A program made the translations under genes and the position numbers. Shown here piece after piece: positions 1-64,000 of a stretch of DNA of 64,000 nt (position 1 is its first letter; each line of letters starts with the position of its first letter). The stretch is from the NCBI GenBank assembly GCA_027489355.1, contig JAIXZY010000012.1, positions 124,001-188,000 of the forward strand. The letters are read 5' to 3'. This DNA is from Paracoccaceae bacterium. GTDB lineage: Bacteria; Pseudomonadota; Alphaproteobacteria; Rhodobacterales; Rhodobacteraceae. The notes below the pieces were generated by a model that was not told the DNA's origin, did not search any database, and saw nothing but the letters and a program-made list of their open reading frames with translations.

Positions 1-363
1 GTCGCGCTCGACTACCTCATGTCCCTCGGCATGGCGAATGTCGCGGCCCACGAACGCACCCTGCGCGACTATGCCCGCACGCGGCTTTCCGGGCTCAACT
101 GGTTGAACGTTCAGGGGAATTCGGCGGGGAAGGGGGCGATCTTCTCGTTCACGCTGGACGGCGCGGCCCATGCGCACGACATCTCCACCATCCTCGACAA
201 GCGCGGCATCGCCGTCCGCGCCGGCACCCACTGCGCCATGCCCCTGATGGAGCATCTGGGCATCACCGCCTCGTGCCGCGCCTCCTTCGGGCTTTACAAC
301 ACGGTGGAAGAGGTCGACGCGCTGGTCAGCGCCTTGGAACTTGCGCACGAACTCTTCGCCTGA
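1..363 (+). CDS. sufS: Cysteine desulfurase SufS, C-terminal part (5' truncated by window edge)
   Basis: The reading frame is open from base 1 to the TGA at 361-363, giving the last 120 residues of a class V PLP aminotransferase-fold enzyme. The stretch RAGTHCAMPLM carries the catalytic persulfide cysteine in the context typical of SufS, followed by the usual C-terminal run with ASFGLYNTVEEVD. SufS removes sulfur from cysteine and hands it to the SUF scaffold for Fe-S cluster building in the cytoplasm. The PLP lysine and N-terminus lie outside the window. It is presumably the distal part of a suf operon entering from the left; a SufA-type carrier is found separately near 62.5 kb. Confidence 0.93.
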   Translation, partial: VALDYLMSLGMANVAAHERTLRDYARTRLSGLNWLNVQGNSAGKGAIFSFTLDGAAHAHDISTILDKRGIAVRAGTHCAMPLMEHLGITASCRASFGLYNTVEEVDALVSALELAHELFA

Positions 364-413
364 CGCGCATCGGCCATTGAAACCCCTGCGGGCTTCCGGT
401 AAGGACGCCTCAG

Positions 414-490
414 GCACCCATAGCTCAGCTGGATAGAGCGTTGCCCTCCGAAGGCAAAGGTCGCACGTTCGAATCGTGCTGGGTGCGCCA
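414..490 (+). tRNA. tRNA-Arg (anticodon CCG)
   Basis: A full 77-nt cloverleaf can be drawn by eye: acceptor arm GCACCCA paired with TGGGTGC, D arm GCTC/GAGC, anticodon stem TTGCC/GGCAA around loop CTCCGAA (anticodon CCG, reading CGG arginine codons), T arm GCACG/CGTGC with TTCGAAT loop, discriminator G and an encoded CCA end. It lies 50 bp after sufS on the same strand. Short ORFs crossing it on both strands are not genes. Confidence 0.97.
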
Positions 491-689
491 CTTCCCGCAA
501 ATGGACGAAACGCCCCTGCGCAGCCCGAATGCGTGCAATGCCTTGGGGCAGGGTTGGAATGGGGGTTTGCTTCCGCTCCGCGCCGCGCAAGAACAGGGCG
601 TGCATCGATTCTTCAACACGGCAGGGCAGGCGGCCTCTGGTCCCGGCGGCCAGGCGGGTCGCGCCTGCGCGGCAAGGAGGCGCTAAGCC

Positions 690-1736
690 GTGCAGGTCCA
701 GCTTCCCGCCTTGGCGCGCATCACCTTCGGCCTTGTGCTCGGCACGCTCGGAGGGGTGCTGTTCCACGCCCTGTCCCTGCCGCTCCCCTGGATGCTGGGG
801 GCGCTCTTCTTCACAATGGTCGCCGCCATCGCCCGCGCGCCGGTCCTGGCACCCATGCGCCTGCGCCCGGTCATCGTGGCGATCATCGGTGTCCTGCTCG
901 GCTCGCGCTTCACGCCCGAGGTGATCGGGCAGGCAGGCCAGGCAGCAGCCACGCTGACGATCCTGACGCTCTACCTGTTCCTGGTCGGGGCCGTCGTGGT
1001 GCCGTTCTACCGCTACGTCGGCCGGCAGGACTGGACCACGGCCTATTTCGCCGGAATGCCCGGCGGCCTGTCCGAGATGATAGAGTTCGGCGAGGCGCGG
1101 GGTGCCAACGTGCCGGCCATCGTGATGGCGCATTCGCTGCGCATCGTGCTGACCATCGCGCTCATGGCGCTGCTGTTTCGCGTCATTCTCGGCCATGACG
1201 TCGGGTCTGCCGCGGCGGCACTGAAGGGTGCGCCGCTGGGACCTGTCGATGCCGCGATCCTGATCGCCTGTGCGGTCCTGGGTTCGGTCCTTGGAACCAA
1301 GCTGCGCCTTCCCGCACCGACATTCCTTGGCCCGATGATCCTGTCGGCCGCGGCGCACCTGACCGGCCTCACCGCCAGCGCGCCCCCGGCGCTGCTGGTC
1401 ATCGTCGCGCAGATCGTGCTTGGCACCGTGCTCGGGTGCCGGTTCCTGGGTATCGCGCCGGTCCTTCTGTGGACCTCCGGTCTCCTCAGCCTCGGCTCTA
1501 CCATCCTGACACTGGCGTTGGCCGCCGCCGCCGGGTTGGTGATGCAGGCTTGGGCCGGCGTCGGGCTTGATCAGGCGCTCCTTGCCCTCGCGCCCGGCGG
1601 TCTGACCGAGATGGGTCTCATCGCGCTTGCCATCCACGCCGACGTGGCCTTCGTCGCGCTTCACCACGTCGTGCGCATCCTGATCGTCCTGGTGCTGGCG
1701 CCCGTCCTCGCCCAGTTCCTTCCCGACAGTCGCTAG
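690..1736 (+). CDS. AbrB-family (duplicated domain) integral membrane protein
   Basis: The 348-residue protein is almost entirely hydrophobic, with about ten predicted membrane segments arranged as two related halves (roughly residues 8-165 and 180-340). Each half has a G-G-L-[ST]-E-M motif (GGLSEMIEF near residue 128 and GGLTEMGLI near 305), the signature of the AbrB duplication family (formerly called putative ammonia monooxygenase). The GTG start is chosen because AAGGAGG at 674-680 lies 9 bp upstream. The transported substrate is not known for most members. No operon partner is evident; the sit operon follows after 90 bp with its own control site. Confidence 0.85.
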   Translation: MQVQLPALARITFGLVLGTLGGVLFHALSLPLPWMLGALFFTMVAAIARAPVLAPMRLRPVIVAIIGVLLGSRFTPEVIGQAGQAAATLTILTLYLFLVGAVVVPFYRYVGRQDWTTAYFAGMPGGLSEMIEFGEARGANVPAIVMAHSLRIVLTIALMALLFRVILGHDVGSAAAALKGAPLGPVDAAILIACAVLGSVLGTKLRLPAPTFLGPMILSAAAHLTGLTASAPPALLVIVAQIVLGTVLGCRFLGIAPVLLWTSGLLSLGSTILTLALAAAAGLVMQAWAGVGLDQALLALAPGGLTEMGLIALAIHADVAFVALHHVVRILIVLVLAPVLAQFLPDSR

Positions 1737-1774
1737 GCAACCGGGGCGGTCCGGGCGCTTACCCCTTGTCTTCT

Positions 1775-1795
1775 TGCAAATGCTTCTCATTTACA
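1775..1795 (+). promoter_or_regulatory. Fur/Mur-type operator in front of sitABCD
   Basis: A 21-bp interrupted inverted repeat, TGCAAATG, five bases, CATTTACA (one arm mismatch), lies 31 bp before the sitA start in a locally AT-rich patch. The shape resembles alphaproteobacterial Fur/Mur boxes that repress sit operons when manganese is plentiful. The match is by eye; the regulator itself is not in the window. Confidence 0.55.
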
Positions 1796-1826
1796 TTCTA
1801 CTGACCCCGAAGCGATTGGAGCCTTC

Positions 1827-2720
1827 ATGCTGTCCCGCCGTCTCCTGCTGCTTGTACCGCTGACCGCCGCGCTCGCGCTGCCTGCCGCCGCGCAGGACCG
1901 GCTGAAGGTCGTCACCACCTTCACCGTGATCGCCGACATGGCCCGGAACGTCGCGGGCGAGGGGGTGGAGGTCGTCTCGATCACCAAGCCGGGGGCCGAG
2001 ATCCACGGCTATGAACCAACGCCGCAGGACATCGTGGGCGCATCGGATGCCGACCTGATCCTGTGGAACGGCCTGAACCTGGAACGCTGGTTCGAACAGT
2101 TCCTGACGAACCTCGGCGACGTGCCGTCCGCCACGCTCACGGACGGGATCGAACCCATCTCGATCACCGGCGGCGATTACGACGGCAAGCCGAACCCGCA
2201 TGCCTGGATGTCGATCTCGAACGCGCTGATCTACGTCGACAACATCGCGGCCGCACTGTCGAAGGCCGACCCGGCCAATTCAGCGACCTATGCGGACAAC
2301 GCAGCCGCCTACAAGGCGCAGCTGACCGCCGCGCTTGACCCGCTCAAGGCGCAGATCGCCGCCCTGCCAGAGGACCGCCGCTGGCTTGTCACCTGCGAGG
2401 GGGCCTTCTCCTACCTGGCCCGGGACCTTGGTCTGCAAGAGCTCTACCTCTGGCCGATCAATGCCGACCAGCAAGGCTCGCCGCGCCAGGTCCGCGCGGT
2501 GATCGACGGCGTGCGCGACCACGCCATCCCCGCCGTCTTCTGCGAAAGCACCGTCGCTTCCGATCCCGCCGAGCAGGTCGCCCGCGAAACCGGCGCGGCC
2601 TTCGGCGGCGTTCTTTACGTCGACAGCCTTTCGGCCGCGGACGGTCCGGTGCCGACCTATCTCGACATGTTGCAAGTCACCACCGAAACCATCGCCAAGG
2701 GCCTCGCCCCGGCGGATTGA
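1827..2720 (+). CDS. sitA: Manganese/iron ABC transporter, periplasmic binding protein SitA
   Basis: This 297-residue cluster A-I solute-binding protein has a Sec signal peptide (LSRR then a hydrophobic run, cleavage likely after PAAA at residue 22). The four expected metal ligands are visible in order: His in GAEIHGYEP, His in NPHAWMS, Glu in FCESTVAS and Asp in YVDSLS. The [14 protein letters not shown] and [10 protein letters not shown] blocks match the SitA/YfeA manganese-iron branch better than ZnuA, and the His-rich loop typical of ZnuA is absent. It is the first gene of a sitABCD operon; the ATPase begins 8 bp after its stop. Mn2+ is the most likely substrate in this group, with Fe2+ also possible. 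Confidence 0.9.
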
Positions 2721-2728
2721 GGGTCCAC

Positions 2729-3580
2729 ATGCGCGACACCGCCTCCACCGAGGGCATCTTCGCCGAAGGCGTCACCGTCACCTACCGCAACGGGCTGACC
2801 GCGCTGACCGACGCAAGCTTCGCCATCCCGCGCGGCACCATCACCGCGCTTGTGGGGGTGAACGGCGCGGGGAAATCCACGCTCTTCAAGGCGATCATGG
2901 GCTTCGTTCCCATCGCCCGCGGCACCATCCGCCTGCTTGGACTGCCCGTCCGCGACGCGCTGCGCCAGAACCTCGTGGCCTATGTCCCCCAGGCCGAAGA
3001 GGTGGACTGGACCTTTCCCGTCCTCGTCGAGGACGTGGTGATGATGGGGCGCTTCGGCCACATGGGCCTTCTCCGCCGCCCCTCCGCCACCGACCGCGCC
3101 AAGGTCGATCAGGCGCTCGCCCGCGTGGGCCTTGCCGACCTTCGCCACCGCCAGATCGGCGAACTCTCGGGAGGCCAGAAGAAGCGCGTCTTCCTCGCCC
3201 GGGCGCTGGCGCAAGAGGGCCGGATCATCCTTCTCGACGAACCCTTCACCGGCGTCGACGTGAAGACCGAAGAGCAGATCATCACCCTTCTCCGCACCCT
3301 GCGGGACGAGGGGCATGTGATGCTGGTCTCGACCCACAACCTCGGCTCGGTCCCCGACTTCTGCGACCGCACGGTGCTGGTCAAGGGCACCGTCCTCGCC
3401 CACGGACCGACCGAGACCACCTTCACCCGGCCGAACCTCGAACGCGCCTTCGGCGGGGTCCTGCGCCACTTCACCCTCGGCGGCTCCGACCTGCACGAAG
3501 ACGATGACAGCCGCGAAATCTCCATCCTCTCCGACGACGAACGCCCCTTCGTTCACTACGGGCGGAAAGGCGACAGATGA
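2729..3580 (+). CDS. sitB: Manganese/iron ABC transporter ATP-binding protein SitB
   Basis: This 283-residue cytoplasmic ABC ATPase has Walker [10 protein letters not shown] (residues 43-51), Q-loop around VPQAEEVDW, signature LSGGQKKR, Walker B IILLDEP and the H-loop in STHNLGS. It powers the metal importer with SitA, SitC and SitD. ATG 2729 is preferred because GAGGG lies 5 bp upstream; a TTG at 2717 overlapping the sitA stop would add four residues. The C-terminal tail after residue 245 is acidic. A 144-bp intergenic stretch with a strong hairpin separates it from sitC. Confidence 0.9.
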
Positions 3581-3589
3581 CCGGCCCGG

Positions 3590-3658
3590 CATTTTCTGTC
3601 CGCAAATATCCCCGCCGGAGGCCCGCCGAGCCGTTTTGCGTCCTTCACGCAAAACGGC
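3590..3658 (-). repeat. Dispersed hairpin-plus-GGATATTT element, copy 1
   Basis: Read on the minus strand, a perfect 12-bp stem (GCCGTTTTGCGT with its complement at 3630-3641/3647-3658, 5-nt loop) is followed 7 bp later by the conserved tail at 3590-3622: GCCTCCGGCGGGGATATTT, then GCGGACAGAAAATG. The tail differs from copy 9 at only one of 33 positions. It lies inside the sit operon between sitB and sitC, opposite to the direction of transcription, where the stem could also act on the sit mRNA. Confidence 0.8.
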
Positions 3659-3724
3659 GAGACAAAAGGCACGCGCCGCAAGGCGCTCCATTCGATCGCC
3701 GCCCCGACCCGCGCGCGGCCCGCC

Positions 3725-4555
3725 ATGCTTGAACCCTTCGCCTACAGCTACATGACCAACGCCATGTGGGTCTCGGCGCTCGTCGGCGGGGTCTGCGGGT
3801 TCCTCTCGGCCTACCTCATGCTCAAAGGCTGGTCCCTCATCGGCGACGCGCTCTCGCACTCCGTCGTCCCCGGAGTCGCCGGGGCCTACATCCTCGGCCT
3901 TCCCTTCGCCTTGGGGGCCTTCCTCTCCGGCGGCCTCGCCGCCGCCGCCATGCTGTTCCTGACCAACCGCACCGGCCTCAAGACCGATACGGTGATCGGC
4001 CTCATCTTCACCTCGTTCTTCGGCCTCGGCCTCTTCCTCATCTCGATCTACCCGACCTCCGTCTCGATCCAGACCATCACGATGGGCAACATCCTCGCCA
4101 TCTCGCCCGGCGACACGCTGCAACTCGTCCTGATCGGAGGTATCTCGGCCGCCGTGCTCCTTCTGCTCTGGAAGGACCTGATGGTGACCTTCTTCGACGA
4201 GGCCCATGCCCGCACCATCGGCTTGCGCCCCGACCTCTTGAAAGTGGTGTTCTTCACGCTCCTCTCCGCATCGACCGTTGCCGCCATGCAGACCGTGGGT
4301 GCCTTCCTCGTCGTCGCCATGGTCGTCACGCCCGGAGCGACCGCCTATCTCCTGACCGACCGCTTCCCCCGCCTCTTGACGCTGTCCGCCAGCATCGGGG
4401 CCGCCACCGGCTTCACCGGCGCCTACCTCAGCTACTTCCTCGACGGCGCGACCGGGGGTGTCATCGTGCTGCTTCAGACCGCGCTCTTCGCGCTGGCCTT
4501 CCTCTTTGCTCCGAAACACGGCCTTCTTGCCGCACGGCGCAGGGCGCGGGCATGA
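3725..4555 (+). CDS. sitC: Manganese/iron ABC transporter permease SitC
   Basis: This 276-residue ABC-3 family inner-membrane permease has about eight hydrophobic segments, and residues 27-50 hold the LMLKGWSLIGDALSHSVVPG block characteristic of ZnuB/SitC/MntB permeases. The stop overlaps the sitD start (ATGA), so the two permeases are translationally coupled and probably form a heterodimer. It follows sitB after 144 bp containing repeat copy 1. No clear Shine-Dalgarno sequence is visible before the ATG, consistent with weaker initiation after the hairpin. Confidence 0.88.
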   Translation: MLEPFAYSYMTNAMWVSALVGGVCGFLSAYLMLKGWSLIGDALSHSVVPGVAGAYILGLPFALGAFLSGGLAAAAMLFLTNRTGLKTDTVIGLIFTSFFGLGLFLISIYPTSVSIQTITMGNILAISPGDTLQLVLIGGISAAVLLLLWKDLMVTFFDEAHARTIGLRPDLLKVVFFTLLSASTVAAMQTVGAFLVVAMVVTPGATAYLLTDRFPRLLTLSASIGAATGFTGAYLSYFLDGATGGVIVLLQTALFALAFLFAPKHGLLAARRRARA

Positions 4556-5373
4556 TCGACGCGGCGCTCCAGCCCTTCCAGTTCCCCTTCATGCAGAACG
4601 CCTTCTGGATCGCGCTGATCGTCGCGCCCCCGACGGCGCTCTTGTCCTGTTTCCTGGTCCTGAAAGGCTGGGCGCTGATGGGCGATGCGGTCAGCCATGC
4701 CGTCCTGCCCGGCATCGTGCTGGCCTACATGGCCGGGCTACCGCTGCTGCTCGGCGCCTTCGTCGCGGGCCTCGGCTCGGCGCTGCTGACCGGCTGGCTC
4801 GCCGACAACAGTCGCATCAAGCGTGACACGGTGATGGGGGTCGTCTTCTCGGCCATGTTCGCGCTTGGCATCGTCCTCGTGACCGCCTTCCCAACCCAGA
4901 TCCACCTGGACCACATCCTCTTCGGCAACATGCTCGGCGTCGGGGGGCAGGACATTCTGACCGCCGCGCTGATCGCGGTGCCGGTGACGCTGATCCTGAT
5001 CCTCAAGTGGCGCGACCTGATGCTGCATGCCTTCGACCCCGCCCAGGCCCAGGTCTCGGGCCTGCCGGTCAGGCTGCTGCACTATGGCCTTCTCGCCATC
5101 CTCGCGCTGACCATCGTCGCCACGCTGTCCTCGGTCGGGCTGATCCTGGCCATCGGCCTCCTGATCGCGCCGGGGGCCATCGCCTTCCTGACCACCCGCA
5201 GCTTCGGTGCCATGCTCGTCACCGCCACCGCCGTCTGCCTTTTCGCGATGACGGCCGGGGTCTACGCCAGCTTCCACCTCGACAGCGCGCCCGCGCCGAC
5301 GATCATCCTGATCCTGACCGCGCTCTTCCTGCTGGCCTTCCTGCGCCGAGTGATCCTGACCCGCGCCGCCTGA
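4552..5373 (+). CDS. sitD: Manganese/iron ABC transporter permease SitD
   Basis: This second ABC-3 permease (273 residues) is homologous to SitC, with the block LVLKGWALMGDAVSHAVLPG near residues 33-52 and repeated hydrophobic segments to the C-terminus. The start ATG overlaps the sitC TGA by 4 bp. The longer open frame upstream in this register is a shadow of sitC. It completes the transporter; the operon appears to end here, since the next gene begins 64 bp later and is functionally unrelated. Confidence 0.88.
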   Translation: MIDAALQPFQFPFMQNAFWIALIVAPPTALLSCFLVLKGWALMGDAVSHAVLPGIVLAYMAGLPLLLGAFVAGLGSALLTGWLADNSRIKRDTVMGVVFSAMFALGIVLVTAFPTQIHLDHILFGNMLGVGGQDILTAALIAVPVTLILILKWRDLMLHAFDPAQAQVSGLPVRLLHYGLLAILALTIVATLSSVGLILAIGLLIAPGAIAFLTTRSFGAMLVTATAVCLFAMTAGVYASFHLDSAPAPTIILILTALFLLAFLRRVILTRAA

Positions 5374-5437
5374 TCCCCTTGCGGGACGCCGGGCCAGCCT
5401 CTACCCATTGCCCGACGCGTCCCCTGGAATACCCGCA

Positions 5438-7123
5438 ATGCCCGCCACCAACGCCGCGATCTGGTTCGCCTCGGACGGCTACGACCCCAAGTCCCGCGGC
5501 ATCAACGGGCGCCGCGTGGCCGGGGAAAGCTTCCTGCGCGGCTTCTTCGCGCACGGCGATGTGGACGAGTTCGTGTCGCTGGCCCATGGCCAGTCCGACC
5601 ACGCCGCCTTCGCCAGCCTCGCCCGCGACTGCGGCGTCACCCGGCCCCTGCGCGCCGTGCGGCTGGACATGCCGACAGGCCTTGCCCCGGTCGAGGTCGT
5701 CTCCTACCCCGCGCCGATCTCGCCGCAGGAATGCTGGCGCCGTGCGCCGCACGGGGCTGCGGCCTGGGCGCTCTGCGGGATCACGCACACGACGGCAACG
5801 CGCAACGTGATGCAGACCGTCTTCGACCTGCGCGCCGCGCCGCAGATGCCCTGGGACGCGGTGATCTGCACCTCGACCGCCGTCCAGGCCTCGCTCCGCC
5901 GGCTGATGGAACTGGCCGAGTTGCATCTGTCCCGGCGCTTTCCCGGCGCGCCGCTGCCTGACCGACCGCTGCTTCCCGTCATCCCGCTGGGTATCGCCTG
6001 CGCCGATTTCCAGCCCGACCCGGAGCTGGGGCAGGGCCTTCGCGCCCGCATCGGTGCCGCCCCCGGCGACGTGCTGGCGGTCACCATCGCCCGCCTGACC
6101 CCGGACGAGAAATTCGATCCCCTCCCGCTGTTCCTGGCGATGGAACATGCCGCGGCCGAGATCGCGGGGCAGGGCGGCGGCAAGCTGCACCTCGTCCTCT
6201 GCGGCCAGTTCCGCGAACCTGTCTGGGAAACGGTCTATGCCGAGGCCGCCGCCAAGCTCATGCCCTCCTGCGGGTACCACCACCTCGACGGCGGCGACGC
6301 GGTTCAGCGCAAGGCCACGCTTTCGGGGGGCGACATCTTCGTCTTTCCCATCGACAACTTGCAGGAAACCTTCGGCCTTGCCCCGATCGAGGCGATGGCG
6401 GCTGGCCTGCCGGTGATCGTCTCGGACTGGGACGGCATGAAGGACACGGTGACGCCCGATGTGGGCATGCGCGTCCCGACCGAACTGCCGCGCCCCGGCC
6501 TGACGACCCATGCCAGCCAGCGCCACTTCGGCGGCACCGATTCTTACGTCCAGTACCTCAGCCAGATCTCGGCCATGACGCCGCTGGACCTCGGCGCGAT
6601 GACGCGGGCGCTGGTCACGCTGGCGCTCGACCCGGATCTCCGCCGCCGGATGGGCGCGGCGGGGCAGGCGCGGGCGCGCGCACTCTACGACTGGTCGGTG
6701 GTCATCCCGCAGATGCAGGCGCTCTGGGGCGAACAGGCGGCGATGCTGGCCCATGCCCGCGCGGGCGGTGGGGCCGCCCTTGCGCCAATGCCGCCCGGCC
6801 TGATCCCGGTCGGCCCCGCGGTGGACGAGATGTTCGCCGCCTATCCCACCGCCTTCGCCCCCGCCGACCGCCGCCTTGCCCTTGCGTCCTCGCGCCCCGG
6901 CCCGCCCCCGCGCGAGATGTTCGCCCTGCGCAACTACGCCGCCCGCCGCCGCCTGATCGAGGACCCCGCCCGGATCGAGGCGATCCTTGCCGCCTTCACC
7001 GCCGCCGGCGCCCAGGGGGCCACCGAGGCCGACATCGCCGCCGCCACCCGCCTTCCTCCCGCCATCGTGGCCCGCGTCGCGCTCTGGCTTCTGAAATACG
7101 GCCACCTGACGGAGATCCCATGA
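5438..7123 (+). CDS. Glycosyltransferase family 1/4-type protein
   Basis: The 561-residue protein shows a GT-B retaining glycosyltransferase core: a first domain with RGINGRRVAGESFLRGFF near residue 15, a linker with LPVIPLGIACADF, and the donor-binding motif ETFGLAPIEAMAAGLPV near residue 310 with the paired glutamates of the E-x7-E signature. About 120 extra C-terminal residues follow the core. ATG 5438 is chosen; a TTG at 5408 would add ten residues. The SDR gene overlaps its stop by 4 bp, so the two are cotranscribed, perhaps for sugar modification of a surface or small molecule. Acceptor and donor cannot be read from the sequence. Confidence 0.8.
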   Translation: MPATNAAIWFASDGYDPKSRGINGRRVAGESFLRGFFAHGDVDEFVSLAHGQSDHAAFASLARDCGVTRPLRAVRLDMPTGLAPVEVVSYPAPISPQECWRRAPHGAAAWALCGITHTTATRNVMQTVFDLRAAPQMPWDAVICTSTAVQASLRRLMELAELHLSRRFPGAPLPDRPLLPVIPLGIACADFQPDPELGQGLRARIGAAPGDVLAVTIARLTPDEKFDPLPLFLAMEHAAAEIAGQGGGKLHLVLCGQFREPVWETVYAEAAAKLMPSCGYHHLDGGDAVQRKATLSGGDIFVFPIDNLQETFGLAPIEAMAAGLPVIVSDWDGMKDTVTPDVGMRVPTELPRPGLTTHASQRHFGGTDSYVQYLSQISAMTPLDLGAMTRALVTLALDPDLRRRMGAAGQARARALYDWSVVIPQMQALWGEQAAMLAHARAGGGAALAPMPPGLIPVGPAVDEMFAAYPTAFAPADRRLALASSRPGPPPREMFALRNYAARRRLIEDPARIEAILAAFTAAGAQGATEADIAAATRLPPAIVARVALWLLKYGHLTEIP

Positions 7124-7842
7124 CCCGCTCGATCCTGATCACCGGCGCCGGCGCCGGCATCGGCCGCGCCACCGCGCGCCTCTTCCTGGCCGAGGGCTGG
7201 CAGGTCACGCTCCTCGGCCGCCGCCGCGAGACGCTCGAGGAAACCGCCCAGGGCCAGGCCGCCCGCATCCTGACCGCCGACGTCGGCGATCCGGCCGAGG
7301 TCGAGGCCGCCTTCGCCCAACTTGACCGCCTCGACGTCCTGTTCAACAACGCCGGCATCTCGGCCCCGGCGGCCCCGATCGACGAAATCCCGGTGGAAAA
7401 GTGGCTGGAGGTCAGCCGGACGAACATCACCGGCATGTTCCTCTGCGCCCGCGCGGCCTTCGGCCTGATGCGCCGCCAAACCCCCCGCGGCGGGCGGATC
7501 ATCAACAACGGTTCGATCTCGGCCCATGTCCCGCGGCCGGGTTCGACGCCCTATACCATGTCGAAACACGCCGTGACCGGCCTGACGCGCACCTTGGGCC
7601 TGGACGGCCGCGCCTTCGACATCGCCTGCGCCCAGATCGACATCGGCAACGCGCTGACCGACATGGCCGCAAGATTCACCGCCGGGGTCCCCCAGGCCAA
7701 TGGCGAGATCCGCGCCGAGCCGGTAATGGACGTGGACCACGTCGCCCGCATGGTGCTGCACATGGCCAGTCTGCCGCTGGAGGTGAACACGCCCTTCGTG
7801 ACGATCATGGCCCGCGACATGCCCTATATCGGGCGCGGCTGA
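7120..7842 (+). CDS. Short-chain dehydrogenase/reductase (SDR)
   Basis: This 240-residue classical SDR has the cofactor motif TGAGAGIG (residues 6-13), NNAG near 79-82, catalytic Ser in NNGSIS and the YTMSK catalytic Tyr/Lys motif near residue 146. It should catalyse an NAD(P)-dependent alcohol/carbonyl interconversion on an unknown substrate. The ATG overlaps the stop of the glycosyltransferase, suggesting a two-gene operon. It converges with the ArsR gene, only 3 bp apart. Confidence 0.85.
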   Translation: MTRSILITGAGAGIGRATARLFLAEGWQVTLLGRRRETLEETAQGQAARILTADVGDPAEVEAAFAQLDRLDVLFNNAGISAPAAPIDEIPVEKWLEVSRTNITGMFLCARAAFGLMRRQTPRGGRIINNGSISAHVPRPGSTPYTMSKHAVTGLTRTLGLDGRAFDIACAQIDIGNALTDMAARFTAGVPQANGEIRAEPVMDVDHVARMVLHMASLPLEVNTPFVTIMARDMPYIGRG

Positions 7843-7845
7843 CGG

Positions 7846-8205
7846 TCAGGCCGCCTTGGCGTAGATCCCCGACAGCAGCCGCAAGAGCTGCAGCACCCGC
7901 ATGTCCGCGATCGCGTAGAAGATCGCCTTGCCCTCGCGCCGGGTCGAGACCAACCCCTCCAGCCGCAACCGCGCCAGCTGCTGGCTGACGGCGGCCTGAC
8001 GCTGGCCCAGAAGCGCCTCCAGTTCCGTCACCGACTTCTCGCCGCCGGCAAGGTGGCACAGGATCATCAGCCGGCCCTCATGGCTGAGCGCCTTCAGCAG
8101 GCCGGCCGCGGCCTCGGCATGGTCCGCCATGCAGGCGGCAAGATCCCGCGCCTCGATCTTGGCGCCAAAGGGGGCCGCACCGGGCGGAAAACGATCCAGT
8201 GACAT
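7846..8205 (-). CDS. ArsR-family HTH transcriptional regulator
   Basis: This 119-residue winged-helix protein has the ArsR core, with LLKALSHEGRLMILCHLAGG (helices 2-3), the recognition helix QRQAAVSQQLARLRLEGLV, and the wing RREGKAIFYAI. The closest look is to the BigR/SqrR/NolR branch, whose persulfide sensors use two cysteines; here only the first (in MILCHL) is present and the C-terminal one is missing. ATG 8205 is preferred over an upstream codon because GAGGA lies 6 bp before it. It is transcribed divergently from the PHP-domain gene across 125 bp, which it may regulate. Confidence 0.85.
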   Translation of the reverse strand: MSLDRFPPGAAPFGAKIEARDLAACMADHAEAAAGLLKALSHEGRLMILCHLAGGEKSVTELEALLGQRQAAVSQQLARLRLEGLVSTRREGKAIFYAIADMRVLQLLRLLSGIYAKAA

Positions 8206-8330
8206 TGCGTCCTCACACAACCAAACATTGCAGAACGATAGCACGTTCGCCTGCCGGTCACGACTGTACCTTGCCGCCGATCCCGGCTCCGGGCAAGGTT
8301 CCGCCGAAGACCCGTTCGCAAAGGACCGCC

Positions 8331-9281
8331 ATGCTCCGCCCCTCTGCCTTCACCGCCCCCGGCCGCTTCTGGCGCGGCAACCTGCACACCCATTCCACCA
8401 AATCCGACGGCGTGCTCTCCCCCGCCGAGGTCTGCCGCCGCTACAAGGCCGAGGGCTATGACTTCCTCGCCATCACCGACCATTTCATCGGCATCTACGG
8501 CTATCCGATGACCGACACGCGCCCCTACCGCGACGCAGGCTTCACCACGCTGATCGGCGCGGAACTCCATTCCGGCGCGCAGTCGAATGGCGAGCTCTGG
8601 CACATCCTGGCCGTGGGCCTGCCCGACGATTTCGCGCCCCCGACCACCACCAGCTTCATCGCCGAACCGGGGCAGGAGACGGGACCGCAGATCGCCGCCC
8701 GCGCCGTCGCCGCCGGGGCCTTCGTCGCCATCGCCCATCCGCAATGGTCCGGCCTCACGCTAGCCGACGCCCGCACCATCGAGGCCGCCCACGCGGTCGA
8801 GATCTACAACCACGGCTGCGCCACCGGCTGCGACCGCCCCGACGGCGCCGGCATCGCCGACCTTCTCCTGACCGAGGGGCGGCGCCTTACCCTCATCGCC
8901 ACCGACGACGCGCATTTCCACGAACCCGACCATTTCGGCGGCTGGGTCATGGTCAAGGCGACCGAGAATACGCCCAAGGCGCTGCTTGCCGCCCTGAAGC
9001 GCGGCGATTTCTACGCTTCGCAAGGCCCGCAGATCCACGACGTCTGGATCGATGGCGACATGGCCTATGTCGAATGCTCCGCCGCCGCCTCGGTCATCGC
9101 GATGGGCTGGGGGACCGGCGCCCGCGGCGTCCACGGCCATTCCATGACCCGGGCCGAAGTGCCGCTTGACCGCCTGCTCGGCAGCCCCTGGGTCCGCGTC
9201 TCGGTCATCGACGCCGCGGGGCGTCGGGCCTGGTCGAACCCGATCTGGCGCGAGGCGGGGAAGAACCCGCGCATCCTCTGA
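8331..9281 (+). CDS. PHP-domain metallo-phosphoesterase
   Basis: This 316-residue protein has metal-binding motifs of the polymerase-and-histidinol-phosphatase fold: NLHTHSTKSDG near the N-terminus, AITDH, GAELH, AHPQW and ATDDAH. Proteins of this type hydrolyse phosphoesters using a trinuclear metal site. ATG 8331 follows AAGGA at 8321-8325; the open frame extending to 8199 runs into the divergent promoter region and is not used. The substrate is unknown, and the neighbour on the other strand is an ArsR regulator. Confidence 0.82.
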   Translation: MLRPSAFTAPGRFWRGNLHTHSTKSDGVLSPAEVCRRYKAEGYDFLAITDHFIGIYGYPMTDTRPYRDAGFTTLIGAELHSGAQSNGELWHILAVGLPDDFAPPTTTSFIAEPGQETGPQIAARAVAAGAFVAIAHPQWSGLTLADARTIEAAHAVEIYNHGCATGCDRPDGAGIADLLLTEGRRLTLIATDDAHFHEPDHFGGWVMVKATENTPKALLAALKRGDFYASQGPQIHDVWIDGDMAYVECSAAASVIAMGWGTGARGVHGHSMTRAEVPLDRLLGSPWVRVSVIDAAGRRAWSNPIWREAGKNPRIL

Positions 9282-9392
9282 CCCTGCCGCGGGGTCGGTC
9301 CGGCCCGTCCGATCCCGCGCGCCCTGGGCAGCTTCCAGCCAGCTGCTCCGCCGACCCTTGCGCCGCGCCGCCCGCGGCCGCACAGTCCGGTC

Positions 9393-10028
9393 ATGCCCGA
9401 CCGCGCCATGATCACCGACCCCGAGGATTTCTTCGCCCAAGGCTGCGGCCGCTGCGACCGCTTCGCCACGCCCGACTGCTCGACCCGGCTCTGGCTCAAG
9501 GGCCTGCTCACCCTGCGTCGCATCGCAAAGGACGCCGGGCTGACCGAGACCGCGAAATGGGGGCATCCCTGTTACATGCACGCGGGCCGGAACATCTGCA
9601 TCATGGGCGCGTTCCGCGGCGACTTCCGGCTGACCTTCATGAATGCCGCGCTGATGCAGGACCCCGAAGGACTGCTGGAGCGTCAGGGCCCCAACACCCG
9701 CCATGCCGACTGCCTGCGCTTCACCGACAATGATGCACCCGCCCGACTGGAACCCACGATCCGGGCTTACATGTCTGAAGCGATGGGCTATGCCGACCGC
9801 GGCCTCCTTCCTCCGAAAGAGACGACCGAGGTCGACCTGCCCGCTGAACTGGTCGAGGCCCTGGACAGCGATCCGGACCTGGCCGAGGCCTTCGCCGCCC
9901 TGACCCCCGGCCGGCGGAAAAGCTGGGCCTTGCACCTGAACGACGCCCGGACCACCGCGACCCGGCTGTCGCGCATCGAAAAGGGCAGGGCGAAGATCAT
10001 GGCGGGCAAGGGCGCGACCGAACGCTGA
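9393..10028 (+). CDS. YdeI/OmpD-associated (OmdA) family protein
   Basis: This 211-residue protein has an N-terminal DUF1801-like part (AKWGHPCYMHAGRNICIMGAF, residues 49-69) and a C-terminal OmdA-type part starting near residue 148 (VDLPAELVEALDSDPDLAEA, then LTPGRRKSWALHLNDA). Homologues of YdeI are linked in enterobacteria to peptide and envelope stress resistance, but no biochemical role is fixed. An internal ATG at 9408 is a possible alternative start. No operon partner is apparent. Confidence 0.8.
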   Translation: MPDRAMITDPEDFFAQGCGRCDRFATPDCSTRLWLKGLLTLRRIAKDAGLTETAKWGHPCYMHAGRNICIMGAFRGDFRLTFMNAALMQDPEGLLERQGPNTRHADCLRFTDNDAPARLEPTIRAYMSEAMGYADRGLLPPKETTEVDLPAELVEALDSDPDLAEAFAALTPGRRKSWALHLNDARTTATRLSRIEKGRAKIMAGKGATER

Positions 10029-10073
10029 GTTCCGCGCCGCCAAGGCCCCTTCACCCCGATCACAGTGCTGTCC

Positions 10074-10709
10074 TCAGACGGGTTCGCCGCCCAGGACGTC
10101 CCAGAAATCGGCGCGCAGGTTGTGGTGGGGAAAGGGTTCGTCCGGGACGTCTACTCCCAGGAAGGCGCAGAGCGGCTCCCAGCCCTCGGCGACGTCAAAC
10201 ACCAGCAGGCGATGGGCCGGCAGGGCTTCGCGCACCTCGGCCGTGCGCTTGCGATAGGCTTCAAGCCCTATGCGCTCGTCGTCCAGGACACCGCCGAATG
10301 TGCTTCTGCCCGCCAGCTCGTTCCACGCCGTCAGGATGTCCCGGATGTGCGGCGGCAGCGGCAGGTCCATGTGCCTGGCCATCAGCTTCCCGATCGTCTT
10401 GTTGAAGCTTGCCCACCACTGCGCTTCCGGCCGCACGCTGTGGATCACCTTCGCGTCGGGAAAGGCCTCGGCAAGCTCGCGCCAGACATGGGCGCCGGGC
10501 CAGTCGACCTGGGAGCGATAGCCCGCGAAGACCTGGTCCCAGTCCACGGATTGTCCCGCCGCCAGCGCCTGCCACTGCGCCACCTGGCCCGGGTTTTCCA
10601 CGATCTCGTGCATGTGGTGGCAGGGACCGTATCCCAACCGCTCCAGCGCCGCTTTCAGGGATTTCGTTCCTGTCCTTCCGAATCCCGAACCGATCACGTC
10701 AAGTGCCAT
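10074..10709 (-). CDS. P-loop sulfotransferase family protein
   Basis: This 211-residue protein begins with a nucleotide-binding loop, GSGFGRTGTKSLKAALERLG (residues 7-26), of the kind that binds the 5' phosphosulfate of PAPS, and continues with KVIHSVRPEAQWWASF, which matches the 3' phosphate-binding segment of the sulfotransferase-like fold. ATG 10709 is supported by GAGGAGG 6 bp upstream; the longer frame to 10883 is not. The acceptor is unknown and the gene stands alone on the minus strand. Confidence 0.78.
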   Translation of the reverse strand: MALDVIGSGFGRTGTKSLKAALERLGYGPCHHMHEIVENPGQVAQWQALAAGQSVDWDQVFAGYRSQVDWPGAHVWRELAEAFPDAKVIHSVRPEAQWWASFNKTIGKLMARHMDLPLPPHIRDILTAWNELAGRSTFGGVLDDERIGLEAYRKRTAEVREALPAHRLLVFDVAEGWEPLCAFLGVDVPDEPFPHHNLRADFWDVLGGEPV

Positions 10710-10876
10710 GTTCCGTCCTCCTCTGGAAAGGTAAGGATGGTCCGCCTCAAACCGAGTCCTGTCCACATCTTCTTTCATGCAAGTGAAGCGGACCCGGAAG
10801 CGGTTGGGGCGCATCGGGGTTAACAAGACCCCAACGCGCCCCGGCAGGCCTTTGATTTTTCTGGATCCGATCCCGT

Positions 10877-10891
10877 TGTCCACCGTGGACA
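10877..10891. repeat. 15-bp palindrome, copy A (beyond the hutU stop)
   Basis: TGTCCACCGTGGACA is a perfect inverted repeat of 7-bp arms around one base. It begins 7 bp beyond the hutU stop codon. The identical 15 bases, also preceded by TTG's first T, occur at 54562-54576 just beyond the fpr stop. No T-run follows, so a simple intrinsic terminator is not obvious. Confidence 0.7.
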
Positions 10892-10897
10892 GAGCGA

Positions 10898-12583
10898 TCA
10901 GTTCCCGAGGATCCCCGGCAGCCGCAGCCCATGATCTTTCGCGCAGGCGATGGCCGTCTCATACCCCGCATCCGCGTGCCGCCACACCCCCGAGGCCGGA
11001 TCGTTCCATAAGACCCGCTCCAGCCTTCTCGCGGCTTCCGGCGTCCCGTCCGCCAGGATCACCACCCCCGCATGCTGGCTGAACCCCATCCCCACGCCGC
11101 CCCCGTGATGCAGGCTGACCCAGGTCGCCCCCGAGGCCGTGTTCACGAGGGCATTCAGCAGCGGCCAGTCGCTGACCGCATCCGACCCGTCCTTCATCGC
11201 CTCCGTCTCCCGGTTGGGCGAGGCGACGGACCCGCTATCCAAATGATCCCGCCCGATCACGATCGGCGCCTTCAACTCGCCCGAGGCCACCATCTCGTTG
11301 AACATCAGCCCCGCCCGGTGGCGGTCGCCAAGGCCAATCCAGCAGATCCGCGCCGGAAGCCCCTGGAACGCGATCCGCTCCCCCGCCATGTCGAGCCAAC
11401 GGTGGAGGTGCGCGTTCTCCGGAAACAGCCGCTTCATCGCCGCGTCGGTCTTCCGGATATCCTCCGGATCGCCCGACAGCGCACACCAGCGGAACGGCCC
11501 GATCCCCTTGCAGAACAGGGGGCGGATATAGGCCGGCACGAAGCCCGGAAAGGCGAAGGCGTTCTCGAACCCCTCCTCCTTCGCCACCTGCCGGATGTTG
11601 TTGCCGTAATCCAGCGTCGGCACCCCGGCGTTCCAGAAGCCCACCATCGCCTCGACGTGGCGACGCATCGAAGCCCTTGCCGCCGCCTCGACGGCCTTCG
11701 GGTCCGTCTCCTGCTTCGCCCGCCACTCCGCCACAGTCCACCCCGCCGGGCAATACCCATGCAGCGGATCATGCGCCGAGGTCTGGTCGGTCACGATATC
11801 CGGCCGCACACCCCCCGCCTTCATTCGTGCGAGCAGCTCCGGAAACACCTCCGCCGCGTTCCCCAGCAGGCCCACCGACTTCGCCTCGCCCTTCGCGGTC
11901 CACTCCGCGATCAGCGCCAGAGCCTCGTCCAGCGTCTTCGCCTTCGCGTCGAGGTAGCGCGTCCGGATGCGAAAATCGATCCGCGTCTCATCGACTTCGA
12001 CCGCGAGGCAGCAGGCCCCGGCCATCACCGCCGCCAGCGGCTGCGCCCCGCCCATGCCGCCCAGCCCCCCGGTCAGGATCCACTTGCCCTTCAGGTCCCC
12101 GCCGTAATGCTGGCGCCCCGCCTCGGCGAAGGTCTCGTAGGTCCCCTGCACGATCCCTTGCGTGCCGATGTAGATCCAGGACCCCGCGGTCATCTGGCCG
12201 TACATCATCAGGCCCTTCTTATCGAGCTCGTTGAAATGCGCCCAGGTCGCCCAGTGCGGCACCAGGTTCGAATTCGCGATCAGCACCCGAGGCGCGTCCG
12301 TGTGGGTCCGCACGATGGCGATGGGCTTGCCCGACTGCACGACCAGCGTCTCGTCCGCCTCCAGATCCTTCAACCCCGCGACGATCCGGTCGAAATCCTC
12401 CCAGGTCCGCGCGGCGCGCCCGATCCCGCCGTACACCACCAGCTCATGCGGGTTCTCTGCCACGTCGGGATGCAGGTTGTTCATCAGCATCCGCATCGCG
12501 GCCTCGCCGGCCCAGGTCTTGGCGGTCTTCTCCGGGCCCGTCGGCGGGTAAACGTCGCGGAGGTTGTGGCGGGGATTCGTCAT
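10898..12583 (-). CDS. hutU: Urocanate hydratase HutU
   Basis: This 561-residue enzyme converts urocanate to 4-imidazolone-5-propionate with tightly bound NAD+, the second step of histidine degradation. The sequence is recognisable throughout, for example [17 protein letters not shown] near the N-terminus, [13 protein letters not shown] (nucleotide-binding glycines) and [14 protein letters not shown]-like [15 protein letters not shown]. Length fits the family (about 555). ATG 12583 is chosen because GGAG lies 6 bp upstream; an ATG at 12595 would add four residues. It is the last gene of the leftward hutI-hutH-hutU run, 105 bp after hutH with repeat copy 2 between. Confidence 0.96.
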
Positions 12584-12612
12584 GTTCGGCTCCATCGCGG
12601 GGTGGAGACCCC

Positions 12613-12704
12613 GGGGGCGCTTCGCCCCCCGCGAGCCTCAGGTTTCTTGTACCGGTGGCGAACCCTTCGGCTCACCCAGAGGATATTTTCAGACAGAAAA
12701 TGGG
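12613..12704 (+). repeat. Dispersed hairpin-plus-GGATATTT element, copy 2
   Basis: The stem GGGGGCG, loop CTT, CGCCCCC (12613-12629) is followed by about 50 bp and then the tail AGGATATTTTCAGACAGAAA (from 12680) plus ATGGGG. The tail overlaps the end of hutH: read on the minus strand it encodes the last residues and the TGA at 12689. The element lies between hutH and hutU in opposite orientation to both. Confidence 0.75.
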
Positions 12705-14230
12705 GTGAGCTCGGGCAGGGTGACGCCTGTGGCCTTCGACAGCGTGCCGTCGGCCACCAGTGCGGCGGCCTTGGCAAGATCGGGGGCGAGGTAGCGGTCT
12801 TCCTCCAGTGCATGGACCTCTGTCCGCAGCGCGCGGACGGCGGCCTGCAGGGGGGGCGAGGTGCGCAAGGGCGCGCGAAACTCCACGCCTTGCGCGGCGC
12901 ACATCGCCTCGACGCCAAGGATCACGTTCAGGTTCTGGACCATCCGCCGCAGGCGACGGGCACCGTGGGCGGCCATGCTGACATGGTCCTCCTGGTTCGC
13001 GCTTGTGGGGGTGCTGTCGATGACCGTCGGATGCGCCAGATGCTTGTTCTCGCTCATCAGCGCGGCCGTCGTCACCTCGGCGATCATCAGGCCAGAGTTG
13101 AGGCCGGGCTTCGGCGTCAGGAACGCCGGCAGGTCGAAGGACAGTGTCGGGTCCACCATCAGCGCGACCCGGCGCTGCGAGATGGCGCCGATTTCGGCCA
13201 CCGCCATCGCGATCATATCCGCAGCAAATCCAACGGGTTCCGCGTGGAAGTTGCCACCACTTACGATCTGGCCGTCCGACAGGACCAGCGGGTTGTCGGT
13301 CGCCGCGTTGGCCTCGATCTCCAGCGTCCGCGCGGCCATGCGCAACACGTCCATCGCCGCCCCGGTGACCTGCGGCTGGCAGCGGATGCAATAGGGGTCC
13401 TGCACCCGGCTGTCGCCCTCGCGGTGGCTTTCGCGGATTTCGCTTCCCGCCAGCAGCGCCCGCATCGTCGCGGCGGCCGCGATCTGGCCCGGTTGCCCGC
13501 GCAAAGTGTGGATTTCCGGCTCCAGCGGCGCTGTCGATCCCATAATGGCATCCGTGGAGAGCGCCGAGATCACCAACGCCTCGCGTGCGGCCTGCCAGGC
13601 CTGGAACAGCCCAGCCAGAGCGTAGGCCGTGGAAAACTGGGTGCCGTTGATCAGGGCCAGCCCTTCCTTCGGACCCAGCGTAATGGGGGAAAGACCTTTC
13701 AACGCAAGGGCTTCTGCACCGCTTTTTACCTGACCATCCACCGTGGCCTGTCCGTGGCCGATCATCACGGCCGTCATGTGGGCCAGCGGCGCGAGGTCGC
13801 CCGAGGCCCCGACCGACCCCTGGTCAGGGATCACCGGCGTGATGCCGTGGGCCAGCATGTCCTCGATCAGCGCCACCAGCTCGGGCCGGACCCCTGACGC
13901 ACCGCGGCCCAATGACACCAACTTCAACACCATCATCAGCCGCGCCACATCCTCGGGCATCGGCGCGCCGACGCCGCAGCAATGGCTTAGAATCAGGTTT
14001 TTCTGAAGGGTGGCAGTGTCTTCGGCGGCGATCTTTATGCTTGCAAGCTTGCCGAAGCCCGTGTTGACCCCATAGACCGCAACGCTGCCGTTGGCAGCCT
14101 CCGCGATGTGACCGGCTGCGCGCACGATGCCCGGACGGGCGCTCTCGTGCAGGCGCGCGGGGCGGCCCAGCCTGTATATACGTTCCAGCTGCGCAAGGCT
14201 GACCTGGCCGGGAACAAGGACTTCAGTCAA
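12689..14230 (-). CDS. hutH: Histidine ammonia-lyase HutH
   Basis: This 513-residue enzyme deaminates histidine to urocanate, the entry step of the pathway. The MIO prosthetic group forms from Ala-Ser-Gly in [15 protein letters not shown] (near residue 143), and the [10 protein letters not shown] and [11 protein letters not shown] blocks are typical. The start is TTG at 14230: it overlaps the hutI end by 8 bp, has GGAGG 5 bp upstream, and gives the family length, whereas the longer frame to 14380 runs through hutI. The last five codons and the stop lie within repeat copy 2, so the natural C-terminus may have been altered by it. Confidence 0.95.
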
Positions 14231-15413
14231 GACGGCCTCCGTATATGCGTTTGTGCAACGCGGTCGCGCCGATGCGGTAGCTGAGTTCCGCCGGATGATC
14301 GGCGTCCCAGAGGCAGAGGTCGGCACGCAGGCCCGGCGCGATGCGGCCGCGGTCCGGCAGACCCAGCGCGCGTGCGGCATGGGCGGTCACGCCCAGAAGC
14401 GCCTCTTCCGGCGTCAGGCGAAACAGAGTGCAGGCCATGTTCATCGCCAGCGTCAGAGAGGCCAATGGCGAGGAACCGGGGTTGAGGTCGGTCGCCACCG
14501 CCATCGCCACCCCCGCCGCGCGCAGGGCCGCGATGGGGGGCGCTTGCGTCTGGCGCAGGGTGTAGAAGGCCCCCGGCAGAATGACAGCCACCGTCCCGGC
14601 CGCCGCCATCGCCGCGATGCCCGCGGGAGAGAGATACTCCAGGTGATCCGCCGAAAGCGCACCGCATCCCGCCGCGAAGGCCGCGCCGCCGAGGTCGGAC
14701 AGCTGCTCGGCGTGCAGCTTCACCGGCAGACCCAGGGCGCGGGCCTCTGCAAACAGCGGCCGCAACTCATTGACGGAAAACGCGATCCCCTCGCAGAAGG
14801 CATCGACGGCGTCGATCAGCCCCTCGGCCTGCGCCGTACGCAAGGAGGGAAGGGCGACCTCGGCGATGTAAGCCGGGGCGCGGCCCTTGTACTCGGGCGG
14901 TATGGCATGGGCGGCAAGATGGGTGGTCCGCACCGCCACCGGGCGCGACTGTCCGATCCGGCGGGCTACGCGCAGCATTTTCAGTTCGTCCGCAACGGTG
15001 AGGCCGTAGCCTGATTTGACCTCGATCGTCGTGGCGCCGCCCGCGATCAACTGGTCGATCCGGGGCAGGGCCTGGGCGAGCAGCTCTTCTTCCGTCGCCT
15101 CCCGCGTGGCGGTCACGGTTGACAGGATCCCGCCCCCGGCGCGGGCGATCTCTTCGTAGCTCGCGCCCTTGAGCCGCAGCTCGAATTCCACCGCGCGGTG
15201 GCCTGCAAAGACGGCATGGGTGTGGCAGTCGATCAGACCGGCGGTCACGAGCCGACCCTGGGCGTCCGTCTCTGGCCAGGCGCGGAACGCTGCCGGCAGC
15301 TCGGCCATCGGTCCGGTCCAGGCGATGCGGTCGCCCGTGATCGCCACCGCCGCGTCGGCCACCAGGCCGTAGCCGTCCGTCAGTGTCGCAAGGGTGGCGT
15401 GGGTCAGAAGCAT
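14223..15413 (-). CDS. hutI: Imidazolonepropionase HutI
   Basis: This 396-residue amidohydrolase opens the ring of 4-imidazolone-5-propionate to give N-formimino-L-glutamate. Metal ligands are visible in [12 protein letters not shown] (HxH, residues near 66-68), in [10 protein letters not shown] and in [10 protein letters not shown]. It is the first gene of the leftward hut operon; its stop overlaps the hutH TTG start. The promoter region is shared with the divergent hutF and contains the HutC-type palindrome, 32 bp before the start codon. Confidence 0.95.
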
Positions 15414-15444
15414 TGTCTTGCCTTATGCGTGATGTAAAGGCTAA

Positions 15445-15458
15445 TATGTCTAGACATA
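15445..15458. promoter_or_regulatory. HutC-type operator between hutI and hutF
   Basis: TATGTCTAGACATA is a perfect 14-bp palindrome in the only AT-rich part of the 67-bp gap between the divergent hutI and hutF genes. The size and TGTNTANACA-like core resemble operators of HutC/GntR repressors, and the hutC gene lies in the same operon as hutF. Assignment to HutC is inference from position and symmetry. Confidence 0.7.
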
Positions 15459-15480
15459 ATATAAGTCAAGCGAGTCGCCA

Positions 15481-16821
15481 ATGATCCTGCACGCCGCATC
15501 CGCCCTGCTTCCCGAAGGCTGGGCGAAGGACGTCCGTATCCGCATCAAAGGTGGCCGGATCGCCGAAGTCACCAAGGGTGTCGCGGGTCAAGGGCAGGGC
15601 GTTCTGCTTCCCGCTCCGCTCAACCTGCACTCGCATACCTTCCAGCGCGCGATGGCGGGCCTGACCGAGGGCCGCACGGCGGGGCAAGACAGTTTCTGGA
15701 CCTGGCGCACGCTGATGTACCGCTTCCTCGAGCGGCTGGAGCCCGAGGACGTGCAGGCGATTGCCGCGCAGGCGATGGTCGAGATGGCAGAGGCGGGTTT
15801 CGCGGCTGTTGCCGAGTTCCACTACCTCCACCATCCGGTCGGCGGGGGCACCTACACGGATGCTGCCGAGATGACCGTCCGGATTGCCGAGGCCGCGCGT
15901 GCGACGGGGCTTGGGCTGACCCACCTGCCGGTGATCTACGAACAGGGCGGCACCGATGGTCGGGCGCTGGCGGGCGGGCAGTTGCGCTTCGGATCTTCGC
16001 CCGAGGTCTTCGCGGCGGTGCTGGACGGGGCAGGGCGGGCGCTTTCCGGGATGCCGGATGCGGTCCTGGGCGTGGCTCCCCATTCCCTGCGCGCGGTGAG
16101 CCGCCGAACGCTGGACCGGGTGGCCGGGATGACCTCGGGCCCGGTGCATATCCACATCGCCGAACAGGTCGGTGAAGTTTCCGAGGTTCAGTCCGCCTGG
16201 GGCGCGCGGCCGGTGGAATGGGCGGTGGCCAACCTGCCGCTGGATGCGCGCTGGTGCATGATCCACGCAACGCAGATGACGGCGGCCGAGACGGCGGCGC
16301 TGGCGAAAACCGGGGCCGTCGCCGGGCTTTGCCCGATCACCGAGGCGAACCTGGGCGACGGGATCTTCGACGCACCCGGCTGGCTGGCGGCGGGCGGGAT
16401 CTTCGGGGTCGGGACGGACAGCAATGTCCGCATCTCCCTGGCCGAGGAACTGCGGCTCCTGGAATATTCGCAACGGCTGGGCCAGAAGGCGCGGGCGGTG
16501 ATGGCGGATGACCGCTCGACCGGGCGGCTGTTGTGGGAAGGGGCCGCCACGGGTGGGGCGCAGGCGGCGGGGCGCGGGTCGGGCCGGATCGCGGTCGGCG
16601 ACTGGGCCGACCTGCTGGCGCTGGACACCGCGGACCTGCGGCTTGAGGGGCTGGAGGGTGACCGGCTTCTGGACGCTTTCGTGTTTGCGGGCCGCGACGG
16701 ACTGATCACCGATCTCTGGTCGGCCGGTCGCCACATCGTCCGCCAAGGCCGCCATGTTGCCCGCGAGACGGTTGAGGCGCGCTTCCGTAAGACGATGCGC
16801 CGGCTGAGGGCCGCGCTGTGA
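15481..16821 (+). CDS. hutF: Formimidoylglutamate deiminase HutF
   Basis: This 446-residue amidohydrolase deaminates N-formimino-L-glutamate to N-formyl-L-glutamate plus ammonia. Metal-binding HSH is in LNLHSHTFQRAMAGL, further ligands in PHSLRAVS, HIHIAEQVGEV and GTDSNVRISL. Its presence means that histidine is degraded by the five-step route, which needs N-formylglutamate deformylase (HutG); no hutG is seen in this window. The gene overlaps hutC by 4 bp and diverges from hutI across the HutC-type operator. Confidence 0.94.
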   Translation: MILHAASALLPEGWAKDVRIRIKGGRIAEVTKGVAGQGQGVLLPAPLNLHSHTFQRAMAGLTEGRTAGQDSFWTWRTLMYRFLERLEPEDVQAIAAQAMVEMAEAGFAAVAEFHYLHHPVGGGTYTDAAEMTVRIAEAARATGLGLTHLPVIYEQGGTDGRALAGGQLRFGSSPEVFAAVLDGAGRALSGMPDAVLGVAPHSLRAVSRRTLDRVAGMTSGPVHIHIAEQVGEVSEVQSAWGARPVEWAVANLPLDARWCMIHATQMTAAETAALAKTGAVAGLCPITEANLGDGIFDAPGWLAAGGIFGVGTDSNVRISLAEELRLLEYSQRLGQKARAVMADDRSTGRLLWEGAATGGAQAAGRGSGRIAVGDWADLLALDTADLRLEGLEGDRLLDAFVFAGRDGLITDLWSAGRHIVRQGRHVARETVEARFRKTMRRLRAAL

Positions 16822-17504
16822 CGCTGGGCTGGGAGGACGTTCGCGCCGAGGTCCTGCGCCGCATCCGGTCGCGCGACTGGCCGCCGGGGGCGCTGATCCC
16901 GGGCGAAGAGGCCTTGGCCGAGGAATTCGGCGTGGCGCGCGCCACCGTGAATCGGGCGCTCACGGCGCTGGCCGAGGCGGGGGTGATCGAACGCAAGAAG
17001 CGCGCGGGAACACGGGTCGCGGAACTGCCTGTGCGGCGCGCCCGGCTGGAGATTCCGGTGATCCGGCTCGACGTGCTGGGCCGCGGCCTTGCCTACGACT
17101 TCAAGCTGCTTGCCGACCGCCCAAGCTCTGCGCCGGTCCCGGTGACGGCCCGTCTGGGCCTGCCCGAGGGCGCAACGATGCGGTATCTGGAAACGCTGCA
17201 CCTGGCAGGGGGCCGGCCCTATGTGCTGGAAACCCGCTGGCTGAACCCCGCGGTGCTGCCCTCGCCCGCGCCTGACTTTGCGCAGACCAGTGCCAACGAA
17301 TGGCTGGTGACGCATGTGAGCCTGGTGTCGGGCGACATCGCCTTCACCGCCGAACCCGCCTCGGTCCGCGAGGCGGACGTGCTGGGCGTCGCCCCCGGTA
17401 CGGCCCTGTTGATCGCGGAGCGCACGACGCATGGGACCACGGGGCCAGTGACCCTGGTGCGCCTTGCTCATGCGCCGGGACATCGGGTGCAGATGGTGTT
17501 CTGA
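16818..17504 (+). CDS. hutC: Histidine utilisation repressor HutC (GntR family)
   Basis: This 228-residue regulator has an N-terminal GntR winged helix (PGEEALAEEFGVARATVNRA, residues 30-49) and a C-terminal UTRA ligand-binding domain starting near residue 75. In this family urocanate releases the repressor from DNA. It starts with GTG overlapping the hutF TGA, so it is co-expressed with its target and likely autoregulated through the palindrome at 15445. The 28-bp palindrome just after its stop may end transcription. Confidence 0.92.
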   Translation: MTLGWEDVRAEVLRRIRSRDWPPGALIPGEEALAEEFGVARATVNRALTALAEAGVIERKKRAGTRVAELPVRRARLEIPVIRLDVLGRGLAYDFKLLADRPSSAPVPVTARLGLPEGATMRYLETLHLAGGRPYVLETRWLNPAVLPSPAPDFAQTSANEWLVTHVSLVSGDIAFTAEPASVREADVLGVAPGTALLIAERTTHGTTGPVTLVRLAHAPGHRVQMVF

Positions 17505-17505
17505 C

Positions 17506-17533
17506 GTAGGGTGGGCGATATCGCCCACCCTAC
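17506..17533. terminator. 28-bp perfect palindrome between convergent hutC and lysR
   Basis: GTAGGGTGGGCGAT is followed immediately by its exact complement, giving 14-bp arms with no spacer. It starts 2 bp after the hutC stop and covers the stop codon of the convergent LysR gene. A hairpin of this strength could block transcription from both sides, though no T-run follows on either strand. A bidirectional terminator or a REP-like repeat are both possible. Confidence 0.55.
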
Positions 17534-18384
17534 CGGCCGGTGCGAAAATGTCGGGCGACCAGCTGGATCAGCTTGCGGTGCAAGGGCAGGGTCCGGTGAC
17601 GAATGTGGATCGCGGCATAGACCGGTTGCCGCAGGGCGGGGGCGTCCTCGACCGACAGGAAGCGGCCCCCGGCGATCAGCTCGTCGGCTGTCTTCTCCAG
17701 CACATAGCCCGAGCCCCCCATCGCCGTCAGAAGCGACACGACCGAACCCGACTGGCCGACCGAGACCGGCGAGGCCGCGAGGTCGGGGGTCAGCTGCCGA
17801 TGCATCTCCTCGAAGGCGGGGGAGAAATGGGCGAAGACGAAGCGATCCGGCCGGACTTCGGCCAGGCGCTGCGTGTCGGTCGAGATCATCCGGTAGATCA
17901 CGTCGCCGACGCTGTCGAAATGCAGGTCCGGGTGGGGTTTCGGACTGAACATCACCGCGAAGTCGAGGATGCCGGTCAGAAGGTCGGCGCACATCTGGTT
18001 GGAATAGTCCGGCTCGATGTAGAAGGCCGTCTCGGGAAGGCCTGCGCGGAACTCGGCCACCCAGTCGCCCAGGTAGACGGCGGCTAGGTCGTTCTGGATG
18101 CCCAGCCGCAGAAGCTGCTGCGCGCCCTGCGGGATCTGGATCCGCCGCCGCGCCTCGTTCCATTCGTGCCGCAGCGCGCGCGCGTGGGGCTCGAACCGCT
18201 TGCCCTCGGGCGTGAGGTCGGTTCCCGCCCGCGAGCGATCAAAGAGGCGCGAGCCGACCGCCTGTTCCAGCGCGGTGACGCGGGCCGAAACGGTCGACTG
18301 GGTGATCCGCAGCCGTTCCGCTGTCCGATGGAAGCTGCGCGTCTCCGCGAGGTCGAGGAAAGTGTCGAGAAGATCGATCTGCAT
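17530..18384 (-). CDS. LysR-family transcriptional regulator
   Basis: This 284-residue protein begins with a typical LysR HTH (LIDTFLDLAETRSFHRTAERL-type, shown as LLDTFLDLAETRSFHRTAE, recognition helix ITQSTVSARVTALEQ) followed by a periplasmic-binding-like effector domain. It is divergent from the FAD/GcvT, MttB-like gene run starting at 18563, across 178 bp holding repeat copy 3, and is the obvious candidate regulator of that run. The inducer is unknown. The stop lies within the 28-bp palindrome. Confidence 0.87.
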   Translation of the reverse strand: MQIDLLDTFLDLAETRSFHRTAERLRITQSTVSARVTALEQAVGSRLFDRSRAGTDLTPEGKRFEPHARALRHEWNEARRRIQIPQGAQQLLRLGIQNDLAAVYLGDWVAEFRAGLPETAFYIEPDYSNQMCADLLTGILDFAVMFSPKPHPDLHFDSVGDVIYRMISTDTQRLAEVRPDRFVFAHFSPAFEEMHRQLTPDLAASPVSVGQSGSVVSLLTAMGGSGYVLEKTADELIAGGRFLSVEDAPALRQPVYAAIHIRHRTLPLHRKLIQLVARHFRTGR

Positions 18385-18412
18385 CGTTGGACCGTTTCGC
18401 GTCTGGCAGACC

Positions 18413-18465
18413 CCGGGGGCGCTTCGCCCCCCGGAATCCCCCGAGGATATTTGCGGAAGAGAAAG
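18413..18465 (+). repeat. Dispersed hairpin-plus-GGATATTT element, copy 3
   Basis: The stem CCGGGGGCG, loop CTT, CGCCCCCCGG (18413-18434, one bulged C) is followed 10 bp later by the tail AGGATATTTGCGGAAGAGAA (from 18444) and AG. It lies in the divergent region between the LysR gene and the first FAD/GcvT gene. The stem core is the same as in copy 2. Confidence 0.75.
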
Positions 18466-18562
18466 CCTCTTGATCGGGTTTGCCGATCAATAGCCCGGTT
18501 CCGGCCGAATTGAAAGCGGGCGCGTGGCGGCCGATAGTGGCGGCGGAGCGAGGGAGGCGGCG

Positions 18563-20989
18563 ATGGCGGAATTTGCATCAGCTCGGGTGGTGATCATCGG
18601 GGGCGGGGCCGTCGGGGCCTCGGCGCTGTATCACCTGGCGAAGGCCGGGTGGACGGACGCGCTGCTTCTGGAGAAGAACGAGCTGACCGCCGGGTCGACC
18701 TGGCATGCGGCGGGGAACGTGCCGACGTTCTCGTCCTCGTGGTCGATCATGAACATGCAGCGTTATTCCGCCAGCCTCTACCGGGGTCTGGGCGAGGCGG
18801 TCGGCTATCCGATGAACTACCATGTGACCGGCTCGGTCCGCCTTGGGCATTCGAAGGAACGCTTGCAGGAGTTCAAGCGCGTCGTCGGCATGGGGCGCTA
18901 TCAGGGGATGGACCTGCAGATCCTTTCGCCCGAGGAGATCCGCGCGCGGTATCCCTTCGTCGAGACGCATGACCTGACCGGCGCGCTCTATGACCCCTAT
19001 GACGGCGACATCGACCCGGCGCAACTGACCCAGGCGCTGGCGACGGGCGCCCGGCAGATGGGTGCGCGGATCGAACGGTTCTGCCCGGTGACCGCCGCGC
19101 GCTGGACGGGGGCAGAGTGGGTGCTGTCGACCCCGAAGGGCGAGGTCCGCGCCGAATATGTGGTGAATGCGGGCGGGTATTATGCAGCCCAGGTCGGTGC
19201 GATGTTCGGCCGCCGGGTGCCGATGATGGTGATGAGCCACCAGTACCTGCTGTTCGACACCATCCCGGAACTGGAAGCCTGGACGAAGGAGGTCGGCCAC
19301 AAGCTGCCGCTCCTTCGGGACGTCGACTCGTCCTACTATCTCCGGCAAGAGAAGATGGGCTTCAACCTCGGCCCTTACGAGAACCCCTGCCGCGCGCATT
19401 GGGCGACGCCCGACGACCCGATGCCCGAGGATTTCAGCTTCCAGCTCTTCCCCGACGACCTGGAACGGATCGAGTGGCACATCAACGACGCGATGGCCCG
19501 CGTTCCGCTGCTGCAGCAGGCCGCGCTGACCAAGGTGATCAACGGGCCGATCCCCTATACGCCCGACGGCAACCCGCTCATCGGCCCGATGCCCGGCGTC
19601 CCCAATGCCTTCGAGGCCTGCGTCTTCACCTTCGGCATCTGCCAGGCGGGCGGCGCGGGCAAGGTGCTGGCCGAATGGGTGACGGAAGGCAGCACCGAAT
19701 GGGACATGTGGTCCTGCGACCCGCGCCGCTTCACCGGGTGGGAGGATCACGACTACCTCGTGCAGAAGGGGATGGAGGTCTACGGCCACGAATACGGGAT
19801 GCATTTCCCGATGGCCCGCTGGCCCGCCGCACCCGACCGCAAGCTTTCGCCGGTGCATGACAAGCTCAATGCGCTCGGCGCCCAGTTCGCGCCCTACAAC
19901 GGCTGGGAGCGGGCGGAATGGTTTGCCGCGCCGGGGGACGATATCTCGTGGGAGTCCACCCAGACCTGGGGCCGGGCGGGCCCGTGGGAACCCCGGATCA
20001 AGGCGGAATGCGAGGCCGTGCGCGATGGCGTGGGCGTGCTGGACCTCCCGGGCTTCACCCGCTTGCGGCTGGTTGGGCCGGGCGCTCGGGCGCATCTGGC
20101 CTCGCTCACCGCCTCGAAGCTGCCGCAGCCCGGACGGATGGGCCTGATCTACTTCGCCGACGACCGGGGTCGCATCGTGACCGAGATGACCTGCATTCCC
20201 GCCAGCGACGAGGATGTGGGAGTGATCACCGCCGCCGTCGCGCAAGCGCATGATGCGGACATCCTGCGCAAAGGACTGCCCGAGGGCGTGACGCTGGAGG
20301 ACTGGTCGGACAAGATCCACTGCTTCATCGTCACCGGCCCCAAGGCGCGGGACCTCTTGGCGGGGATGTCCGAGGCCGACCTGACGCGGCCCTGGCTCTC
20401 GGTCCAGTTCAGCGCGAAGGTGGCGGGCAGGGACGTGGCGCTGGTCCGGGTCTCCTTCGCCGGAGAGCTCGGCTGGGAAATCCACTGCGACCGCGCGGAT
20501 GCGCCCGCGATCTACGACGCGCTTCTGGCGGGCGGCGCCAAGCCCTTCGGCATGAAGGCCCTGAACAGCTTGCGCATCGAGAAGGGCTACCGCGCCTGGA
20601 AGGGCGATCTGTCCACCGACTATTCGCTGCTGGAAGGCGGGCTGGAGCGCTTTGTCGACTGGGGCCATGATTTCCCCGGCAAGGCGGCGTTGCAGGCCGA
20701 GAAACAGCGCGGCGTCAGGAAGCGGTTTGTTTCGCTGAAGATAGAGGCCGGCGACTGTGATGCGCCCTACATGTCGACCCTCTGGCACGGCGGACAGGTG
20801 GTCGGCGAGACGACCTCGGGTGCCTGGGGCTACCGGGTGGGTCATTCGATGGCGCTGGGGATGCTGCGGGCAGATCTTGCGGTGCCGGGGACCGATGTCG
20901 AGGTGGAAATCTTCGGCGACCGGGTGAAGGCGACGATTCTGCCCGACGGTCCGGCCTGGGACGCGAAGAACGAGCGCATCCGCGCATGA
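18563..20989 (+). CDS. FAD-dependent dehydrogenase with GcvT domains (dimethylglycine dehydrogenase-like), first paralogue
   Basis: This 808-residue fusion has an N-terminal FAD oxidoreductase (Rossmann VVIIGGGAVGASALYHLAKA, residues 8-27; STWHAAG with the His that carries FAD covalently in dimethylglycine dehydrogenase) and, from about residue 430, a GCV_T plus GCV_T_C pair that in relatives binds tetrahydrofolate and captures the released methyl as methylene-THF. The substrate is probably a secondary or tertiary N-methyl amine. ATG 18563 has GGGAGG 5 bp upstream. It leads a rightward gene run with the second paralogue 66 bp away. Confidence 0.82.
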   Translation: MAEFASARVVIIGGGAVGASALYHLAKAGWTDALLLEKNELTAGSTWHAAGNVPTFSSSWSIMNMQRYSASLYRGLGEAVGYPMNYHVTGSVRLGHSKERLQEFKRVVGMGRYQGMDLQILSPEEIRARYPFVETHDLTGALYDPYDGDIDPAQLTQALATGARQMGARIERFCPVTAARWTGAEWVLSTPKGEVRAEYVVNAGGYYAAQVGAMFGRRVPMMVMSHQYLLFDTIPELEAWTKEVGHKLPLLRDVDSSYYLRQEKMGFNLGPYENPCRAHWATPDDPMPEDFSFQLFPDDLERIEWHINDAMARVPLLQQAALTKVINGPIPYTPDGNPLIGPMPGVPNAFEACVFTFGICQAGGAGKVLAEWVTEGSTEWDMWSCDPRRFTGWEDHDYLVQKGMEVYGHEYGMHFPMARWPAAPDRKLSPVHDKLNALGAQFAPYNGWERAEWFAAPGDDISWESTQTWGRAGPWEPRIKAECEAVRDGVGVLDLPGFTRLRLVGPGARAHLASLTASKLPQPGRMGLIYFADDRGRIVTEMTCIPASDEDVGVITAAVAQAHDADILRKGLPEGVTLEDWSDKIHCFIVTGPKARDLLAGMSEADLTRPWLSVQFSAKVAGRDVALVRVSFAGELGWEIHCDRADAPAIYDALLAGGAKPFGMKALNSLRIEKGYRAWKGDLSTDYSLLEGGLERFVDWGHDFPGKAALQAEKQRGVRKRFVSLKIEAGDCDAPYMSTLWHGGQVVGETTSGAWGYRVGHSMALGMLRADLAVPGTDVEVEIFGDRVKATILPDGPAWDAKNERIRA

Positions 20990-21000
20990 CGACGGGCGGA

Positions 21001-21047
21001 CCGGGGGCCAGCCCCCGGACCCCCGGGATATTTCTGGACAGAAAATG
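21001..21047 (+). repeat. Dispersed hairpin-plus-GGATATTT element, copy 4
   Basis: The stem CCGGGGGC, loop CA, GCCCCCGG (21001-21018) is followed by ACCCCC and the tail GGATATTTCTGGACAGAAAA (from 21026) then TG. It fills most of the 65-bp gap between the two FAD/GcvT genes and reaches to 8 bp before the second start codon, in the same orientation as the genes. Confidence 0.8.
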
Positions 21048-21054
21048 GGGCTGA

Positions 21055-23496
21055 GTGGTGGCTGAGATTCCAACGAAGGCACGGGCGGTGGTGATCGGGG
21101 GCGGGGTCTCCGGCTGTTCGGTGGCCTATCATCTGGCCAAGGCGGGCTGGACTGACGTGGTTCTGCTGGAGCGGCGGAAGCTGACCTCTGGCACGACCTG
21201 GCACGCGGCGGGCTTGATCGGACAGCTTCGGGGCAGCGCGAACATGACGCGTCTGGCGAAGTATTCGGCCGACCTGTACCGGGGGCTGGAGGCCGAGACG
21301 GGCGTTGCCACGGGCATGAAGCAGGTCGGCTCGATTTCTTTGGCGCTGACGCAGGAGCGGCATGAAGAGCTTTTGCGCCAGGCCACGGTGGCGCGGATCT
21401 TCGATGTGGAGGTGCATGAGATCTCGCCCGCCGAGGCGAAGGCCAAGTATCCGCACCTGAACATCGACGGCGTGGTGGGGGCCGTGGCGTTGCCGCTGGA
21501 TGGACAATGCGACCCGGCCAACATCGCGATGGCGCTCGCCAAGGGCGCGCGGATGCGGGGCGCGAAGATCTTCGAGAACACGCTCGTCACCAAGGTCCGG
21601 ACCGCGGGTGGACGCGTCACGGGGGTGGATTATGAAACCGCCGAGGGGCCAGGTCACATCGAGGCCGACGTCATCGTCAACTGCGGCGGCATGTGGGGCC
21701 GCGACCTTGCGGCGCAGAACGGGGTGACGCTGCCCTTGCACGCCTGCGAGCACTTCTATCTCGTCACCGAACCCGTTGACGGGCTTAAGGATTTGCCCGT
21801 CCTCCGCGTCCCGGACGAATGTGCTTACTACAAGCAGGATGCCGGCAAGATGATGCTCGGCGCCTTCGAGCCCAAGGCAAAACCCTGGGGGATGGGGGGC
21901 ATCCGCAAGGACTTCGAGTTCGACACGTTGCCCGAGGACTGGGACCACTTCATGCCCATCCTCGAACACGCGATGAACCGGATGCCGCTGTTCCAGACTG
22001 CGGGCATCCACACCTTCTTCAACGGCCCGGAGTCCTTCACCCCCGACGACCGCTACTACCTGGGCGAGGCGCCCGAGGTGAAGGGTTATTGGATCGCCGC
22101 TGGATACAATTCCATCGGCATCGTGAGTTCAGGCGGCGCGGGTCAGGCGCTGGCGCACTGGATCACCGAAGGCGAGCCGCCCTTCGACCTTTGGGAAGTC
22201 GACATCCGCCGCGCCCAACCCTTCCAGAAGAACCGCCGCTACCTGAAGGAGCGGGTCTCTGAAACCCTCGGCCTCCTCTACGCCGACCACTTCCCCTACC
22301 GGCAGGTCGTCACCTCCCGCGGGGTCCGCCGCTCGCCGATCCACGAGCACCTGAAGGCGCGCGGCGCGGTCTTTGGCGAGGTCGCCGGCTGGGAACGCGC
22401 CAACTGGTTCGCGAATGAGGGGCAGGAGCGGGAGTACCGCTACTCCTGGAAGCGCCAGAACTGGTTCGAGAACCAGCGCGCCGAGCATCTGGCGGTGCGC
22501 AATGCGGCCGGCCTCTTCGACATGACCAGTTTCGGCAAGATCCGCATCGAGGGCCGCGACGCCTGCGCCTTCCTGAACCGCATCTCCTCGGCGCAGGTCG
22601 ACGTGCCGATGGGGCGCATCGTCTACACCATGTTCCTCAATGAACGCGGGGGGATAGAGGCCGATCTTACCATCACCCGCCTCTCCGAGACCGCCTACCT
22701 TGCCGTGGTCCCCGGCGCGACTCTGCAGCGCAACCTCGCCTGGATGCGGGCCCATGTTGGCGACGACTTTGCCGTCATCACCGACGTCACCGCCGCCGAG
22801 TCGGTCCTCTGCCTGATGGGGCCGCAGTCCCGCGACGTCCTTGCAAAGGTTTCGCCGAACGGCTTCAGCAACGCCGCGCAGCCCTTTGGCACAGCGAAGG
22901 AAATCGAGATTGGCATGGGCCTCGCCCGCGCCCACCGGGTGACCTATGTCGGCGAGCTTGGGTGGGAGCTGTATATACCCACCGACCAGACCGCCCATGT
23001 CTTCGAGGCGCTGATGGAGGCGCAGCCAGACCTGAAGCTCTGCGGCCTTCACACGCTGGACTCCTGCCGGATCGAGAAGGCTTACCGCCACTGGGGCCAC
23101 GACATCACCGACGAGGACCACGTGCTGGAAGCGGGCCTCGGCTTCACCGTCAGCCGCAAGAAGCCCGCCTTCCTTGGCCGCGAGGCCGTGCTGCGGAAGG
23201 AACAGCAGGGCCTCGACCGCCGCATGGTCCAGTTCCGCCTGGCAGACCCCGAACCGCTCCTCTTCCACAACGAGGCGATTGTCCGCGATGGGGAAATAGT
23301 CGGGCCCGTTACCAGCGGCAACTATGGCCACTTCCTCGGCGGCGCCGTCGGCATGGGCTACGTCCCCGCAAAGGGCCAGACGGACGACGACATCCTGGGC
23401 TCACGCTACGAGATCGAGGTCGCGGGGCAGCGCCACGCCGCCATTGCAAGCCTCGTTCCGATGCACGATCCGAACTCCGAAAGGGTAAAGGCATGA
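21055..23496 (+). CDS. FAD-dependent dehydrogenase with GcvT domains (dimethylglycine dehydrogenase-like), second paralogue
   Basis: This 813-residue protein has the same architecture as the gene before it: FAD Rossmann motif AVVIGGGVSGCSVAYHLAKA near residues 11-30, TTWHAAG motif with the likely flavinylated His, then GCV_T/GCV_T_C from about residue 430. The two paralogues are clearly different sequences and may act on successive N-methyl groups or different amines. GTG 21055 is used; the next codon is also GTG and could be the start. Its stop overlaps the MttB-like gene (ATGA), so they are translationally coupled. Confidence 0.82.
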   Translation: MVAEIPTKARAVVIGGGVSGCSVAYHLAKAGWTDVVLLERRKLTSGTTWHAAGLIGQLRGSANMTRLAKYSADLYRGLEAETGVATGMKQVGSISLALTQERHEELLRQATVARIFDVEVHEISPAEAKAKYPHLNIDGVVGAVALPLDGQCDPANIAMALAKGARMRGAKIFENTLVTKVRTAGGRVTGVDYETAEGPGHIEADVIVNCGGMWGRDLAAQNGVTLPLHACEHFYLVTEPVDGLKDLPVLRVPDECAYYKQDAGKMMLGAFEPKAKPWGMGGIRKDFEFDTLPEDWDHFMPILEHAMNRMPLFQTAGIHTFFNGPESFTPDDRYYLGEAPEVKGYWIAAGYNSIGIVSSGGAGQALAHWITEGEPPFDLWEVDIRRAQPFQKNRRYLKERVSETLGLLYADHFPYRQVVTSRGVRRSPIHEHLKARGAVFGEVAGWERANWFANEGQEREYRYSWKRQNWFENQRAEHLAVRNAAGLFDMTSFGKIRIEGRDACAFLNRISSAQVDVPMGRIVYTMFLNERGGIEADLTITRLSETAYLAVVPGATLQRNLAWMRAHVGDDFAVITDVTAAESVLCLMGPQSRDVLAKVSPNGFSNAAQPFGTAKEIEIGMGLARAHRVTYVGELGWELYIPTDQTAHVFEALMEAQPDLKLCGLHTLDSCRIEKAYRHWGHDITDEDHVLEAGLGFTVSRKKPAFLGREAVLRKEQQGLDRRMVQFRLADPEPLLFHNEAIVRDGEIVGPVTSGNYGHFLGGAVGMGYVPAKGQTDDDILGSRYEIEVAGQRHAAIASLVPMHDPNSERVKA

Positions 23497-25058
23497 CCGA
23501 CCTCTCCGACCTTCCCGGCGAGACCTGCGAACCCGCCCGCGCCCGTCGATCCGGCGGCCGTCAGGCCCGCGTTGCGCTGCGGGCCGCACCCCTGGCGGAC
23601 GATGTCAAACCCGTCCGCCCCGGGCTTCCGGGAGGCCAGTACAAGCCCCTGACCGAGGCGGGCGTCAGCCAGATCCACGCCGCCGCGCTGGACGCTCTGG
23701 AACAGATCGGCCTTAGCCAAGCCCCTGAATCGGGGCGCAGAATCCTGGCCGAGGCCGGGGCGATCCTGGGCGATGACGGCCGCATCCGCTTTCCCCGCGC
23801 CCTGGTCGAGGACATGCTGGCCATCGCCGCCCGTGACATCACGCTTTACGCCCGCGATCCCAGACACGACCTGCACCTGACCGGCACCAACGTGCACTAC
23901 GGCACGGCGGGCGCGGCGGTGCATATCGTCGATCCGATCACGCTGGAGTATCGCGATTCCACCGCGCAGGACCTGTACGATGCGGCGCGGCTGGTCGACA
24001 ACCTGGACAACATCCACTTCTACCAGCGCACGATGGTTTGTCGGGACGTGGCCGACAACAAGGAAATGGACCTCAACACGCTGTACGGCTGCCTTGCCGG
24101 GACGACGAAGCATGTCGGCACCAGCTTTTCGGACCCGTCGCATGTCGCTGACTGTTTCGAAATGCTCTACATGGTGGCGGGGTCCGAGGAGAAGTGGCTG
24201 GAGCGGCCCTTCGTCTCGAACTCCAACTGCTTCGTCGTCCCGCCGATGAAGTTCGCCGAAGAATCCTGCATCACGATGGAAGATTGCATCCGCAGGGGCA
24301 TGCCGATGCTGCTGCTGTCCGCCGGTCAGGCCGGTGCCACCGCGCCTGCGCCCATCGCGCTGACCATCGTGCAGGCCGTGGCCGAATGCCTGGCGGGCGT
24401 CGTCTATGTCAACGCGATCAAACCCGGTGCGCCGGCGATCTTCGGGACCTGGCCCTTTGTTTCCGACCTGAGAACAGGTGCCATGTCAGGTGGCAGCGCC
24501 GAACAGGCACTTCTGACGGCCGGTTGCGCCCAGATGCACCGCTTCTACGGCCTGCCTGGCGGCGCGGCCTCGGGGATCAGCGACTCGAAGCTTCCCGACA
24601 TGCAGGCGGGCTGGGAGCAGGGGATCACCAACGCGCTTGCGGGCCTTGCGGGCCTCAACATGTGCTACGAGGCGGTGGGGATGCATGCCTCGCTGCTTGG
24701 CTTCTGCCTGGAATCCCTCGTTCTCGGCGACGACCTTCTCGGCCAGGCCATGCGGCTGGTGCGCGGCATCGACGTGACGCCCGACAGCACGTCGATCGAC
24801 GCGATGAAGGACGTCTGCCTGGGCGGGCCGGGGCACTATCTGGGCTCGGATCAGACTTTGAAGCTGATGCAGACCGAATACATCTACCCCAACGTCGGCA
24901 ACCGGATGTCGCCGAAGGAGTGGAACGAGGCCGGCAAGCCGCTGCTCCTCGACACCGCCATTGCCCGGAAGAACGCGATCCTGGCCAAGGCCGGCTGCCG
25001 CGTGGACCCTGACGTCGACGCGGCAATCCGCAAGCGGTTCAACATCTACTTCAAGTAA
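23493..25058 (+). CDS. Trimethylamine methyltransferase (MttB) superfamily protein, non-pyrrolysine type
   Basis: This 521-residue protein belongs to the MttB (COG5598) superfamily: YKPLTEAGVSQIHAAALDAL near residue 49, GTNVHYGTAGAAVHIVDP near residue 130, and the C-terminal block GGPGHYLGSDQTLKLMQTEY. There is no in-frame amber codon, so it is not the pyrrolysine trimethylamine enzyme; related non-Pyl proteins include glycine-betaine and other quaternary-amine methyltransferases that pass the methyl to a corrinoid protein. No corrinoid protein or activase gene is present nearby. Translation is coupled to the preceding GcvT-fusion enzyme, suggesting consecutive demethylation steps. The frame extending upstream to 22962 is a shadow. 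Confidence 0.83.
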   Translation: MTDLSDLPGETCEPARARRSGGRQARVALRAAPLADDVKPVRPGLPGGQYKPLTEAGVSQIHAAALDALEQIGLSQAPESGRRILAEAGAILGDDGRIRFPRALVEDMLAIAARDITLYARDPRHDLHLTGTNVHYGTAGAAVHIVDPITLEYRDSTAQDLYDAARLVDNLDNIHFYQRTMVCRDVADNKEMDLNTLYGCLAGTTKHVGTSFSDPSHVADCFEMLYMVAGSEEKWLERPFVSNSNCFVVPPMKFAEESCITMEDCIRRGMPMLLLSAGQAGATAPAPIALTIVQAVAECLAGVVYVNAIKPGAPAIFGTWPFVSDLRTGAMSGGSAEQALLTAGCAQMHRFYGLPGGAASGISDSKLPDMQAGWEQGITNALAGLAGLNMCYEAVGMHASLLGFCLESLVLGDDLLGQAMRLVRGIDVTPDSTSIDAMKDVCLGGPGHYLGSDQTLKLMQTEYIYPNVGNRMSPKEWNEAGKPLLLDTAIARKNAILAKAGCRVDPDVDAAIRKRFNIYFK

Positions 25059-25088
25059 ACTCGTCAAGTCGCGGGAAGGTAGGGCAAA

Positions 25089-25988
25089 ATGCACTATGGG
25101 TACATCGGCCTCGGCAACCTTGGTGCGGCCTGCGCAGGCTGCCTTGTCAAGGATGGCTTCAAGGTCACGGTCTATGACCTGAATGCGAAACTGGCCGAGC
25201 CTTTGGTCGCCCAGGGTGCGACACTTGCGGCCAGCGCCGAAGAGCTGGCGGCTTCGGTCGACCATGTCATCACCTGTCTGCCGTCGCCTGCGGTCTCGGA
25301 AAAGGTCCTCCGCAGCATCCTGCCGCACATGCGCAAGGGCGCAAGCTGGATCGAGATGTCGACCCTCGGCCGGGACGAGGTGCTGCGGCTGGCCGCCATC
25401 GCCGCAGACGCGGGCATGCGGATGATGGAACTTCCGGTGACCGGCGGGGTGCATCTGGCCTATCAGGGCAAGATCACCATGCTCGCCGGGGGCGACAAGG
25501 ACCTTTTCGATCTGCATCACAAGGCGATGCAGGCGATGGGCGACCGGATCTTCCACATGGGGCCGCTGGGGTCGTCCTCGATCATCAAGGTCATCACCAA
25601 CATGCTGGCTTTCATCCATCTGAAAGCCACGTCCGAGGCGCTGATGCTGGCCAAGCGCGGGGGCCTTGATCTTGCCCAGTCCTGGCATGCGATCAAGGCG
25701 TCTTCTGGAAACAGTTTCGTCCATGAAACCGAAGGCGCGCTGATCCTGAACGGGTCCTACGACATCGCCTTCAACATCGACCTGGCGCTGAAGGACCTTG
25801 GGTTTGCCTTGGGCTTCGGGAAGGAATTCGGCGTGCCGCTGGACCTCGCCAGCATGACGAACCAGACCTACATCGCCGCCAAGGCAGCCTATGGCGGCGA
25901 GGCGCAGTCGCCGATGATCGCGAAGCTTCTGGAGGACCTGCTGGACACCGATCTCCGCGCCCAGGGCTTCCCGGCGCGGCTTGAGTGA
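25089..25988 (+). CDS. NAD(P)-dependent beta-hydroxyacid dehydrogenase (3-hydroxyisobutyrate dehydrogenase-like)
   Basis: This 299-residue protein has the N-terminal Rossmann motif GYIGLGNLGAACAGCLVKDG (residues 4-23), the substrate-binding LPVTGGVHLA motif near residue 120 (family D/E-x-P-V-S/T-G-G), and the catalytic lysine region LGSSSIIKVITNM near 170. It should oxidise a beta-hydroxy acid or reduce a semialdehyde. It follows the MttB-like gene after 30 bp, so it probably acts on a breakdown product of the same substrate. Confidence 0.82.
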   Translation: MHYGYIGLGNLGAACAGCLVKDGFKVTVYDLNAKLAEPLVAQGATLAASAEELAASVDHVITCLPSPAVSEKVLRSILPHMRKGASWIEMSTLGRDEVLRLAAIAADAGMRMMELPVTGGVHLAYQGKITMLAGGDKDLFDLHHKAMQAMGDRIFHMGPLGSSSIIKVITNMLAFIHLKATSEALMLAKRGGLDLAQSWHAIKASSGNSFVHETEGALILNGSYDIAFNIDLALKDLGFALGFGKEFGVPLDLASMTNQTYIAAKAAYGGEAQSPMIAKLLEDLLDTDLRAQGFPARLE

Positions 25989-26084
25989 TCGGGGCCGGGC
26001 GGTTAATGTCCGGCTAATGCTCACGGCCAAGTCCTTGATTTCGCTGTGGGCCAGACACCGTCCCGCGTGGACAAGGAGCCCGCC

Positions 26085-27191
26085 ATGACCTCCGACACCG
26101 ACGCCCGCATCAGCCGCCTTCTTCACCACCGGAAGGCGGGCCTTGCCCTGGGCGACCCCGTGGTCCCCCCGATCTCGACCGCCACCACCTTCCATCTGCC
26201 ACAGGCGCAGGGGGCGGCGCATTACTACGGCCGTTCGGGTCAGCCGACCTGGGACGCTGTCGAGGCGCAGCTGGCGATCCTGGAAGGTGCCGAAACGGTC
26301 ACTTTCCCCTCTGGCATGGCCGCGATCACCGCGGCGCTGGTCTGCACCCTGAAGGCAGGCGCGCGGGTCATGATTCCTTCGGACGGCTACTACGTGACCC
26401 GGCTTCTGGGGCGCGACCTGTTGCAGGTCTATGGAGTCGAAATCGTCCAGGTCCCGACCCTGGAGATGGAGCAGGCGGACTTTGCCGGCTTCCAGGTGAT
26501 CTACATCGAGACGCCCTCGAACCCGGGCCTCGATGTGGTCGACATCGCGGCGCTGGCCCGGAAGGCCCGTCTCGCCGGCGCGCTTCTGATTGCCGACAAC
26601 ACCACGATGACGCCCCTCCTGCAGCGCCCGCTGGACCTTGGGGCCGACCTGGTGGTGGCCGCAGACACCAAGGCCCCGTCCGGCCATTCCGATGCGCTCT
26701 TCGGCCATGTGGCGGGGCGGGACGCGAACCTGATGGCGCGGATCCGGGAATGGCGGCGGCAGTCGGGGTCGGTGCCGGGGCCGTTCGAGGCCTATCTGGT
26801 CCACCGCGGCCTAGAGACGCTGGAGGTTCGGCTGTCCCGCATGTGCGCCTCGGCGGCAGTGATCGCGGAACGCATGGCCGCCCATGCGAAGGTGAGGGGA
26901 CTTCGTTATCCCGGGCTGGCGGGCGATCCCTCGCACAAGGCGGTGGGCGGCCAGATGGCCAATGGCGGCTTCCTGATCGGCTTCGAACTCGGCACTGAAG
27001 CGGAAGCCGAAGGCTTCCTGGCCCGCTGCCCGCTGATCGAACAGGCGACCAGCTTCGGCGGGGTCCATACGGCAGCCGAGCGCCGGGCGCGCTGGGGGGA
27101 TGCCGTGGCAGACGGGTTCATCCGGCTGTCCGTGGGGGTCGAGCCGGTCGAGGCGCTGTGGTCGGCGATCGACGGCGCGCTGGCGGGGTAG
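26085..27191 (+). CDS. PLP-dependent trans-sulfuration enzyme (cystathionine gamma-lyase/synthase family)
   Basis: This 368-residue fold-type I enzyme has YGRSGQPTWDAVEAQLAILE near residue 46 (phosphate-binding Y-x-R from the partner subunit), FPSGMAAI, YIETPSNPGLDVVDI, IADNTTMTPLLQ and the PLP lysine in AADTKAPSGHSD. Reactions could be gamma-elimination, beta-elimination or gamma-replacement on a sulfur amino acid. ATG 26085 has AAGGAG 6 bp upstream. It lies 96 bp after the dehydrogenase and may be read with it. A convergent double-hairpin element follows its stop. Confidence 0.83.
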   Translation: MTSDTDARISRLLHHRKAGLALGDPVVPPISTATTFHLPQAQGAAHYYGRSGQPTWDAVEAQLAILEGAETVTFPSGMAAITAALVCTLKAGARVMIPSDGYYVTRLLGRDLLQVYGVEIVQVPTLEMEQADFAGFQVIYIETPSNPGLDVVDIAALARKARLAGALLIADNTTMTPLLQRPLDLGADLVVAADTKAPSGHSDALFGHVAGRDANLMARIREWRRQSGSVPGPFEAYLVHRGLETLEVRLSRMCASAAVIAERMAAHAKVRGLRYPGLAGDPSHKAVGGQMANGGFLIGFELGTEAEAEGFLARCPLIEQATSFGGVHTAAERRARWGDAVADGFIRLSVGVEPVEALWSAIDGALAG

Positions 27192-27194
27192 GGG

Positions 27195-27245
27195 CCAAAT
27201 TTCTTGAGGAAGAAATTTGCCAAATTCCTTGCTTAAGGAATTTGG
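27195..27245. terminator. AT-rich double hairpin, copy 1
   Basis: Two stem-loops in tandem: AAATTTCTT, GAGG, AAGAAATTT (27197-27218) and CCAAATTCCTT, GCTT, AAGGAATTTGG (27220-27245). They lie between the convergent PLP-enzyme and SDR genes. The very AT-rich stems stand out from the GC-rich surroundings. A bidirectional terminator is likely. A second copy with similar stems is at 31962-32008. Confidence 0.65.
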
Positions 27246-27254
27246 GTCCCAGCG

Positions 27255-27911
27255 TCACAGCGTGTCGAGAATGCGCGCTGCTTCGGCTTGCAGGTCGGCC
27301 AGTTTCGACCGGTCCTCGCCCGGAAAGAACCGCGCCCGGGTGGCGGTGGGCAGGCCCGCCGGGGTGGCGATGACGATGCGGGGGCCGTGCTTTGCGCTTT
27401 CGGCCTGCCAGCTGCGGGCCAGCGCCATCTGGGCAGCTTTCGTCGCGCCATAAGACCCGAAGAACGGCTGTCCCGCCCGGGGATCGTCGAGGAAAAGCGC
27501 AGCCCCGTCCTGCGCACGCAGCAGCGGTTCCACCATCGGGATCAGCATCCCCGTGGCACGCGCGTTGGTCGCCAGCGACTTCTCCCAGTCCTTCTGGTCG
27601 ATGTGGCCGGCCGGGGCCAGCGGGGCCGCATGGATCGCCGCATGAACCCAGAGACCCAACCCGCCCCAGCGGTCGTGAATGCTGCGGCAAAGGTGGCGCA
27701 TCGCGTCGTCGTTGGTGACGTCCATCGGCGCCAGCGTCAGGGTTCCCGCCCCCGGCAGCCGGCTGCGCTTGACCCGGTCGTCGAGGTCCTCAAGGCCGCC
27801 TACGGTTCGGGCCACGGCGACCACGTGCCAGCCGCGCAAGGCGAGTTGTTCAGCCAGAGCGGATCCCAGTCCGCGGGAGGCTCCGGTCACGAGGGCGGTA
27901 TTCTGGGTCAT
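27255..27911 (-). CDS. Short-chain dehydrogenase/reductase
   Basis: This 218-residue SDR has TGASRGLGSALAEQLALRG (cofactor loop, residues 9-27) and YGATK as the catalytic Tyr/Lys motif near residue 155; the usual NNAG is replaced by VHAAIH. The active-site Ser is not clear in FLDDPRAG, so activity may be altered. It ends near the double hairpin shared with the convergent PLP enzyme. Substrate unknown. Confidence 0.75.
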   Translation of the reverse strand: MTQNTALVTGASRGLGSALAEQLALRGWHVVAVARTVGGLEDLDDRVKRSRLPGAGTLTLAPMDVTNDDAMRHLCRSIHDRWGGLGLWVHAAIHAAPLAPAGHIDQKDWEKSLATNARATGMLIPMVEPLLRAQDGAALFLDDPRAGQPFFGSYGATKAAQMALARSWQAESAKHGPRIVIATPAGLPTATRARFFPGEDRSKLADLQAEAARILDTL

Positions 27912-27938
27912 GGGTCAGTCCTTCTGGCAGGCGCGGGA

Positions 27939-27972
27939 GCCTCCGGCGGGAGTATTTTTGAAAAGAGCAAAT
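27939..27972 (+). repeat. Dispersed GGATATTT element, copy 5 (tail with little stem)
   Basis: AGCCTCCGGCGGGAGTATTT (from 27938) is followed by TTGAAAAGAGCAAATG. It has an AGTATTT variant of the tail, like copy 8, and lacks a long stem beyond CCTCCGG/CGGGAG-type pairing. It lies between the SDR start and the DUF1801 stop, opposite to both genes. Confidence 0.6.
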
Positions 27973-27984
27973 GACAAGGGTGGT

Positions 27985-28353
27985 TCAGGACTTGCGACCA
28001 GCACCCGCGGCGATCTCGGCCTGGCGGGCTTCGACGATCCGGCGCAGGAGGCTGTCGGGCAGCCGCCGGTCCGGGGTGAACAGGACGCCGGATTTCGAGG
28101 TCCTGAAGGGAGCGCAGTCGATCTGCGGGATGACGCTGCCGGAATGGGGGTAAAGACCGAGGTGACGGGAGAAAGCCGCATATCCTGCGACCATCTTGCC
28201 GGATGGCGGGGGCTGTCGGAAGCCGGGCATGGCGTAGGACATGACTTCCAGGTGGTCCGGGAGGAGGGTCTTCAGTCGCGCCCGGAGGTCGGTCAGGGCG
28301 GCCCGTTGATCCGGGGGCAGGGCGGCGATGTAGGCGTTGACCTCGTCGCTCAC
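27985..28353 (-). CDS. DUF1801 (YdhG-like) domain protein
   Basis: This 122-residue cytoplasmic protein has the DUF1801 pattern: VNAYIAALPPDQRAALTDLR at the N-terminus, then SYAMPGFRQPP, AAFSRHLGLYPHSG and TPDRRLPDSLLRRIVEARQ. The fold is related to frataxin-like iron chaperones, but function is not established. It starts with GTG overlapping the purF stop by 4 bp, so it is translated from the purF message. Confidence 0.8.
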   Translation of the reverse strand: MSDEVNAYIAALPPDQRAALTDLRARLKTLLPDHLEVMSYAMPGFRQPPPSGKMVAGYAAFSRHLGLYPHSGSVIPQIDCAPFRTSKSGVLFTPDRRLPDSLLRRIVEARQAEIAAGAGRKS

Positions 28354-29813
28354 TCCGCCGCCTTCATCTGGAAGCCTTCCTCGATCTTGTCCGAGGGGGC
28401 CACCGGGTAGTCGCCCGAGAAGCAGGCGTCGCAGAACTTCGGATTCGCAGCGTCGCGACCGGCGGCCTCGCCGGCGGCGCGGTAGAGACCATCGAGCGAG
28501 ATGAACTTGAGCGAATTGACGCCGATCCAGTCGCGCATCTCGTCTTCCGACATCGTCGCGGCCAGGAGTTTCGACCGTTCGGGCGTGTCGACGCCGTAGA
28601 AGCAGGGCCAGGCGGTGGGGGGCGAGGCGATGCGGAAATGGACCTCGGCCGCGCCGGCTTCGAGGATCATGTCCTTGATCTTGCGGCTGGTGGTCCCGCG
28701 CACGACCGAGTCATCGACCAGGATCACCCGCTTGCCCTTGATGAGCGCCCGGTTGACGTTCAGCTTCAGCCGGACGCCCATGTTGCGGATGTGGTCCGTG
28801 GGCTCGATGAAGGTCCGGCCCATGTACTGGTTGCGGATGATCCCCATCGCGTAAGGAATGCCGCTTTCCTGGCTGTAGCCGATGGCGGCAGGCGTCCCGC
28901 TATCCGGCACCGGGCAAACGAGGTCGGCATCCACCGGGGCCTCGCGCGCCAGTTCCACGCCGATCTGGCGGCGGGTCTCATAGACCGAGCGGCCGCCGAT
29001 GATGCTGTCAGGGCGGCTGAAATAGACGTTCTCGAAGATGCAGAACCGCGACTTGGCCGGGGTGAAGGGGCGGGTCGAGTTGACGTTGTTCCCCTCGATC
29101 ACCACCATCTCGCCGGGCTCGATCTCGCGGACGAACTCGGCCCCGATGATGTCGAGGCCGCAGGTCTCCGAGGACAAGGCCCAGCCGGAGTCGCCGATCC
29201 GGCCCAGCACCAGCGGGCGCACGCCCAGCGGGTCGCGCACGCCGATCAGCTTGGTGCGTGTCATGGCGACGACCGAGAACGCGCCCTCGACCCGGCGGAG
29301 CGCGTCCTTGATGCGTTCGGCCAGCGTCTTCTGGATCGACCTGGCCATCAGGTGGATGATGCATTCGCTGTCCGAGGAGGACTGGAAGATCGACCCGCGC
29401 TCGATCAGCTCGCGCCGCAGGGCGCTGGCATTGGTCAGGTTCCCGTTGTGCGCGATGGCGCAGCCGCCCATCGAGAATTCGCCGAAGAAGGGCTGCACGT
29501 CGCGGATCGCGGTCGCGCCCTTGGACCCGGCGGTGGAATAGCGGACATGCCCGATCGCGAGAGATCCCGGCAGCGTGTCCATCACGTCCGCCTTGGTGAA
29601 GTTGTCGCGGACATAGCCGAAGCGGCGGGCAGAGTTGAAACCGTGCTCGGGGTGGTAGCAGACTATCCCCCCGGCCTCTTGCCCGCGATGCTGAAGCGCG
29701 TGCAGGCCAAGGGCCACGAAGTTCGAGGCATCGGCCACGCCGGTGACGCCGAAAATGCCGCATTCCTCCTTCAGCTTGTCGTCATCGAAGGGGTGGGAGC
29801 GGAAGGGGGCCAT
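28350..29813 (-). CDS. purF: Amidophosphoribosyltransferase PurF
   Basis: This 487-residue enzyme catalyses the committed step of purine synthesis, PRPP plus glutamine to phosphoribosylamine. The class II glutaminase nucleophile is Cys18 in EECGIFGV, exposed after removal of a short propeptide; HRGQEAGG, the PRPP-binding VILVDDSVVRGTTS and the C-terminal CDACFSGDYP follow. ATG 29813 is chosen; the upstream extension to 29873 is unlike the family. cvpA lies upstream on the same strand, as in many bacteria. Confidence 0.96.
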   Translation of the reverse strand: MAPFRSHPFDDDKLKEECGIFGVTGVADASNFVALGLHALQHRGQEAGGIVCYHPEHGFNSARRFGYVRDNFTKADVMDTLPGSLAIGHVRYSTAGSKGATAIRDVQPFFGEFSMGGCAIAHNGNLTNASALRRELIERGSIFQSSSDSECIIHLMARSIQKTLAERIKDALRRVEGAFSVVAMTRTKLIGVRDPLGVRPLVLGRIGDSGWALSSETCGLDIIGAEFVREIEPGEMVVIEGNNVNSTRPFTPAKSRFCIFENVYFSRPDSIIGGRSVYETRRQIGVELAREAPVDADLVCPVPDSGTPAAIGYSQESGIPYAMGIIRNQYMGRTFIEPTDHIRNMGVRLKLNVNRALIKGKRVILVDDSVVRGTTSRKIKDMILEAGAAEVHFRIASPPTAWPCFYGVDTPERSKLLAATMSEDEMRDWIGVNSLKFISLDGLYRAAGEAAGRDAANPKFCDACFSGDYPVAPSDKIEEGFQMKAAE

Positions 29814-29894
29814 GCGTCCGAATCCTGTCCTTGGCGTTGCCGGCTGTTTACGGCAGAGCCTCGGGGCTGTCACGCCCCGAAACGCCGGGAGGGA

Positions 29895-30521
29895 TCACGG
29901 ATTGGTGGCAGGCGCTTCCGTCGCCGGGGCAGTCGGAGCGGGCGCAGTCTGGATGGTCGGAGCGGTGCCGGTCGCGCAGACATTGGTCAGGTCATTGTAG
30001 CGGTCGACGATCCAGCCCGGCGCGTCGGTGGGAATGTTCTCGTTGATCTGGGCCTGAAAGTTGGCGAAGACCAGCGCAGTGCGGGAATTGTCGATCATCT
30101 CGATCTTCTGGTCGGCCAGGACGCGGTCATAGACGATGAAGGCGATGGCAATCAGCAGGATGCCCCGCGCCGCGCCGAACAGGAAACCAAGCGCCTGGTC
30201 GATCCCGCCAAGCGCCGACCGCTGCACCGCACCGGAAAACAGCGGCGTGAACAGGGCGGCGACGATCAGACCAACGACGAAGACGCCGGCGAAGGCGGCA
30301 ACCACCGAAAGCTCGCAGCTGTCGGACAGGAACTCGCCCACTACGGGCAGTTCCTTGACCAGGGGCTGCACTCCGGGGGCGAAGTAGTAGGCGGCGACGG
30401 CGGCCCCGATCCAGCCCAGGATCGCCATCAGCTCGCGCACCAGTCCGCGCGAGAAGGCGAGAATGGCCGAAAGAATGATGATGAGCGCGGCACCACCATC
30501 GACTGCGGTCAGGTTTTCCAT
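29895..30521 (-). CDS. cvpA: CvpA family inner-membrane protein
   Basis: This 208-residue protein has four membrane segments (about residues 8-25, 30-50, 65-88 and 105-125) with the family pattern VDGGAALIIILSAILAFSRG at the N-terminus and GLVREL. E. coli CvpA is needed for colicin V production and envelope stress tolerance. The C-terminal 60 residues are Ala/Pro/Thr-rich and periplasmic or disordered. It is upstream of purF by 81 bp and downstream of radA by 33 bp, the usual arrangement in this order. Confidence 0.88.
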   Translation of the reverse strand: MENLTAVDGGAALIIILSAILAFSRGLVRELMAILGWIGAAVAAYYFAPGVQPLVKELPVVGEFLSDSCELSVVAAFAGVFVVGLIVAALFTPLFSGAVQRSALGGIDQALGFLFGAARGILLIAIAFIVYDRVLADQKIEMIDNSRTALVFANFQAQINENIPTDAPGWIVDRYNDLTNVCATGTAPTIQTAPAPTAPATEAPATNP

Positions 30522-30554
30522 CCGTTACGTTCCCATCCATTCTTTTTCAAGGGC

Positions 30555-31910
30555 TTATCCTGCCCCGAACATTTCGCCCACAAAAGCCGTCAGGTCGGGC
30601 ATCTGCCGCACAGTCAGGCCTGCGGCCCCCTCGATCTTCGAATGGGACGGCAGCGTTGCCTGTGAGAAACCAAGTTTCGACGCTTCTTTCAACCTGTTTT
30701 CGGTCTGGCCCACCGGGCGCAAGGCCCCGGAAAGGCTGATCTCTCCGAAAAGCACCATGTCGGGCGGGATCGCCACGTCCTCGCGTGCCGACAGCAGCGC
30801 CCCGGCCACGGCAAGGTCGGCGGCGGGTTCGTTGACCCGCAGCCCGCCGGCCACGTTCAGAAACACGTCCAGCCCGGTGAAAGGGATGCCGCAGCGCGCC
30901 TCGAGCACCGCGAGGATGGTCGAGACCCGGCCGCTGTCGAGGCCCACCACCGTGCGGCGCGGGCTCGCCAGCGTCGAGGGCGCGACGAGGGCCTGGATCT
31001 CGGTCAGGACGGGGCGGGTCCCCTCGATCCCGGCGAAGACCGCGCTGCCGGGGGCCGGCTGGTCGCGGTTGGCCAGGAACAGGGCCGAGGGGTTCGGGAC
31101 CTGGGCAAGGCCGCCGCCCGTCATCTCGAAAACGCCGATCTCGTCCGCGGGGCCGAAGCGGTTCTTCACCGCGCGCAGGATGCGGAACTGATGCCCACGC
31201 TCGCCCTCGAAATAGAGGACGGTATCGACCATGTGCTCGACCACGCGCGGACCGGCGATCTGGCCTTCCTTGGTGACATGGCCGACCAGGATCACCGCGA
31301 CCCCGCGCCGCTTGGCGAAGGTCACCAGCTCATGCGCCGCCGCGCGGACCTGGCTGACCGAGCCGGGCGCGGCCTCGACCGTGTCGAGCCACATGGTCTG
31401 GATCGAGTCGATGATCGCCAGCGCCGGGCGTTCCGCGTCGAGCGTGGTCAGGATATCCCGCAGGCTGGTCTCTGCGCCAAGGCCCACGGGCGCATCGGTC
31501 AGGCCCAGCCGCTGCGCCCGCATCCGCACCTGCGCGCTGGCCTCTTCGCCGGAGATGTAGAGGCATTTCAGCCCCTTGCGCGCGAAGCTTGCCGCGGCTT
31601 GCAACAGGAGCGTCGACTTTCCGATCCCCGGATCGCCGCCGACGAGGATGGCCGAGGCCGGGACAAGGCCCCCGCCCAGCACCCGGTCCAGCTCCTCGAT
31701 CCCCGAGGAGGCGCGGGGCGGGGGGGCTTCCTCGGTCGCAAGATCGGTCAGCGGAATCTGGCGGCCCTTGGCACCCAGCGATTTCGGCCCGCTGGACAAC
31801 GGGGCCTCTTCGACGATGGTGTTCCACCCGCCGCAGGCGTCACATTTGCCGGCCCATTTGCGATAGGCGGCACCGCAGACAGTGCAGGTGAACGAGGCGG
31901 TCTGTTTCAT
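30555..31910 (-). CDS. radA: DNA repair protein RadA
   Basis: This 451-residue RecA-like helicase helps process recombination intermediates. An N-terminal C4 zinc finger (CTVCGAAYRKWAGKCDACGG, residues 9-28) precedes Walker A GGDPGIGKST, Walker B-like LAIIDSIQTM, the RadA-specific KNRFG motif (VKNRFGPADE) and a C-terminal Lon-protease-like domain with GGLRVNEPAADLA. Length is normal. It is read leftward before cvpA. Confidence 0.95.
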   Translation of the reverse strand: MKQTASFTCTVCGAAYRKWAGKCDACGGWNTIVEEAPLSSGPKSLGAKGRQIPLTDLATEEAPPPRASSGIEELDRVLGGGLVPASAILVGGDPGIGKSTLLLQAAASFARKGLKCLYISGEEASAQVRMRAQRLGLTDAPVGLGAETSLRDILTTLDAERPALAIIDSIQTMWLDTVEAAPGSVSQVRAAAHELVTFAKRRGVAVILVGHVTKEGQIAGPRVVEHMVDTVLYFEGERGHQFRILRAVKNRFGPADEIGVFEMTGGGLAQVPNPSALFLANRDQPAPGSAVFAGIEGTRPVLTEIQALVAPSTLASPRRTVVGLDSGRVSTILAVLEARCGIPFTGLDVFLNVAGGLRVNEPAADLAVAGALLSAREDVAIPPDMVLFGEISLSGALRPVGQTENRLKEASKLGFSQATLPSHSKIEGAAGLTVRQMPDLTAFVGEMFGAG

Positions 31911-31961
31911 CGGGCGCGACAGTGACGGGTCTTTGGGGCAGGATCAAGGCGATGGGAGAAC

Positions 31962-32008
31962 AAGAATTTTAAGGAAAATTCTTGGTAAATTCCTTGAGGA
32001 AGGAATTT
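31962..32008. terminator. AT-rich double hairpin, copy 2
   Basis: Two tandem stem-loops: AAGAATTTT, AAGG, AAAATTCTT (31962-31983) and AAATTCCTT, GAGG, AAGGAATTT (31987-32008). They lie between the PqiA-like gene stop and radA start, both leftward, so they would end PqiA transcription before radA. The second hairpin shares its stem core and GAGG loop with parts of copy 1. Confidence 0.65.
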
Positions 32009-32022
32009 GGGCTCTGCCTGGC

Positions 32023-32448
32023 TCAGGCGGTCGGTCTCGATTTCCACGAGATCAGGATCTGGGCCAGGATGCAGCCGGTGAACAGGTAAAGCCCCCAGGC
32101 CGTCTCGACCGTGACATGGCCCGCGCCCTTGGCGAGTACGATGTAGAGCGCGATCAGGAACATGTCGGCCATCGCGAGCTTGCCGAGGACCTCGAGCACC
32201 GGCAGGACGCGCGGCGACAGCAGCCGCCAGTGCAGCAGCGCAAGACCGATCGTCTTGGCATAAGGAGCGAAGATCGCGAGAAAGGTGACCGCCAGCGCCA
32301 GGGCTGCATCCGTCTCCCACAGCGACTGCAGGCCGGTGATCACGCTGATCTCGTCCATGCCGAAGACGGGCAGGAGCGCCGCGCGCAGAAGCGGCGCGAA
32401 CCAGGCGATGGGGAACAGGATCAGCAGCGCGAGGTTCAGGTATTTCAC
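32023..32448 (-). CDS. Paraquat-inducible protein A (PqiA) family membrane protein
   Basis: This 141-residue protein has four membrane segments and the PqiA core GKLAMADMFLIALYIVLAKG, equivalent to the G-x-W-S-M-x-D-V-F motif. It is shorter than two-domain PqiA, as in the single-domain members found in alphaproteobacteria. It starts with GTG at 32448. It lies downstream of mlaE-mlaF, and PqiA proteins work with MCE-domain lipid transporters, so a link to envelope lipid transport is plausible but inferred. Confidence 0.8.
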   Translation of the reverse strand: MKYLNLALLILFPIAWFAPLLRAALLPVFGMDEISVITGLQSLWETDAALALAVTFLAIFAPYAKTIGLALLHWRLLSPRVLPVLEVLGKLAMADMFLIALYIVLAKGAGHVTVETAWGLYLFTGCILAQILISWKSRPTA

Positions 32449-32474
32449 CGGCAGGTCCCCGGACTTGCGGCGGA

Positions 32475-32528
32475 CTGGAGGGTTTCACACCCTCCAGACC
32501 TCCCGTGGGATATTTGGAGAAGGGAAAG
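32475..32528 (+). repeat. Dispersed hairpin-plus-GGATATTT element, copy 6
   Basis: The stem CTGGAGGGT, loop TTCAC, ACCCTCCAG (32475-32497) is followed by ACCTCCCGTG and the tail GGATATTTGGAGAAGGGAAA (from 32507) then G. The TTCAC loop is identical to that of copy 8, whose arms are CCGGGGGGT/ACCCCCCGG: arm bases differ but stay paired. It lies between the PqiA-like gene and mlaF, opposite to both. Confidence 0.8.
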
Positions 32529-32531
32529 CCA

Positions 32532-33278
32532 TCAGCGGACGGATTCGATCGGGCCGTCGGCGCGGCCGTGGATGAACTGCTGCACATAGGGGTCGTCGGT
32601 GGCGTCCAGTTCACTTACCGGGCCGGTCCAGCGGATCACCCCGCCGTGCAGCATGGCGACGGTATCGGCGATGGCGCGGACCGAGGACATGTCGTGGGTG
32701 ATGGTCATCGCGGTCGCGCCCATCTCGACCACGATCTCGCGGATCAGGGCGTTGATGACGCCGGACATGATCGGGTCGAGGCCCGTCGTGGGCTCGTCGA
32801 AGAAGATGATCTCGGGCTCGGCGGCGATGGCCCGGGCGAGGCCCACGCGTTTCTGCATCCCGCCAGAGAGTTCGGCCGGGAAGAGGTCGGCGGTCGCGGG
32901 CTTCAGTCCGACGCGGCGCAGCTTCTCGACCGCGACCGCGCGCGCGGCCTCCTTGGGCAGGGCCTTCGGGCCGCGGACAAGCCGGAAGGCCACGTTCTCC
33001 CACACGCGGAGCGAGTCGAAGAGCGCGCCGCCCTGGAACAGCATCCCGAAACGCGACAGGAAGGCGTCGCGGTCGGCTTTCGTCACATCCTGGCCGTCCA
33101 GCGTGATCGTGCCGCTGTCGGGCCGGACCAGGCCAAGGATGCACTTCAACAGGACGGACTTCCCCGTCCCCGATCCGCCGATGATGACCATCGACGACCC
33201 CGATGCGATGTTCAGGTTCACGCCCTGCAGGACGCGGTTGTCGCCGAACCGCTTATGGACCTGGTGCAGTTCGATCAT
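32532..33278 (-). CDS. mlaF: Phospholipid ABC transporter ATP-binding protein MlaF
   Basis: This 248-residue ATPase has Walker A GGSGTGKS (residues 35-42), LSGGMQKRVGLARA signature and IIFFDEPTTGLDPI Walker B with the long MlaF/TtgA-type GLDPIMSGVI. It drives lipid exchange between membranes with permease MlaE. The ATG overlaps the mlaE stop. The usual next genes (MCE-domain mlaD, mlaC, mlaB) are not seen in this window. Confidence 0.88.
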   Translation of the reverse strand: MIELHQVHKRFGDNRVLQGVNLNIASGSSMVIIGGSGTGKSVLLKCILGLVRPDSGTITLDGQDVTKADRDAFLSRFGMLFQGGALFDSLRVWENVAFRLVRGPKALPKEAARAVAVEKLRRVGLKPATADLFPAELSGGMQKRVGLARAIAAEPEIIFFDEPTTGLDPIMSGVINALIREIVVEMGATAMTITHDMSSVRAIADTVAMLHGGVIRWTGPVSELDATDDPYVQQFIHGRADGPIESVR

Positions 33279-34054
33279 GAGGAGAAGAACACCTCGGTAA
33301 GAAGGTAGTTCGCCGCCAGGATCAGCACGCTGGCGGAAACCACCGCGGCCTTGGTCGCCGCGCCGACGCCCTGCGCCCCGCGGGCCGAGGACATGCCGTG
33401 GTAGCAGCCCATCAGCGCCACGATGAAGCCGAAGACCGCGCCCTTCACCAGGCCCGACCCGATGTCCCAGCCTTCCAGGAAGTCGACCGTGTTCTTCAGG
33501 TAGGCGGCCGAGTTGAAGTCGAGCCGCGTGATCCCCACGAGCCAGCCGCCCATGATGCCGATGGCGTCGCCGGTTGCGACCAGCACCGGCATGGCCAAGG
33601 TGGCGGCAAGGACACGGGGAACCGCAAGGTATTTCAGCGGGTTGGTCGACAGCGTCACCAGTGCGTCGATCTGTTCGGTCACCTTCATCGTGCCGATCTC
33701 GGCCGCGATGGAAGACGCCACCCGGGCTGCGACCATCAACCCGCCCAGCACCGGCCCAAGCTCTCGCGTCATGCCGATGGCGACGATCGAGGGGACGACG
33801 GATTCGGCGTTGAAGCGCGACCCGCCCGCATAGATCTGCAGGGCCAGCGCGCCGCCGGTGAAGATCGCGGTCAGGCCCACGACGGGCAGCGAATACCAGC
33901 CGATCTGCAGCAGCGATGCGCCAAGCTCACGCAGGTAGAAGGGCGGGCGCAGGATATGGCCCAGCACCGCAACCGCGAACAGGACGACCCGTCCGACCGA
34001 GGCGACGGCACGCAGGACCGGGCGGCCAAGCGACCCGAGGGTCGTCTCGATCAT
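33275..34054 (-). CDS. mlaE: Phospholipid ABC transporter permease MlaE
   Basis: This 259-residue MlaE-family permease has five to six membrane segments, with [20 protein letters not shown] near residue 53 and the family block [20 protein letters not shown] followed by [14 protein letters not shown]. It pairs with MlaF; coding regions overlap by 4 bp on both sides (alr upstream, mlaF downstream). The alr-mlaE-mlaF order puts cell-wall precursor supply and outer-membrane lipid homeostasis on one message. Confidence 0.88.
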
Positions 34055-35100
34055 GCCGGACGCTCCTGGTAGCGGCGGGTGTACCGGGGGCCGAGCGCCG
34101 TCAGAAGCTCGTATCCGATGGTGCCCGCCATGTCGGCCAGCGCATCGACAGACTGGTCGGGACCAAGGATGTCCAGCGACTTCGGCACTTCGGGCAGGTG
34201 GCTGATGTCCACCGTGATCAGGTCCATCGAGACGCGCCCGACAAGGGGGCAGGGCGTGTCACCGTCCCAGAGTTGCGCCCGGTTGGACAGCGTCCGCGGC
34301 AACCCGTCGGCATAGCCCGCCGCGACCGTGGCGATCAGCGCGGGCCGGTCGGCGACCCAGGTGCAGCCGTAGCCGACCGCCTCGCCCGGGGCGACCTCGC
34401 GGGTCTGGATCACCGGCAGCGACAAGGTCAGGGCGGGGATTGCAGCCTCGTAGGGAAGGCCGCCGTAAAGGCCGATGCCGGGGCGCGTCAGGTCGAAGTG
34501 GTACCGCGATCCCAGCAGGATCCCCCCCGTCGCCGCCAGGCTGCGGGGCAGGCCGGTGCCCTCCGTCATCTCGTGGAAGGCGCGCAGCTGCGCCTCGTTC
34601 AGCGGATGGTCCGGCTCGTCCGCACAGGCGAGGTGGCTCATCAGCAGTTCCGGCCCCGCCTCGACCAGGATCGGGGCCACGGCCTGCCATTCCAGCATCT
34701 CGACGCCAAGGCGGTTCATGCCGGTGTCAAGCTGCACCCCGAACGGATGACCGGGCAGCGATTCGAGGTGGCGGGTGATCTGCTCCAGGCTGTTCAGCAT
34801 GGGCGTCAGATCCAGGTCGTGGATCATCTCGGTATCGCCGGCCATGTGGCCCGACAGGATTGCGATCTGCGGGCCGGGTCCCAGGGCCTGGCGGACAGCT
34901 GCGCCTTCCTCGGCCAGGGCCACGAAGAACCGCCGTGCGCCGGCATTGGCCAGCGCGCGGGCCACCCGCGTCGCACCAAGCCCGTAGGCATCGGCTTTCA
35001 CCACCGCCGCAGTCTGCACCCCGGCACCGGACATCCGGTCCAGCGCGCGCCAGTTCGCGGCAATGGCATCGAGGTCAATGGTCAGGGTTCCGCTCGCCAT
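34051..35100 (-). CDS. alr: Alanine racemase Alr
   Basis: This 349-residue fold-type III PLP enzyme makes D-alanine for peptidoglycan. The PLP lysine is in [13 protein letters not shown] (residue about 34), and the C-terminal domain has [17 protein letters not shown] with the SMD motif and the base tyrosine region [10 protein letters not shown]. Length fits the family. It heads the leftward alr-mlaE-mlaF run, divergent from the metal ATPase. Confidence 0.92.
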
Positions 35101-35214
35101 GCGGCTGTTTCGACCGGGGCGGGGCCGGGGTCAAGGGGAAACCTCGGGCCGGGCGGGCGCTTGCCCTTCCCGTGTGGGCGGGCGAAGGTGGCCGCAGCCA
35201 AAAGGAAGTCCGCC

Positions 35215-37113
35215 GTGTCCAGCGCCCATGACCATAGCGAATCCGAAGACGCCGACCTTTACCTGACGATCCTCTGCTGGATCGGCTTGGCCATCGGGAC
35301 GTTGCATGAATTTCTCCAGCCGTTGCCGGCAGGGCTGCTCTGGGGGGCGCTGGCGGTGTCCTATCTGGCCGGCGGCCTGCCTCCCTTGCGCACGGCGCTG
35401 CACGAGCTGGTCCATGACCGGCGGCTCGACATCGACCTTCTGATGGTGGTGGCGGCGCTGACCGCAGCCTCGGTCGGCGCGGCGCTGGAGGGCGCGGTGC
35501 TGCTGGCGCTTTTCTCGCTGTCGCACACGCTGGAACATCGGTCGATGGGCAAGGCGCGCCGCGCGGTCGAGGCGCTGATGCAGCTGCGCCCAGAGACTGC
35601 CCTTCTGCAACAGGGCGACGGCGTGCGCGAGGTGCCGGTCGCCGATCTGGTTCCTGGCGACCGGGTGATCCTGCGCCCCGGTGCGCGGGTTCCCGTCGAT
35701 GGCCGGGTCTTCGAAGGCTCGGGGCATCTGGATGAAAGCACGGTGACCGGCGAATCGGCGCCCGTCCGCAAGGCTGAAGGCGATCCGGTGCACGAGGCGA
35801 CGGTGAACCTGGACGGGATCCTGACAGTCGAGGTGACGCGGGGCCTCGAGACCAGCACCGTGGCGCAGATGATCAGGCTTGTGACCGAGGCGCAGGCGAT
35901 GAAATCGCCGTCGGAGCGGTTTTCGGACTGGTTCGGCCAGCGTTATACGATCGCGGTGCTGGGTGGGTCGATCCTGTCCTGGTTCGGCTTCCGCGCCGCG
36001 GGCTATGACCCAGGCGAGGCGCTGTATCGCGCGGCGACGCTTCTGGTCGCGGCCAGCCCCTGTGCCGTGGTGATCTCGGTTCCGGCCGCGATCCTGTCTG
36101 CGCTGTCGGCGGCGGCGCGGGGCGGGGTGCTGTTCAAGGGCGGGGCGGCGCTGGAAGGGCTGGCCGAGGTGAAGACCTTCGCCTTCGACAAGACCGGGAC
36201 GCTGACGACCGGGATTGCCTCGGTCACCAATGTCGTCGCGCTTGAGGGGACGGAGGACGATTTCCTTGCCTTGGCCGCGGGTCTCGAAGCGCAATCGGAG
36301 CATCCCATTGCCGCCGCGATCCGCCGCGAGGTGGCCGAGCGGGGCATCACCCCCGTCGAGGTCCGCGAGGTCCGCGCACATCCCAGCGAGGGGATCACCG
36401 GGGTCGATGCCGAAGGGCCGCTCTGGGCCGGCAACGCCCGGATGCTGGAACAGATGGGGGCGACCCTGCCGACCGAGATCGCCGGGCTGGTCGACGGGGC
36501 CGAGACCCTGGTCCTCGTCGGGCGGGGGGCGCGGGTGCTGGGGGCCGTCACGGTGGCGGACGAGCCGCGCGCCACGGCGGCCGAGGCGCTGCGCGGGCTG
36601 AAGGCGGGGGGGCGGACCGCCATTCTGATGATGACCGGCGACCGCGCCCCGGTCGCGGCGCGCATCGGAGCCCGGCTGGGCCTTGCGCCGGACGAGATCC
36701 ACGCGGCGCTGCTGCCGGCGGACAAGGTGGTGCTGGTCGATGCTGCGGCCAAGCGGGGCAAGGTGGCTTTCATCGGCGACGGGGTGAACGACGCGGCGGC
36801 GCTGGCACGGGCGGACGTCGGCGTGGCGATGGGCGTCGCGGGCAGCGAGGTCGCCCTTCAGGCCGCCGACGTGGCGCTGATGGCCGAGGACTTGCGCAAG
36901 CTTGCCGCTGCCCGCCGACTGGCCCGCCGGGCTGCGGCGATCATCCGGCAGAACCTGACCATCGCCATCGGCGCGATGCTGGTGCTGGTGGTGGGCAGCC
37001 TGTTCTTCGAACTGCCCTTGCCGTTGGCGGTCCTGGGGCATGAAGGCGGCACGCTTCTGGTCGTGCTGAACGGCCTGCGCCTGCTGGCCGATCCGATCCG
37101 AAATCGGTCCTGA
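35215..37113 (+). CDS. P1B-4-type heavy-metal exporting ATPase
   Basis: This 632-residue P-type ATPase has phosphorylation motif DKTGTLT, TGES actuator motif (DESTVTGESAP), hinge GDGVNDAAAL, SPC in the metal-binding membrane helix (ASPCAVVIS) and HEGGT in the last helix pair. SPC plus HEGGT is the signature of the P1B-4 group (CoaT/CtpD-like), associated with Co2+, Fe2+ or Zn2+ export. There is no N-terminal HMA domain, only an acidic/His tail. GTG 35215 has AAGGAA 7 bp upstream; the open frame reaching back to 33916 is antisense to alr and rejected. No metal regulator is adjacent. Confidence 0.9.
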   Translation: MSSAHDHSESEDADLYLTILCWIGLAIGTLHEFLQPLPAGLLWGALAVSYLAGGLPPLRTALHELVHDRRLDIDLLMVVAALTAASVGAALEGAVLLALFSLSHTLEHRSMGKARRAVEALMQLRPETALLQQGDGVREVPVADLVPGDRVILRPGARVPVDGRVFEGSGHLDESTVTGESAPVRKAEGDPVHEATVNLDGILTVEVTRGLETSTVAQMIRLVTEAQAMKSPSERFSDWFGQRYTIAVLGGSILSWFGFRAAGYDPGEALYRAATLLVAASPCAVVISVPAAILSALSAAARGGVLFKGGAALEGLAEVKTFAFDKTGTLTTGIASVTNVVALEGTEDDFLALAAGLEAQSEHPIAAAIRREVAERGITPVEVREVRAHPSEGITGVDAEGPLWAGNARMLEQMGATLPTEIAGLVDGAETLVLVGRGARVLGAVTVADEPRATAAEALRGLKAGGRTAILMMTGDRAPVAARIGARLGLAPDEIHAALLPADKVVLVDAAAKRGKVAFIGDGVNDAAALARADVGVAMGVAGSEVALQAADVALMAEDLRKLAAARRLARRAAAIIRQNLTIAIGAMLVLVVGSLFFELPLPLAVLGHEGGTLLVVLNGLRLLADPIRNRS

Positions 37114-37126
37114 CCCCGAACGGGGA

Positions 37127-37161
37127 ACCGGCCTTGGGGGGATCGAGCCCCCGCGGCCGGT
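37127..37161. terminator. Stem-loop between convergent metal ATPase and dnaB
   Basis: ACCGGCC pairs with GGCCGGT across a two-base mismatch and an inner GGGGG/CCCCC stem with loop GATCGAG. It lies 13 bp after the ATPase stop, and dnaB ends 85 bp further on from the other side. The strong stem lacks a T-run. The rest of the gap (37162-37245) shows nothing recognisable. Confidence 0.45.
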
Positions 37162-37245
37162 GCTGCCGCTGACCTGCGGCGCGTGGCCCTCCGGTGATCC
37201 GCCTTCGGTCGGTCTCAGCCATGAGGACGGAAGGGTCGTGCGGCG

Positions 37246-38760
37246 TCAGAAGCCCACGTCCGGCCCGCCAGACCCCTGCCAGGGTTTCGCCAGGTTCCCG
37301 AACCGCGTGAACCGGCCCTCGAAGCTCAGCTCCACCGTGCCGATGGGTCCGTGGCGCTGCTTGCCGATGATGACCTCGGCCTTGCCGTGCACCGATTCCA
37401 TCAGCGCCTGCCACTGGGCCATCTTCTCCAGCTCATGGTCGCCGGGCTTTTCCCGCTCGCGGTAGTATTCCTCGCGGAAGACGAACATCACCACATCGGC
37501 GTCCTGCTCGATGGACCCCGATTCCCGCAGGTCGCTGAGCTGCGGCCGTTTGTCGTCGCGGCTTTCCACGGCACGGGACAGCTGCGACAGCGCGATGACC
37601 GGGATGTTCAGCTCTTTCGCGATGGCCTTCAGACCTTGCGTGATCTCGCTGACTTCCTGCACCCGGTTGTCTTTGGAGGACCCCTTCAGCAGCTGCAGGT
37701 AGTCCACCATCAGGACGTCCAGCCCATGCGTCCGCTTCAAGCGCCGCGCCCGCGCCGCGACCTGGGAAATCGGCAGGGCAGGGGTGTCGTCGATGTAAAG
37801 CGGGCAGGCCTCCAGCGCCTTCGCCGCCTCGACGAAGCGGCGGAACTCGGCCTCGGTCATGTCACCGCGGCGGATCTGTTCGGACGGCACTTCGGCGGCC
37901 TCGGAGAGGATACGCGCGGCCAACTGCTCGGCGCTCATTTCCAACGAGAAGAACCCGACCACCCCGCCTTCCACCGCGCCCTCCGACCCGTCGGGCAGGC
38001 GGCCCTTCTTGTAGGCCTTGGCGATGTTGAAGGCGATGTTGGTGGCCAGAGAGGTCTTCCCCATCGACGGACGCCCCGCAAGGATCAGAAGGTCCGAGGG
38101 GTGCAGCCCCCCCAGCTTCTTGTCCATGTCGATCAGGCCCGTGGAAATCCCCGCCAACCCGCCGTCCCGCTGGTAGGCCGCGTTGGCGACGTTGACAGCG
38201 TCCGTTACCGCCTTGAGAAAGCTTTGAAATCCGCGTTCGGCGACACCCTGCTCGCCCAGCTTGTAAAGCCGCTGTTCCGCCTCGATGATCTGGTCCTTGG
38301 GTTCCGACGCAACTTCGATCTTCGCCGCCTGGGCCGAGATGTCGCGTCCCAGCTGGATCAACTCCCGCCGCACGGCAAGGTCATAGACCATCTGCGCATA
38401 GTCCCGCGCCGCATAGGCCGAGATCGCCGCCCCCGCCAGCCGCACCAGATAGGCCGGTCCGCCCAGTTCCTTGAGCCCCTGATCGTCCTCCAGAAACGCC
38501 TTCAGCGTCACGGGAGACGCCAGCGCGTTCTTCTGGATCCGCGCGGCGGCGACCTCGAAGATGCGCTGGTGGACGGGGTCGAAGAAATGTTCGGCCTTCA
38601 CCAGCGACGAAATCCGGTCGAAGATCTCATTGTTGGTCAGGATCGCGCCCAGCAGCTGCTGCTCGGCCTCGATGTTGTGGGGCAGCACTTCCTCGGGGGC
38701 AGGGGCATTGGCCGCAGGAACCATCGGCCCCATCGGCCTAAGCGCGGTGATCTCGGTCAT
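37246..38760 (-). CDS. dnaB: Replicative DNA helicase DnaB
   Basis: This 504-residue hexameric helicase unwinds DNA at the replication fork. The N-terminal domain (LPHNIEAEQQLLGAILTNNE from residue 27) binds primase, and the RecA-like C-terminal domain has Walker A GRPSMGKTSLATNIA, the DYLQLL Walker B and the FREEYY arginine-containing C-terminal region. No intein is present. Upstream, 80 bp from the start, lie two DnaA boxes in inverted order. Confidence 0.96.
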   Translation of the reverse strand: MTEITALRPMGPMVPAANAPAPEEVLPHNIEAEQQLLGAILTNNEIFDRISSLVKAEHFFDPVHQRIFEVAAARIQKNALASPVTLKAFLEDDQGLKELGGPAYLVRLAGAAISAYAARDYAQMVYDLAVRRELIQLGRDISAQAAKIEVASEPKDQIIEAEQRLYKLGEQGVAERGFQSFLKAVTDAVNVANAAYQRDGGLAGISTGLIDMDKKLGGLHPSDLLILAGRPSMGKTSLATNIAFNIAKAYKKGRLPDGSEGAVEGGVVGFFSLEMSAEQLAARILSEAAEVPSEQIRRGDMTEAEFRRFVEAAKALEACPLYIDDTPALPISQVAARARRLKRTHGLDVLMVDYLQLLKGSSKDNRVQEVSEITQGLKAIAKELNIPVIALSQLSRAVESRDDKRPQLSDLRESGSIEQDADVVMFVFREEYYREREKPGDHELEKMAQWQALMESVHGKAEVIIGKQRHGPIGTVELSFEGRFTRFGNLAKPWQGSGGPDVGF

Positions 38761-38838
38761 GTCTGCCCCCTGCCGTCTTGCCTACTTTTTGATGTCCCCC
38801 GCCTAGCACGTCCCGCGGTGGAATGGGTTGGGGGAAAG

Positions 38839-38863
38839 CTGTGCATAAGCCGCTTATCCACAG
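38839..38863. promoter_or_regulatory. Pair of inverted DnaA boxes upstream of dnaB
   Basis: TTATCCACA (38854-38862, plus strand) and TTATGCACA (38840-38848, minus strand) both fit the DnaA-box consensus TTATNCACA. They face each other around one base, making a 25-bp near-palindrome with 12-bp arms that differ only at the N position. The site is in the dnaB upstream region, between pyrE and dnaB. The rest of the 213-bp gap shows no gene. Confidence 0.7.
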
Positions 38864-38973
38864 AAATGATCCTACCACATCTTGCGCCGCCCGAGAAGCG
38901 TCGACCCAGACTTTGGATTCTCGGCTGAACTTGGTAAGCGGCGTTCCGACCTGCGCGACAGCGCGAGCGGGAA

Positions 38974-39651
38974 TCAGCCCTTGCGGGCGTCTTGCCAGGC
39001 CCGGGGCGCCCTGAGAAAGCTTTCCACCTCGCGCAAGGTCGTTTCGTCGAACGCTCCTTGCGCCCGCGCTTCGGCCAGCACGTCCCACCAGGTGCACAGG
39101 TGATGCAGCCGCACCCCATGCGCGCCAAGCTTCGCCTCGGTGTCCGGGAAGATGCCATAGTAGAAGATCACCGCCGTATGGGCGCACGTGGCCCCGGTCT
39201 CGCGGATCGCATCCACGAAGGACAGCTTCGACCCGCCATCGGTGGTCAGGTCCTCGACCAGAAGCACCCGCTGGCCTTCGGTCATTGCGCCCTCGATCCG
39301 GGCGTTGCGGCCATAGCCCTTGGGCTTCTTGCGCACGTAAGTCATCGGCAGAGCCAGACGTTCCGCCACCAGCGCGGCGAAGGGAATGCCCGCCGTCTCG
39401 CCGCCCGCGATGTTGTCGAAGGCCTCCATCCCCGCCTCGCGCATCACCGTGACGGCCAGGAAGTCCATCAGCGTCGACCGGATGCGCGGATAGCTGATCA
39501 GCTTGCGGCAGTCGATATAGGTGGGGGACGGCAGGCCCGAGGCGAGCGTGAACGGCGTCTCGGCGTTGAAATGGACGGCCCGGATCTCCAGCAGCGCGCG
39601 GGCCGTGAGCCGGGCGATTTCCTCTTTCGGAGGGAAGGTAGAGGGGATCAT
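38974..39651 (-). CDS. pyrE: Orotate phosphoribosyltransferase PyrE
   Basis: This 225-residue enzyme joins orotate to PRPP to form OMP in pyrimidine synthesis. The PRPP motif [14 protein letters not shown] (near residue 133) and the [29 protein letters not shown] blocks are characteristic. It is 44 bp downstream of pyrC on the same strand, separated by a short AT-rich hairpin. Confidence 0.94.
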
Positions 39652-39669
39652 GTCAGTCCTTTCAGGAAC

Positions 39670-39690
39670 CGAATTTTCGCAGAAAATTCG
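39670..39690. terminator. AT-rich single hairpin between pyrC and pyrE
   Basis: CGAATTTTC, loop GCA, GAAAATTCG forms a perfect 9-bp stem in the 43-bp gap between pyrC (upstream) and pyrE. It resembles one unit of the double hairpins at 27195 and 31962. It could attenuate or stabilise the pyrC-pyrE message. Confidence 0.5.
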
Positions 39691-39694
39691 TGGC

Positions 39695-40732
39695 TTACGC
39701 GACGTGCCAGTAAATGGGGAAGCCGGGGTCGAACACCGTCACCGGCCCCGCCTCCGAGACGATCTTGGCGGGCCAGCTGCAAGGCTCGGCGCGTTTTTCC
39801 AGCGTCAGCCTCGCGCTGTTGACCGGAAGGCCGTAGAAGGCGGGACCGTTCCGCGACGCGAAAGCCTCCAGCTGGTCCAGCGCGCCTTCTTCCTCGAACA
39901 CATGTGCCAGCAGCGACATCGTGTTCGTCGCCGTGAAGCAGCCCGCACAGCCGCAGGCATGTTCCTTCAGCGCATCCACATGCGGGGCCGAGTCGGTGCC
40001 AAGGAAATACCGGGGCGACCCCGAGGTGGCGGCCTTCCGCAGCGCGAGCCGATGCTTCTCGCGCTTGGCGACGGGCAGGCAGTAGTAATGCGGCTTGATG
40101 CCCCCGGCGAGGATATGGTTGCGGTTGATGATCAGGTGATGCGTTGTGATCGTCGCGGCCAGGTTGTCCCCACCCTCGGCCGCATAGGCGGCACCTTCCT
40201 CGGTCGTGATGTGCTCCATCACCACCCGCAGCTCCGGCAGGCGGCGGCGGAGGGGATCAAGGACCGTGTCGATAAACACCGCCTCGCGGTCGAAGATGTC
40301 GACCTCGGCCGTCGTTACCTCGCCATGCGTGCAAAGTGGCAGACCGATGCGCGCCATCACCTCCAGCACCGGCATGACCTTCGCCAGATCGCGCACCCCG
40401 GAATGCGAGTTCGTCGTGGCCCCCGCCGGATACAACTTCACCGCCTTCACCAGCCCCGAGGCCGCCGCGCGCTCCACATCCGCGGGGTCCGTCCCCTCGG
40501 TCAGGTACAGCGTCATCAGCGGCTCGAACGTCATCCCGTCGGGCAGGGCGGCCAGGATCCTTTCCCGATACGCCACTGCATCGTCCAGCGTCACCACCGG
40601 CGGGACCAGGTTCGGCATGATGATCGCGCGGGCGAAATGGCGGGCGGTTTCCGGCAACACGGCCTTCAGCATCGCGCCGTCGCGCAGGTGCAGGTGCCAG
40701 TCGTCGGGGCGGGGCAGGGTGATCTGGTGCAT
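39695..40732 (-). CDS. pyrC: Dihydroorotase PyrC
   Basis: This 345-residue type II dihydroorotase cyclises carbamoyl-aspartate. The metal-binding HxH is in [10 protein letters not shown] (residues 10-19), the carbamylated lysine is in [14 protein letters not shown], further ligands are in THGEV and EHITT, and the catalytic Asp is in LGTDSAPH. The start at 40732 fits E. coli PyrC length; frames reaching to 41005 cross the divergent LprI gene and are rejected. pyrE follows. Confidence 0.94.
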
Positions 40733-40818
40733 GGCGGCGAGGTAACGCAAACCCGACCCCGTTTCCAGTGGCATCGCGTGCCATCCTGCGACAGGATCGC
40801 GCCAAAGAAGGAGACCCC

Positions 40819-41211
40819 ATGTTCCGCCCGTTCCTGCTCCTCGCCTGCCTGTCCCTGCCCGCCGCCGCGCAAGAGGTCGACTGCGCCAGCGCCGTGGCCC
40901 AGGCGGACCTGAACCAATGCGCCTACCAGGACTGGGAAGCCGCCGACGCCGCGTTGAACGATGCCTACCAGGAGGCCATGACGCTCCTGCAGGACTGGGA
41001 CACAAACCTGCCCGAAGAAGAACAGGGCGGTGCCGACGCGCTGAAAGAGGCGCAGCGCGCCTGGATCACCTTCCGCGACAAGGCCTGCGAGGCCGAGGGC
41101 TATGCGATGAAGGGCGGCAGCGCCGAGCCGCTTCTGGTCTACGGCTGCATGCGACTGCTGACCGAAGAGCGCACGGCCCACCTGACCAGCATGGTAATGG
41201 CCTACAACTAG
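40819..41211 (+). CDS. LprI-like (DUF1311) secreted protein
   Basis: This 130-residue protein has a signal peptide ([18 protein letters not shown], cleavage after AAA) and a mature domain with the DUF1311/LprI pattern: [20 protein letters not shown], then [20 protein letters not shown] and [13 protein letters not shown]. The four mature cysteines are spaced for two disulfides, pointing to the periplasm. Some relatives inhibit lysozyme. AAGGAG precedes the ATG by 5 bp. Its stop interlocks with that of the convergent gene in a CTAG tetramer. Confidence 0.83.
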
Positions 41212-42122
41212 ACCTTCTCGCCCGTCAGCTCTTCCAGCCGTCGGGCAAACCGCGGGGCGTTCAGGCGTGAGGTGACCGACCGGCAGATCTTGATCTCGCG
41301 CCGGGGGTGCCCAGACAGCCGCGCCGCCGCCAGCACCGCACGCAGGTAGCTGCCGTTGGACCGCCGCCCCCGCCACAGCCACGAGAACCGCTCGGCCGAC
41401 ATCTTGCCTTCCATCGCCGCTTCCAGGATGCGGTCCAGCACCTTCATCTCGCGCAACGTGTCCTCGGTCCCCTCGCCCGTGTAGCGCGCGTGCAGCTGCG
41501 TCACCCAGGGGCGCTGGAACAGCGCGGCATGCATCGCGTCGGGCTGGTGCAGCGGGTCATGGATCAGCCAGACCTTCGAGGCGCTTTCCGTCATGTCCGG
41601 CGCATAGCCGTAGCGGCCTCGGAAGTTGATCCGTCGCGCGATCCGGTGCCGTTCGTCCCATCCCGCCAAGGCCGGATCCAGCGTCGCGCGGGGCGCGATC
41701 AGCACCAGTTCCGCCTGCGGTGCCGTGATCGAATAGGCCGCCGCCGCATAGCCCGCAGCCCCCGCCCCGTAAAAGACCACGCGGTCGAAATCCTCCAGGA
41801 ACCCGTCGTCGGCCAGCCGGTCGAAATAGCGGAACACCGCCGGGTCGCGCCACCAGGTCTCGCCCTCGGCCAGGATGGTCAGGATCGACCAGCCCCGGTT
41901 CTGCGCCAGCGCGAAATGCTCGGGCAGCTTGTCTTCCCGATCCCGCAGCGCAGCCGCATCCTCGAAAGTGACCAGAAGCTGCGGCCGTTCCTCGGCGAAG
42001 AAGGCATAATGCCGATCCCCCAGCGGCAGGAAGTCGCCGTCGCCCTCGGCGATCTCGAGCATCGGGCGCTGCCAGTCTGGCTGGGCGGGGGTGGTCATCG
42101 AGAAGCTGTCGGTGTGCTGCAT
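41208..42122 (-). CDS. Degenerate alpha/beta-hydrolase-like protein of unknown function
   Basis: This 304-residue protein resembles the alpha/beta-hydrolase-like proteins found beside glycosyltransferases: YAFFAEERPQLLVTFED near residue 41, VVFYGAGAAGYAAAAYS (normally G-S-S-M-G-G-Y) near residue 118, then ELVLIAPRATLDPALAGWDE. The position of the nucleophilic serine is Ala or Gly, so it looks catalytically dead. It is followed upstream on the same strand by a family-2 glycosyltransferase, 145 bp away. ATG 42122 is used; 42098 is possible. Confidence 0.62.
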   Translation of the reverse strand: MQHTDSFSMTTPAQPDWQRPMLEIAEGDGDFLPLGDRHYAFFAEERPQLLVTFEDAAALRDREDKLPEHFALAQNRGWSILTILAEGETWWRDPAVFRYFDRLADDGFLEDFDRVVFYGAGAAGYAAAAYSITAPQAELVLIAPRATLDPALAGWDERHRIARRINFRGRYGYAPDMTESASKVWLIHDPLHQPDAMHAALFQRPWVTQLHARYTGEGTEDTLREMKVLDRILEAAMEGKMSAERFSWLWRGRRSNGSYLRAVLAAARLSGHPRREIKICRSVTSRLNAPRFARRLEELTGEKV

Positions 42123-42267
42123 GTCGGGGCTCGGATTGCCGGACTCTGGCGGCAGATTACGGCCACGACAAGGCCTAGTGGTGGAAACATTGGCCCCCGC
42201 TACAGCCTTTGCGGGCATCGACCGGCAACGATTGCGTGAGGGCGCAACCTCGGGTTGCAGGGCGTGC

Positions 42268-43302
42268 CTAGCCCTGCGGTCCCCGGCCAATGTGCGGCTT
42301 CCAGATGGACTCGGCCTCCTCGCGCGAAAGGACCCTGGTCGGTCCGGCCATCAGCAGTTGCCCGTAGACGCTGCGCCATCTGTCCTCGCGCATGAGTGAG
42401 AGGAACCGCTGCTGCCGCCACGCGACCGCCGCCCGGTGCAGTCGGCCCAGCACCGGGTCGCCGTGCAGGTCCTGCCGCAGACCCGCGCTGTCCAGCCCAA
42501 GGATCGACCGGTCCTCCTCGGCGTCGAAATTCCGTTCGACCCAATAGCCCGCATCCAGCCCGCTGTCGGCATGAACCGCGCGGCCGCGGTCGCATTTCAC
42601 AAGGAAGCTCTCCAGTGCCCCCAGCGGATAATGGTTCAGCTGCACCAGCGCATGATGGTCCCGTCCCGGGTCCGAAAAGATGCGCCCCCGGTGAAAGGCC
42701 CGCGGCAGCTCCTGTCCCGAGCCATCGAACCACCGCTGCCCCGCCATCCTGTCCGCTTCCGGCGCGCGGGGCCGGTGCACACCAAGCTTGCGGTAGCTCC
42801 CGTCGTTGCGCACCAGCGTCTTGAACAGCAGCGCCCGCCAGGGCCAGTGCAGAATCCGCGGCGCCGCGCGGAAGAAGGTCTCCGTGACCGGCACATCGCG
42901 GTATGAGACGACGCCGCCATTCCCGAATACCCGCCAGGTCAGCGGGATCGCGGTGGCCTCGGGCAGCGCCGCCAGCAGCGCCGGGATCGTCCGGTCGCCC
43001 ACATGCACGTTGACGAACTCGTCGATGTCCAGCGGCAGAACCCAGTCCGCCCCCCGCACCAGCGCGTGCCGATCCGCCTGCTTCAGCGCCGCCCATTGCG
43101 GCCCCTCGCCATGCGGACCTGGATTGCGGACATGGGTCAGCCAGCCCAGCTCCTCCAGCCGGTCCAGCATTGCCTCGGTGCCATCGTCGCAGTCATTGGA
43201 AAAGACCAGGAAATCCGAGACACCGCAGGCCCGGTGGTGCGCCAGCCATTCCAGCAGGAACGCGCCCTCGTTCCGCACGGTCAGGACGGCCGCGATCTTC
43301 AC
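42268..43302 (-). CDS. Glycosyltransferase family 2-type protein
   Basis: This 344-residue GT-A enzyme starts VKIAAVLTVRNEGAFLLEWL and has the donor/metal motif DIDEF (near residue 98, in WVLPLDIDEFVN). Family members with the RNE and DIDEF pattern transfer sugars to surface polymers or lipids. GTG 43302 follows AAGGG and avoids repeat copy 7 upstream; a longer frame to 43371 would translate the repeat. Its substrate is unknown; the hydrolase-like gene downstream may be its partner. Confidence 0.75.
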   Translation of the reverse strand: MKIAAVLTVRNEGAFLLEWLAHHRACGVSDFLVFSNDCDDGTEAMLDRLEELGWLTHVRNPGPHGEGPQWAALKQADRHALVRGADWVLPLDIDEFVNVHVGDRTIPALLAALPEATAIPLTWRVFGNGGVVSYRDVPVTETFFRAAPRILHWPWRALLFKTLVRNDGSYRKLGVHRPRAPEADRMAGQRWFDGSGQELPRAFHRGRIFSDPGRDHHALVQLNHYPLGALESFLVKCDRGRAVHADSGLDAGYWVERNFDAEEDRSILGLDSAGLRQDLHGDPVLGRLHRAAVAWRQQRFLSLMREDRWRSVYGQLLMAGPTRVLSREEAESIWKPHIGRGPQG

Positions 43303-43327
43303 CCCGCCCGCCCTTTCATAATGGCCC

Positions 43328-43399
43328 AAATATCCCCGCCGGAGGCATCCGACCTCTCCACCCAGCACCACGCCCGAAGGCGTAGCACGCAGGTCGGAT
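43328..43399 (-). repeat. Dispersed hairpin-plus-GGATATTT element, copy 7
   Basis: On the minus strand a large stem (outer arms ATCCGACCT/AGGTCGGAT at 43391-43399 and 43347-43355; inner arm around a TTCG loop with wobble pairs) leads directly into GCCTCCGGCGGGGATATTT (43346 down to 43328). The second half of the tail is missing. It lies between gcdH and the glycosyltransferase in their direction, with its outer arm touching the gcdH stop, so it may end gcdH transcription. Confidence 0.72.
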
Positions 43400-44619
43400 C
43401 AGAAGAAAGCCTGGATGCCGGTAATCGCGCGGCCCAGGATCAGCGCATGGACATCATGCGTGCCCTCGTAGGTGTTCACCGTCTCCAGGTTCACCATGTG
43501 GCGGATCACCTGGAAATCCTCTGAAATCCCGTTGCCGCCATGCATGTCGCGCGCCCAGCGGGCGGCTTCCAGCGCCTTGCCGCAGTTGTTGCGCTTGACG
43601 ATGCTGATCATCTCCGGCGCGGCATTGGCCTCGTCCAGCAGACGGCCCACGCGCAACGATGCCTGCAACCCCAGCGAAATCTCGGTCAGCATGTTTGCCA
43701 GCTTCAGCTGGAACAGCTGCGTCCCCGCGATGGGCTTGCCGAACTGCTTGCGGTCCAGCCCGTACTGCCGCGCCGCGTGCAGGCAGAACTCGGCCGAGCC
43801 CATGACGCCCCACGAGATGCCATACCGCGCCCGGTTCAGGCAGCCGAACGGCCCCTTCAGACCCTCGACATGCGGCAGAAGCGCGTCCTCGCCGACTTCC
43901 ACGTCCTTCATCACGATCTCGCCCGTGATCGACGCCCGCAGCGACAGCTTGCCGCCCACCTTCGGGGCCGAAAGCCCCTTCATGCCCTTTTCCAGCACGA
44001 AGCCCTTGATCTTGCCGCCATGCGCCTCGGATTTGGCCCAGACCACGAAGACATCCGCGATAGGCGCGTTGGAAATCCACATCTTCGATCCGTTCAGCAC
44101 ATAGCCGTTCGCGGTCTTCTTCGCCGTGGTCTTCATCCCGGCCGGGTCCGACCCCGCGTCAGGCTCGGTCAGGCCGAAGCACCCGATGAACTCGCCCGAG
44201 GCGAGCTTCGGCAGATACTTCATCCGCTGCGCTTCGGTCCCATAGGCATAGATCGGATACATCACCAGCGACGACTGCACCGACATCATGCTGCGATAGC
44301 CCGAATCCACCCGCTCGACCTCGCGCGCCACCAGCCCGTAGGCCACATAGGACGCGCCCAGCCCGCCGTAGTCCTCGGGGACGGTCACGCCCAGCAGCCC
44401 CATCTCGCCCATCTCGCGGAAGATCGACGGATCGGTCGCTTCCTCGCGGAAGGCCGCGATCACGCGCGGCTGCAGCTTTTCCTGCGCATAGGCCCGCGCC
44501 GCGTCGCGCAGCATCCGCTCTTCTTCGGTCAACTGGTCGTTCAGCCGGAACGGGTCTTCCCAGTCGAAGCGTCCCAGGTCGGGTGCGTCCTTGGCTTTCA
44601 GTTTCGGTGCGTCAAGCAT
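43399..44619 (-). CDS. gcdH: Glutaryl-CoA dehydrogenase GcdH (acyl-CoA dehydrogenase family)
   Basis: This 406-residue FAD enzyme oxidises and decarboxylates glutaryl-CoA to crotonyl-CoA in lysine/tryptophan/glutarate breakdown. [11 protein letters not shown] binds flavin, and the catalytic Glu sits in [20 protein letters not shown] at the C-terminus, typical of GcdH rather than other acyl-CoA dehydrogenases. The N-terminal [19 protein letters not shown] also matches. A LysR gene diverges from it. Confidence 0.93.
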
Positions 44620-44710
44620 AACGGGCCTCCATGCGTTGGGGGCAGTATTGCACGAAAGGGCAGGGGCCTGCTATCGAACTCCTCGCACGGGTTCATGAGG
44701 GAAACTCATA

Positions 44711-45607
44711 ATGCTGCCCCGCCGCTACCTGCCGCCTATCCCCGCCCTGATGGCGCTGGAGGCCGTCGACCGCCTCGGCACCGCCTCCGAGGCCGCCAAG
44801 GAGTTGAGCCTGACGCAAGGCGCGATCAGCCGCGCCCTTCAGGGGCTGGAGGAACAACTCGGCGTCCCTCTCCTGATCCGCGAACGCCAGCGCCTGCGCC
44901 TGACCCCCGCCGGACGGGATTACGTGGCCGAGGTCAGGAAGGCCCTCCACCTCCTCGCCTCCGCCTCGATCACGCTGCGCGCCAACCCGACGGGCGGTAG
45001 CCTCAACCTCGCCATCCTCCCGGCCTTCGGCATGCACTGGCTGGCCCCGCGCCTCGCGCGGTTCGCGCAGTCTCACCCGGAGGTCACGATCAACCTCTCC
45101 ACCCGCCTGAGGCCCTTCGACTTCCAGGGCTCTACCTTCGACGCAGCCATCCATTACGGCCGCCAGGACTGGCCCGGCGTGAACTACCTGAAACTGATGG
45201 ACGAAGAGGTCCTCGCCGTCGCCGCCCCCGGCTTCCCCAGGCTGGAGCAAGCCACCGACCTCCTCGCCCACCCCCTCCTGCAACTCGAATCCCGCACCGG
45301 AGACTGGGGCCGCTGGCTCGCCCACCACGGCGCGTCGGGCCTCAGGCCGCCGGGAATGCTCTTCGACCAGTTCGCCACCCTGACGCAGGGCGCGATCCAC
45401 GGCATGGGGGCCGCCCTGATCCCCACGTTCCTCATCGAACGCGAACTGGCCGAGGGCCGCCTTATTCCCATCTTCGGCCCGCCGGTCCGCGCCCTCGGTT
45501 CCTACTACCTCGTCTGGCCCGAGAACCGCCCCGACCGCGCCCCGCTCCGGTCCTTCCGCGACTGGCTCGCAGCCGAGGTTGCCGCCCAGACAACGTGCCC
45601 CGCCTAG
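44711..45607 (+). CDS. LysR-family regulator, probable GcdR
   Basis: This 298-residue protein has a GcvA-like LysR HTH (AVDRLGTASEAAKELSLTQG, then AISRALQGLEEQLGVPL, residues 18-52) and an effector-binding domain. It is divergent from gcdH across 91 bp, the arrangement seen for GcdR, the activator of glutaryl-CoA dehydrogenase in other proteobacteria. Identity is inferred from context. The ligand would be glutarate or a CoA ester. Confidence 0.82.
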   Translation: MLPRRYLPPIPALMALEAVDRLGTASEAAKELSLTQGAISRALQGLEEQLGVPLLIRERQRLRLTPAGRDYVAEVRKALHLLASASITLRANPTGGSLNLAILPAFGMHWLAPRLARFAQSHPEVTINLSTRLRPFDFQGSTFDAAIHYGRQDWPGVNYLKLMDEEVLAVAAPGFPRLEQATDLLAHPLLQLESRTGDWGRWLAHHGASGLRPPGMLFDQFATLTQGAIHGMGAALIPTFLIERELAEGRLIPIFGPPVRALGSYYLVWPENRPDRAPLRSFRDWLAAEVAAQTTCPA

Positions 45608-46147
45608 CTCGCCCGACCCTCAAGCCGAACAGCGCGCGCCCCCACGTCACGTCGCGCACCACGGAAACCAGCGCCCGCGCAACGGCCCCCGCGCGCCCGG
45701 CACTGTGACCCCCTATCGTCCGGCGCGCACGTTTCGCAGTCCGGCATGCTCCAACCCGCCGCCCCAGCCCGTTTGCACCTTCCGCTCGTGCACCTGGATG
45801 CACCGGATCGGCGCGCCCGGCACGACGTCCTCCGGCCGCTCACCTGGACCAGGTCGCATTGGCCTGCATCGCTCCCGGTTCTGGACGCATCCGCAGCCCA
45901 CATGCGGACCGCACGCTCCGTCCGGCGCAGCTTGGCAGGCCGACACGCTCCGCAGTCCTGTGCCGCCTGCATCGCTCCCTCCTTGACGTATGCTCGCAAC
46001 CCACGGGTCTCCAGGACGCGAGTCCAAGCGGGGCACCCGGTCCTCCTGTCCGTCCCTCCTACGACCAAGGTGCCGCCCGGAACCCACCGATCCCGCCTTG
46101 ACCCCCACCGGCCCACCCGCCACTCTCCTCCCAAAGCCGGAGGCCCC
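45608..46147. other. 540-bp gene-free GC-rich stretch before the MoxR-type gene
   Basis: No protein or RNA gene is convincing here. Frames are open on both strands, but none shows a domain; the plus frame joins the downstream ATPase gene without a Shine-Dalgarno site. The 15-bp direct repeat GCCTGCATCGCTCCC occurs at 45862 and 45965, and CGCAGTCC also occurs twice. It may be a decayed gene or a leader region. Confidence 0.5.
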
Positions 46148-47053
46148 GTGACCGCACTCCCCACCAGCATCGACGCCGTCGAAACCCTCCTCGCGACCCA
46201 AGGCTACGTCGCCTCCCGGGCCCTTGCCACCGTCGTCTTCCTTTCCCTCAAACTCGGCCGGCCCCTGTTCCTGGAAGGCGAGGCCGGCACCGGCAAGACC
46301 GAGATCGCCAAGACCCTCGCCACCGCGCTCGGCCGCCGCCTGATCCGACTGCAATGCTACGAAGGCCTCGACGCCGCCTCCGCCGTCGCCGAGTGGAACT
46401 TCGCCGCCCAGATGATCGCCATCCGCACCGCTGAAGGCGCCACCGACCGCGACGCTCTGCAGACGGAACTCTTCACCGAGGACTACCTCATTGAACGCCC
46501 GCTCCTCGCCGCCATGCGCCCGCAACCCGGCGGCGCGCCCGTCCTTCTCATCGACGAACTCGACCGCACCGACGAACCGTTCGAAGCCTTCCTCCTCGAA
46601 GCCCTCTCCGACTTCCAGGTCACCATCCCCGAGCTTGGCACCATCAAGGCCCCCGAACCCCCCATCGTCATCCTCACCTCGAACCGCACACGCGAGGTGC
46701 ACGACGCCCTGAAGCGCCGCTGCCTCTACCACTGGGTCGACTACCCCAGCTTCGACCGCGAGCTCGACATCCTCCACGCCCGCGCGCCCGAGGCGCAGGA
46801 AACCCTCTCCCGCGAAATCGTCGCCTTCGTCCAGAAACTCCGCCGCGAGGACCTCTTCAAACGCCCCGGCGTCGCTGAAACCATCGACTGGGCCAAATGC
46901 CTCCTCGCCCTCGACGTCATCGCCCTTTCCCCGGAGGTCATCTCCGACACCCTCGGCGCGATCCTGAAGTACCAGGACGACATCCAGAAACTGCAAGGCT
47001 CCGAGGCCAAACGCCTCCTCGACGAGGTCAAGCGCGAGCTCGTCCCCGCATGA
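46148..47053 (+). CDS. MoxR/CoxD-type AAA+ ATPase
   Basis: This 301-residue AAA+ protein has Walker A GEAGTGKTEIAK (residues 43-54), Walker B VLLIDELDRTDEPFEAFLLE and sensor/arginine-finger block TSNRTREVHDALKRRCLYHW. CoxD-like MoxR ATPases act with VWA-domain partners as chaperones for metal-centre insertion, in carbon-monoxide dehydrogenase maturing the Cu-S-Mo site. GTG 46148 has GGAGG 5 bp upstream; the open frame to 45746 lacks such support. The VWA partner begins 66 bp downstream with repeat copy 8 between. Confidence 0.87.
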   Translation: MTALPTSIDAVETLLATQGYVASRALATVVFLSLKLGRPLFLEGEAGTGKTEIAKTLATALGRRLIRLQCYEGLDAASAVAEWNFAAQMIAIRTAEGATDRDALQTELFTEDYLIERPLLAAMRPQPGGAPVLLIDELDRTDEPFEAFLLEALSDFQVTIPELGTIKAPEPPIVILTSNRTREVHDALKRRCLYHWVDYPSFDRELDILHARAPEAQETLSREIVAFVQKLRREDLFKRPGVAETIDWAKCLLALDVIALSPEVISDTLGAILKYQDDIQKLQGSEAKRLLDEVKRELVPA

Positions 47054-47056
47054 TCC

Positions 47057-47109
47057 TTGCTCTTTTCACAAATACTCCACGGGGGGCCGGGGGGTGTGAA
47101 ACCCCCCGG
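47057..47109 (-). repeat. Dispersed hairpin-plus-GGATATTT element, copy 8
   Basis: On the minus strand the stem CCGGGGGGT, loop TTCAC, ACCCCCCGG (47109-47087) is followed by CCCCCCGTGG and AGTATTTGTGAAAAGAGCAA then G at 47057. It fills the gap between the MoxR-type and VWA genes, opposite to both. Loop and variant AGTATTT tail link it to copies 6 and 5. Confidence 0.78.
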
Positions 47110-47118
47110 GGGTAGTCT

Positions 47119-48372
47119 ATGTCCCCGACCTATCCCGCCTTGGACATCCCCGAAGACGGCAAGCTCGCCCACAACATCGCCCATTTCGCCCGTGCGCTCC
47201 GCAAGGCGGGCCTCCCCGTCGGTCCCGGCCGCACCCTCGACGCCGTGCGCGCCGTCGCCGCCGCGGGCTTCGACCGGCGCGAGGACTTCTACTTCACCCT
47301 GCAGGCCATCTTCGTCTCCCGCCCCGAGGAACGCCCGCTCTTCGCCCAGGTCTTCCGCCTCTTCTGGCGCGACCCGCGCTACCTCGACCACATGATGTCG
47401 CTCATGCTCCCTCAGGTCCACGGCGTGCAGGAGAACCGCGCGGCCCAGGCCGCGGAAAAGCGCGCCGCCGAGGCCCTCCTCGACGGCCAACTCCCCCCGG
47501 CCCCGAAGGACCAGCCCGAAGGCGAGCAGATCGAGATCGACGCCACCGCCACGATGTCGGCAGAGGAAAGGCTCAAGACGCTCGACTTCGAACAGATGTC
47601 GGCGTCGGAAATCGCCGACGCCAAGCGGATGCTGGCCAAACTCTCGCTTCCCGTCCAGCCGCTGAAGACCCGCCGCAGCCAGGCCTCGACCCTGACCGCA
47701 AGGATCGACGCCCGCCGCACCCTGCGAGAGGCGATGCGGACCGGGGGCGAACTCACCACGCTCAAGTACAAGGCCCCCGTCACCCGCTGGCCGAACCTCG
47801 TCGTCCTCTGCGACATTTCCGGCAGCATGGCCGATTACAGCAGAATGGTCCTCCACTTCGTCCATGCCGTCGCCAACCGCAAGGGCCAGGGCTGGGCGAA
47901 GGTCCATGCCTTCACCTTCGGCACGCGGCTGACCAACATCACCCGCCACCTGCGCGCCCGTGACGTCGACGCCGCCCTCAAGGCCGCCGGGCAAGAGGCA
48001 CAGGACTGGTCCGGCGGAACCCGAATCGGCCAGTCGCTCCACGCCTTCAACCGGGACTGGTCGCGGCGCGTGCTGGGGCAGGGGGCCGTCGTGCTTCTGA
48101 TCACCGACGGACTCGACCGCGACGACACCAGCCTTCTCGCCAAGGAAACCGAACGCCTCCACCTCTCCTGCCGCCGCCTCATCTGGCTGAACCCGCTCCT
48201 CCGTTGGACCGGATTTGCCCCCAGGGCCGCGGGCATCCGCGCCATCCTGCCCCATGTGGACAGCTTCCGCGCCGGTCATTCCATCGCCTCGCTCGAAGCC
48301 CTGGGCCGCGCCATCTCGGACCCATCGGACCACGGCGAACGCGCCCGCCTCCTGGCGCTCATCCGCCCGTAG
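47119..48372 (+). CDS. VWA-domain CoxE-like protein
   Basis: This 417-residue protein has a von Willebrand A domain with MIDAS motif CDISGSMADYS (near residue 234) and a second ligand region GTRIGQSLHAF, preceded by an alpha-helical N-terminal half. CoxE proteins pair with CoxD ATPases in metal-enzyme maturation. ATG 47119 follows shortly after repeat copy 8. The structural CO dehydrogenase genes are absent from this window, so the client enzyme is unknown, possibly another molybdenum hydroxylase. Confidence 0.85.
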   Translation: MSPTYPALDIPEDGKLAHNIAHFARALRKAGLPVGPGRTLDAVRAVAAAGFDRREDFYFTLQAIFVSRPEERPLFAQVFRLFWRDPRYLDHMMSLMLPQVHGVQENRAAQAAEKRAAEALLDGQLPPAPKDQPEGEQIEIDATATMSAEERLKTLDFEQMSASEIADAKRMLAKLSLPVQPLKTRRSQASTLTARIDARRTLREAMRTGGELTTLKYKAPVTRWPNLVVLCDISGSMADYSRMVLHFVHAVANRKGQGWAKVHAFTFGTRLTNITRHLRARDVDAALKAAGQEAQDWSGGTRIGQSLHAFNRDWSRRVLGQGAVVLLITDGLDRDDTSLLAKETERLHLSCRRLIWLNPLLRWTGFAPRAAGIRAILPHVDSFRAGHSIASLEALGRAISDPSDHGERARLLALIRP

Positions 48373-48518
48373 GCGGCTCACCGCACAAGTTATCCCTTTG
48401 CAAGTCCATGATATCGCATATCAGGCCGGTGCACCCTTTGTTACATGTGTCGGGGCCAACGGGAACCGGATGAATTCATATCCGTTGTTTCCGCGCCCAT
48501 CAGAATGAGGACTGGTTA
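48373..48518 (+). promoter_or_regulatory. Upstream region of the OmpA-family gene
   Basis: The 146-bp gap is more AT-rich than its neighbours and holds the promoter of the OmpA-family gene. GAGGA at 48506-48510 is the Shine-Dalgarno site, 8 bp before the ATG. No specific operator was recognised. Confidence 0.4.
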
Positions 48519-50927
48519 ATGAGAAAGCTTCTGGTTTCCACAACGGCCCTGTCGGTGGCGATCAGCCCCCTGGGCACCATGCCCGGCTTTGCCCAGGTGC
48601 TGAACGAGGATGGCTCGGTCACGGGGCCGGATGGCGCGGTGCTCTGCGTGCCGACGGCCGATACGGCCTGCGACCTCGAGGCGATCATCGCCAAGATCGA
48701 GGCCGATGCCGCCGCCGCAGCAGCCGCCGAAGCCGAAGCCGCTGCCACCAAGGCTGCGGAAGACGCGGCCGCCGCCGAGGCTGCCGCGCAGGCCGAGGCT
48801 GACGCAAAAGCGCAGGCGGACGCCGAGGCTGCCGCCGCCGCCGAGGCCGCCGCCGCCGCCGAGGCCGACGCCCAGGCGCAGGCCCAGGCCGAGGCTGACG
48901 CCGCCGCTGCCGCCGCCGCCGCCCAGGCGGAAGCCGAAGCCCAGGCCCAGGCAGAAGCCGAAGCCGCAGCCGCCAAGGCCGCCGAGGAACAGGCCGCCGC
49001 CGAAGCCGCCGCCCAGGCTGCGGCCGAGGCCGAAGCCGCAGCGCAGGCTGCCGAGGAAGCCGCCGCTGCCGAGGCCGCTGCCGGTCAGCAAGCCACCCCG
49101 GCCGAGGAACCGGCCGTCGAAGAAGCCGCCCCGGCTGAAGAACCCGTGGTGGATGAGGCCACCCCGGCCGAGGAACCGGCCGTCGAAGAAGCCGCCCCGG
49201 CTGAAGAACCCGTGGTGGATGAGGCCGCCCCGGCCGAGGAACCGGCCGTCGAAGAAGCTGCCCCGGTAGAAGAGCCCGTTGTAGACGAGGCCGCTCCCGC
49301 CGAGGAAGTTGCCCCGGCTGAAGAGCCCGCGGTGGACGAAGCCGCCCCCGCCGAGGAACCTGCCGTCGAGGCAGCGCCTGCCGAGGAACCCGCCGTCGAA
49401 GACGTCGCACCTGCCGAAGAACCGGCAGTCGAACCCGCGCCGGCGGACGCAACGGTCGCCGAAGAGCCTGCCGCCGAAGCACCCGCTGCCGAGGAACCGG
49501 TGGCGGAAGAACCCGCCGCGACCGAGGAGCCTGCCGCCGACGCCGACGCCTCCGTGGACGCGTCGGTTGCCCCGGACAGCGGCGCCGCCGTCGATCCGGC
49601 TGCCGCCGCAGCGGCACTGGCGGCTGCAGAGGCCGAACTCAACATCACCGAAGGTGGTGAAATCGTCGATGCGGCCGAAGGCCTTGTCGTCGCCGAACCC
49701 GATCCGGCCACCGAAGTCGCTCCGGTGGAAGCGCCGCAGGTCACCGAGACCGAGGTGGAAAGCCTGACGAACCTCCTGACCGCCGATCCGACCGCCATCG
49801 ACCCGACGGCGCTTGACGCGGCGAAACTGGTGGGAACAGCCCCGGCGGAAAACGGTGCTGTCGTGCCCGCGGCCGACCCCGATCAGGTTGTCGCCGAAGT
49901 GACGGAAACCATTACCGAGGACACCTCGCGCAGCTCGGCCGAGGAATTTGCCGCCGCCCCGCGTGCCCTTGGCGATGGCAAGAAGAGCGGTCTGTCGGAC
50001 CTTGAAAAGGCCGGCCTCCTGGTCCTTGGTGCCCTCGCCGTCGGCGCGATCATCAAGAACAACCGCGAGGCCGCCGCGACCAACACCGCCGTCTCGACGA
50101 TGGGCGATGCCCGTGTCGTGTCGAACACCGGCGACCGCGTCATCGTGCTTGAACCCGACGGGACCTACCGCGTGCTCAAGGACGACGACACCGTGATCCG
50201 TCGCCCCGGCTCGACCGTCCGGACCGAGACCTTCCGCGACGGCTCGACCCGGACCATCGTGGAACGCGGCGATGGCACCCAGGTCGTGACCATCCGTGAC
50301 GCCACCGGTCGCGTGCTGCGCCGCGCCACCTACGACGACATGGGCCGCGAGATTGTCCTGATCGACGACCTTGCCGAAGAGGAAGTCGTTGTCGTCAGCG
50401 ACCTGCCGAAGCCGAAGCGCCGCATCGTGATCTCGTCCAAGGACGAAGACGCGGCCCTGAAGCGCGAGCTGGCCGCCCTGGAAGCCGAAAAAGCCGGTCG
50501 CAAGTTCTCGCTCCGCCAGATCCGCGAGATCCCCGAGGTCCGCGCCCTGGCCGCGACGATCGACGTGGAACCGGTGACCTTCGCTTCGGGCTCTGCCGCG
50601 ATCCCCGCGGAAGAGGCGCGCGACCTTGCCGATCTCGGCCGCGTCATGCAGCAGCTCCTGGACGAAAACCCGCGCGAGGTCTTCCTGATCGAAGGCCACA
50701 CCGACGCGACCGGCAAGGCGGCGATGAACCTCGCCCTCTCCGACCGCCGGGCGGAATCGGTGGCGCTCGCCCTGACCGAGTACTTCGACATCCCGCCGGA
50801 GAACATGGTCGTCCAGGGCTACGGCGAGACCGAGTTGCTGATCGACACCCAGGCGAGCGAATCCCGCAACCGCCGGGTCGAGGTCCGGGTGATCACGCCG
50901 CTCCTGCGCACCGCCGACCGCGGCTAA
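48519..50927 (+). CDS. OmpA-family protein with Ala/Glu and Pro-Ala-Glu-Glu repeat regions
   Basis: This 802-residue protein begins with a Sec-type leader ([19 protein letters not shown]) ending near FAQ. Residues about 55-190 are an Ala/Glu coil, 192-330 a [10 protein letters not shown]-type repeat (three near-identical 66-nt units at DNA level), followed near residue 495 by a hydrophobic [14 protein letters not shown] segment, and residues 680-800 form an OmpA peptidoglycan-binding domain ([26 protein letters not shown]). It is probably anchored in the envelope and ties it to the cell wall, with the acidic repeat as a spacer. No sequence-based function beyond this. A strong terminator follows. 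Confidence 0.82.
49092..49289 (+). repeat. Three tandem 66-nt coding repeats in the OmpA-family gene
   Basis: Units begin at 49092, 49158 and 49224, each encoding a 22-residue block of the form A[21 protein letters not shown]. The first two are nearly identical in DNA, the third has drifted; shorter 11-residue relatives continue to about 49480. Such a region could change length by slippage. Confidence 0.8.
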
Positions 50928-50949
50928 GTCCGCACCCCATACCAAAGTC

Positions 50950-50985
50950 GCGCCGCGGGTCCCTCCCGCGGCGCTTCATTTTGGT
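50950..50985 (+). terminator. Intrinsic terminator after the OmpA-family gene
   Basis: A 10-bp perfect stem GCGCCGCGGG, loop TCCCT, CCCGCGGCGC (50950-50974) is followed by TTCATTTTGG. It begins 23 bp after the stop codon. The weak T-rich tail supports an intrinsic terminator. Confidence 0.7.
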
Positions 50986-51020
50986 GGCATCGGTCCGGGC
51001 GCGGGCGCATACTCGCGCCC

Positions 51021-52004
51021 ATGACCGCCACGCATGACCAGATCCCCGAAGCCGCCCTCGCCTGGCACCGCGCCGGCAAAGGCGCCGCCCTTGCCACCGT
51101 GATCGAAACCTGGGGCTCTGCCCCCCGCCAGTCGGGCAGCCAGCTCGCCATCTCGGGCGAGGGCGAGATGGTGGGCTCCGTCTCCGGCGGCTGCGTCGAA
51201 GGCGCCGTCATCACCGAGGCGCTGGATGCGCTGCAAGACCGCAAGTCCCGCGTCCTGACCTTCGGCGTCAGCGACGAAACCGCCTTCGCCGCGGGCCTGG
51301 CCTGCGGCGGCACCATCCGCGTCCTCGTCGAACCCGTGGGCGAGGGGGCCGAGGCACTGCCCGAGACGCTCCTCGCCGCACTGGTCGAAGCCCGCGCCAC
51401 CCCCCGCGCCGCGGCCATTGTCACCATCCCCGCCACCTGGACCCGTCACCTCCTCACGCCCGGAGAAGACCCCGCCGCCGACGCCCGGTTCAAGTCCGAC
51501 CGCTCCGGCATGGAAGAGGACGGCCGCTTCATCGCCATCCACAACCCGCCGCTGCGCCTGATCGTCATCGGCGCGGTCCACATCGCCCAGCCGCTTCTTG
51601 CCATCGCCCGCACCTGCGGCTACGCGCCCACGCTCATCGACCCCCGCGCCGCCTTCGGCTCGCAGGCCCGCTTCCCCGGCGAGACCATCCTGGACGACTG
51701 GCCGGACGAGGCGCTGGCGGCCCTGAAGCCCGACGCCCGGACCGCCATCGTCACGCTGACCCACGACCCCAAGCTGGACGACCCCGCCATCCGCTTCGCG
51801 CTCGCCTCTCCCGCCTTCTACCTCGGCTGCCTCGGCTCGACCCGCACCCATGCCAAGCGCGTCGACCGGCTGACCGAGGCGGGCTTCACCCCCGACCAGA
51901 TCGCGAAGATCCACGCGCCCGTCGGCCTCGACATCGGCGCGCGCACGCCCGCCGAAATCGCGGTCAGCATCATGGCGCAGATCACCGAAACGCTGCGGAA
52001 GTGA
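51021..52004 (+). CDS. XdhC/CoxF-family molybdenum-cofactor maturation protein
   Basis: This 327-residue protein has the XdhC_CoxI N-domain (TWGSAPRQSGSQLAI, SVSGGCVEGAVITEALDAL) and C-terminal Rossmann-like domain (LIVIGAVHIAQPLLAIARTC, YLGCLGSTRTHAKR). XdhC binds molybdenum cofactor, protects its sulfurated form and inserts it into xanthine-oxidase family enzymes. It overlaps the next gene by 1-4 bp, and lies just after CoxD/E-like genes, so all four may serve one Mo-hydroxylase not in the window. Confidence 0.85.
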   Translation: MTATHDQIPEAALAWHRAGKGAALATVIETWGSAPRQSGSQLAISGEGEMVGSVSGGCVEGAVITEALDALQDRKSRVLTFGVSDETAFAAGLACGGTIRVLVEPVGEGAEALPETLLAALVEARATPRAAAIVTIPATWTRHLLTPGEDPAADARFKSDRSGMEEDGRFIAIHNPPLRLIVIGAVHIAQPLLAIARTCGYAPTLIDPRAAFGSQARFPGETILDDWPDEALAALKPDARTAIVTLTHDPKLDDPAIRFALASPAFYLGCLGSTRTHAKRVDRLTEAGFTPDQIAKIHAPVGLDIGARTPAEIAVSIMAQITETLRK

Positions 52005-52999
52005 TGCGCTTCGGCCCGGTCCCCCTGGCGGATGCCGAAGGCGCCATCCTCGCCCATTCCGTCGCCCTGCCGGACGGTCGGCTGCGCAAGGGATGCACCC
52101 TCGGCCCGGACCAGATCGCCCGGCTCCACGCCCTCGGCGCGACCGAGGTCACCGTGGCCCGGCTCGACCCCTCCGACCTGCACGAGGACGCCGCCGCCCT
52201 GGCGATCGCGCAGGCCCTTGTCCCCGACCCCCTCGCCGCGGGCCTCGACCTGCGCCCTGTCGGCACCGGCCGGGTCAACCTCCACGCCCGCAGCGCCGGC
52301 GTGGTCGAGGTTCTGGCCGACCGCGTCGACGCGCTGAACGCCGTCGATCCGATGATCACCTTCGCGACCGTCCCACGCTGGCAGCGCCTTGCCGCTGGCG
52401 AAATGGCCGCCACCGTCAAGATCATCTCCTATGGCGTCGCCGCACAGGCCGTGACCGCAGCCAGCAGGGCGGGGGCCAGCGCCCTCTGCCTTCGCCCCGC
52501 GCGGCTCCGCCGCATCGCGCTGGTCGAGACCCACACCGACCCGAATGCCAAGCCGCTCGGCGTGGACGCGATCTCGCACCGCCTCGCCGCGCTTGGGGCG
52601 GACCTTGCCACCCACCTCCACACCCCGCACCGCGAGGCCGACCTCGCCGCCAGCCTCGCCAGCGTCGCCGAGGCCGAGCTGATCCTGATCCTCACCGCCT
52701 CGGCCACCTCCGACCCGCAGGACGTGGCGCCACAGGCGGTGCGGCGGGCAGGGGGCAGGGTCGACCGCTTCGGAATGCCCGTCGACCCCGGCAACCTTCT
52801 CTTTCTCGGCAGCCTGAACGGAACCCCCGTCATCGGACTGCCCGGATGCGTCCGCAGCCCCGCGCTGAACGGGGCCGATTGGGTGATCGAGCGGCTGATC
52901 TGCGGCGTTCCCGTCACCGCGCAGGACATCGCCGGCATGGGGGTGGGGGGACTTCTGAAGGAAATCCCCACCCGCGGGCGTCTTCGCGAGCAGAAATGA
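52004..52999 (+). CDS. Molybdopterin-binding (MoaB/MogA-like domain) protein
   Basis: This 331-residue protein lacks transmembrane segments and ends with a MoeA/MogA-like cofactor-binding part: LILILTASATSDPQDVAPQA near residue 224, then GMPVDPGNLLFLGSLNGTPV and GLPGCVRSPALNG. The ATG at 52004 shares a base with the XdhC stop (TGATG); GTG 52001 is an alternative. Pairing with XdhC suggests handling or modification (for example cytidylylation) of molybdenum cofactor before insertion. No nucleotidyltransferase domain is recognised. Confidence 0.78.
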   Translation: MRFGPVPLADAEGAILAHSVALPDGRLRKGCTLGPDQIARLHALGATEVTVARLDPSDLHEDAAALAIAQALVPDPLAAGLDLRPVGTGRVNLHARSAGVVEVLADRVDALNAVDPMITFATVPRWQRLAAGEMAATVKIISYGVAAQAVTAASRAGASALCLRPARLRRIALVETHTDPNAKPLGVDAISHRLAALGADLATHLHTPHREADLAASLASVAEAELILILTASATSDPQDVAPQAVRRAGGRVDRFGMPVDPGNLLFLGSLNGTPVIGLPGCVRSPALNGADWVIERLICGVPVTAQDIAGMGVGGLLKEIPTRGRLREQK

Positions 53000-53002
53000 A
53001 AA

Positions 53003-53020
53003 CGGGGGCCGAAGCCCCCG
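53003..53020. terminator. Stem-loop between convergent molybdopterin-binding and infC genes
   Basis: CGGGGGC, loop CGAA, GCCCCCG forms a 7-bp stem with a GNRA-like tetraloop, 3 bp after the molybdopterin-binding stop; infC converges from the right, ending at 53045. A bidirectional terminator is likely, though T-runs are short. Confidence 0.6.
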
Positions 53021-53044
53021 CCCTTGGTCCAGGTCTGCGTCCGC

Positions 53045-53584
53045 TTACTTCGGCGCGATCATCATGACCATTTGCCGGCCTTCCAGCTTCGGCATCGACT
53101 CGATCTTGCCCGCATCACCCACGTCGGCGGCCACGCGGTTCAGCAGCTCCAGCCCCAGCTCCTGGTGGGCCATCTCGCGGCCCCGGAAGCGCAGCGTGAC
53201 CTTCACCTTGTCGCCTTCGTCCAGGAACTTCATCACCGACCGCATCTTGACGTCATAGTCATGCGTGTCCGTGCCGGGGCGGAACTTGATTTCCTTGATC
53301 TCGATGATCTTCTGCTTCTTGCGCGCCTCGGCCTCGCGCTTCTGCGTCTCGTACTTGAACTTGCCGAAGTCCATGATCTTGCAGACCGGCGGCACCGCGG
53401 TCGGCGAGATTTCGACCAGGTCCAGTCCGGCTTCCTCGGCCATCTGCATCGCGCGGGCAGGGGTCACGACCCCCACATTCTCGCCATCCGCCCCGATCAG
53501 GCGGATTTCCGGAGCGCGGATGCGGTCGTTGATGCGGGGACCGGTTTCGCGTTGCGGCGGGGCATTGTGCGGTCTGCGGGCTAT
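53045..53584 (-). CDS. infC: Translation initiation factor IF-3, ATA start
   Basis: This 179-residue protein binds the 30S subunit and polices start-codon choice. The sequence matches alphaproteobacterial IF-3 end to end: [19 protein letters not shown] at the N-terminus, [16 protein letters not shown]-like [20 protein letters not shown] in the linker, and [16 protein letters not shown] in the C-domain. The only start compatible with the N-terminus is ATA at 53582-53584, with AAAGGA 8 bp upstream; no ATG, GTG or TTG is suitably placed. Non-AUG infC starts allow IF-3 to repress its own translation. A conventional start at 53476 would cut away the N-domain. Confidence 0.92.
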
Positions 53585-53794
53585 GGTAGTCGTCCTTTGA
53601 TGGTTGGATCAGCGGGCCGCAATCTAGACGCCAGCGTGCCGCTCTGCAACCCGGCTGCACCGCCAGAGCTCCAGTTTTCCGCAGGAATCCGGCGATTTTC
53701 CACGTGCTGCGGTGCAGCACTCTTTTCATTTCCCGGTCTAGGTGCCATATGGGTCGCCATCCGGGCGCTAGCTCCGGTCATGGGAGTATCAAAC
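53585..53794. promoter_or_regulatory. Divergent region between infC and the Ala-rich membrane protein gene
   Basis: The 210-bp gap holds the infC leader (minus) and the promoter of the next gene (plus). AAAGGA of infC is at 53593-53598, GGAG of the other gene at 53783-53786. A palindrome GTGCTGC, GGT, GCAGCAC is visible near 53708-53724; its role is unknown. Confidence 0.4.
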
Positions 53795-54391
53795 ATGAAC
53801 AGAACCGTTATCATCGGCGCCATCGTCGTCCTTCTGGCCGCTGGCGGCTACTACCAGTTCAGCTACAAGCCGAAGCAGGAAGCCGAAGCTGCCGCCGCCG
53901 CTGCCGCCGCTCAGGCCGAGGCTGATGCGAAGGCTGCCGAAGAGGCTGCCGCCAAGGCCGCCGAAGAGGCCGCCGCTGCCGCGCAGCAGGCTGCCGACGA
54001 AGCTGCCGCCGCGACCACCGAGGCCGCGACCGAGGCGACCGAAGCTGCGACCGACGCCGCCGCCACCGCTACCGAGGCTGCGACCGACGCCGCTGCCGCT
54101 ACCACCGAAGCTGCCACCGATGCCGCTGCGGCGACCACCGAAGCTGCAACCGATGCTGCCGCTGCGACGACCGAAGCTGCCGCCGACGCGACCGCTGCCG
54201 CGACCGACGCCGCCGCTGCCGCTCTGGACCCGGCCAACTTCAACGCCGATGCCGTTGTGGCGCTGATCGACGGCTCGACCCTCGACGACGCGACCAAGGC
54301 GACCCTGAAGACCGCCGTCGAAGCCGCCCGCGCCAACCCGGCGCTGGTTGCCGACACCATCGCGCAGGTGAAAACCGCTCTCGGCATGTAA
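53795..54391 (+). CDS. Membrane-anchored Ala-rich coiled-coil protein of unknown function
   Basis: This 198-residue protein has one N-terminal membrane helix (VIIGAIVVLLAAGGYY, residues 4-19) followed by about 110 residues of almost pure Ala/Glu/Asp/Thr, including four 33-nt repeats coding for A-A-T-D-A-A-A-A-T-T-E at 54044-54175, and a more ordinary C-terminal 50 residues (VVALIDGSTLDDATKATLKT). It probably spans the periplasm as a helical rod. Composition resembles the Ala/Glu region of the OmpA-family protein 5 kb away. ATG 53795 has GGAG 8 bp upstream. Confidence 0.7.
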   Translation: MNRTVIIGAIVVLLAAGGYYQFSYKPKQEAEAAAAAAAAQAEADAKAAEEAAAKAAEEAAAAAQQAADEAAAATTEAATEATEAATDAAATATEAATDAAAATTEAATDAAAATTEAATDAAAATTEAAADATAAATDAAAAALDPANFNADAVVALIDGSTLDDATKATLKTAVEAARANPALVADTIAQVKTALGM

Positions 54392-54412
54392 TTCCGGTAC
54401 ATGCCGCAAACG

Positions 54413-54442
54413 AAAGGCCGCAGGTTTCCTGCGGCCTTTTTC
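54413..54442 (+). terminator. Intrinsic terminator after the Ala-rich protein gene
   Basis: AAAGGCCGCAGG, loop TTT, CCTGCGGCCTTT forms a 12-bp perfect stem ending in a run of five T before C (54437-54442). It begins 22 bp after the stop. A degraded second copy, GGCCGCA, ten bases, TGCGGCC, lies at 54465-54488 and may be a tandem duplication. Confidence 0.85.
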
Positions 54443-54561
54443 TTTGCCCTGGGGCGATGAAAACGGCCGCAAGGTTTCCCCTGCGGCCTGCAACATCCGG
54501 ATGGTTAAGACCACCCTAACAAGATTTTGCAACCCATTGATGTTTCAGAGATTTCCGCCAT

Positions 54562-54576
54562 TGTCCACCGTGGACA
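54562..54576. repeat. 15-bp palindrome, copy B (beyond the fpr stop)
   Basis: TGTCCACCGTGGACA, identical to copy A at 10877-10891, lies 3 bp beyond the stop codon of fpr. Both copies have TTG before them in the plus strand and sit between leftward genes and AT-richer DNA. Confidence 0.7.
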
Positions 54577-54579
54577 GGG

Positions 54580-55401
54580 TCAGATCCCGTCGCCCACGAA
54601 TGCCTTCTCGACCACGAATTCCTTCGGGTCCGAATTCGCCCCCTCGCGCAGCCCGAACCCTTCCAGGATCGCCTTCACGTCGACGTTGAACGCAAGGCTC
54701 CCGCAGACCATCGCCCGGTCCTCCTCGGGGTTCATCTTCGGCAGGCCGAGGTCGGCAAAGACCTTGCCCGAGGACAGGTTGTCCGTGACCCGCCCCATGT
54801 GGTGGAACTGTTCCCGGGTCGTGGTCGGGTAATAGACCAGCTTGTCCCCCACCAGCTCTCCGATCAGCGGGTCGTCCTTCAGGCTCTCCACCAGCCGCCG
54901 GCCATACTCAAGCTCCGCCACCTCGCGGCAGGTATGCATCATGATGACCTGGTCGTACTTCTCGTAGGTCTCCGGCTCCCGCATGAGCGAGGCGAAGGGC
55001 GCGATCCCGGTCCCCGTTGCCAGGAACCACAGCCGCTTGCCCGGCATCAGCGCGTCGTGGACCAGCGTTCCCACGGGTTTCGGCCGCAGGATAATCTCAT
55101 CCCCCGGCTGGATATGCTGGAGCTTCGAGGTCAGCGGCCCGTCCGGCACCTTGATCGAGTAGAACTCCAACTCCTCGTCCCAGGCGGGCGAGGCGATGGA
55201 ATAGGCCCGCAGAAGCGGCTTCCCGTTGTCGCCGAGTAGCCCGATCATCACGAACTCCCCCGAGCGGAACCGCAGGCTTTGCGGCCGGGTGACCCGGAAC
55301 GAGAACAGCCGGTCGGTCCAGTGCTGGACCGAGGTCACGGTCTGCGCGTCGGGCAGGTGGGGCTTCTGGCGGGCGGCGTCCATCGTCATCGTCTCGGTCA
55401 T
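54580..55401 (-). CDS. fpr: Ferredoxin/flavodoxin--NADP+ reductase Fpr
   Basis: This 273-residue FAD enzyme exchanges electrons between NADP(H) and ferredoxin or flavodoxin. RAYSIASP (FAD binding), TGTGIAPFASLMREPETYEK (pyridine nucleotide) and MVCGSLAFNVDVKAILEGFG are visible, ending near the C-terminal VEKAFVGDGI tail that stacks on the flavin in bacterial FPRs. ATG 55401 has GGAGG 10 bp upstream and gives the Rhodobacter-type length; 55419 would add six residues. It lies 81 bp after DUF934 on the same strand and likely supplies electrons to the sulfite reductase operon. Confidence 0.93.
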   Translation of the reverse strand: MTETMTMDAARQKPHLPDAQTVTSVQHWTDRLFSFRVTRPQSLRFRSGEFVMIGLLGDNGKPLLRAYSIASPAWDEELEFYSIKVPDGPLTSKLQHIQPGDEIILRPKPVGTLVHDALMPGKRLWFLATGTGIAPFASLMREPETYEKYDQVIMMHTCREVAELEYGRRLVESLKDDPLIGELVGDKLVYYPTTTREQFHHMGRVTDNLSSGKVFADLGLPKMNPEEDRAMVCGSLAFNVDVKAILEGFGLREGANSDPKEFVVEKAFVGDGI

Positions 55402-55482
55402 GGCCTTCGTGGCCTCCATAAGCGAGCAAGCGCCGCAAGGGAAGGGTGTCCCCCTGCGGCGAAATCTCGGGGTGGGCGGGTC

Positions 55483-55905
55483 TCAGGCGCGCAGACGGGC
55501 CTGATAATGGTGCGCCTGCCAGTCGGCGGCGCGGAACTTCCACTGATCCTCGGGCTGGCGGGCGGCGATCTCGTCCGGGATCTCGGCCCCGTCGAAGCCA
55601 ACGCGGCGAAGCATGGCGTACTGGTCGGCGATCACGGGACCAAGGGCGAGGAGCTGGCCCTTGTAACCCATCATCCGCAGCTTGCGGCCCACCGTGAAGG
55701 CACGCCCGTCGTTGAAGGCGGGGAAGGCCACGCGGATCAGGGTCAGCCGGTCCAGCGCGCCTTCCAGCACGCAGGGGTCGTCGGTATGGGCCAGGTCCAC
55801 CGCAGTGGCATCGGCCGTCAGGTCGGCCAGCGCCACAACCTGACGCTCGGGGGCGGGAGCAAAGCCCGCATCGGTCACGATTACGGTTTTCTGGGGCACG
55901 CTCAT
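55483..55905 (-). CDS. DUF934 family protein (sulfite-reduction operon)
   Basis: This 140-residue protein has the DUF934 pattern: VIVTDAGFAPAPERQVV near the N-terminus, LTLIRVAFPAFNDGRAFTVGRKLRMMGYKG (the GRxFT-x-A-R-x-L-R-x-G-Y-x-G region) and LRRVGFDGAEI. Members co-occur with cysI/cysH and are thought to assist sulfite or sulfate reduction, without known mechanism. AAGGAG precedes ATG 55905 by 8 bp. It overlaps the cysH stop by 4 bp. Confidence 0.85.
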   Translation of the reverse strand: MSVPQKTVIVTDAGFAPAPERQVVALADLTADATAVDLAHTDDPCVLEGALDRLTLIRVAFPAFNDGRAFTVGRKLRMMGYKGQLLALGPVIADQYAMLRRVGFDGAEIPDEIAARQPEDQWKFRAADWQAHHYQARLRA

Positions 55906-56654
55906 GCCGCGTTCTCCTTGGGGGTCCGAACGGCCTTGCCGTCGATGAAATGGATGCCGCATTCGGTCTTGGCCTGCCCGCGCCAGCGACCCGCGCGGGG
56001 GTCTTCGCCGGGTTTCACCGGGCTGGTGCAGGGCGCGCAGCCGATGGAAGGGTAGCCCTTGGCCACCAAGGGATGCCGGGGCAGGCGGTTCTCGACCATG
56101 TATTCCTCAAGGTCCTCGCGGCCCCAGTGGGCCAGCGGGTTGACCTTGATCCGGAAGTCGCCCTCGTTCTCGAAGAAGTCGATGGTGCCCCGGTCGGCGT
56201 TCTGGAACCGCTTCCGGCCAGTGATCCAGCCGTCGAACTTCGACAGGGCGCGTTCCAGGGGTTCCACCTTGCGGACGTTGCAGCAGCTGTCGGTGTTGAA
56301 CTGGTGCAGCGTGCCATCCGGGTCCTCGAAGCTGACGCGGGCCGGGTTGGCGCGGATCGTGCGGATGTCGCAGAGATGCAGCTTCTCTGCCAGCTCGCGC
56401 TGGTAGTCGAGCGTTTCCTGGAAGAGCATCCGCGTGTCGATGAAGAGGACCGGCGTCTCCGGCGCGATGACGCTTACGAGGTGCAGCAGGACGACCGACT
56501 CCGCCCCGAAGGACGACACCAGCGCCACGCGGCCCAGATCGTCGTCCTTCAGCGCATGCTCCAGCACGGCGGTCGCCGAGTGGTGTTTGTAGCGCGCGTT
56601 CAGGCTGGCGACGCGCTCGGCGACCGGGCCTTCGTGGCGCCCGTCACGCGGCAT
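55902..56654 (-). CDS. cysH: Adenylyl-sulfate (APS) reductase CysH
   Basis: This 250-residue enzyme reduces activated sulfate to sulfite with thioredoxin. Four cluster cysteines are in SCCNVRKVEP and GCAPCTSP, so it is the [4Fe-4S] APS-using type; the catalytic Cys is in AKTECGIHF near the C-terminus. ATG 56654 overlaps the cysI stop by 11 bp. It is the third gene of DUF2849-cysI-cysH-DUF934. Confidence 0.92.
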   Translation of the reverse strand: MPRDGRHEGPVAERVASLNARYKHHSATAVLEHALKDDDLGRVALVSSFGAESVVLLHLVSVIAPETPVLFIDTRMLFQETLDYQRELAEKLHLCDIRTIRANPARVSFEDPDGTLHQFNTDSCCNVRKVEPLERALSKFDGWITGRKRFQNADRGTIDFFENEGDFRIKVNPLAHWGREDLEEYMVENRLPRHPLVAKGYPSIGCAPCTSPVKPGEDPRAGRWRGQAKTECGIHFIDGKAVRTPKENAA

Positions 56655-58314
56655 CTTGCGCGTCTTCCGTGTTGTAAAGCGCGGCCTTGAAGGGCTCCAT
56701 CCCGACCCGCTTGTAGGCCTGGAGGAAGGTCTCGGACGGCTCGGTGCGAAGCTCCAGGTAGGCGCGGAGGATGCGTTCGATGGCCGGGACGATTTCGGTG
56801 TAGGCAAAGCCCGGGCCGGTCTTTTCCCCGATCACCGCGTCCTCGGTGCCGTCGCCGCCGAGGGTGATCTGGTAGTTCTCCACCCCCGCTCGGTCGAGGC
56901 CGAGGATGCCGATATGACCGACGTGGTGATGCCCGCAAGCGTTGATGCAGCCCGAGATCTTGATCTTCAGCGGGCCGATCTCGTGCTCCAGTTTCAGGGC
57001 CTCGAAATGTGTGGCCAGTTCCTGGGCGACAGGGATCGAGCGGGCGGTGGCGAGCGCGCAGTAGTCCATGCCGGGGCAGGCGATGATGTCGGAGAGAAGC
57101 CCGACGTTCGCCGTGCCGAGACCCGCTTTCACCAGCGCCGCATGGAGCGCGGGCAGGTCCGACTTGTGGACATGCGGCAGGATCACGTTCTGCTCGTGGC
57201 TGATGCGCAGGTCGGAATGGCCATACTTTTCAGCCAGATCGGCCAGCAACCTCATCTGTTCGCTGGTGGCATCGCCGGGGGTCGCGCCATGCGCCTTGAT
57301 GCTGACGGTGACGATCGCATACTGGTCGTTCCGGTGCTGCGTCAGGTTGGTGTCCGCCCAGGCGCGGAACACCGGGTCGGCCTTGTAGAAGGCGTCGTAG
57401 GCGTCCACCGGTGCGTTGCGGAAGGCCGGGGGCGCGAAGGCCGCGCGGATGTCGGCCAGAAGCTTCTGGTCATTGCCGCCGAAAAGCGGGCGGAGGCGGG
57501 CGAATTCCTCCTCCACCATGCGGGTGATCTCTTCCTTGCCGGTCTCGTGCAGGGTGATCTTGATCCGCGCCTTGTACTTGTTGTCGCGGCGGCCGAGCAC
57601 GTTGTAGACGCTGAGGACGGCTTCCACGTAGGGCAGCAGGTCAGCCTCGGGCAGGAAGTCGCGGACGGTCATGCCGATCATCGGGGTCCGGCCCAGGCCA
57701 CCGCCGACGATGACCTCGAAGCCCGGCTCGCCAGCCGCATTGCGGACCATGCGCAGGCCGATGTCATGCGCCTTGGTCACGGCGCGGTCGTTCGGGCTGC
57801 CGGTGATGGCGATCTTGAACTTGCGTGGCAGGAACTGGAATTCCGGGTGGTCGGTCGACCACTGGCGCAGAAGCTCGGCATAGGGACGGGGGTCGGCGAT
57901 CTCATCCGCGGCGGCGCCGGCGAAATGGTCGGCGGTCACGTTGCGGACGCAGTTGCCGGAGGTCTGGATCGCGTGCATCTCCACATCGGCCAGCGCGGAC
58001 AGGATCGCGGGCACGTCGGGAAGCTTCGGCCAGTTGAACTGGATGTTCTGCCGGGTGGTGAAGTGGCCGTAGCCCTTGTCCCAGGTGTCGGCAATATAGG
58101 CGAGCTGGCGCATCTGGCGGGGCGAGATCGTGCCATAGGGGATCGCCACGCGCAGCATGTAGGCGTGCAGCTGCAGGTAAAGCCCGTTCATCAGGCGCAG
58201 CGGGCGGAACTCATCCTCGGTGAGGCTCCCGTCAAGCCGACGTTCCACCTGGTTGGTGAACTGCGCGACGCGGGAACGGACGAAGGCTTCGTCGAAGTCG
58301 GAATAGGAATACAT
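56644..58314 (-). CDS. cysI: Sulfite reductase (siroheme/4Fe-4S subunit) CysI-like
   Basis: This 556-residue enzyme reduces sulfite to sulfide. The siroheme/4Fe-4S cysteines are in ACPGMDYCALA (C-x5-C) and KISGCINACGHHHVGHIG (C-x3-C). The SDFDEAFVRSRVAQF and ARIKITLHETGKEEI blocks match the assimilatory type; there is no flavoprotein CysJ nearby, so reduced ferredoxin from fpr is the likely donor. ATG 58314 follows the DUF2849 stop by 4 bp. Siroheme synthase is not in the window. Confidence 0.94.
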   Translation of the reverse strand: MYSYSDFDEAFVRSRVAQFTNQVERRLDGSLTEDEFRPLRLMNGLYLQLHAYMLRVAIPYGTISPRQMRQLAYIADTWDKGYGHFTTRQNIQFNWPKLPDVPAILSALADVEMHAIQTSGNCVRNVTADHFAGAAADEIADPRPYAELLRQWSTDHPEFQFLPRKFKIAITGSPNDRAVTKAHDIGLRMVRNAAGEPGFEVIVGGGLGRTPMIGMTVRDFLPEADLLPYVEAVLSVYNVLGRRDNKYKARIKITLHETGKEEITRMVEEEFARLRPLFGGNDQKLLADIRAAFAPPAFRNAPVDAYDAFYKADPVFRAWADTNLTQHRNDQYAIVTVSIKAHGATPGDATSEQMRLLADLAEKYGHSDLRISHEQNVILPHVHKSDLPALHAALVKAGLGTANVGLLSDIIACPGMDYCALATARSIPVAQELATHFEALKLEHEIGPLKIKISGCINACGHHHVGHIGILGLDRAGVENYQITLGGDGTEDAVIGEKTGPGFAYTEIVPAIERILRAYLELRTEPSETFLQAYKRVGMEPFKAALYNTEDAQDAA

Positions 58315-58317
58315 GCG

Positions 58318-58623
58318 TCAGCTCGCGAGGTCGGCTTGCTTGCCGTGGTTGTAGTTCGAGGGGCCGCGGGTGCGGAATTCCTCGCGGAAGTGGGTCGGCT
58401 CGGGACCCTTCGCGCCGGGCTTGGCATCGGCCAGATAGGCGCCGACCACAAGCAGTTTCTGCGCGTTGGCGTGCAGAAGCCGCATCTGGGCATGCGCCTC
58501 GTCCTCGATCAGCTCGGCCTCGTGGTGGAGGGGCGACCAGCGGTCGTCAGCGGTCAGGTAGACCACATCGCCCTCGCGCAGGCGGTTGGCGGTGACGACC
58601 TTGGGGGTGAAGCGACGGCTCAT
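58318..58623 (-). CDS. DUF2849 family protein, first gene of the sulfite-reduction operon
   Basis: This 101-residue soluble protein has the DUF2849 pattern: FTPKVVTANRLREGDVVYLT near the N-terminus, then AQKLLVVGAYLADA and FREEFRTRGPSNY at the C-terminus. It regularly precedes cysI in alphaproteobacteria, and nothing else is known. It begins the leftward operon; the promoter is shared with the divergent Lrp-type gene. Confidence 0.85.
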   Translation of the reverse strand: MSRRFTPKVVTANRLREGDVVYLTADDRWSPLHHEAELIEDEAHAQMRLLHANAQKLLVVGAYLADAKPGAKGPEPTHFREEFRTRGPSNYNHGKQADLAS

Positions 58624-58702
58624 GGCGATGTTCCTGGATTTTCATTGTCGAATATAGGACATTTTCCCGTCCCGGGGCCATAGACCCTTGCAGATAAGGA
58701 TG

Positions 58703-58739
58703 TGTGTTCCGATACTGCGGACAATGCGAACACATGTTC
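58703..58739. promoter_or_regulatory. Inverted repeats in the cys operon/Lrp divergent promoter region
   Basis: TGTGTTC at 58703-58709 faces GAACACA at 58728-58734, and the latter overlaps a tighter palindrome GAACA, CA, TGTTC at 58728-58739. The site lies in the 138-bp gap between the DUF2849 gene and the Lrp-type regulator, closer to the latter, and may be its binding site. Confidence 0.5.
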
Positions 58740-58761
58740 CGCCGGAAGGGGAGTTTCAGGA

Positions 58762-59223
58762 ATGACCGCCGCCTTGGACGATCTGGACCGGAAAATCCTG
58801 TCGGAACTGCAGGGCGATGCCGAGCAGTCGCTGGACGAGATCGCCCGCAAGGTGGGGTCGTCCAAGACCCCGGTCTGGAACCGCATCCGCCGGATGCGCG
58901 AGCAGGGGGTCATCACCCGGACCACGGCGATCCTGGACCCCGAGGCGCTTGGGTTGGAAGCCTGCTTCTTCGTGCTGATCCGCACGTCCGAGCATGAGGC
59001 GGAGTGGCAGCGCAAGTTCCTGAAGGCCCTGCGGGAACGGCCCGAGGTGCTGGAGGCGCACCGGCTGGCGGGGGACATCGACTATATCCTGAAGGTGCGG
59101 GTGAAGAATGCGCGGGCCTATGACACCTTCTACCAGGCGCTGATCTCTGAGGTGCGGATCTACAACGTCACCGCGCTGCTGAGCATGGAAGAGATCAAGT
59201 CGACGACCGTCCTGCCGCTGTGA
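58762..59223 (+). CDS. Lrp/AsnC-family transcriptional regulator
   Basis: This 153-residue protein has an N-terminal HTH (LDEIARKVGSSKTPVWNRIR, residues 22-41) and a C-terminal RAM ligand-binding domain (VLEAHRLAGDIDYILKVRVK). It is divergent from the sulfate/sulfite operon and likely controls it in response to a sulfur amino acid. ATG 58762 is used; the frame upstream to 58702 is probably leader. Confidence in the target is moderate. Confidence 0.87.
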   Translation: MTAALDDLDRKILSELQGDAEQSLDEIARKVGSSKTPVWNRIRRMREQGVITRTTAILDPEALGLEACFFVLIRTSEHEAEWQRKFLKALRERPEVLEAHRLAGDIDYILKVRVKNARAYDTFYQALISEVRIYNVTALLSMEEIKSTTVLPL

Positions 59224-59274
59224 CGGGCGGTTTTCAGAAGGAGCGCTGACGCGCAAGGCTTTTGTCTCGTCGTC

Positions 59275-59332
59275 GGGGCTTCGCCCTCCTCCTCGGGATG
59301 CCTCCGGCGGGGATATTTTCGGACAGAAAATG
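59275..59332 (+). repeat. Dispersed hairpin-plus-GGATATTT element, copy 9
   Basis: A short stem GGGGC, loop TTC, GCCCT (59275-59287) precedes the full tail GCCTCCGGCGGGGATATTT and TCGGACAGAAAATG (59300-59332). The tail matches copy 1 at 32 of 33 positions. It lies between the convergent Lrp-type gene and cytochrome P450 gene, ending 8 bp from the latter's stop. Confidence 0.8.
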
Positions 59333-59340
59333 AGGCTCCG

Positions 59341-60516
59341 TCAGGTGGATAGGCGGAGTTCCTTCAGCCCGTGGAAGTGGTAGACGTCGGCATAGGCGGG
59401 TGTCCCGACCAGGGCCAGGTCGGGATGGTGCTGGAAGAGGATCGGGAGCGCGATCTGCAGTTCCAGCCGTGCCAGGGGGGCGCCCACGCAGAAGTGGAGG
59501 CCCGCGCCGAAGGTGGCGAGCGGCTTCGGCGGGCGCGCGGGGTTGAAACGGGCGGGATTCTCCCAGACGCCCGGATCGCGGTTAGCGGCGGCAAGAAGGA
59601 GGCCCACCTGGTCGCCGCGGCGGAACTGGTGGCCCATGACCTCGATGTCCTCGTAGGCCCAGCGGGTGAACATGTGCAGCGCGGGGTCGAAGCGAAGGAT
59701 CTCCTCGACGGTGCCTTCAACGTTCTCGGCGGCAAGCGCAGAGAGCGGCGTCCCGGTTTCGAGGAGCGTCTTCACGCCGTTGCCGATGGTGTGGACCGTG
59801 GCCTCGTGGCCCGCGTTCAGCAGGAGGATGCAGGTGGCGATGAGTTCATCGGTGGTGAGCTTCTCGCCCTCCATCTCGGCGGCGATCAGCTGGGTGATCA
59901 GGTCGTCTGCGGGACGGGCGCGGCGTTCCTCGACGTAAGAGCGCAGGAAGGCCACGAAGGCCTCGGTCGCGGCGACGGCGCGATCCTCCATCGCGCGGGT
60001 GCGGCCGGCCATGTACATGCCGACCATCGCGTTCGACCAGCGCAGGAGGTCGGGCGCCATGTCCTCGGGCACGCCCAGGAGGCGCGCGATGATGCGGACA
60101 GGAAGCGGCTGGGCGAAGGCAGTCAGAAGGTCGAATTCCCCGCGGGGAATTCCAAGGGCGAGTTCGGTCGCAAGCGCGGTGATGTCGGGCGCAAGGCCCG
60201 CGATCCGGCGCGAGGTGAAGGCGCGCAGGACGAGGTTGCGCAGGCGCGTGTGGCGGGGCGGCTCCAGCTCCAGCATCGAATGCGCCTCGACCGCGTAGAA
60301 GGGCGCGAGATGCGGCGGGATGACCGGGGGCTCGACCGGCTCACGCCCGAAGCGGCGGTCGCGGAAGATGGCGTGCACCGCGGCCGAGTTGCCGGTGCAG
60401 ACGAGATTGTAGTCGGTCCAGCGGAAGAACGGTCCTGCGGCACGGGCGCGTTCGTAGAAGGGGTAGGGGTCCTGGACGAAGGCCGGCTCTGTCGGGGATT
60501 GCGAAAGCTCGATCAT
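59341..60516 (-). CDS. Cytochrome P450
   Basis: This 391-residue soluble bacterial P450 has the I-helix LLNAGHEATVHT (oxygen-binding A-G-x-E-A-T), K-helix EEILRF (ExxR) and heme loop FGAGLHFCVGAPLARLE with the axial Cys. It inserts oxygen into an organic substrate using ferredoxin and its reductase, which are not adjacent. ATG 60516 overlaps the EamA stop by 4 bp; the longer frame to 60789 is antisense-like. Substrate unknown. Confidence 0.9.
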   Translation of the reverse strand: MIELSQSPTEPAFVQDPYPFYERARAAGPFFRWTDYNLVCTGNSAAVHAIFRDRRFGREPVEPPVIPPHLAPFYAVEAHSMLELEPPRHTRLRNLVLRAFTSRRIAGLAPDITALATELALGIPRGEFDLLTAFAQPLPVRIIARLLGVPEDMAPDLLRWSNAMVGMYMAGRTRAMEDRAVAATEAFVAFLRSYVEERRARPADDLITQLIAAEMEGEKLTTDELIATCILLLNAGHEATVHTIGNGVKTLLETGTPLSALAAENVEGTVEEILRFDPALHMFTRWAYEDIEVMGHQFRRGDQVGLLLAAANRDPGVWENPARFNPARPPKPLATFGAGLHFCVGAPLARLELQIALPILFQHHPDLALVGTPAYADVYHFHGLKELRLST

Positions 60517-61430
60517 GTCTTCTCCTTGCCGATCAGGCCCTGGGCGATAGCCCCGCCGGTCACCACGACGGCCGCACCCAGGGTCTGCCACCAGTTCCAC
60601 GGGCCGCCCATCAGAAAGACGATCAGCATCACGTAGAAGGGCACTGCGTTCATGTGCATCGAGGCGGCACCGATGCCGATCCGGCCGACCGAGACGATCC
60701 AGAGGAGCTGGGCAATCGCCATCGACCCGATGGAAAAGGCGGCGAGGCCCCCGAACTCCACCCAGCCGATCGCGGCCCAATCCGGCCATTGGTCGCGCCA
60801 GAGGCCGTCACACACCGCAACCAGCGTGGCGACAATGGCGCCGGCCGCGATGGTCAGGGTGCTGCGGCCAAGCGGGCTCAGGTCGGGGAAGGCCTTCACC
60901 GTCTCGCGCGAACCCCAGGTGTAGAGGGTGGTCGAACCAAGGGCGGCGAGGACGCCGATGCCGAAGCTGATCTCGCCTTCGGCCCCCCTGACCGCGATCA
61001 GGCCGCCTGCCACCGAAAGCACCAACCCGATGGCCAGGGCCCGTGTGAACGGGCGGTGGTCGGCGACGCATTCCAGCAGGATTCCGATCACCGGCATGAT
61101 CGCGCTGACGATCGCGACGGTGACGGGATCGTTCAGCCGAAGCGCGATGATGACCAGGACAGAGGCGAGGCCGAGGGTCACGAAGCCGACCCAGGCCCCG
61201 CGCAGCCAGTTCGCGCCCAGGACGACCTTGCCGCCGTCCACCAGCCACCAGGCCGGCAGCAGCACCGCCGCAGCCAGCAGCGCGCGGCAGGCGGTCAGCG
61301 CCAGCGGCGGCATGTGCGGCAGGATAAGATCGGCCGCAGGAAGTCCGGCGGCCCAGACCACCATCGAGGCAAGGCAGATCAGGTTCGAAGTGACGAGCGA
61401 GGCGCGCGCCGCAGGATCGGTCAGGGTCAT
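60513..61430 (-). CDS. EamA/DMT-family transporter
   Basis: This 305-residue inner-membrane protein has ten hydrophobic segments in two EamA repeats, for example ALTACRALLAAAVLLPAWWL near residue 43 and IMPVIGILLECVADHRPFTR near residue 113, the family E-x5-R site. It probably exports a metabolite or amino acid; translation is coupled to the P450, hinting at export of its product or supply of substrate. Confidence 0.85.
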   Translation of the reverse strand: MTLTDPAARASLVTSNLICLASMVVWAAGLPAADLILPHMPPLALTACRALLAAAVLLPAWWLVDGGKVVLGANWLRGAWVGFVTLGLASVLVIIALRLNDPVTVAIVSAIMPVIGILLECVADHRPFTRALAIGLVLSVAGGLIAVRGAEGEISFGIGVLAALGSTTLYTWGSRETVKAFPDLSPLGRSTLTIAAGAIVATLVAVCDGLWRDQWPDWAAIGWVEFGGLAAFSIGSMAIAQLLWIVSVGRIGIGAASMHMNAVPFYVMLIVFLMGGPWNWWQTLGAAVVVTGGAIAQGLIGKEKT

Positions 61431-61490
61431 CGGGTCAACCTAGGCAGGCACGGCCCGTCGGGCTGGCCTGTCCGCGACAGCGCAGCGTCA

Positions 61491-62234
<744 letters not shown>

Positions 62235-62322
62235 CTTCGGGTTTCCTTCCAAGGGTGCCAAACGCCTAGCCTGTCAGCGCCCAAAGGAAAAGACGGCAGA
62301 ACGTGAACAGTCTGGAGCCGGA

Positions 62323-62682
62323 TCAGGCGGCGGGGGCGTCGCGAAACTTGATCGATTCGCCGCAGCCGCAGGCCTCGACCACGTTGGGATTGCGGAACTT
62401 GAAGCCGCTTTCCACAAGGCCCGTTTCGTAGTCGACCTCGGTCCCGATCAGGAACATCTGCGCCATAGGGGCGATCATCACCCGCGCGCCGTCCTGTTCC
62501 ACGATCTCGTCCAGCGGGTTGACCGAAGTGACGTATTCCATCGTGTATTCCATGCCCGCGCAGCCGCCCTTCTTGACGCCGATGCGCAGACCTTGCGAGC
62601 CCTCGCGCTGCATCAGACGGGTGATCTGACGCACGGCGGCGGGGGTCAGGGTGACGGCGGCTTTGCCGGGGATGCCGAACAT
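62323..62682 (-). CDS. A-type iron-sulfur cluster carrier (SufA/IscA-like)
   Basis: This 119-residue HesB/IscA-fold protein has the three cluster cysteines in KKGGCAGMEY and VEACGCGESI at the usual spacing. It accepts Fe-S clusters from scaffolds and delivers them to enzymes. ATG 62682 has AAGGAG 7 bp upstream; the extra 16 residues of the longer frame are upstream noise. It is apart from the suf operon at the left end of the window. SufA versus ErpA cannot be decided. Confidence 0.88.
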   Translation of the reverse strand: MFGIPGKAAVTLTPAAVRQITRLMQREGSQGLRIGVKKGGCAGMEYTMEYVTSVNPLDEIVEQDGARVMIAPMAQMFLIGTEVDYETGLVESGFKFRNPNVVEACGCGESIKFRDAPAA

Positions 62683-62704
62683 GGGATGCTCCTTTGATGT
62701 CAAT

Positions 62705-63430
62705 CTAGGGTGCGACGGGCGGAATTCCAAGCGGGGGCAGGAGGCTCAGGCCGGAAAGAGTGGCATAGGCCAGGATGATCGCCCAGCCGAACGAGGCGAG
62801 CGTGCCGATGATGACGTATTCGGACAGCGCCCGGTCGTCGCGGACCGCGCCGAAGCGAAGGATCGACTTGGCGGCGATCAAGAGGCCCACGCCTTGCGCC
62901 TGGCCCAGCAGGATCAGCGCGAAGATCAGCCCGCGTTCGAGATGCCCGATCACGCGGCCAGCGCCGGGCAGGCTTTCGGCGGTGATGTCGGGCAGGAGGC
63001 GCGAGGCGAAGGGCTCCATCAGAAGGCCGATGGCGAAACCGCCGGCGCGGGTGGCGAGGATCGCCCCGGCCAGGATAAGCGCGACCGGGGCAAGGGCGGG
63101 AAGGTCGGACCAGAGGCCCTGGGACCAGAGGCCCGGCTGCCAAACGGCCAGTGCGGCGAGGCAGGCCAGATGCGCGGCCTGGTCGATCAGAAAGGGCGCA
63201 AGGCCACGCGGGGCGGTCGCTTTCCAGGCGTCGACGGCCAGGTGGATGGCGGTCAGCCAGAGAAGGCCCCAGGACAGGGTGCCGGTGCAGGCGATGGCGG
63301 CGAGCAGGACGATCAGCCCATGCAGTGCCAGGCCCTCGGGGCGCCGCTTGTTCGTTACGATCCAGTCGGTTTGCAGCACGAAGTCGGCAAGCGCATGGGC
63401 CAGAAGCAGGGCGGCAAGGGTCTCAGCCAT
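62705..63430 (-). CDS. DUF3307 membrane protein
   Basis: This 241-residue protein has about seven hydrophobic segments and the DUF3307 opening LLLAHALADFVLQTDWIVTNK (shown by ALADFVLQTDW near residue 13), followed by LHGLIVLLAAI and TAIHLAVDAWK with conserved polar residues in membrane helices. Function is unknown. Its start overlaps the end of the SatD-like gene by 8 bp, so they are coupled. Confidence 0.82.
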   Translation of the reverse strand: MAETLAALLLAHALADFVLQTDWIVTNKRRPEGLALHGLIVLLAAIACTGTLSWGLLWLTAIHLAVDAWKATAPRGLAPFLIDQAAHLACLAALAVWQPGLWSQGLWSDLPALAPVALILAGAILATRAGGFAIGLLMEPFASRLLPDITAESLPGAGRVIGHLERGLIFALILLGQAQGVGLLIAAKSILRFGAVRDDRALSEYVIIGTLASFGWAIILAYATLSGLSLLPPLGIPPVAP

Positions 63431-64000
63431 GATCGCTCGCAGCGGGGTAGGCGGCCATGAAGGCCAGCATCATCTCATCCAGCAGCGGATAGTCGGCCGC
63501 CTTCAGCCGCGCGTCGACCGCCTGTCGCGAGATGCCCAGGCGGCGGGCGATGGCTTCGTTCGTCCGACGGTCCTCGGCCCCGCTGTCGGGATCGAGCTTG
63601 AGCGCCATCGCCTCGGCCTGGCTGTGCGACCAGCGCGAGGCAAGTTCCCCGGCCACGGTGAAGGCAAGCTGGCGGAAGGGGTCCGTGGCGGGCAGGTCGC
63701 CCAGTGCAAGGATGCGGTCGGGCTTCATCCGGTCCAGCGCCCGGCCCGAGGCGATGAAGGCCGGACCCATCGCCGTGGACAGGTCGCGGGCGTCGGTCGG
63801 GTATTCCTCGCCGATGCCGACCGCAATGCGGCAGCCCAGCGCCGCAGCGTCCGCCCTAAGGCCTGCCAGGATGAGCAGGCAGGCGCGCAGACATTCCCCC
63901 GGCTGTGTCAGCCGCAATTGCCAGCCGTCGCCGCGGAAGCGGGTGAAGTCGCTGCGCGGACCCAGCCGCGTGGCACAGTCCCGGATGACCGTCATCGTTG
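63423..64000 (-). CDS. SatD-like protein with C-terminal HTH, 5' end cut by window edge
   Basis: At least 192 residues are read from the window edge: RFRGDGWQLRLTQPGECLRA (SatD-like G-D-G/E-x-Q-x-x), then GIGEEYPTDARDLSTAMGPA, ALDRMKPDRILALGD and a C-terminal helix-turn-helix (NEAIARRLGISRQAVDARLK). The frame stays open past the ATG at 63995 with no stop, and family members have an N-terminal part before this region, so the gene is probably truncated. It precedes and overlaps the DUF3307 gene, a pairing seen elsewhere for SatD-type proteins. Role unknown. Confidence 0.62.
   Translation of the reverse strand, partial: TMTVIRDCATRLGPRSDFTRFRGDGWQLRLTQPGECLRACLLILAGLRADAAALGCRIAVGIGEEYPTDARDLSTAMGPAFIASGRALDRMKPDRILALGDLPATDPFRQLAFTVAGELASRWSHSQAEAMALKLDPDSGAEDRRTNEAIARRLGISRQAVDARLKAADYPLLDEMMLAFMAAYPAASDHG

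What the first reader, a model, noticed from the sequence alone, without database searches (positions are those of the whole stretch)
3590..59332. Nine-copy dispersed intergenic element: variable stem plus conserved GGATATTT tail
A sequence built from a stem-loop and the tail GCCTCCGGCGGGGATATTT, 2-4 bases, GGACAGAAAATG (or variants) occurs at 3590-3658 (-), 12613-12704 (+), 18413-18465 (+), 21001-21047 (+), 27939-27972 (+), 32475-32528 (+), 43328-43399 (-), 47057-47109 (-) and 59275-59332 (+). Copies 1 and 9 share 32 of 33 tail bases although 56 kb apart. All lie between genes, in both orientations relative to transcription, within operons as well as at ends. About one copy per 7 kb is a high density and suggests a mobile or selected non-coding element rather than chance. 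It could be a REP-like family moved by a transposase elsewhere, an RNA processing signal, or a protein-binding site.
Basis: seen in the sequence. Interest (0 to 1): 0.78.

Follow-up and report, generated by a model that had tools for sequence, protein, structure and literature searches.

The report
Gene-end DNA motif with genome-specific words
A short non-coding motif repeated at the ends of genes in one family of bacteria keeps a constant core but carries a word of about eleven letters that often differs from genome to genome, as if an unknown partner that reads it changes over time.

Summary
All nine copies are present, and the family is genome-wide: 44 core+word matches in 406 intergenic gaps of a 720-kb sample against none in 100 shuffles. 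The exact core is in 89 of 149 Rhodobacteraceae genomes and, with one mismatch allowed, in 1 of 140 other alphaproteobacteria. Anatomy: GC-rich head or covarying hairpin, core GGATATTT or GAGTATTT, 2-4 free bases, then a word of about 11 letters. Copies sit near stop codons in either orientation, rarely between divergent genes; in another genus (G085) they occupy 21 of 42 convergent gaps sampled. Within the genus position and orientation persist (32 of 39 orthologous sites), but the word is replaced in place, and genomes favour their own words (54 of 54 readable copies in G085). Placement and pairing resemble REP elements, but no REP-type transposase was found (0 of 12 carriers tested), no GTAG/CGTC tag was seen, Rfam has no match, and few copies look like intrinsic terminators. 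Best reading: a selected, strand-neutral gene-end boundary site bound as DNA by fast-changing proteins. The site class is well supported; protein and mechanism are inferred. Some genomes mix four or five words.

The parts
3590..3667 (-). Copy 1, long form: TTTTGTCTCG (3667-3658), hairpin, head GCCTCCGGCGG (3622-3612), core GGATATTT (3611-3604), word GGACAGAAAATG (3601-3590); word side 9 nt after the stop of the + gene 2729-3580 (ABC ATPase)
   Evidence: its T-containing module is also the tail of a terminator-like site at 3686-3673 (-)
12613..12704 (+). Copy 2: hairpin head, core 12681-12688, word AGACAGAAAATG 12691-12702; overlaps the stop of the - gene 12689-14230 (aromatic amino acid lyase)
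   Evidence: orthologous site filled in 5 of 5 congeners
18413..18465 (+). Copy 3: hairpin head, core 18445-18452, word GGAAGAGAAAG; lies between divergent genes (17530-18384 - and 18587-20989 +), an exception
   Evidence: filled in 4 of 5 congeners
21001..21047 (+). Copy 4: hairpin CCGGGGGCCAGCCCCCGG plus third arm, core 21026-21033, word GGACAGAAAATG 21036-21047; after the stop of 18587-20989 (+), sense
   Evidence: coincides with a terminator-like site at 21014-21027
27939..27972 (+). Copy 5: head GCCTCCGGCGG, core GAGTATTT 27950-27957, word GAAAAGAGCAAA; word side after the stop of 27985-28353 (-)
32475..32528 (+). Copy 6: hairpin CTGGAGGG-TTTCACA-CCCTCCAG, third arm ACCTCCCGTG, core 32508-32515, word AGAAGGGAAAG; word side 3 nt from the stop of 32532-33278 (-)
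   Evidence: the hairpin is identical in the four congeners that hold the element; abuts a terminator-like site at 32542-32529 (-)
43313..43399 (-). Copy 7: upstream hairpin, head GCCTCCGGCGG (43346-43336), core 43335-43328, word GCCATTATGAAAG (43325-43313); between an acyl-CoA dehydrogenase gene (43399-44619 -) and a glycosyltransferase gene
47056..47109 (-). Copy 8: hairpin CCGGGGGG-TTTCACA-CCCCCCGG plus third arm, core GAGTATTT 47077-47070, word GAAAAGAGCAAG (47067-47056); word side a few nt from the stop of 46148-47053 (+)
59260..59332 (+). Copy 9, long form: TTTTGTCTCG (59260-59269), hairpin, head 59300-59310, core 59311-59318, word GGACAGAAAATG 59321-59332; convergent gap between 58762-59223 (+) and 59341-60516 (-)

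Best explanation
It is a REP-like, chromosomal, non-coding element of Rhodobacteraceae, without a REP-type transposase in the genomes tested, kept by selection at the ends of transcribed genes. SHOWN: bipartite anatomy (GC-rich head or hairpin, core G[GA][AG]TATTT, spacer of 2-4, word of about 11 nt); placement near stop codons; avoidance of divergent gaps; strand neutrality in tandem gaps; conservation of site and orientation inside the genus; replacement of the word in place with within-genome likeness. INFERRED: the site works as double-stranded DNA. A sequence-specific protein (or several paralogues, one per word class) binds core plus word and makes a boundary at the gene end: it stops or slows RNA polymerase running on from either side, and may help relieve supercoils between convergent genes. 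The hairpin head would help pausing or be a cruciform. The word follows the binder's changing specificity, so it changes at many sites of a genome while the sites stay.
For: Family-wide repeat beyond chance. Placement: 44 of 47 copies in 720 kb face at least one stop codon, 3 lie in divergent gaps (3 of 46 placed copies against 100 of 406 gaps, p=0.005). In G085 convergent gaps hold it in 21 of 42, tandem 21 of 150, divergent 3 of 61 (stretches were chosen where copies were known). Orientation in tandem gaps is 30 tail-first to 28 head-first in own plus G085 (p=0.90), as expected for DNA and not for one-strand RNA. Conservation: 32 of 39 orthologous anchors in five congeners carry it, each with a copy in the same orientation; at copy 7, 17 of the 20 fetched loci (own included; the best-matching of 34 genomes with a match, so biased upward), 15 with the exact 19-mer. 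Word changes in place: between own and G169 (90% identity over the locus) the copy-7 word differs at three letters (CCATT to CAAAG) with its outer flank unchanged. Words by genome: G085 54 of 54 readable copies AACAAAAGAA in 459 kb, one further copy cut by a stretch end; in the GGA class G031 14 of 14, G149 14 of 15, G172 7 of 7 (copies with the CTCCGGCGGG head only). Genome labels shuffled inside loci reach the observed within-genome likeness in 6 of 2000 (4.33 against 4.75); the nearest same-genome word is closer than the orthologous word in 122 of 158 comparisons, equal in 16, farther in 20 (this takes the nearest of several against one, so it is biased). Heads often stay or compensate at orthologous sites while words change, which speaks against gene conversion of the whole element. 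In all of G085 the word with a non-T five bases before it occurs once, in a decayed element, so a reader RNA with full complementarity is unlikely (a copy with T there would be missed). Hairpin covariation: 5 of 8 pairs changed on both sides, 0 of 500 shuffles.
Against: No binder was identified and no binding or transcription data exist here. Own genome shows no convergent excess (8 of 51 against 30 of 244, p=0.50). Own and G163 mix four or five words; for the GGA class in seven Tabrizicola genomes the within/between difference is small (4.10 against 4.36, 3 of 300 shuffles). In one search the mean within-genome distance (4.08) is larger than the mean orthologue distance (3.72); only the shuffle and nearest-neighbour tests favour concerted change. 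Copy 3 is in a divergent gap and is conserved there (4 of 5). The element also lies inside operon-like runs (terminase/portal spacer; edd/eda-like pair), where a strong roadblock would be costly. Covarying hairpins also fit an RNA role. Head types also interchange at some orthologous sites (copies 2 and 9).
Confidence: 0.42

Rival explanations
1. RNA-level 3'-end element: a weak or protein-assisted terminator, or a 3' hairpin that blocks exonucleases, the word being single-stranded RNA read by an RNA-binding protein.
Against: Strand neutral in tandem gaps (30:28). Of 31 terminator-like sites in the 60 kb scanned one coincides with an element and two abut one (copies 1 and 6); totals are not clearly above shuffles (7 against 9.0, 10 against 11.1, 14 against 10.6). 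RNA fold z-scores of the nine copies run from -2.95 to +1.18, mostly weak. Hairpins on the word side of 53 G085 copies are only slightly above shuffles (0.21 against 0.10).
Confidence: 0.27
2. A slowly mobile REP-like parasite that lands beside stop codons because that is harmless; sharing of words reflects spread of sub-families.
For: REP-like placement (compare PMC3733652); exact-core copy number 0 to 163 between genomes of the family; inverted pairs with matching words and spacers (L078, L149); presence and orientation differ between genera at the terminase/portal spacer (element seen by eye in 5 of 26 readable spacers, 2 sense and 3 antisense).
Against: Site and orientation conserved in 32 of 39 orthologues; words replaced without moving the flanks; no Y1 transposase in 12 of 12 carriers. 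Other transposase families were not tested.
Confidence: 0.22
3. A DNA uptake sequence with dialects, as in Neisseriaceae.
For: Genome-specific words and inverted pairs are shared with DUS dialects (PMC3630211, passages).
Against: The words are almost confined to gaps: AAAAGAGCA 17 intergenic, 0 coding, GACAGAAAA 7 and 2; one occurrence of the word by the non-element pattern in G085. Intragenic DUS positions are common (PMC3630211), and DUS are much denser (recalled).
Confidence: 0.03

Closest known systems
REP / BIME elements (GTAG- and CGTC-tagged superfamilies; PMC3733652)
   Same: 20-40 bp unit, extragenic, near stop codons, between tandem and convergent genes, sometimes paired in opposite orientation, palindrome plus unpaired end
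   Different: No GTAG or CGTC tag seen; the unpaired part is a core plus an 11-nt word that differs by genome; hairpin and plain head interchange at some sites; no RAYT found. A find in the main text of PMC3733652 for Rhodobacter, Paracoccus, Roseobacter, Ruegeria, Silicibacter and the one-word spelling alphaproteobacteria gave no occurrence, though the text says CGTC REPs occur in all alphaproteobacterial orders.
DNA uptake sequence dialects of Neisseriaceae (PMC3630211)
   Same: Short word constant within a genome and different between relatives; inverted pairs
   Different: Almost absent from coding DNA; tied to a conserved core and a head; far rarer (density of DUS recalled)
Intrinsic transcription terminators
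   Same: GC hairpin, T-containing ATATTT, gene ends, convergent gaps in G085
   Different: No U-tract directly after the large hairpin; few copies score as terminators on either strand; both orientations about equally used

Membership tests
REP (GTAG/CGTC superfamilies) | Unpaired GTAG or CGTC (TGTC, CCTC) tag beside a palindrome (CGTC families: 8-9 bp stem) | tested here: not met
   No constant GTAG or CGTC at the base of the stem, judged by eye in the copies. CCTC occurs in the class-I head but is paired with GGGG in a 4-bp stem (fold). A narrow pattern test in the window gave 0. No systematic REP scan was run.
REP (GTAG/CGTC superfamilies) | Located between tandem and convergent ORFs, close to upstream stop codons | tested here: met
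REP/REPIN with RAYT | RAYT (Y1_Tnp, PF01797) encoded in the genome | tested here: not met
   0 of 12 carrier genomes; 2 of 8 genomes without the exact core had one
Intrinsic terminator | Stable hairpin followed within 0-2 nt by a T-rich tract | tested here: not met
   One of 9 copies coincides with such a site, two abut one (window 1-60000); word-side hairpin weak in G085. Not met for the class, met for copy 4.
DNA uptake sequence | Word frequent in coding as well as intergenic DNA | tested here: not met
DNA uptake sequence | Enhances transformation | not testable with these tools
Any Rfam 15 family | Covariance model match at gathering score | tested here: not met
   No element matched in the window or in 11 further loci; weaker matches were not searched

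The most novel reading that the evidence does not exclude
Rhodobacteraceae mark gene ends with strand-neutral DNA 'address words' read by an unknown, fast-evolving protein system. Two or more word classes (GGATATTT- and GAGTATTT-type) change independently: G149 shares its commonest GGA word with G172 but its commonest GAG word with G170.
Probability: 0.28. Interest if true: 0.85.

Novelty: new variant of a known kind. Interest (0 to 1): 0.6.

Why it matters
REP-like repeats are common, but here orthologous sites are stable while their recognition word changes along with other sites of the genome. That points to a trans-acting reader and makes the old question of what extragenic repeats at gene ends are for directly testable: swap one word, or one reader, between two species. 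If the boundary reading is right it would be a new way for bacteria to separate neighbouring transcription units.

Tried and rejected
First pattern for the genome search was badly made and found one match; redone. First gene caller picked antisense shadow genes; retrained on codon-position G+C.

RAYT mobilisation rejected for PF01797. Base-pairing RNA reader or RNA template with the full word made unlikely for G085 (the pattern needs a non-T five bases before the word). Uptake sequence rejected. Gene conversion of whole elements disfavoured because unusual heads persist (the CTGGAGGG hairpin at 32508 is kept in all four congeners that hold the element). The idea of a terminator at the end of a gene-transfer-agent (GTA) operon was dropped: the site is between a terminase-like gene and a portal gene, inside the cluster. 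That identification rests on a C-terminal motif (recalled), on a TIGR01630 match below its cut-off in one of two terminase candidates tested, on TIGR01537 portal matches in both following genes tested, and on contig sizes (11 of 42 viral-collection contigs are 13.7-14.8 kb). Of 47 copies in those contigs 26 follow such a gene by a fixed pattern (two near-variants more by eye); duplicates are included and the contigs were chosen for having the core. Pairing of TTTTGTCTCG with the word (fold of copy 1) rejected as general because the module stays constant while words vary. Phages: no match; plasmids: six short matches; both queries carried own word only.

Rows left out: the distance test used eight genomes; the 88 G085 and 10 G146 rows were not put in, G133 and G088 rows were not listed by the tool, and 38 of 40 own rows were listed. 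The covariation count used 19 of the 26 TTTCACA-type heads plus one variant. The tail list was made from words seen.

Literature: exact-letter search for six core strings gave one unrelated paper; listings only. PMC6238624 passages; PMC3733652 abstract, outline, sections 6 and 15 and a term search; PMC3630211 passages. I found no description of this element in those searches; most subscription journals and supplements are not covered.

Full report
OBSERVATION. The nine copies exist as described. In reader orientation the anatomy is: head, core, short spacer, word. Heads are GCCTCCGGCGG or a hairpin followed by a third C-rich arm (for example CCGGGGG-TTTCACA-CCCCCGG-ACCCCCGTG), with rarer variants. 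The core is GGATATTT or GAGTATTT. The word is about 11 nt (own genome: GGACAGAAAATG, GCCAGTATGAAAG, GCAAAGATGAAAG, GGAAGGGAAAG with the GGA core, GAAAAGAGCAA with the GAG core). A long form begins with TTTTGTCTCG; 10 of 10 such modules in 720 kb lead into a core. Whole genome: 76 matches to one fixed pattern, control 0. In the 720-kb sample 47 copies carry a recognised word, which would extrapolate to about 275 per genome.

RANGE. The exact 18-mer CCTCCGGCGGGGATATTT occurs in 89 of 149 genomes of the family, 54 of 73 genera, and 163 times in G085; the 17-mer with up to one mismatch in 1 of 140 alphaproteobacteria outside the family. The genus is Tabrizicola by inference: a contig of the congener G163 has the exact length of a T. 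aquatica contig. Rfam has no match to the elements at gathering score.

PLACEMENT. Of 47 copies in own genome, 22 are tail-first and 13 head-first in tandem gaps, 8 convergent, 3 divergent, 1 at an edge; one of the 13 (copy 7) overlaps a called gene start. In G085 (459 kb, 55 copies, 2 at stretch edges) 27 are convergent, 15 head-first, 8 tail-first, 3 divergent. Per gap: G085 21 of 42 convergent, 21 of 150 tandem, 3 of 61 divergent; own 8 of 51, 30 of 244, 3 of 98. Copies are often within about 25 nt of a stop on the word side, with a long tail of larger distances. Gene calls are from a codon-usage caller written here, not a curated annotation.

EVOLUTION. In a syntenic block of five congeners (80-84% mean nucleotide identity of orthologous genes) 32 of 39 orthologous anchors hold the element, each with a copy in the same orientation. 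At copy 7, 17 of 20 fetched loci (own included) keep it and 15 have the exact 19-mer; these were the best of 34 genomes with a match, and genomes matching only over the gene were mostly not fetched. The core class differs in 14 of 79 orthologous pairs. Head types interchange at some sites (copies 2 and 9). Words: see Best explanation; G149 and G172 share the commonest GGA-class word, G149 and G170 the commonest GAG-class word, so the classes change independently. Results against a clean dialect: own and G163 hold four or five words, and mean within-genome distance (4.08) exceeds mean orthologue distance (3.72). Between genera a GTA-like terminase/portal spacer shows turnover: of 30 genomes (18 chosen without and 12 with the exact core) 26 spacers were readable over 130 nt and 5 held an element recognisable by eye, 2 sense (G023, G087) and 3 antisense (G006, G024, G088), some with variant cores.

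STRUCTURE. In 20 aligned TTTCACA-type heads (18 distinct; 19 of the 26 plus one; orthologues are among them), 91% of cells pair, 5 of 8 pairs change on both sides, and 0 of 500 shuffles reach this. In the examples seen where the arm is not pure C, the third arm mirrors the 3' arm of the hairpin (GAGGGG/CCCCTC/CTCCCC; GGAGGG/CCCTCC/CCTCCC); this is unexplained and compatible with a triplex or a G-quadruplex on the other strand (recalled chemistry, not tested).

MECHANISM. Strand neutrality, in-place word change and near-absence of the word elsewhere argue for a double-stranded site read by protein; convergent enrichment in G085 and stop-codon adjacency argue for a job at transcript ends. The reader protein, the effect on transcription and the cause of the word changes are inferred. 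An RNA 3'-end role and slow REP-like mobility remain live rivals.

Noticed in passing
window 24576-24675 (+): Rfam PYLIS_3 match (42.9 bits, gathering 38) inside an uninterrupted 521-aa MTTB-family gene (PF06253, 23493-25058); with no in-frame stop it is likely homology of the coding sequence, not pyrrolysine insertion.
   Followed up: partly
720-kb sample of own genome: Other intergenic repeat words: GTAGGGTGGGCGAT, palindrome TCCACCGTGGACAA, and AAGGATTTTG/CAAAATCCTT-type words with variants such as AAGAAATTTG and AAGGAATTTG (related repeats near window 27204-27246 and 31969-32036).
   Followed up: no
L101:1958-2140, L122:269-459, L147:4152-4338: In Tabrizicola the gap beside genes whose starts look like edd and eda (named from recall) holds an inverted pair of elements around a conserved stretch CTTTCACACTGGACGGTCATCGGCGTCCCCGCCTGTACCGT (or near variants), without Rfam match.
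   Followed up: partly
GTA-like terminase/portal spacer, L292, L299, L302, L304, L306: Where the element is missing, several genera carry another palindrome, CACCGCACGGTG-like, in the same spacer.
   Followed up: no
L232:4809, L002:1675, window 32508: Third C-rich arm is the mirror image of the hairpin's 3' arm; possible triplex or G-quadruplex.
   Followed up: partly
L082, L149 (MAG JAPUEK contigs): Compact inverted forms: two heads and cores in opposite orientation close together.
   Followed up: no
window 48519-50927 (+): OmpA-family protein whose gene holds a long repetitive stretch rich in Ala/Glu-type codons.
   Followed up: no
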